Shown here piece after piece: positions 1-18,806 of a stretch of 18,806 nt of DNA. The translations under genes and the position numbers were made by a program. The notes beneath the pieces were generated by a model. The model did not search any database. It saw only the letters and a list, made by a program, of their open reading frames with translations, and was not told where the DNA came from. The DNA is taken from positions 1 through 18,806 of the forward strand of contig JABANP010000761.1 of NCBI GenBank assembly GCA_013115135.1. Direction: 5' to 3'. This DNA comes from Perkinsus olseni. Taxonomy: Eukaryota; Perkinsozoa; Perkinsida; Perkinsidae. The number at the start of each line of letters is the position of its first letter. The first letter of the stretch is position 1.

Positions 1-115
1 ATGACTAATCCAAGCAACTGGAAAAAATCTATGCAACTTGTGCTAATCTATGCTGGTAACGCAAATCCAAGCAATGCCACGTATTCTATGCCAATCGGCT
101 ATGCCATGCAACCTG
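1..115 (+). repeat. Subterminal motif array, left end of the MULE
   Basis: Degenerate copies of TAATCTATGCAA occur near 5, 27, 43, 63 and 82 (for example TAATCCAAGCAA, AATCTATGCAA, AAATCCAAGCAA), about 16-22 nt apart. They are in the opposite orientation to the array at 3912-4000. This is read as the transposon's left subterminal inverted repeat; the array may begin before the window. Confidence 0.6.
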
Positions 116-487
116 GGCCCTGTGCGCTTACATTTACACACTACTAATTAAGGACAGCGGAATCACACTAGAGCCTTGTGGGTTGGTCTATTAATTATCA
201 ATACCACAAGTAATTTGCAATGAAACAGTTAGTTGAGCAGCCTTTCCCCAGAAATGGTATACGCTTTCGCAGGGAGATCAAGACTCTGCGCAATTCGAGC
301 ACCCACACATCATGAACTCGTACATCATGGGACATGCGAGTCTCGCTCATAGAATCACAAGAGCGGGTGATATTCACTGCTGCTATCGCTGGAGAGTCTC
401 CAGTGGGTTCAGAGCAATCATCAACATGCTCCGACAAGTGAGAACCTGACCATATCAGAAGATCGATTATAACGTAGTAATACTAGG

Positions 488-527
488 TACGAATTTCGTA
501 CTACGAATTTCGTAGATGAATTTCGTA
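488..527. repeat. Composite array, S = TACGAA
   Basis: TACGAA-T-TTCGTA-C-TACGAA (488-507) continues as T-TTCGTA, then a variant GATGAA-T-TTCGTA, giving alternating direct and inverted arms. The base before the first S (G) is the complement of spacer y; x does not match the following base. Probably more than one event. Confidence 0.9.
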
Positions 528-552
528 TCAGATATAAGCGAGCCGATGCCTG

Positions 553-572
553 TCAGGATTCCTGACTCAGGA
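553..572. repeat. 20-nt composite S-x-S'-y-S, S = TCAGGA
   Basis: Exact; x = T, y = C. Flanks G and A are the complements of y and x. Confidence 0.95.
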
Positions 573-890
573 AGGTAGCCAGTGCTGCACTAAAACTTGT
601 GAAAGATTGATGGTCGTACTTGATTCGCCGTCTGAAAGATTTCCTGCGTTATTTACCGAGTTATCGGTCAAGTCTCCATCTGAAAGATTGTCGGTCTTTT
701 GAGCATATGATTCGCGCCATGCATAGGCTTATACTCACCATCCTGTGGAATTGACACAGCAGAGTTGTATCGACCTAAAACCCCACGATTCCGTGCAGTT
801 GCTCGTCCACGCCGCAAGCCAGCCATTCTTCTATTTTCTGGGATGGACCTAAGGGTACTAGTAACAAAGTAGAAAGCCGATGTTCTTCTC

Positions 891-2446
891 TCACGGTGGC
901 CGGCTTTCTAAGTAGGTTTCCACCGCATATCCGTGCCCACAGCATCCCCAGTCACGGTACTCCTTACAAGTACAGCTAGGAGGGATCCTCTGACGGCCGA
1001 ACCCTGTCTGCTGTTGTTGAGGCGAGACTGTGACGAGGTAGTAACAGAAATAGAGGCTCATGACCTCTGCCAAAGTTAAATCATCATCTGAAAAGTAATA
1101 CAAATTCCCGAAGACATGTCATTTAGAGACGTCACGGACCTCCGTCGAGCTCATCCAGCAAAATCCCTCGGAGGAAGACCTGAATAGTCTCTCTCATTTC
1201 GGCATCGGTTTGCTGCCCCGGCGAACGGTTATTCGGGAGCAAGAAATATCGTGTTCCAACGTTGTTCTCCACCATATCAGGTATCATAGCTGTGACCTAT
1301 AGAAATCGCGTCAAGCAGAAGAGCCTCCTGAGAAGACATCAAGCGGGTTAGCACTTACCTCTGCAACGCACCCACGTTGATAGAACTTAGTTCCCCGAAG
1401 CTTCATATCGTTCTTGTATTCCACTGCATTGATAGTTTCTGGCCTCTTCACGTAATGTTGAGGGCTCGATAGTTTGAGTGACGTTACAACCTAGCCGTGA
1501 TCATGTTCCACATTAGCGATACCAGTGTACAAGCAGTCAGAAGACGTACTTTGCGAATTTTTGCCGCGAAAGCAGGCATGTTCAGCCGCTGACTCCCCAT
1601 AATCCTTGTATGCGTTTTGTGAAAGGACTCTACGATGTTTGTCAAGACCTGACACACCTCGGGGATAGACCTACGAATCGTGTGATACGATTCACGGAGA
1701 AACGGCGCTGGCAGACATGTATACAGAATGTGTACTGCAGACAGTACGCCAGATGGGGAGTTACTACCTGATTTCCAACAACACCTTCATTCGTTACGGC
1801 GATATTCGGATAGCCATACTGTTCGGTGTCTAAAGTCCTCCTCAAATATTCTCCACCTCGGGGAGAAACGCCAGTGACGGCGTCGACCATGGTGTCGGAG
1901 ACTAACTCGTTCAGGGCATCGGTAGGAGACGCGTGCAACCAGTACTTATGGCGCTTCAACTAGCGATAAACTGACTCTAAATGCTTCCCAGTATTCTTAA
2001 CGCTTACGATATTGAAGCCCTCACCAAGAGTGCTCTTATTGTCTTTGAGATTTTTGGTTAAGTGGAAGTAGCAACGTGCTGACAGTCGGAAGCTGAATAA
2101 CCCTCAAGTTCGGATTGAGCTTACCATTCCTCACGTTAGGGAGGACCTCGCGACATGCTTTGAGAGCACCTTGATGGGCGTCGTGAACACAGAGGTTCAC
2201 GACACTTTGCAGTGTACTCTCACCCAACGTTAAGGCTTTGACCAACGTGTCTAGGTGTACCAACAGATGATAGTACACGTCATAGCACTCCTCGTTGATG
2301 ATAGCCATGAAGAAAGGGACGAAGGTATGCCTATATTGGCGACGAGAAGCATCGAACCTAACAGTTGAAGCTACAGCGACAGACATCCAGCGAAAGATGC
2401 TACCATATTCTCGAGGATCCGACCCATGCGACTTTCTGGCTCCCAC
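891..2446 (-). pseudogene. MULE transposase remnant with SWIM zinc finger and short introns
   Basis: MULE transposases cut and paste their element; this copy is broken. Reading down the minus strand: a transposase core from 2446 with a VPFFMAI strand, then HDAHQGA (likely the second catalytic aspartate). A 46-nt GT-AG intron at 2079-2124 follows, and splicing it yields the diagnostic CYFHLTKN motif (CxFH). An in-frame TAG lies at 1960-1962. A probable intron at 1671-1767 leads to a TNIVESFHKT stretch, matching the usual TNN-x-x-E-x-(F/W)-H segment. Further introns are likely at 1297-1358 (donor GTAAGT) and 1088-1139. The C-terminal exon carries a SWIM finger (CTC...CCGH) at about 935-974 and stops at 891. 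The first catalytic aspartate region is not recognisable. Expected family length is 600-900 residues; roughly 400 can be traced. A WRKY/FLYWCH-like YYRCT motif at about 3690-3790 may be its displaced N-terminal finger, with low certainty. Confidence 0.8.
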
Positions 2447-2725
2447 GAATTATTTTGTTCTGTGCATCCATGTATAGCGGGAATCCCGAGGGCATGGAGC
2501 GTATGAACCAGAGTAATGAAGCTAGCATACCTGATTTTCACAGTACAGTGCCCCCATCCTTTATCTTATCTTGCTCCGCCGATCATACAGGCGAAGTTGT
2601 CTCCCCAGTACCCACCGTGGAACACGAACTCTCTCGCGGGTATCCCAGAGACGACAGGTCAAGCTCAAACCATCAGAAGAATTGTTACATGGTACTAATC
2701 CTTGGACACCCCAATCCGGAAGAGG

Positions 2726-2745
2726 ATAAGCGGCTTATCATAAGC
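2726..2745. repeat. 20-nt composite, S = ATAAGC
   Basis: Exact; x = G, y = C; flanks G and C obey the complement rule. Inside the MULE. Confidence 0.95.
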
Positions 2746-2887
2746 CACACAGGCATTATAGTTGCGAAATAGCGAAGCGCCAATCCCTCCCGTGATGGCC
2801 AGTAATCTCTCCATTACTACGCCCCCGGGAAGTGGTTCCCTCTTACTACAATCCACTAGAAGTACGGCAATAGCCACAGCAATAACA

Positions 2888-2907
2888 CCATGAATCATGG
2901 TCCATGA
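2888..2907. repeat. 20-nt composite, S = CCATGA
   Basis: Exact; x = A, y = T; flanks A and T obey the rule. Inside the MULE. Confidence 0.95.
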
Positions 2908-3222
2908 TATCCTGAAAGAACCATAAGTGCAGGATGCGTAAGGCGTACGCCGACATCCGTGGCCATACTTGTCAACGTATTCCAGAAGAGCATCTACCAC
3001 TGCATGATCCCCATTTCAGATTCCCAATCATCGCTTGCTGCAGCCGAACTATCCATTGAACATGCGTGGTAGGAGACAAGCGCGCGCCACGGCGATCGAT
3101 TCGGTGGCTGATGTGAGCGCAACTTGTATTCGACTAACTATTACTTGCTAGTTTCTCAACTCGCGTTCCATATAACGGATTGCCTAAGGCATTCGTTTGA
3201 AATTTGTAGACCGTGGTTCTTG

Positions 3223-3242
3223 TCCTGACTCAGGGTCCCTCA
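3223..3242. repeat. Decayed composite, S near TCCTGA
   Basis: TCCTGA-C-TCAGGG-T-CCCTCA: same layout with one mismatch in each outer arm relative to the middle arm; y does not follow the flank rule. Confidence 0.5.
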
Positions 3243-3416
3243 GGTTCGAAGTATCGGTAAGATGTCGTCTTGAAACCGACGCTCACCCCGTGCTGCCAAG
3301 CGAAATAGAGCTTTCATGTAAAGCCAGTTATACTTTCTGGATGCACAACGCAGTTTGCGTGGGAGGCTCCCGCTGGAACACTACTCTCGGAGTACACTCG
3401 TGGCGGCCTCCGCTAG

Positions 3417-3436
3417 CTCCAGTCTGGGGCCCCCAG
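3417..3436. repeat. Decayed composite, S near CCCCAG
   Basis: CTCCAG-T-CTGGGG-C-CCCCAG; one mismatch in the first arm; y follows the flank rule, x does not. Confidence 0.5.
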
Positions 3437-3911
3437 CGGAGCCAACATTATCGACCCGACAAGCGTTTCAATGTCACTTGCAAGGAAGTAAGTTCGATGG
3501 ATGGAATCCAACCCTCCCTCTCAACTTGGGAGTCGGAATCCCGCAGCGGAATCGTTAAAGATAACATGACGTACTCAGCACGTACACCACGTACAAACCT
3601 TGAATTTGTCCACTGAGAATCTCCATCAGACGCTGTTGCTCAGCCACGGTTGTAGAAACCTCAAACTTGAAACTACCAGGATGAAGGAACAACGAGCTTT
3701 GTACAGTACATCGATAGTAAAGCACACATTCACATTTATCAGGACTCCTGATGCATCACCGTATCTGTATATTACACAGTACAACATTCCTGCCACCCTG
3801 GAAAGTGTATGACATTCAAAAGACACAACCCTTTGATTATCTTCTTGCGAGCTCGCTTCGCTCGCTCGCCTAATCTAGGCATTAGATGCGTGGCTTAAGC
3901 GACGCAGTTTA

Positions 3912-4009
3912 TTGCATAGATCAGCAAGTATTGCTTAGATTTCAGGGGTTGGCTTGGATTTGTATGATTTGCATAGATTAGATAAGCTTGCATAGATTAG
4001 ACCAATTTT
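3912..4009 (-). repeat. Subterminal motif array, right end of the MULE
   Basis: On the plus strand the reverse complement motif (TTGCATAGATTA and variants) occurs near 3912, 3931, 3951, 3969 and 3989, a period of 18-20 nt, about two helical turns. It mirrors the array at 1-115. The two cleanest copies are nearest the outer end. Confidence 0.65.
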
Positions 4010-4043
4010 GCATTTCATTGTTGTACACGGAGTCGTGCAACAA

Positions 4044-4063
4044 GATGGTCACCATCTGATGGT
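4044..4063. repeat. 20-nt composite, S = GATGGT, with empty site in repeat copy 2
   Basis: Exact; x = C, y = T; flanks A and G obey the rule. The homologous site at 16015-16020 has a single GATGGT, a 14-bp difference. Confidence 0.97.
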
Positions 4064-4101
4064 GTTGATCCCGATGTGGGGCTGAACCGGAACTAGCTTA
4101 G

Positions 4102-4121
4102 TGATGGTCCATCACTGATGG
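4102..4121. repeat. 20-nt composite, S = TGATGG (shared with 16064-16083)
   Basis: Exact; x = T, y = C; flanks G and A obey the rule. Present in both copies of the short repeat, so it is older than their separation. Confidence 0.95.
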
Positions 4122-4479
4122 ATCGCGAGTCTTCTGGAGGTATGGACGGAGTCACATACCGTCGGTGAAGCCGGCCGTGTGGGGACATAATGTCCCGGAC
4201 ATTCGACACAATGGTGCAGCATTGGGACACCAGCTGCACAGCTAGCGCTAGGATCAGACTCTGATTCTGCCTTCGGCTACTCGAGTTGAGTTGACTCATT
4301 CATATTCGGGAGGAAGACGGCTGCGTCCCTGCGGAGACGCGTAGGTCGCGCCGCCAGGTCTCTCTTTCGTTTTAAGCCACCCTCCCTGAACCCTGCAAAA
4401 CCGAGAGTGTGGGTGGGCACGGGGTCGTCACCAGGGTCGTTGGTCCACGGAAAGAAAGTCCGACTTCATTTCCCGAATT

Positions 4480-4540
4480 GAAATAAATAGGAAAAAAGGA
4501 AAAATATGGGAAATAAAGGAAAAAAATAGGAAATTTATTC
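4480..4540. other. A-rich tract
   Basis: The plus strand is almost pure purine with repeated GGAAAAAA-type units. It may be a decayed 3' tail of a retroelement or part of the 3' flank of the minus-strand gene to its right; nothing more can be said. Confidence 0.4.
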
Positions 4541-4549
4541 TCAAGTCGC

Positions 4550-4735
4550 GCCAGCGGACCGAAGGTCCGCCACGCAACTCTCGTGTATAACCCTGCCGGC
4601 AAGTTCGGCAATTCCGCCAGATGACTGATCATCTCTGATTCTGGTTGCTGTGATTGATTCACGGTAACTCAGTGACTGCGCTCTTTTTTTTGAAATTCTT
4701 GCAGTCTTGCTCTTCTTGACTTTCCCCTGCAGCAT
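4550..4735 (-). CDS. Short basic coding fragment, possible last exon of the gene at 4759-5259
   Basis: The frame begins MLQGKVKKSKTARISKKR, a strongly basic, nuclear-localisation-like run, and continues with a regular amino-acid mix (...GGIAELAGRVIHESC...) to a TGA near 4541. A 3' splice site (CTGCAG) sits just before the GKVKKSK segment, so it could be the terminal exon of the gene immediately upstream on the same strand. The hairpin GCGGACC-GAA-GGTCCGC lies within it. No known domain recognised. Confidence 0.35.
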
Positions 4736-4758
4736 GACCGCAACCGCGTGCTGAAGCT

Positions 4759-5259
4759 TTAGACTCTCCAGTGGAGAGAGGCTCCGACAGACAGCGGCCC
4801 ACTGTTGGATGAGGGCCTGATAAGCAGATCGCCCTCACTACTATCGGCTGAAAGGCTCGCCGACGACTCGTCGGCGACCAGGATCGAATCTATGTCACTC
4901 GCAAGTGTGTGCAAATATCTTATCATTCGGGCGATATCGACCTTAAACTCACGAGACTCGTAATACGAGCTTCTATTTATCCGCGACCGACTATTGTCCG
5001 TTGGACTCCCAACAAAGATGAGACAGCTTGAGCTGCCCGACTCAACCAGTCAGGTTAGAAGCGTGTGACAGAACTCCTCCCGCTTAGCCGTGAGTTCCGA
5101 CCCGTAGTACGATCGTCGATCGACCGCATTACATGCAACTTGCAAGATAATCGTCAGCTTATAGGTCCCAGGTTCAATTCGTAGCGCATCATTTCTCTGC
5201 ATTGTCAGTCAAGTCAGCTCCATGGCCACAGGCACGATGTTCTTGATAGATTCGGACAT
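4759..5259 (-). CDS. Unknown intron-containing gene
   Basis: A single minus-strand frame stays open from 5259 to a TAA at 4759-4761 except for two TGA codons, both in a context of TGA followed by CTG. Each TGA lies just upstream of a good branch-point and acceptor (CTGAC...ATGCAG; CTAAC...GGGCAG), so they are best explained as intronic. The model has exons 5236-5259, 5111-5196 and 4759-5032, with introns 5197-5235 (weak donor GTGCCT) and 5033-5110 (donor GTACTA). Phases agree, giving about 127 residues. The protein starts MSESIKNI, has a hydrophobic KLTIILQVACNA strand, and ends in a serine-rich acidic segment (ILVADESSASLSADSSEGD). No family recognised. Alternatives are TGA readthrough or a decaying gene. 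Two decayed composite elements (4861-4880, 4950-4969) lie inside the last exon. Confidence 0.45.
4861..4880. repeat. Composite with one mismatch, S = CGACGA
   Basis: CGACGA-C-TCGTCG-G-CGACCA; both spacers follow the flank rule. Lies in the last exon of the gene at 4759-5259. Confidence 0.75.
4950..4969. repeat. Composite with one mismatch, S = TACGAG
   Basis: CACGAG-A-CTCGTA-A-TACGAG; y follows the flank rule, x does not. Confidence 0.6.
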
Positions 5260-5310
5260 CTTTTCGGTCACTAGCATGCACTGACGAGTAGCAGATAAAG
5301 AGTCATTGAA

Positions 5311-5403
5311 AAAGTCGAAAAAACAGTTTTTTTCCACTTTTTTAAATTTTTTTCCTCGACTTCTCTTCCATTGGAATTTTTCCTAATTTCCTTCGGAAGG
5401 AAA
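5311..5403. other. T-rich tract with imperfect inverted repeat
   Basis: AGTCGAAAAAA on the left and TTTTTTCCTCGACT on the right form an imperfect inverted repeat around oligo-T runs, followed by a 7-bp hairpin TTTCCTT-CGG-AAGGAAA at 5387-5403. It lies upstream of the minus-strand gene at 4759-5259 and could belong to its promoter; that is inference only. Confidence 0.35.
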
Positions 5404-5791
5404 CAAATATTTATTGCGAAACCAACGACCCTGCTCGTCACCATCCAAAGAATGGGGCGGGCTGGACGTGTCTAGCACCGTTACCAGGGCAAGGTGCTTG
5501 GTCGAATACTCGGCTTTCATGGGCCTGCAAGTCCGTGATCGCCGGGGTTTCGGCGGTTCCGAGAGCTCTCTCACGGAACTGCGCTTGCCTCAGATTCCGG
5601 CGCTCGCACGCCCCACTCCCCCTCCCCACACTCAGAGGTTTCACTGATGCGGAGTTTGAACCTCCGAGTTTCACACAAGCGTTGCATCGCAGGAGACTCC
5701 AGCCAAGAGTTGGCTCAACGAGTTAGGCTACTATCCCGAGTCCGAGGCATTTCTCATAGGAGTGTCTTGAACACAAGGAAAATCACCTTAG

Positions 5792-5810
5792 AGATTCCGA
5801 GTCGGAATCT
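5792..5810. repeat. Perfect palindrome, 9-bp arms, 1-nt centre (also 16257-16275)
   Basis: AGATTCCGA and TCGGAATCT flank one G in both long-repeat copies, so it predates the duplication. Confidence 0.8.
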
Positions 5811-6369
5811 GCAATCTGGGGAATCTGAGTCGTTACGGGGGTCCTGCTCCTGGCGATGCTCGCTACGTTATCTACGACGAGCCTTTCGCGTAGGAGCATC
5901 GTTTCCAGCTACTGGAGCGCCAGCATGGTCATGGTCATCGTCGGGAGTGGCGCGTAACCCTCAGAATCTGAAGCTCAGTTGTACTGTAAATTTACACCTT
6001 TACTTTCAAAATATTCAGCAAAGATCGAAGATTCTTGATTGAAACTGAATTCCTCGCAACAATCGCCGGCGTCTTATACCTGACATACCTTCCAAAGTCT
6101 CCCAATGGAAGACAGAACACAGTGTGTCACCCTCTTTTTGCCACACTGTGGCCCACAGTCGTGATATAACCATCATATTATGGCCGTGTACTGTATGATA
6201 TTACCGTGAGACGTTATATCACAACGCTTCCGATTCTTTGAAGAATCGAAGGCGATTTTCCGGATTATCGCTCGCATGATGTGAGTCACATCTACATCTG
6301 TCTCAAATACTTCATGCTGACATGCTCAAGCTTAGCAGCCGAGCGCCTCAGCTCGAGCCAATGATTGTT

Positions 6370-7859
6370 CTATTTCAGCTTCCATTCTCTCGCTATATCA
6401 AGAGCTTTGGAAAGCTTATGAGGTGACACCCAAGATGCTCCGAACGTCGTCAAAGTCTTGTCCTTATTCTTGAACTTAGTGAGTTCCCCTGCTGTAGCTG
6501 CGGCCACTTCATCCCTCACAAAATCAATGCTTTCTCGTTTGAGGGGAATACTGAGAGAAAGCCATTTTCCCAAGCTGCGTGGCTGCCAGAGACACTCTGT
6601 TACTTGCTTACTTCATCTGCTCGTTCGACTCAAATTCAATCGAGCCAATAACAGCACAAGCTGATCTATAGTTCCAATAGGCTGAGCCTGTGACGTATCC
6701 TGGTATCTGAGTGACGCAAGAGGGTTGCAATGATGATACTAAATTAGTATTACTAATATCGTCGTACTACTATCGATCATTCTGCAATGACATTATCATC
6801 ATCACAACCGAGCCCACGTGCGCGAAACTAGTCCTTACACCTTTCAGATAGGTCCAAATTTGCCAGGGATGAATTTCTTCCTCATCATATACCATTGCTT
6901 CCTCGAACTCCCTCCGTACAATCCAGGCTATGACTAGCGGAGCGAAGGTCTCAGGATGGTCGCACATGAGCTTGTTCATGACTTTGATGTCAGGTATCTC
7001 TGTTAATGTTATTCCTGTTGTTTCCAGCTCCTTGAGAACCATCTTTCCCCATTGGATTATGGCCTCTTCACACGACTCGCCACCGCCGATCCTATTCAGT
7101 ACTCCCGCTATCGGGAGGCTTCCAGGACTGGGGAACCACTGGAGATGGACCCTTTTGCTTTGCTCTTCCACCAACACCCATTCATCATCTTCGAGTTCAA
7201 ACGCGTTGGCGGCATCGTCTTGCTCATGGCTGCTCTCATTGCCCTTCAATCTATCGCAGTGAAACACTCATCTCCAAGGAGTAGCTCGATGAAGACCTAC
7301 ATGGTTTCTCCAAGAGTAGCATAGTCGATGACATACTTGCCCTTTTTCTTGTCAAATCTGCCAGCGACCGAAGCTTGCCACTACACGAAGCACTGTAGGA
7401 GTTCAAATTTTTATCTCGACCGCTTCCTTAAAGGAAGTTCCTTTCCCTCACCGGCTCTATAATACTCTCCAGTTTGCTTGTGCGGAATCCTTTGAAGTCG
7501 CTGGTCTCGAGGACGCAGTCCGAATGACTTCTAATGTGGCGTTCATCGCCTGTCACAATAACGACGAGTCCAAACAATATATGGCTATCTGCGCCAAGCC
7601 AGGTACGACATATCGACAGGGTTTGCCAGGCAGACGACCGGGTCGTCACGACCATCAGCTCTGACTGTGCGTGCTACACCACCCACCAGTGCGTCTAGCC
7701 CTCGGTCTCGCGGCACGATGGTGAACGGCCTGTTGAATGAGTGAGGCATTTATTCGTGCGAAACTTGTGACTTCTCACCTTGAACAACCTCCCCTCGATT
7801 TGAGCGGCCGAGAAGAGGACGATTGCGACTTCGAAACAGGGCATTCCCTTCATCTCAAC
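6370..7859 (-). CDS. Family X gene, copy A: multi-exon protein of unknown function
   Basis: Seven exons can be joined on the minus strand with every phase agreeing: 7779-7859, 7687-7729, 7452-7588, 7301-7380, 6839-7250, 6612-6706, 6370-6574 (stop). Introns are 49, 98, 71, 50, 132 and 37 nt, all GT-AG (donors GTGAGA, GTGGGT, GTGAGG, GTAGGT, GTAAGG, GTAAGC). They give about 350 residues plus an unresolved N-terminus: an upstream basic, serine-rich frame at 7862-8068 begins with GTG here but ATG in copy B, and its joining exon was not resolved. The protein has an acidic stretch (FELEDDEWVLVEE), a HPETFAP segment, and a conserved C-terminus (IPLKRESIDFVRDEVAAAT ... KLSKALDIAREW). No domain recognised. 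Coding differences from copy B in the 412-nt exon are few (about four conservative replacements, two silent). The three composite elements inside the gene fall in introns. Confidence 0.7.
6737..6756. repeat. 20-nt composite, S = TACTAA (shared with 17341-17360)
   Basis: Exact; x = A, y = T; flanks A and T obey the rule. Inside the 132-nt intron of family X copy A. Confidence 0.95.
7424..7443. repeat. 20-nt composite, S = TTCCTT (decayed partner at 18028-18047)
   Basis: Exact; x = A, y = G; flanks C and T obey the rule. Inside the 71-nt intron of copy A. The partner in copy B has one substitution in each outer arm. Confidence 0.95.
7634..7653. repeat. 20-nt composite, S = ACGACC, with empty site in copy B
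   Basis: Exact; x = G, y = C. Copy B has a single ACGACC at 18238-18243 followed by C, which matches the complement of x, while copy A itself now has A there. Net difference 14 bp, inside an intron. Confidence 0.97.
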
Positions 7860-8097
7860 CTGAAATCATCACTACTATTTTGGCTCATAGGCTCTCGCTT
7901 CTTCGAAGAGGGACCGTAGGCGGACTGTTTCGCAGCAGAATGTGATTCTCGTGCACTGGAAATAGGTGAAGATTTTGTGCGGCGCGATTTGCGCGGAGTG
8001 GTAGAAACAGTATCTTTCCCCAATAGCCCCGCTTTATGAGAATCATGATGCTCGAGCTGGTCCTGCACTTCGTCACTCCGTGAGTGCCAAACCGTAT

Positions 8098-8120
8098 AGT
8101 GGTCACTTCAAGTGACCACT
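8098..8120. repeat. 23-bp perfect palindrome with 1-nt centre, copy A
   Basis: AGTGGTCACTT and its reverse complement flank a single C. Pairing extends outward through GTAT-type bases with wobble pairs. It is identical in copy B (18746-18768), so it predates the duplication. It sits between the 5' end of the minus-strand family X gene and the plus-strand frame at 8118, a position where a shared operator or promoter site is possible. Confidence 0.75.
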
Positions 8121-8270
8121 GTATGGGTTGGCAGTGTCGGCATTGAAACTATACGACTGGAATCTGATTGAGTTGAAAGTGAGCGGAAGACCCTTGTACA
8201 AATGTGTGCTCTATGAGTTGCCGCTGCACAATGTGATCCCCACCCTCGCCCCTCGACAATAGCCTGTTCT
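8118..8270 (+). CDS. Short open frame beside the divergent end of the long repeat
   Basis: A frame without an in-frame ATG reads LYGLAVSALKLYDWNLIELKVSGRPLYKC... and stops near 8270. The same frame is open in copy B up to the window end (LYGLAVSASQLYD). It begins just after the 23-bp palindrome at 8098-8120 and points away from family X copy A, so it may be an exon of a head-to-head neighbour. No family recognised. Confidence 0.3.
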
Positions 8271-8304
8271 CAGCAGGACTATACGCCGGGCGTGTTACTC
8301 CTGG

Positions 8305-8324
8305 TTATGCGGCATAACTTATGC
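8305..8324. repeat. 20-nt composite, S = TTATGC
   Basis: Exact; x = G, y = C; flanks G and C obey the rule. Upstream of paralogue 3. Confidence 0.95.
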
Positions 8325-8343
8325 CTGCCAGGCAGGCGCTGCG
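8324..8343. repeat. Decayed composite, S near CCTGCC, overlapping the previous one by 1 nt
   Basis: CCTGCC-A-GGCAGG-C-GCTGCG; first two arms perfect, third with two changes; both spacers follow the flank rule. Confidence 0.6.
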
Positions 8344-8431
8344 TGCTCCTAGGCCGAAATCGTGGACACCATGAGATGTATTTCCAGCGACTCGAGCACG
8401 AGGACGGCAGGTTGGATGGCAATACCCTGAT

Positions 8432-8451
8432 TCCCTCAGAGGGAATCCCTC
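8432..8451. repeat. 20-nt composite, S = TCCCTC
   Basis: Exact; x = A, y = A; flanks T and T obey the rule. Confidence 0.95.
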
Positions 8452-8476
8452 TCGAGGAACTGAATCGGCATCCTCG

Positions 8477-8501
8477 GGACTCTCTCGAGTCGAGAGAGTC
8501 C
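8477..8501. repeat. Perfect palindrome, 12-bp arms, 1-nt centre
   Basis: GGACTCTCTCGA and TCGAGAGAGTCC flank one G. It lies between two composite elements upstream of paralogue 3 and has no third arm copy. Confidence 0.85.
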
Positions 8502-8535
8502 AGTAAATCAATTTATATGGATACACTGTTATTCT

Positions 8536-8555
8536 TTCAGTTACTGAAATTCAGT
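8536..8555. repeat. 20-nt composite, S = TTCAGT
   Basis: Exact; x = T, y = A; flanks T and A obey the rule. It duplicates a CTTTCAG acceptor-like end just upstream of the paralogue 3 exon remnant. Confidence 0.95.
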
Positions 8556-8802
8556 ACAGCCTGTGAATCACTTATATGGGGATATACGGTGACAGGAGCC
8601 GAGCTACCGCCTTCCGATCAGAATCCCGCTTGAGCGGAGTAGTCTCGATTTCGTGAGGTCTGAGGTAGCTGCAGCTACCAAAGGAAAAATTGAAAGATTC
8701 AAGGCGGAGGACATGTCCCTGATGAATCTCGGAACATTCTGGCGATCACTTCGGAAGCTTCCTCAAGAGTATAGCATCGCCAAGGCATGGGAGTTGCAGT
8801 AG
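8536..8802 (+). pseudogene. Family X paralogue 3, decayed, plus strand
   Basis: The last exon (8604-8802, ending TAG) encodes RIPLERSSLDFVRSEVAAAT followed by KL...SIAKAWELQ, clearly related to the C-terminus of copies A and B (IPLKRESIDFVRDEVAAAT ... KLSKALDIAREWKLK). It even starts with the same one-base completion after an AG acceptor. The residues just upstream (GYTVTGA) resemble the start of the preceding exon of A (GYVTGSA), but the rest of that exon is missing, so this copy is deleted internally. Upstream, an open frame at 8292-8633 is disrupted by palindromic insertions (8305, 8324, 8432, 8477, 8536). Protein identity to A is roughly 40-50 percent by eye over the last exon, so it is an old duplicate. 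Confidence 0.7.
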
Positions 8803-8921
8803 CAACCGTCGATCAACGGTCGCTGGAACTTCCGGAGAAAATGACGATGACGATGAATAAGTATGGTGTCGAATGTTTGTTGAGAGTGTCGCTCTTGGGT
8901 TCGAGTGGGTTGCCAAACCGT

Positions 8922-8941
8922 GCCAAAGTTTGGCAGCCAAA
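8922..8941. repeat. 20-nt composite, S = GCCAAA
   Basis: Exact; x = G, y = A; flanks T and C obey the rule. Confidence 0.95.
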
Positions 8942-9182
8942 CGTTGTGGCCAATGTGTTGGTCTTGCAGAATGGCAGCCTGATCTCCCGATCAACAACGG
9001 AAAGTGAATCTCAGGCCGGATGAGAGGACCACCTTACAGTAACCCTCCATTACGGAACCGAGCAGCAGCGAGTATCGAATATACGCTCGGCTTACTAAGC
9101 AGACTCGCATGCGCATAGCAACGCCCAGCGGCAGCCACTCGATGATATCAGATGAAACGACGGACCGAATGTGATAACTCAC

Positions 9183-9286
9183 GTTATCGGCTCGTTTGAA
9201 TCCGGATGAGAGAACTGAATTGAATCGATGACAGCATGATCAGCTTCATGATTCCAGTGGGCTGAGCCCTTTACATATGCATGCTT
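9183..9286 (-). pseudogene. Family X paralogue 4, single recognisable exon
   Basis: This exon reads YVKGSAHWNHEADHAVIDSI then a SNEP-I end, matching the penultimate exon of copy A (YVTGSAYWN...ACAVIGSIEF...SNEQM). It has a CTCAG acceptor before it and a GTGAGT donor after it, in the same phases as in A, and is three codons longer. Downstream, EWLPLGVAMR at about 9115-9150 matches WLSLSIPLKR of the last exon, but the acceptor appears lost. Upstream, the frame ...ELIYGIHWAELHEY (about 9375-9425) may match the end of the preceding exon; it is interrupted by the 14-bp composite insertion at 9425-9444 and reads through if that insertion is removed. Confidence 0.7.
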
Positions 9287-9424
9287 CTGAGGGGATAGAG
9301 AGAGAAGTACGAGAACACCGTATCACCTAACTATATCACTAGATTGCAACGAGTCGTTAATATCGGCCACAGGCAACCCGAACTATATTCATGGAGTTCA
9401 GCCCAATGGATGCCATAGATCAAC

Positions 9425-9444
9425 TCACAAGTTGTGAGTCACAA
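9425..9444. repeat. 20-nt composite, S = TCACAA
   Basis: Exact; x = G, y = G; flanks C and C obey the rule. It appears to interrupt the exon upstream of paralogue 4. Confidence 0.95.
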
Positions 9445-10331
9445 CCCCAAGACAGTGTTGGGGCAAGTGTTGGCAACACTTTTGACTGAGTATTTGAGTA
9501 GACCTCTGAGGGCAACTCAGGCGAACTCTTTGACTGGATGGGCCGAGATTTTATTTTATGGGCGATTTTGATGGGTGAAATGAGATGGATGGAATGACAC
9601 CGGATGAAATTGTAGTGGTCGACTTTACACTGGAACAGATGACCACTGGACGAAATTATACTGGATCAGTTGGGTTACCCCGCTGCCAAGCACCGCCTAG
9701 TTGTGCAGAAATTTGTGGTCACGCACGCACCCACGGACGGACGTACGGACGCACGCCGCACACGAGTGACCGTGAACTGTGATATACGCTCCGCTCGCTT
9801 CGCTCGCTCCGCAAATTATTGTGAAATTTCAGTAAACTTTTAACCTACGCAGTGAAATCATTTTACACTACTTAATGACGAGCGAAGGATCGATTCTGAG
9901 AATGGAGGGTGGGTTCACTAAAAACCCGTCCAGAAGAAAGAAACTGCAGCACTTGCTGCGAGAGCTTCTACGAGCTGCCACAAAATGAGGATTATATCCT
10001 CGCTATGGCCGTCCTCGCGTGATCTCGACTCATCATCGACAGAACACTACCCCTATGTGAATCGTGTCGAACAACATCTTCCACAAGTAGCTTCACTCAG
10101 TGCCATGGCAAGGGTCAACCTGTAATCCTGAGAATCATCGTAGCCGGGGAGCCAGAGACAGGAAGAAGCTCCTTGTGCAGGTGATGCCTTTCACAGCTAG
10201 AGGTGTCAGAAAGTCTATTGCTTCCGCAGAACCCTTTGCAGTGCGGACAGTGAACAGAACACTTTCGATCTCAGCACGGCTACGAAATTGACTTCCCTGG
10301 AAAACTCTCGATGCCGCCAAGCAACAATACA
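9445..10331. other. Intergenic, no gene seen
   Basis: Contains hairpins (AAGTGTTG-G-CAACACTT at 9465-9481), a run of GATGG/GAAAT-rich sequence at 9570-9660, a short ACGGACG tandem at about 9730-9755, and a CGCTCGCTTCGCTCGC segment at about 9790 that resembles one at about 3850. The open frames at 9585-9782 and 10100-10291 show no domain or coding-like composition. Confidence 0.5.
10301..10304 (-). terminator. Possible RNA polymerase III terminator (T4)
   Basis: The first TTTT on the minus strand after the tRNA lies about 28 nt downstream of its 3' end, a usual but somewhat distant position for Pol III termination. Confidence 0.45.
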
Positions 10332-10403
10332 AGCCGGATGGCGGGATCGAACCGCCGACCTTCAGTTTACAAGACTGACGCTCTACCACTAAGCTAAACC
10401 GAC
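10332..10403 (-). tRNA. tRNA-Thr (anticodon UGU)
   Basis: The minus strand folds into a full cloverleaf: 7-bp acceptor with one T-T mismatch (pair 6-67) and one G-U, D-stem GCTT/GAGC with loop AGTGGTA, anticodon stem TCAGT/ACTGA with loop CTTGTAA (anticodon TGT), 5-nt variable loop, and T-stem GGCGG/CCGCC with loop TTCGATC. A box (TAGCTTAGTGG) and B box (GGTTCGATCCC) are both good, and no CCA is encoded, as expected for a eukaryotic nuclear gene. The discriminator base is T. No intron. An organelle-derived copy cannot be ruled out, since the D-arm is also common in organellar tRNAs. Confidence 0.93.
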
Positions 10404-11498
10404 TTAAAGATGTCGCCAAGGCAAACTATGTGTCCACCGGCACAGGAAATCTCCGATCTCGAATCAGCTGAGCCGGCTTGAGAAGCTTCCAAAAAGCAGA
10501 ACTGCATGGGGCATGCTGTTGATTATGTCAACATTATGAAAATTGTGAGGTATTGTTCTGGCGGTCGTAAGGGATGTTCTCCCATTCACTGACGTCGAGG
10601 CGGAAGTGCCTGACGAAGTCCCTCCAACTCTCCATAGAAATCATGAAATTAATCTCAGATTCGTCAGAGCAGGGTTACACGACAACAGGACGGCTCACAA
10701 ACTGCAACATTGACTGACCCGCCCTGGAATTCTCTTCAGTGACATGAGCGTGATCGTTAATGGCATTAACACGATATTAACTTAATGTCGAAACAAGGTT
10801 ACCATGTAGGAAGGCAACTATGAGCGGGGTAGAAGGGTGAGAAGATGCAGCTTGGACGCATACGGCAAATAGCAAGCGATTAATTCCTGCTGAAGCGAAT
10901 CGGGACAGGCCTCAGCGTTGCACGCTGAGAGTGCGTCTTTCCTTGCGCTAGCACGATTATATGGGTGACGCATATCAATGATATGGTATGATATCATACA
11001 TGCCGGTCGCATGGAAGCGCCTCTCTAGTACACAAGCGGGCATGCTCGATACGCACTATATCGGTTCAGATACTCCGGTATGGGAAACGTCCACCCAATG
11101 GTTTGGGCGATTTCAGTCGATTTAATTCCCGTGACAGGGAAAGGCCGGGACACTGAGAATTACTCAGTGGGAAATCTTGTAGACATTGACGGCCGGGCCG
11201 TCACGGTCCGAGACCCCCGGGCTGAATCAACTTTCCATCGAGAGCCCAGGATAGATAAAGCTTCTCGACTACCCGGCCTTCTCGGCCAGTATCTAAGCAA
11301 ATCAAAACCTCCGAGGTCCAACTCTGCATATGCCCACCTCAACCTGACGCTGCGCCCTCTCGAGACTCAGCACGCGCGAAATCGTGACATCCGGCGAGAT
11401 TATCGAGACACCGTCCTAGCGTAGAGAAAGACTCGCGATCCGCCTGGGCCGATACATAAGGGCAAGATCTCATAAGCTTACGTAGCACAAGTTGCTCT
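10404..11498. other. Intergenic, no supported gene
   Basis: Palindromes include GTTAATG-G-CATTAAC (10756-10770), GTATGATATCATAC (10986-10999) and CTCAGCG/CGCTGAG (10911-10929). A 114-codon open frame at 11080-11424 is not supported: it carries a decayed composite insertion (11189-11208) and further short hairpins, and resembles no family I know. Confidence 0.45.
11189..11208. repeat. Composite with one mismatch, S = ACGGCC
   Basis: ACGGCC-G-GGCCGT-C-ACGGTC; both spacers follow the flank rule. Confidence 0.8.
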
Positions 11499-11909
11499 TT
11501 GCCGTATGCATTGAAGTTGTATCATCTCCTCATGTCCCATCCCACGCTGTTCATGCTCGTCTTTCTACTTATGGTGGCCAGCTTCGCCTTCCCTCCCAGT
11601 CAGCAGTACTATACCTTGAATAGTGTCTTCCTGAGTGCTTGGCAATTCAAACCGTATAACGCGGTTAATATTTCAGTGTTCATTACTCCCACCCACTTCG
11701 AAAGGTTATGGTCCTCGGGTGATATGTATTACGCTCCCAACCCTGATAAGTCAGAGCTGCAATTCAACACAGACCTGGACAATTGGGTAGCCTTCGTCTG
11801 GCACTTTCGTCTCAATGAAAGTGAATGGAAAAGCATCCCCTACGACCAGAAGACCAATACCTTCACTATACAATTCCATGGTTATACTTTCACCGTGTTG
11901 CCCGCGTGA
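11499..11909 (+). CDS. Hypothetical small protein with one N-terminal membrane segment
   Basis: The frame encodes 136 residues and is free of the palindromic insertions that riddle its surroundings. It begins with a short polar stretch, then a hydrophobic helix (about residues 15-32, TLFMLVFLLMVASFAF) suited to a signal anchor or signal peptide, then an aromatic-rich soluble domain with regular strand-like spacing (NISVFITP, YYAPNPDKS, VAFVWHFRL, FTIQFHGYTFTVLP). The composition looks coding. No intron or homologue is recognised, and no neighbour hints at function. A GC-rich imperfect hairpin follows at 11909-11934. It could equally be an exon of a longer gene. Confidence 0.5.
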   Translation: MPYALKLYHLLMSHPTLFMLVFLLMVASFAFPPSQQYYTLNSVFLSAWQFKPYNAVNISVFITPTHFERLWSSGDMYYAPNPDKSELQFNTDLDNWVAFVWHFRLNESEWKSIPYDQKTNTFTIQFHGYTFTVLPA

Positions 11910-12301
11910 GGGCGGGCCACCCTGGCTCGCCCAGAATCGTTGGCGACTGTTATATTCAGCGCCGAGTTATTATCAATTATTATTCTTCACGAATCATTTA
12001 AGAGATCATTCACTTTTTTCAAGATGAATATTTTATCGCAAGTCAGGCCGGCAAAGCTCTTGAAGTTGACTATTATGTGGTTGAGTTGTGAATCAAGGAG
12101 AAGCACGGGGCATTCCGGAGACTCCATGGATGTGATGTTTGCTTAGGCATGGTTTCACTCTCCGTGAAGTCCGGTGGACACAAATATTGGTCTATAGTGT
12201 CTATCTCCGTAGCACTAAGAGTGGTTTCAGCCCAAACCAAAATTCCCATATCGCAGGCGATGCGATCTCTACGGGTAACGAGCGTATAGCCTTCTATTGC
12301 T

Positions 12302-12321
12302 TAAGAGACTCTTAATAAGAG
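12302..12321. repeat. 20-nt composite, S = TAAGAG
   Basis: Exact; x = A, y = A; flanks T and T obey the rule. Confidence 0.95.
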
Positions 12322-12512
12322 TCTTCGACCAAAGCTGCATGATGCAACTTGCAACAATCTCAGTCCAACAGGGGTGGTATGTGGATACTGAGGTAAGGGG
12401 AGATCCAAATTCTTAACTCAAAGATAAAAACACACGATTATTAATAGGCGTTGGGTCATTGACATTTCCTACTCCGGATTGAAAAATCACAATCATAAGG
12501 ACTTGATTTGAA

Positions 12513-12532
12513 TTTCGAGTCGAGATTCTCGA
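12513..12532. repeat. Composite with one mismatch, S = TCTCGA
   Basis: TTTCGA-G-TCGAGA-T-TCTCGA; y follows the flank rule, x does not. Confidence 0.6.
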
Positions 12533-12607
12533 TAGTGGTTCGAAAATCAGAAGACCTCTTTTGCTCGGCGAAATGTGGTATAGCCCCCTCTCAGTGAGCT
12601 GGTGTTT

Positions 12608-12630
12608 TCCCGTGAGGGACTCTCACGGGA
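12608..12630. repeat. Hairpin, 9-bp arms, 5-nt loop
   Basis: TCCCGTGAG pairs perfectly with CTCACGGGA around a GGACT loop. It is not of the 20-nt composite type. Confidence 0.7.
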
Positions 12631-12901
12631 ATAGCGCCTCGGCAGACTTTGAACAGTAACTGTTGCAATTTTGTTCCAGTTCAAAATTTGAGCTGCGCTA
12701 GCCCGCTCGTCCGCACGCCTTTTTTGACTCGCAATTTGGCAAGGTTGGGCTTCGTGTTCCCTGCGCTGGGTATGCAAAACAACAAATGTTCGTACTCGTT
12801 CGGCGAGATTCGACTGTTTCGCGTCAAACTGACTGGAATGAGCTGCTACTTTGGAGAATTTCAACAGAAATTCACCAAACTTGGCAGAGCTTCGCCGTTG
12901 T

Positions 12902-12920
12902 CGTAAAGAGCCTCTTTACG
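12902..12920. repeat. Perfect palindrome, 9-bp arms, 1-nt centre
   Basis: CGTAAAGAG and CTCTTTACG flank one C. There is no third arm copy on either side, so it is either a decayed or a different event type. Confidence 0.7.
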
Positions 12921-13069
12921 CGTGTTAGGCCAGAAAAAGCTCCTAAGCTTGCTTCGCTGAGAGTGCCGTCCGTTTTTTTGCTGGCGGTATTCGTTCTAAG
13001 ACAGCATTCGGGAAAACAGGCGCCACCTTCTCTGTTGAAACCGTCCATCTTCGACACGTGAACGCGTCA

Positions 13070-13089
13070 GCTGAAATTCAGCTGCTGAA
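13070..13089. repeat. 20-nt composite, S = GCTGAA
   Basis: Exact; x = A, y = T; flanks A and T obey the rule. Confidence 0.95.
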
Positions 13090-13144
13090 TGATTGAAAGG
13101 GTTAGGAGTTCTCCTCGAAAGTCTTCGTTATCTCTGTTCCTGTC

Positions 13145-13164
13145 TTGATGTCATCAAGTTGATG
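13145..13164. repeat. 20-nt composite, S = TTGATG
   Basis: Exact; x = T, y = G; flanks C and A obey the rule. Confidence 0.95.
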
Positions 13165-13312
13165 ACAGTGTCATCCACTCATTCGAACCGGGTTTTCATT
13201 GACTTTGCTAGTTTTGGTGACTCGCTGTTGCCGTATCCGGTGATCGCGAAGTTCACGTCATGAGCTTTCGCGAGAGCTTTAGGGGTTTTCATTTTCTTTC
13301 TCCGCTGGATCG

Positions 13313-13332
13313 CTATGACTCATAGCCTGTGA
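13313..13332. repeat. Composite with one mismatch, S = CTATGA
   Basis: CTATGA-C-TCATAG-C-CTGTGA; y follows the flank rule, x does not. Confidence 0.7.
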
Positions 13333-13645
13333 AGAGCCTGCGTGATGTACAGTATCGTGATACCTCGTTTCTTAGGTCCCGTGCGCTTTGCCATACCCAT
13401 TGCGCAGAAGGCAGTAAATGGGGCATCGAAATAAAGTCCTATGGCTATGGGACGATGGATGGCCGGGTTGAGCGCTGTCACTCGGCGACGCTTGTAGTAG
13501 CGCAGAAAAAAACATCGTCATGATGCTACTTTGGAGTCCGATGATCGGACATCGTATCAATTGAGTGATAAATTCGAAGTCTCGCAAACAAATAGAGTGC
13601 AACAAGTAACTCGGCAGCCATGCTCGCATCCCCATCACTGCGCAG

Positions 13646-13665
13646 CCTGGGCCCCAGGCCCTGGG
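13646..13665. repeat. 20-nt composite, S = CCTGGG
   Basis: Exact; x = C, y = C; flanks G and G obey the rule. Confidence 0.95.
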
Positions 13666-13798
13666 GAGAGTGTTGACCCGCCCTACTTGCCATCTGCATA
13701 CCGGCATTGCAATAGGCATTTGTACAGCCTCTCTCTGGCTTCGCCTAGAGCTGGGAATGTGATGTGAGCGTAGTCTAATAGCCCGTAGCTCGTTTTCA

Positions 13799-13855
13799 TG
13801 ATGCATCTTCAGCTTGCTCAAAAATAATATTTTTGAGCAAGCTGAAGATGCATCA
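13799..13855. repeat. Large perfect hairpin, 27-bp arms, 3-nt loop
   Basis: The arm starting TGATGCATCTTCAGC is repeated in exact reverse complement after an AAT loop, with no mismatch over 27 bp. It is the longest palindrome in the window. Perfect identity of the arms implies recent origin or ongoing conversion. Confidence 0.95.
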
Positions 13856-13874
13856 CGATATTTTTAAAATATCG
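13856..13874. repeat. Perfect palindrome, 9-bp arms, 1-nt centre, abutting the large hairpin
   Basis: CGATATTTT and AAAATATCG flank one T, starting at the base after the 27-bp-arm hairpin, so the two form a double hairpin. Confidence 0.8.
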
Positions 13875-14026
13875 AGATGTTGGAACGGTGCGTGCCAATC
13901 AATGGTCTCGGGGCAGAGTGCAAGGACTCGGCGGCATTAATGGTACGGTGGCGCTCCCCAGTCGCCGCAGCCCAGTCTGGGCACGATGCCGGTAGGTCAC
14001 CCAGCTAGCCACTCGCTCATCCGCAG

Positions 14027-14046
14027 GCTGACTGTCAGCCGCTGTC
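14027..14046. repeat. Composite with one mismatch, S = GCTGAC
   Basis: GCTGAC-T-GTCAGC-C-GCTGTC; both spacers follow the flank rule. Overlaps the stop of the second MULE frame. Confidence 0.8.
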
Positions 14047-14466
14047 AGCTCTTGAGATGAATCCGGCCATTGCTGCCTTGGGCTTGCATCTTCGTCGTCT
14101 TCTTCATACAGAATTCCGCGAAACCACTCATAAGATGTCCTCTTCTCGGTTTTCGTACATGCGTAGTGCTTGCATGGTAGACACGGGCCGTGAAGTTCAA
14201 GGCCCGCCCCAGCTCACGTAACGCCAAACGATAGGTAGTCTCGGACTTGCCGGAAAGCAAAGCATATGCCGGTTGGATAAACTAGTTACCGATAGCACCA
14301 GTAACAGCTAAAGTCTGGGCGAATCCATGCTGTATGATGAAGAAGGAAGAGTCAATGGAGAGTATTTCCACCTCGTCCCATCGGCGAATGCATTCGTCAG
14401 CAGCGAAAACAGCCAACCCTACGGCCTCATCATTGAACTGCACGAACATCTCGTTGGTGAAGGTGT
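14045..14466 (-). pseudogene. Second MULE transposase remnant
   Basis: The minus-strand frame reads ...NDEAVGLAVFAADECIRRW, EVEILSIDSSFFIIQ, GFAQTLAVTG, an in-frame TAG at 14282-14284, then FIQPAYALLSGKSETTYRL. This is the start of the MULE transposase domain: the first catalytic aspartate in an ID-x-(T/S)F motif, a Q-L-hydrophobic strand, and the P-x-x-YALL...K...TY segment. The second aspartate, CxFH motif and zinc fingers are missing, so only about 140 residues remain. It differs from the transposase at 891-2446 and so represents a second MULE lineage. The composite element at 14522-14541 lies just upstream of the frame. Confidence 0.7.
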
Positions 14467-14521
14467 TCCAACCATGCTACTCGATGTTCTGATGCGTCTG
14501 TTTCAGGGCAGAAGAGACCTA

Positions 14522-14541
14522 TTGGACGGTCCAATTTGGAC
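14522..14541. repeat. 20-nt composite, S = TTGGAC
   Basis: All three arms exact; x = G, y = T; y follows the flank rule, x does not (a base has probably changed since). Confidence 0.93.
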
Positions 14542-14727
14542 TCGTTGGCAGGCCGGGAAGTCTCTCGACTCCAGCCCGTCCGTCCCGACGGCAATACAGC
14601 ACGGACAATGCACCTTAAAACGTGAATTGAATTCGATAAGAGTGAAGGTAATTTCAATATTCGCCACACAGTGACACCGGTGTTACATGCTAATATCCCT
14701 TAGTGAGACTCGCAACAGATCCTCGAG

Positions 14728-14747
14728 TCCTTCTGAAGGACTCCTTC
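14728..14747. repeat. 20-nt composite, S = TCCTTC
   Basis: Exact; x = T, y = C; flanks G and A obey the rule. Its last three bases are the first three of the next element. Confidence 0.95.
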
Positions 14748-14764
14748 AGCGGCTGAAGTTCAGC
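14745..14764. repeat. 20-nt composite, S = TTCAGC, overlapping the previous one
   Basis: Exact; x = G, y = G; flanks C and C obey the rule. The 3-nt overlap implies that one insertion used the edge of the other as target. Confidence 0.95.
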
Positions 14765-15119
14765 CACCCTCCGACGCCTCATTCTCCCAGGCTGGAAGAC
14801 TCAGCGAAGACGTTCGAAAAAAATCCAACCGCGTGCGCTATGGCCCTCGATATACACATGACACAACTGTCGAAGCTCGACAGAAGCATTTCAACGGAGA
14901 CACTCATTGCATGACAATGAGAATGAACATGCGGCATACATCGCTTCGCGGCTGGTTGGCGTGACCTGCCTCCTTTGCCAACTTTGCTGAGCTTGTGCGA
15001 ATCGCGACAAGATTCGCGAGAACGCCAACATGCCCGAATCTGCTCTCGCCAACTTCTAGGCGAGATCGGGCGGGGGCATGAGTCAAGCAACGATCTAACT
15101 TCCCCGAAAAGGTGAGGAA

Positions 15120-15470
15120 TCCGCGCGGAAATTTTGTTAAGGCCGAGACCTTGTCTCTGTCTTCCTTCGACTTCGCCTGGCGGAATTCGTCTAGCCATGG
15201 GCCTTGTGCTTCGCCTTCATCTCGTCGATATTCCTCTGTACAGACTGTAATTGGCCTAAATCAGCATCGTCATCGCCATCATCTTCATCTTTTCTCAGAC
15301 TTCGGCAGCTCTGCGCCTGGGTTGCTCGGGCATGATCCCAGGGATAAGGTCCCTGCTGCGCCCCTGATCATTTGATGAGCGCTTGCCGCCGGAGGACACG
15401 TCGGCCGTGCCCTCCTGTCGAGCCCGGTAGGTGACCCCGTCGGCCAGGGCCCTCTATCGCATCGTCGTCT
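15120..15470 (-). pseudogene. Frameshifted fragment with acidic and coiled-coil-like segments
   Basis: Three consecutive open pieces on the minus strand read as one protein if two single-step frame changes are allowed: RALADGVTYRARQEGTADV...PEQPRRRAAE, then LRKDEDDGDDDADLGQLQSV and IDEMKAKHKAHG, then LDEFRQAKSKEDRDKVSALT. The middle part is acidic and the rest charged and helix-prone, suggesting a coiled coil. The frame changes fall near GAAGTCTGAG and CCATGGCTAG; no convincing intron explains them, so this is called a broken gene. It may be continuous with the frame at 15570-15833 on the same strand. No family recognised. Confidence 0.4.
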
Positions 15471-15569
15471 CTACTCGGCCAAGCTGCTCACTCCCTTTCA
15501 GTCGCGGCAAACACCGTGCTTGCGCGGAAGATCTCGTAACTTACGAACCTCATCCCGCTTACCTAGGTT

Positions 15570-15833
15570 TGGCAAGGCTCCTATGGCCTGCCTCACGAGC
15601 TGCTTGCTTTGGGAGATATCATTCGCAAACACGCTGACGAGCGAGTTGTAAATCTTACGTAAATGGGAGAGCGAACCCTCAATGTGACCCGAGTTATCGC
15701 ACCTGAGTTCGGCAACAGCCTCGTGAGAGTAGTCCTGAAGGTGCTGCCGTCGGCAATGCCGCGAGCTGTCTAGTAGCACCTGAGCATCTCCTTCGAACCA
15801 GCTCATCAAGGGACCCTTCGTTACCGGAACCAT
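15570..15833 (-). CDS. Possible first exon of an unknown gene
   Basis: The ATG at 15833 opens MVPVTKGPLMSWFEGDAQVL..., followed by SHIEG-like and HLRKIYNSLVSVFANDI segments with coding-like composition. A strong donor (CTAG followed by GTAAGC) ends the plausible exon near 15570; the frame runs on to 15498 if unspliced. No composite insertion occurs between 14765 and 15941, the longest free stretch in this half of the window, in keeping with a gene under selection. Function unknown. Confidence 0.4.
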
Positions 15834-15941
15834 GTTTTCAGCTTCGGTTGCTAGCCCGAGAGTAACCCGTTTAGCTCTCGAGAGTAAAAGGATCTCGAGC
15901 TCGGGATGGAATAGGAATGAGCCGTCCTCCCCATCCTAGCC

Positions 15942-15961
15942 CCCCAGCCTGGGGGGCCCAG
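15942..15961. repeat. Composite with one mismatch, S = CCCCAG
   Basis: CCCCAG-C-CTGGGG-G-GCCCAG; both spacers follow the flank rule. Confidence 0.8.
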
Positions 15962-15982
15962 GCCATTGCGTTGCTCTCCAAA

Positions 15983-16098
15983 ATTTCATTGTATTACACG
16001 GAGTCGTGCAACAAGATGGTGTTGATTCCGATGTTGGGCTGATTCGGGACTTGACTAGCTTAGTGATGGTCCATCACTGATGGATCGCGAGTTTCTGA
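15983..16098 (+). repeat. Short dispersed repeat, copy 2 (partner 4010-4136)
   Basis: Homologous to 4010-4136. It holds the unoccupied GATGGT site (16015-16020) and the shared TGATGG composite element (16064-16083). Its right edge runs straight into the TTCTGA composite element and long repeat B. Confidence 0.8.
16064..16083. repeat. 20-nt composite, S = TGATGG (shared with 4102-4121)
   Basis: Identical counterpart of the element at 4102-4121 in copy 2 of the short repeat. Confidence 0.95.
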
Positions 16099-16112
16099 AT
16101 CAGAAATTCTGA
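16093..16112. repeat. 20-nt composite, S = TTCTGA, at the junction of the short repeat and long repeat B
   Basis: Exact; x = A, y = A; flanks T and T obey the rule. It bridges the end of the 4010-type repeat and the first bases of long repeat B. Confidence 0.95.
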
Positions 16113-16623
16113 TGCGGAGTTTGAACCTCCGAGTTTCACACAAGCGTTGCATCGCAGGAGACTCCTGCCAGGAGTTGGCTCAACGAGTTAGGCTACTATC
16201 CCGAGTCCGAGGCATTTCTCATAGGAGTGTCTTGAACACAAGGAAAATCACCTTAGAGATTCCGAGTCGGAATCTGCAATCTGGGGAATCTGAGTCGTTA
16301 CGGGGGTCCTGCTCCTGGCGATGCTCGCTACGTTATCTACGACGAGCCTTTCGCGTAGGAGCATCGTTTCCAGCTACTGGAGCGCCAGCATGGTCATGGT
16401 CATCGTCGGGAGTGGCGCGTAACCCTCAGAATCTGAAGCTCAGATGTCGTTATACTGTAAATTTACACCTTTACATTTAAAATATTCAACAAAGATCGAA
16501 GATTCTTGATTGAAACTGAATTCCTCGCAACAATCGCCGGCGTCTTATATCTGACATACCTTCCAAAGTCTCCCAATGGAAGACAGAACACAGTGTGTCA
16601 CCCTCCTTTCGCCACACTGTGGC

Positions 16624-16643
16624 CCACAGACTGTGGGCCACAG
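16624..16643. repeat. 20-nt composite, S = CCACAG, with empty site in copy A
   Basis: Exact; x = A, y = G; flanks C and T obey the rule. Copy A has a single CCACAG at 6153-6158, a 14-bp difference. Confidence 0.97.
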
Positions 16644-16973
16644 TCGTGATATAACCATTATATTATGGCCGTGTACTGTATGTTATTACCGTAAGAACTT
16701 ATATTACAACGTTTCCGATTCTTTGAAAGAATTAAAGGCGTTGTAACATAACGTCTTGAAAGAATTTCTTTCAAACCCGTTCTATGGCGGGCGCAATGTC
16801 GTCTATACAGTGTGGAAGCTATGTGTTACCTCACTGAAGCTCAACAATGATAGTTGCGATTTTCCGGATTATCGCTCGCATGATGTGAGTCACATCTACA
16901 TCTGTCTCAAATACTTCATGCTGACATGCTTAAGATTAGCAGCCGAGCGCCTCAGCTCGAGCCAATAATTGTT

Positions 16974-18449
16974 CTATTTCAGCTTCCATTCTCTCGCTAT
17001 ATCAAGAGCTTTGGAAAGCTTATGAGGTGACACCCAAGATGCTCCAGCTTCCGTCAAAGTCTTGTCCTTATTCTTGAACTTAGAGAGTTCCCCTGCTGTA
17101 GCTGCGGCCACTTCATCCCTCACAAAATCAATGCTTTCTCGTTTGAGGGGAATACTGAGAGAAAGCCATTTTCCCAAGCTGCGTGGCTGCCAGAGACACT
17201 CTGTTACTTGCTTACTTTATGGGCTCGTTCGACTCAAATTCAATCGAGCCAATAACAGCACAAGCTGATCTATAGCTCCAATAGGCTGAGCCTGTGACGT
17301 ATCCTGGTATCTGAGTGACGCAAGAGGGTTGCAATGATGATACTAAATTAGTATTACTAATATCGTCGTACTACTATCGATCATTCTGCAATGACATTAT
17401 CATCATCACAACCGAGCCCACGTGCGCGAAACTAGTCCTTACACCTTTCAGATAGGTCCAAATTTGCCAGGGATGAATTTCTTCCTCATCATATACCATT
17501 GCTTCCTCGAACTCCCTCCGTACAATCCAGGCTATGACTAGCGGAGCGAAGGTCTCAGGATGCTCGCACATGAGCTTGTTTATGACTTTGATGTCAGGTA
17601 TCTCTGTTAATGTTATTCCTGTTGTTTCCAGCTCCTTGAGAACCATCTTTCCCCACTGGATTACGGCCTCTTCACACGACTCGCCACCGCCGATCCTATT
17701 CAGTACTCCCGCTATCGGGAGGCTTCCAGGACTGGGGAACCACTGGAGATGGACCCGTTTGCTTTGCTCTTCCACCAACACCCATTCATCATCTTCGAGT
17801 TCAAACGCGTTGGCGGCATCGTCTTGCTCATGGCTGCTCTCATTGCCGTTCAATCTATCGCAGTGAAACACTCATCCCCAAGGAGTAGCTCGATGAAGAC
17901 CTACATGGTTTCCCTTAGAGTAGCATAGTCGATGACATACTTGCCCTTTTTCTTGTCAAATTTGCCAGCGACCGAAGCTTGCCACTACACGGAGCACTGT
18001 AGGAGTTCAAATTTTCATCTCGACCGCTCCCTTAAAGGAAGTTCCTCTCCCTCACCGGCTCTATAATACTCTCCAGTTTGCTTGTGCGGAATCCTTTGAA
18101 GTCGCTGGTCTCGAGGACGCAGTCCGAATGACTCCTAATGTGGCGCTCATCGCCTGCCACAATAACGACGAGTCCAAATAATATATGGCTATCTGCGCCA
18201 AGCCAGCTACGACATATCGACAGGGTTTGCCAGGCAGACGACCCTCAGCCCTGACTGTGTGTGCTACACTACCCACCAGTGCGTCTAGCCCTCGGTCTCG
18301 CGGCACGATGGTGAACGGTCTGTTGGATGAGTAACGTATTTCTTCGTGCGAAACTTGTGACTTCTCACCTTGAACAACCTCCCCTCGATGCGAGCGGCCG
18401 AAAAGAGGACGATTGCGACTTCGAAATAGGGCATTCTTTTTATCTCAAA
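16974..18449 (-). CDS. Family X gene, copy B: multi-exon protein of unknown function
   Basis: Same gene model as copy A at a constant offset of 10604 up to the fourth intron and 10590 beyond the 14-bp intronic indel: exons 18369-18449, 18277-18319, 18056-18192, 17905-17984, 17443-17854, 17216-17310, 16974-17178. All splice sites are kept, although the second-exon intron is 84 nt here and 98 nt in A. The 14-bp difference therefore would not alter the protein, which is independent support for the intron. An ATG at 18663-18665 (MQDQLEHH...) is a candidate start in an upstream frame, but the reading frame between it and the first confirmed exon differs from A by a 5-bp indel. No domain recognised; function unknown. 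Confidence 0.7.
17341..17360. repeat. 20-nt composite, S = TACTAA (shared with 6737-6756)
   Basis: Identical counterpart in the same intron of family X copy B. Confidence 0.95.
18028..18047. repeat. Decayed composite, partner of 7424-7443
   Basis: TCCCTT-A-AAGGAA-G-TTCCTC: middle arm and spacers intact, outer arms each with one change relative to copy A. Confidence 0.85.
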
Positions 18450-18745
18450 CTGCAATCATCACTACTATTTTGGCTCGTAGGCTCTCGCTTCTTCGAAGAG
18501 GGACCGTAGGCGGACTGTTTCGCGACCGGAAATGTGATTCTCGTGCACTGGAAATAGGTGAAGATTTTGTGCGGCGCGATTTGCGCAGCGCGGAGTGGTA
18601 GAAATAGTATCTGTCACCAATAGCCCCGCTTTATGGGAATCATGATGCTCGAGCTGGTCCTGCATGAGATTGAAGTGTGCGAAGTGAGTCACTTGGTCGC
18701 TTCGTGTGTGCCAAAAGTTTTGGCAAGGTTTGGCCCAAAACGTAT

Positions 18746-18768
18746 AGTGGTCACTTCAAGTGACCACT
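18746..18768. repeat. 23-bp perfect palindrome with 1-nt centre, copy B
   Basis: Identical to 8098-8120 although the sequence just to its left has been rearranged relative to copy A. Unlike the 20-nt composites it is not followed by a third copy of the arm. Confidence 0.75.
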
Positions 18769-18806
18769 GTATGGGTTGGCAGTGTCGGCATCGCAACTGT
18801 ACGACT

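What the first reader, a model, noticed from the sequence alone, without database searches (positions are those of the whole stretch)
488..16643. A family of 20-nt direct-inverted-direct repeats with fixed geometry (S-x-S'-y-S)
At 23 independent sites a 6-mer S is followed by one base, the exact reverse complement of S, one base, and S again: 488, 553, 2726, 2888, 4044, 4102, 6737, 7424, 7634, 8305, 8432, 8536, 8922, 9425, 12302, 13070, 13145, 13646, 14522, 14728, 14745, 16093, 16624. S differs each time and shows no consensus I can see. The exact pattern needs 12 matched bases, so about 18806/4^12, or 0.001, sites are expected by chance. About ten further sites fit with 1-2 mismatches. The layout is the same on both strands. 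I know of no described element with this geometry.
Basis: seen in the sequence. Interest (0 to 1): 0.97.

Follow-up and report, generated by a model that had tools for sequence, protein, structure and literature searches.

The report
Stereotyped scars of departed transposons
This DNA, likely from the shellfish parasite Perkinsus olseni, is dotted with 22-letter marks that share one rigid layout but no common sequence, each likely the scar where a hAT-type jumping gene landed, left again, and had its broken ends sealed in the same way.

Summary
All 23 listed sites are exact and the window holds 29; 200 dinucleotide shuffles gave none. The true unit is 22 nt, not 20: for an 8-mer T it reads T[1-7] + revcomp(T) + T[2-8], with T differing from site to site. 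|T| = 8 peaks sharply in the window and in a 200-kb sample of the same 61.5-Mb genome, which is very likely Perkinsus olseni. Paralogous copies show the pre-event site: a single T. Each event adds 14 bp, by far the commonest insertion of 3 bp or more between paralogs (31 of 82 distinct). An 8-bp target, hairpins with a one-base tip, an nTnnnnAn-like bias and hAT transposases in the genome point to hAT excision scars. Best reading: the element inserts at T and excises, leaving hairpin-capped flanks that open beyond the duplication and anneal through the 8-nt T/T' microhomology. A minority of longer one-base-tip palindromes fit joins without annealing. hAT footprints are known; this near-invariant complete-inversion class, extrapolated to ~11,000 exact copies, is a new variant. 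No element was found at any scarred site, and the source element is not identified.

The parts
494..515 (.). second scar overlapping the first, T=ATTCGTAG, 13/14
552..573 (.). scar, T=GTCAGGAA, 14/14
2725..2746 (.). scar, T=GATAAGCC, 14/14
2887..2908 (.). scar, T=ACCATGAT, 14/14
4043..4064 (.). scar, T=AGATGGTG, 14/14; the paralogous site at 16014-16021 is empty (single T)
   Evidence: read directly in the sequence
16014..16021 (.). empty site, single T=AGATGGTG, paralogous to the scar at 4043
4101..4122 (.). scar, T=GTGATGGA, 14/14 (shared with 16063)
4182..4203 (.). scar, T=GGGACATT, 14/14
6152..6159 (.). empty site, single T=CCCACAGT, paralogous to the scar at 16623
6736..6757 (.). scar, T=ATACTAAT, 14/14; present in 3 of 6 paralogous copies, 3 empty
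7423..7444 (.). scar, T=CTTCCTTT, 14/14; older, at 12/14 or better in 5 of 6 copies
7633..7654 (.). scar, T=GACGACCC, 13/14; present in 1 of 6 copies, 5 empty (T with one mismatch in C242)
18237..18244 (.). empty site, single T=GACGACCC, paralogous to the scar at 7633
8304..8325 (.). scar, T=GTTATGCC, 14/14; empty in C216 (exact T) and C215 (one mismatch)
8431..8452 (.). scar, T=TTCCCTCT, 14/14; empty in 3 of 3 distinct aligned paralogs (C215, C216, C242)
8535..8556 (.). scar, T=TTTCAGTA, 14/14; empty in C242 (exact T), C215 and C216 (one mismatch each)
8921..8942 (.). scar, T=TGCCAAAC, 14/14; empty in L007 (one mismatch)
9424..9445 (.). scar, T=CTCACAAC, 14/14
12301..12322 (.). scar, T=TTAAGAGT, 14/14
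13069..13090 (.). scar, T=AGCTGAAT, 14/14
13144..13165 (.). scar, T=CTTGATGA, 14/14
13645..13666 (.). scar, T=GCCTGGGG, 14/14
14521..14542 (.). scar, T=ATTGGACC, 13/14
14727..14748 (.). scar, T=GTCCTTCA, 14/14
14744..14765 (.). scar overlapping the previous one, T=CTTCAGCC, 14/14
16063..16084 (.). scar, T=GTGATGGA, 14/14
16092..16113 (.). scar, T=TTTCTGAT, 14/14; single T in the copies on C215, C216 and C242
16154..16175 (.). scar, T=GCAGGAGT, 14/14
16616..16637 (.). overlapping register, T=TCTGTGGG, 13/14
16623..16644 (.). scar, T=CCCACAGT, 14/14; empty at 6152-6159 and in L006
17340..17361 (.). scar, T=ATACTAAT, 14/14 (paralog of 6736)
4860..4881 (.). likely decayed scar, 13/14
6271..6292 (.). 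likely decayed scar, T=CTCACATC, 13/14 in all 6 copies
11188..11209 (.). likely decayed scar, 13/14
14026..14047 (.). likely decayed scar, 13/14
15941..15962 (.). likely decayed scar, 13/14
16875..16896 (.). likely decayed scar, 13/14 (paralog of 6271)

Best explanation
Each 22-nt site is most likely the excision scar of a hAT-type DNA transposon whose 8-bp target duplication would have been rebuilt as T[1-7] + revcomp(T) + T[2-8] when hairpin-capped ends opened and annealed through that duplication. Inferred steps, in order. (1) The element inserts at the 8-mer T = pSq, giving T-element-T. (2) The transposase nicks one base into each flank and the free 3' end attacks the other strand, leaving hairpins ...pS-q'S'p'... 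on the left and ...q'S'-pSq... on the right, each with a one-base tip. (3) The hairpins are nicked at or beyond the far edge of T, exposing 3' tails that carry q'S'p' and pSq. (4) These tails are exact 8-nt complements; they anneal, any overhanging flaps are trimmed, 7 nt are filled in on each side, and the strands are ligated. The product is pS q'S'p' Sq, 14 bp longer than the original T. The constant size would come from the transposon's constant 8-bp stagger, not from a size-measuring nuclease. Shown here: the layout, the single-T empty site, the +14, the sharp peak at |T| = 8, the one-base tip, the target bias, and hAT transposases in the genome. Inferred: that an element was once inserted at each site, that it was a hAT, and the order of repair steps.
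For: Layout and length: 24 sites in the window and 37 in the 200-kb sample match 14/14 at |T| = 8; at |T| = 7 there are 2 and 0, at |T| = 9 none in either; 200 shuffles of the window gave none. Empty sites: paralogs carry a single T. Of 31 distinct 14-nt insertions between paralogs, 29 are this structure at 13/14 or better and 2 are not (7/14 and 9/14); no other insertion size of 3 nt or more exceeds 8 distinct cases ('distinct' is by sequence, so one event seen in diverged copies may count twice). In a six-copy alignment of ~1.8 kb four scars are private to one copy, one is in two copies and one in three, so at least the private ones are gains. One-base tip: perfect palindromes with exactly 7-nt arms number 146 for a 1-nt tip, against 7-16 for each tip size of 0 or 2-8 nt, in 208.8 kb; with arms of 11 nt or more, 14 against 4 for the eight other tip sizes together. 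Longer hairpin openings: of 22 unique 1-nt-tip palindromes with arms of 11-31 nt, 12 have a third copy of the tip 6-mer within 40 nt outside, against 2 for the reversed 6-mer; examples L005:871, L006:2085, L023:4084. Target bias: T at position 2 in 46 of 102 (p = 9e-6), A at position 7 in 35 of 102 (p = 0.014), both in 18 against 6.0 expected; Hermes prefers nTnnnnAn and makes 8-bp duplications (PMC10368747, passages; PMC2803484, passages). hAT machinery: 21 matches to the hAT dimerisation domain PF05699, all over its cut-off, and one element with TIR TAGAGATGGGCA flanked by the 8-bp duplication GTCCGGAG in L032. Literature: Ac/Ds footprints are palindromes of flanking DNA centred on the complement of the base next to the element (PMC5873905, passages), and hAT enzymes leave hairpins on the flank (PMC6900584, passages; PMC4763223, passages).
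Against: No element was seen sitting at a T that has a scar in a paralog. A scan of all sequence held at that time for exact 8-bp duplications around inverted ends (11 of 12, 60-8,000 bp apart) gave 7 hits: 5 are artefacts of one large palindrome (L016), 1 is L032 (fetched because it has hAT) and 1 (L027) does not look like hAT; so the 200-kb sample shows no convincing element against 37 exact scars. That scan cannot see elements with poor inverted ends or longer than the loci, and it gave more hits at duplications of 4 and 6 bp (66 and 19, not examined). The TIR 12-mer occurs 35 times genome-wide (reversed control 5) with only 2 paired copies. So elements are rare relative to scars. The classical short hAT footprint (pS q'p' Sq) is not above chance: 9 of 127 two-nt-spaced repeats, about 8 expected. 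In the one case where a hAT fragment and a related site without it could be compared (C204 against C206), the left junction is truncated and shows no duplication. 10 of 22 long palindromes lack the nearby third copy. The A-at-7 half of the target bias is weak taken alone. One exact site at |T| = 10 and a small excess at |T| = 4-6 in the sample are unexplained.
Confidence: 0.77

Rival explanations
1. The scars come from excision by a transposase of another superfamily that also makes 8-bp duplications and flank hairpins (for example an undescribed alveolate lineage), not from a true hAT.
For: The source element was not found; PF05699 matches are few (21 listed, a lower bound) against thousands of extrapolated scars. 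Merlin elements occur in alveolates (PMC8101967, start of abstract in the listing).
Against: The one-base tip, the 8-bp length and the nTnnnnAn-like bias together match what is described for hAT. From recall, Merlin and P elements are not described as making flank hairpins; no call tested this.
Confidence: 0.1
2. Programmed or domesticated excision: a hAT-derived enzyme removes inserted DNA throughout the genome in a regulated way, as ciliates do with internal eliminated sequences (recalled), so elements are rare and scars abundant.
For: Scars far outnumber detectable elements in the sample (37 exact against 0 convincing); a domesticated hAT that makes hairpin-capped breaks exists in Kluyveromyces (PMC4763223, passages).
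Against: Scars differ between paralogs of 94.7-96.6% identity, which also fits ordinary jumping; no germline/soma or life-stage difference could be tested.
Confidence: 0.08
3. Replication template switching (snap-back synthesis) copies a short stretch in inverse orientation and returns, without any transposon.
For: Such events can create local S-S'-S layouts (recalled; not searched).
Against: It would not fix the length: |T| = 8 peaks with 37 exact sites against 0 at 7 and 0 at 9. It does not predict the +14 with both spacer bases complementary to the outer bases in 115 of 133 sites, nor the positional T/A bias.
Confidence: 0.03
4. Sequencing, amplification or assembly artefact.
For: The genome is a draft of 968 contigs.
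Against: Scars are shared and decayed: T=CTTCCTTT is found at 12/14 or better in 5 of 6 paralogs and T=CTCACATC at 13/14 in 6 of 6. Chimeras would not be 8-mer specific.
Confidence: 0.01

Closest known systems
Ac/Ds (hAT) excision footprints in plants, yeast and Candida albicans
   Same: Palindromic P-nucleotides copied from flanking DNA, centred on the complement of the base bordering the element; hairpin intermediates (PMC5873905, PMC1978519 and PMC4561436, passages).
   Different: Described footprints are heterogeneous and mostly short: 28 types in 128 C. albicans revertants with P-insertions of at most 3 nt; in yeast, arms up to 20 nt and 47% with arms of 3 nt or more (as quoted in PMC5873905). 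Here one complete 8-nt inversion dominates and the short class is not above chance.
Microhomology-dependent joining of transposon-induced hairpins (Yu et al. 2004, not held; cited in PMC4561436 and PMC5873905)
   Same: Joins after hAT excision use short homologies exposed between the two flanks.
   Different: The homology is described as under 6 bp (PMC4561436 passage); here it would be the full 8-bp duplication carried in inverse by both hairpins.
mPing/Tourist repair by target-duplication microhomology (PMC4561436, passages)
   Same: The duplicated target sequence itself supplies the homology that shapes the repair product.
   Different: mPing is modelled as a staggered cut within its 3-bp duplication that mostly restores the original site; here hairpins would invert an 8-bp duplication and add 14 bp.
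Kat1-induced hairpin breaks in Kluyveromyces lactis (PMC4763223, passages)
   Same: A hAT-derived enzyme leaves hairpin-capped host ends.
   Different: It acts in mating-type switching, not in scars across the genome.
Amoebophrya introner elements (PMC7789003, passages)
   Same: Short direct and inverted repeats spread through an alveolate genome.
   Different: Those are introns with inverted repeats of 8-20 nt and direct repeats of 3-5 nt; the marks here are 22 nt with no sequence of their own.

Membership tests
hAT excision footprint | 8-bp target duplication as the unit of the scar | tested here: met
   |T| = 8 peaks sharply; the empty site is a single T and the gain is 14 bp
hAT excision footprint | hairpin on the flank with a one-base tip (nick one base outside the element) | tested here: met
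   The trace of it: 1-nt-tip palindromes stand far above other tip sizes; both spacer rules hold in 115 of 133 sites. The hairpin itself is inferred
hAT excision footprint | extra bases come from flanking DNA, none from the element | tested here: met
   All 22 nt are derived from T at the 14/14 sites; no shared sequence among sites
hAT excision footprint | nTnnnnAn target preference (Hermes type) | tested here: met
   T2 in 46/102 and A7 in 35/102; a bias, not a strict motif
hAT excision footprint | hAT transposase in the same genome | tested here: met
   21 PF05699 matches over the cut-off; DUF4371 plus hAT dimerisation domain in L035
hAT excision footprint | element seen inserted at T in a related copy | tested here: inconclusive
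   Not seen in the paralogs held; one hAT copy with an 8-bp duplication exists at another site
hAT excision footprint | classical short footprint (two complemented bases between the duplications) | tested here: not met
   9 of 127, about 8 expected. I take this as a usual, not a defining, product; palindromic flanking DNA is the defining one
MITE or other repeat family | shared terminal or internal sequence among copies | tested here: not met
   102 unique exact scars with only a weak bias in T and no strong bias in 5-base flanks
Introner element | an intron-sized insert with conserved ends | tested here: not met
   The insert is 14 bp with site-specific sequence
Template-switch mutation | spread of inverted-segment lengths | tested here: not met
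   One dominant length class

The most novel reading that the evidence does not exclude
P. olseni runs a near-universal, possibly regulated excision system in which a hAT-type transposase clears insertions across the genome and a dedicated annealing route rebuilds each site as an inverted triplicate of its 8-bp target, leaving on the order of ten thousand permanent, dateable excision scars and almost no elements: a genome-wide elimination system in an alveolate outside the ciliates.
Probability: 0.12. Interest if true: 0.92.

Novelty: new variant of a known kind. Interest (0 to 1): 0.71.

Why it matters
If right, every scar records one past transposon insertion and its exit, with the target, the gained bases and an internal clock (decay of 14 redundant positions) all readable from sequence. 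That would allow a genome-wide census of excision events, which short and ambiguous footprints make hard. It would also show a repair outcome fixed by the transposon's own 8-bp stagger, testable in yeast with laboratory elements, and would point to a steady source of 14-bp insertions in this parasite: 31 of the 82 distinct insertions of 3 nt or more between paralogs are 14 nt long, and six presence/absence scars stand beside pairwise differences of 62-94 substitutions over ~1.8 kb.

Tried and rejected
Rejected: a repeat family with its own sequence (no consensus beyond the target bias); |S| = 6 as the natural unit (both spacer bases are determined in most sites); classical short hAT footprints as a second class (no excess); a period-8 tandem-duplication class (period 8: 82 against 50 in a null, but period 9 is 92 against 46, so no peak; period 14 is 132 against 50). 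Tried without result: finding the left end of the C204 hAT (none in 5.7 kb); an element/empty-site pair for the hAT copies (C206 lacks the fragment but shows no duplication; C775 and C301 diverge before the junction, read by eye); a TIR + duplication scan for the source element (hits for duplications of 4 to 11 bp were 66, 9, 19, 0, 7, 0, 2, 0); an extra segment of about 0.4-0.7 kb in C215, C216 and C242 at window ~16194, which by eye has no 8-bp duplication. Rfam (gathering) and tRNA scans of the window gave one tRNA-Thr only. I did not obtain other Perkinsus species, so conservation across the genus is untested. Literature: ten searches; among the papers listed (titles and starts of abstracts) none reports such scars in Perkinsus. 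Five named Perkinsus (20 of 2,837 listed; 33: 10 of 13; 49: 12 of 427; 51: 1 of 1; 59: 8 of 90) and five were on hAT, hairpins or footprints (14: 1 of 1; 23: 2 of 2; 37: 12 of 13; 42: 10 of 522; 55: 3 of 3). Most subscription journals are not held.

Full report
WHAT IS THERE. All 23 listed sites are exact and the window holds 29. The description can be sharpened. In S-x-S'-y-S, y is the complement of the base before the first S and x is the complement of the base after the last S. Over the window and loci L003-L048 each rule holds in 123 of 133 exact sites and both in 115. The unit is therefore 22 nt built from one 8-mer T = pSq: T[1-7], then the reverse complement of T, then T[2-8]. In the window 24 sites match 14 of 14 redundant positions, 11 match 13 and 14 match 12. 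In 200 dinucleotide-preserving shuffles the totals were 0, 2 and 16. Scanning |T| from 5 to 13 in the window and 4 to 14 in a 200-kb sample of the same genome, |T| = 8 stands out: exact counts in the sample for |T| = 7, 8 and 9 are 0, 37 and 0. Counts at |T| = 4, 5 and 6 were 83, 12 and 3, somewhat above plain arithmetic (about 49, 3 and 0.2), and one exact site turned up at |T| = 10; I did not follow these. The sample was 20 stretches of 10 kb that I placed at fixed coordinates on 20 of 968 contigs; one of them (L016) holds a large palindrome and was left out (except its target count), 39, 50 and of the long-palindrome count, but not or the density estimate.

WHERE IT IS. The window is contig C736 of a 61.5-Mb assembly of 968 contigs. 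A hAT transposase from that assembly (L035, contig C941) matches a database protein named FOZ60_016047 [Perkinsus olseni] whose longest contig is listed as 15,660 bases, the length of contig C816 here. Apart from 19 gapped columns that protein is identical to the C816 and C941 copies over 426-427 residues (identity outside the gap is my arithmetic from 95.7% over 445-446 columns). So the organism is very likely P. olseni, an alveolate. The scar density in the sample is 0.185 exact sites per kb (bootstrap 95% 0.095-0.29), which extrapolates to about 11,400 (5,800-17,800) in the genome. The window, at 1.28 per kb, is unusually rich. Counts per stretch are uneven, 0 to 9.

HOW IT ARISES. The window itself holds two diverged copies of one region (about 4.0-8.2 kb and 16.0-18.8 kb), and further copies lie on other contigs. 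Where one copy has a scar, another often has just one T: AGATGGTG at 4043 against 16014, GACGACCC at 7633 against 18237, CCCACAGT at 16623 against 6152, and TTTCTGAT at 16092 against three single-T copies. Over all pairwise alignments of the window with L003-L048 that passed the filter (80% identity, 150 columns) I found 171 distinct clean insertions, 82 of them of 3 nt or more. Of these 82, 31 are 14 nt long, and 29 of the 31 are this structure at 13/14 or better; the other two score 7 and 9. The next commonest size of 3 nt or more has 8 cases (one event in diverged copies can be counted more than once). In an alignment of six copies over about 1.8 kb, GACGACCC is private to window copy 1, GAGAAAGC to C242, CTTCTCAC to C215 and GCGCCTCA to C703 (for the last, three copies show a single T and two have other sequence there); ACATCTGT is in two copies and ATACTAAT in three. 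Two older marks are shared: CTTCCTTT at 12/14 or better in 5 of 6 and CTCACATC at 13/14 in 6 of 6. Pairwise differences are 62-94 substitutions. The scar is thus a gained state, gained repeatedly, adding 14 bp.

WHY hAT. Four features fit. First, T is 8 bp, the duplication length of hAT elements such as Hermes (PMC10368747, passage). Second, the palindromes have a one-base tip: with exactly 7-nt arms there are 146 such palindromes against 7-16 for each other tip size from 0 to 8, and with arms of 11 nt or more 14 against 4 in total for the others (each scar holds two such palindromes, so the scars likely supply most of the 146). That is what a nick one base outside the element, followed by hairpin formation on the flank, would leave; published Ac/Ds footprints are centred on the complement of the bordering base (PMC5873905, passages), and cleavage at the nucleotide flanking the insertion was inferred for Ds (PMC1978519, passages). 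RAG and hAT both leave hairpins on the flank (PMC6900584, passages). Third, T has a bias to T at position 2 (46 of 102, p = 9e-6) and A at position 7 (35 of 102, p = 0.014), both together in 18 against 6.0 expected, like the Hermes preference nTnnnnAn. Fourth, the genome has hAT transposases: 21 matches to PF05699, all over the curated cut-off, and an element in L032 with ends TAGAGATGGGCA and the duplication GTCCGGAG.

WHY ALWAYS THE SAME. After excision the left flank would end in the hairpin ...pS-q'S'p'... and the right in ...q'S'-pSq.... If both are opened at or beyond the far edge of T, their 3' tails carry q'S'p' and pSq, which are exact 8-nt complements. Annealing them, trimming flaps, filling 7 nt on each side and ligating gives pS q'S'p' Sq, the observed product, wherever beyond T the hairpins were opened. 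This is inference, but it needs no measuring enzyme. It predicts that joins made without annealing would leave longer palindromes with the same one-base tip. Such palindromes exist with arms up to 31 nt; 12 of 22 unique ones have a third copy of the tip 6-mer within 40 nt outside, against 2 for the reversed 6-mer, and 10 do not. It also fits the lack of classical short footprints (9 of 127 two-nt-spaced repeats, about 8 expected).

WHAT DOES NOT FIT OR IS MISSING. I found no element sitting at a T that is scarred elsewhere. Elements with clean 8-bp duplications and inverted ends are rare in the held sequence (7 hits, 5 of them artefacts of one palindrome), and the one TIR family searched has 35 exact end matches and 2 paired copies genome-wide (reversed-pattern control 5). 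One hAT fragment compared with a related site lacking it (C204 against C206) has a truncated left junction and no duplication. The scars may therefore come from a family I did not identify, one that excises so readily that few copies stay, or one now lost.

KNOWN AND NEW. Hairpin-derived hAT footprints are well known. In the passages read, they are heterogeneous and mostly short (PMC5873905), microhomologies under 6 bp are used in yeast (PMC4561436 on Yu et al. 2004, which is not held), and target-duplication homology shapes precise repair for mPing (PMC4561436). A single complete 8-nt inversion as the dominant product, at genome scale, did not appear among the papers listed in my ten searches of the held library (several listings were capped, and I saw titles and starts of abstracts). 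I file it as a new variant of a known kind.

Noticed in passing
window 4012-8158 and 15983-18806: Two copies of one region, 94-96% identical over the three longest aligned pieces, with further full or partial copies on C703, C215, C216, C242, C53 and C682; each window copy carries a 165-aa open frame on the minus strand; the one scanned (6773-7267) has no Pfam match at E 0.01.
   Followed up: partly
window 13796-13858: A palindrome with 28-nt arms and a one-base tip, followed by a second small palindrome; it may be a long-opened version of the same scar.
   Followed up: partly
window 8085-8133 and 18743-18781: Imperfect inverted repeat built on AGTGGTCACTTcAAGTGACCACT with TGCCAA/TTGGCA-type outer arms in the first copy; the core is kept in L004 and L006 too.
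   Followed up: no
window 10331-10404: tRNA-Thr (TGT) gene on the minus strand.
   Followed up: no
L016 about 3248-6113: A large palindrome in contig C100, spanning about 2.9 kb; it produced false TIR hits and was left out of several counts.
   Followed up: no
L028 4254-9782: A repeated family carrying one scar (T=CTGGTAGG, 12/14 or better) at six places, so some scars have been amplified with their host repeat.
   Followed up: no
L051: Two inserts relative to L049 and L050; one begins TGTCCA and ends TGGACA with a possible 3-bp duplication GGC (by eye), which would be a different transposon type.
   Followed up: no
L008 2681: A 28-nt insertion that reads as two successive 14-bp scar events at one place, like the overlapping scars at window 487/494 and 14727/14744.
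   Followed up: partly
L009-L028: Small excess of exact sites at |T| = 4-6 over plain arithmetic and one exact site at |T| = 10; not compared with shuffles.
   Followed up: no
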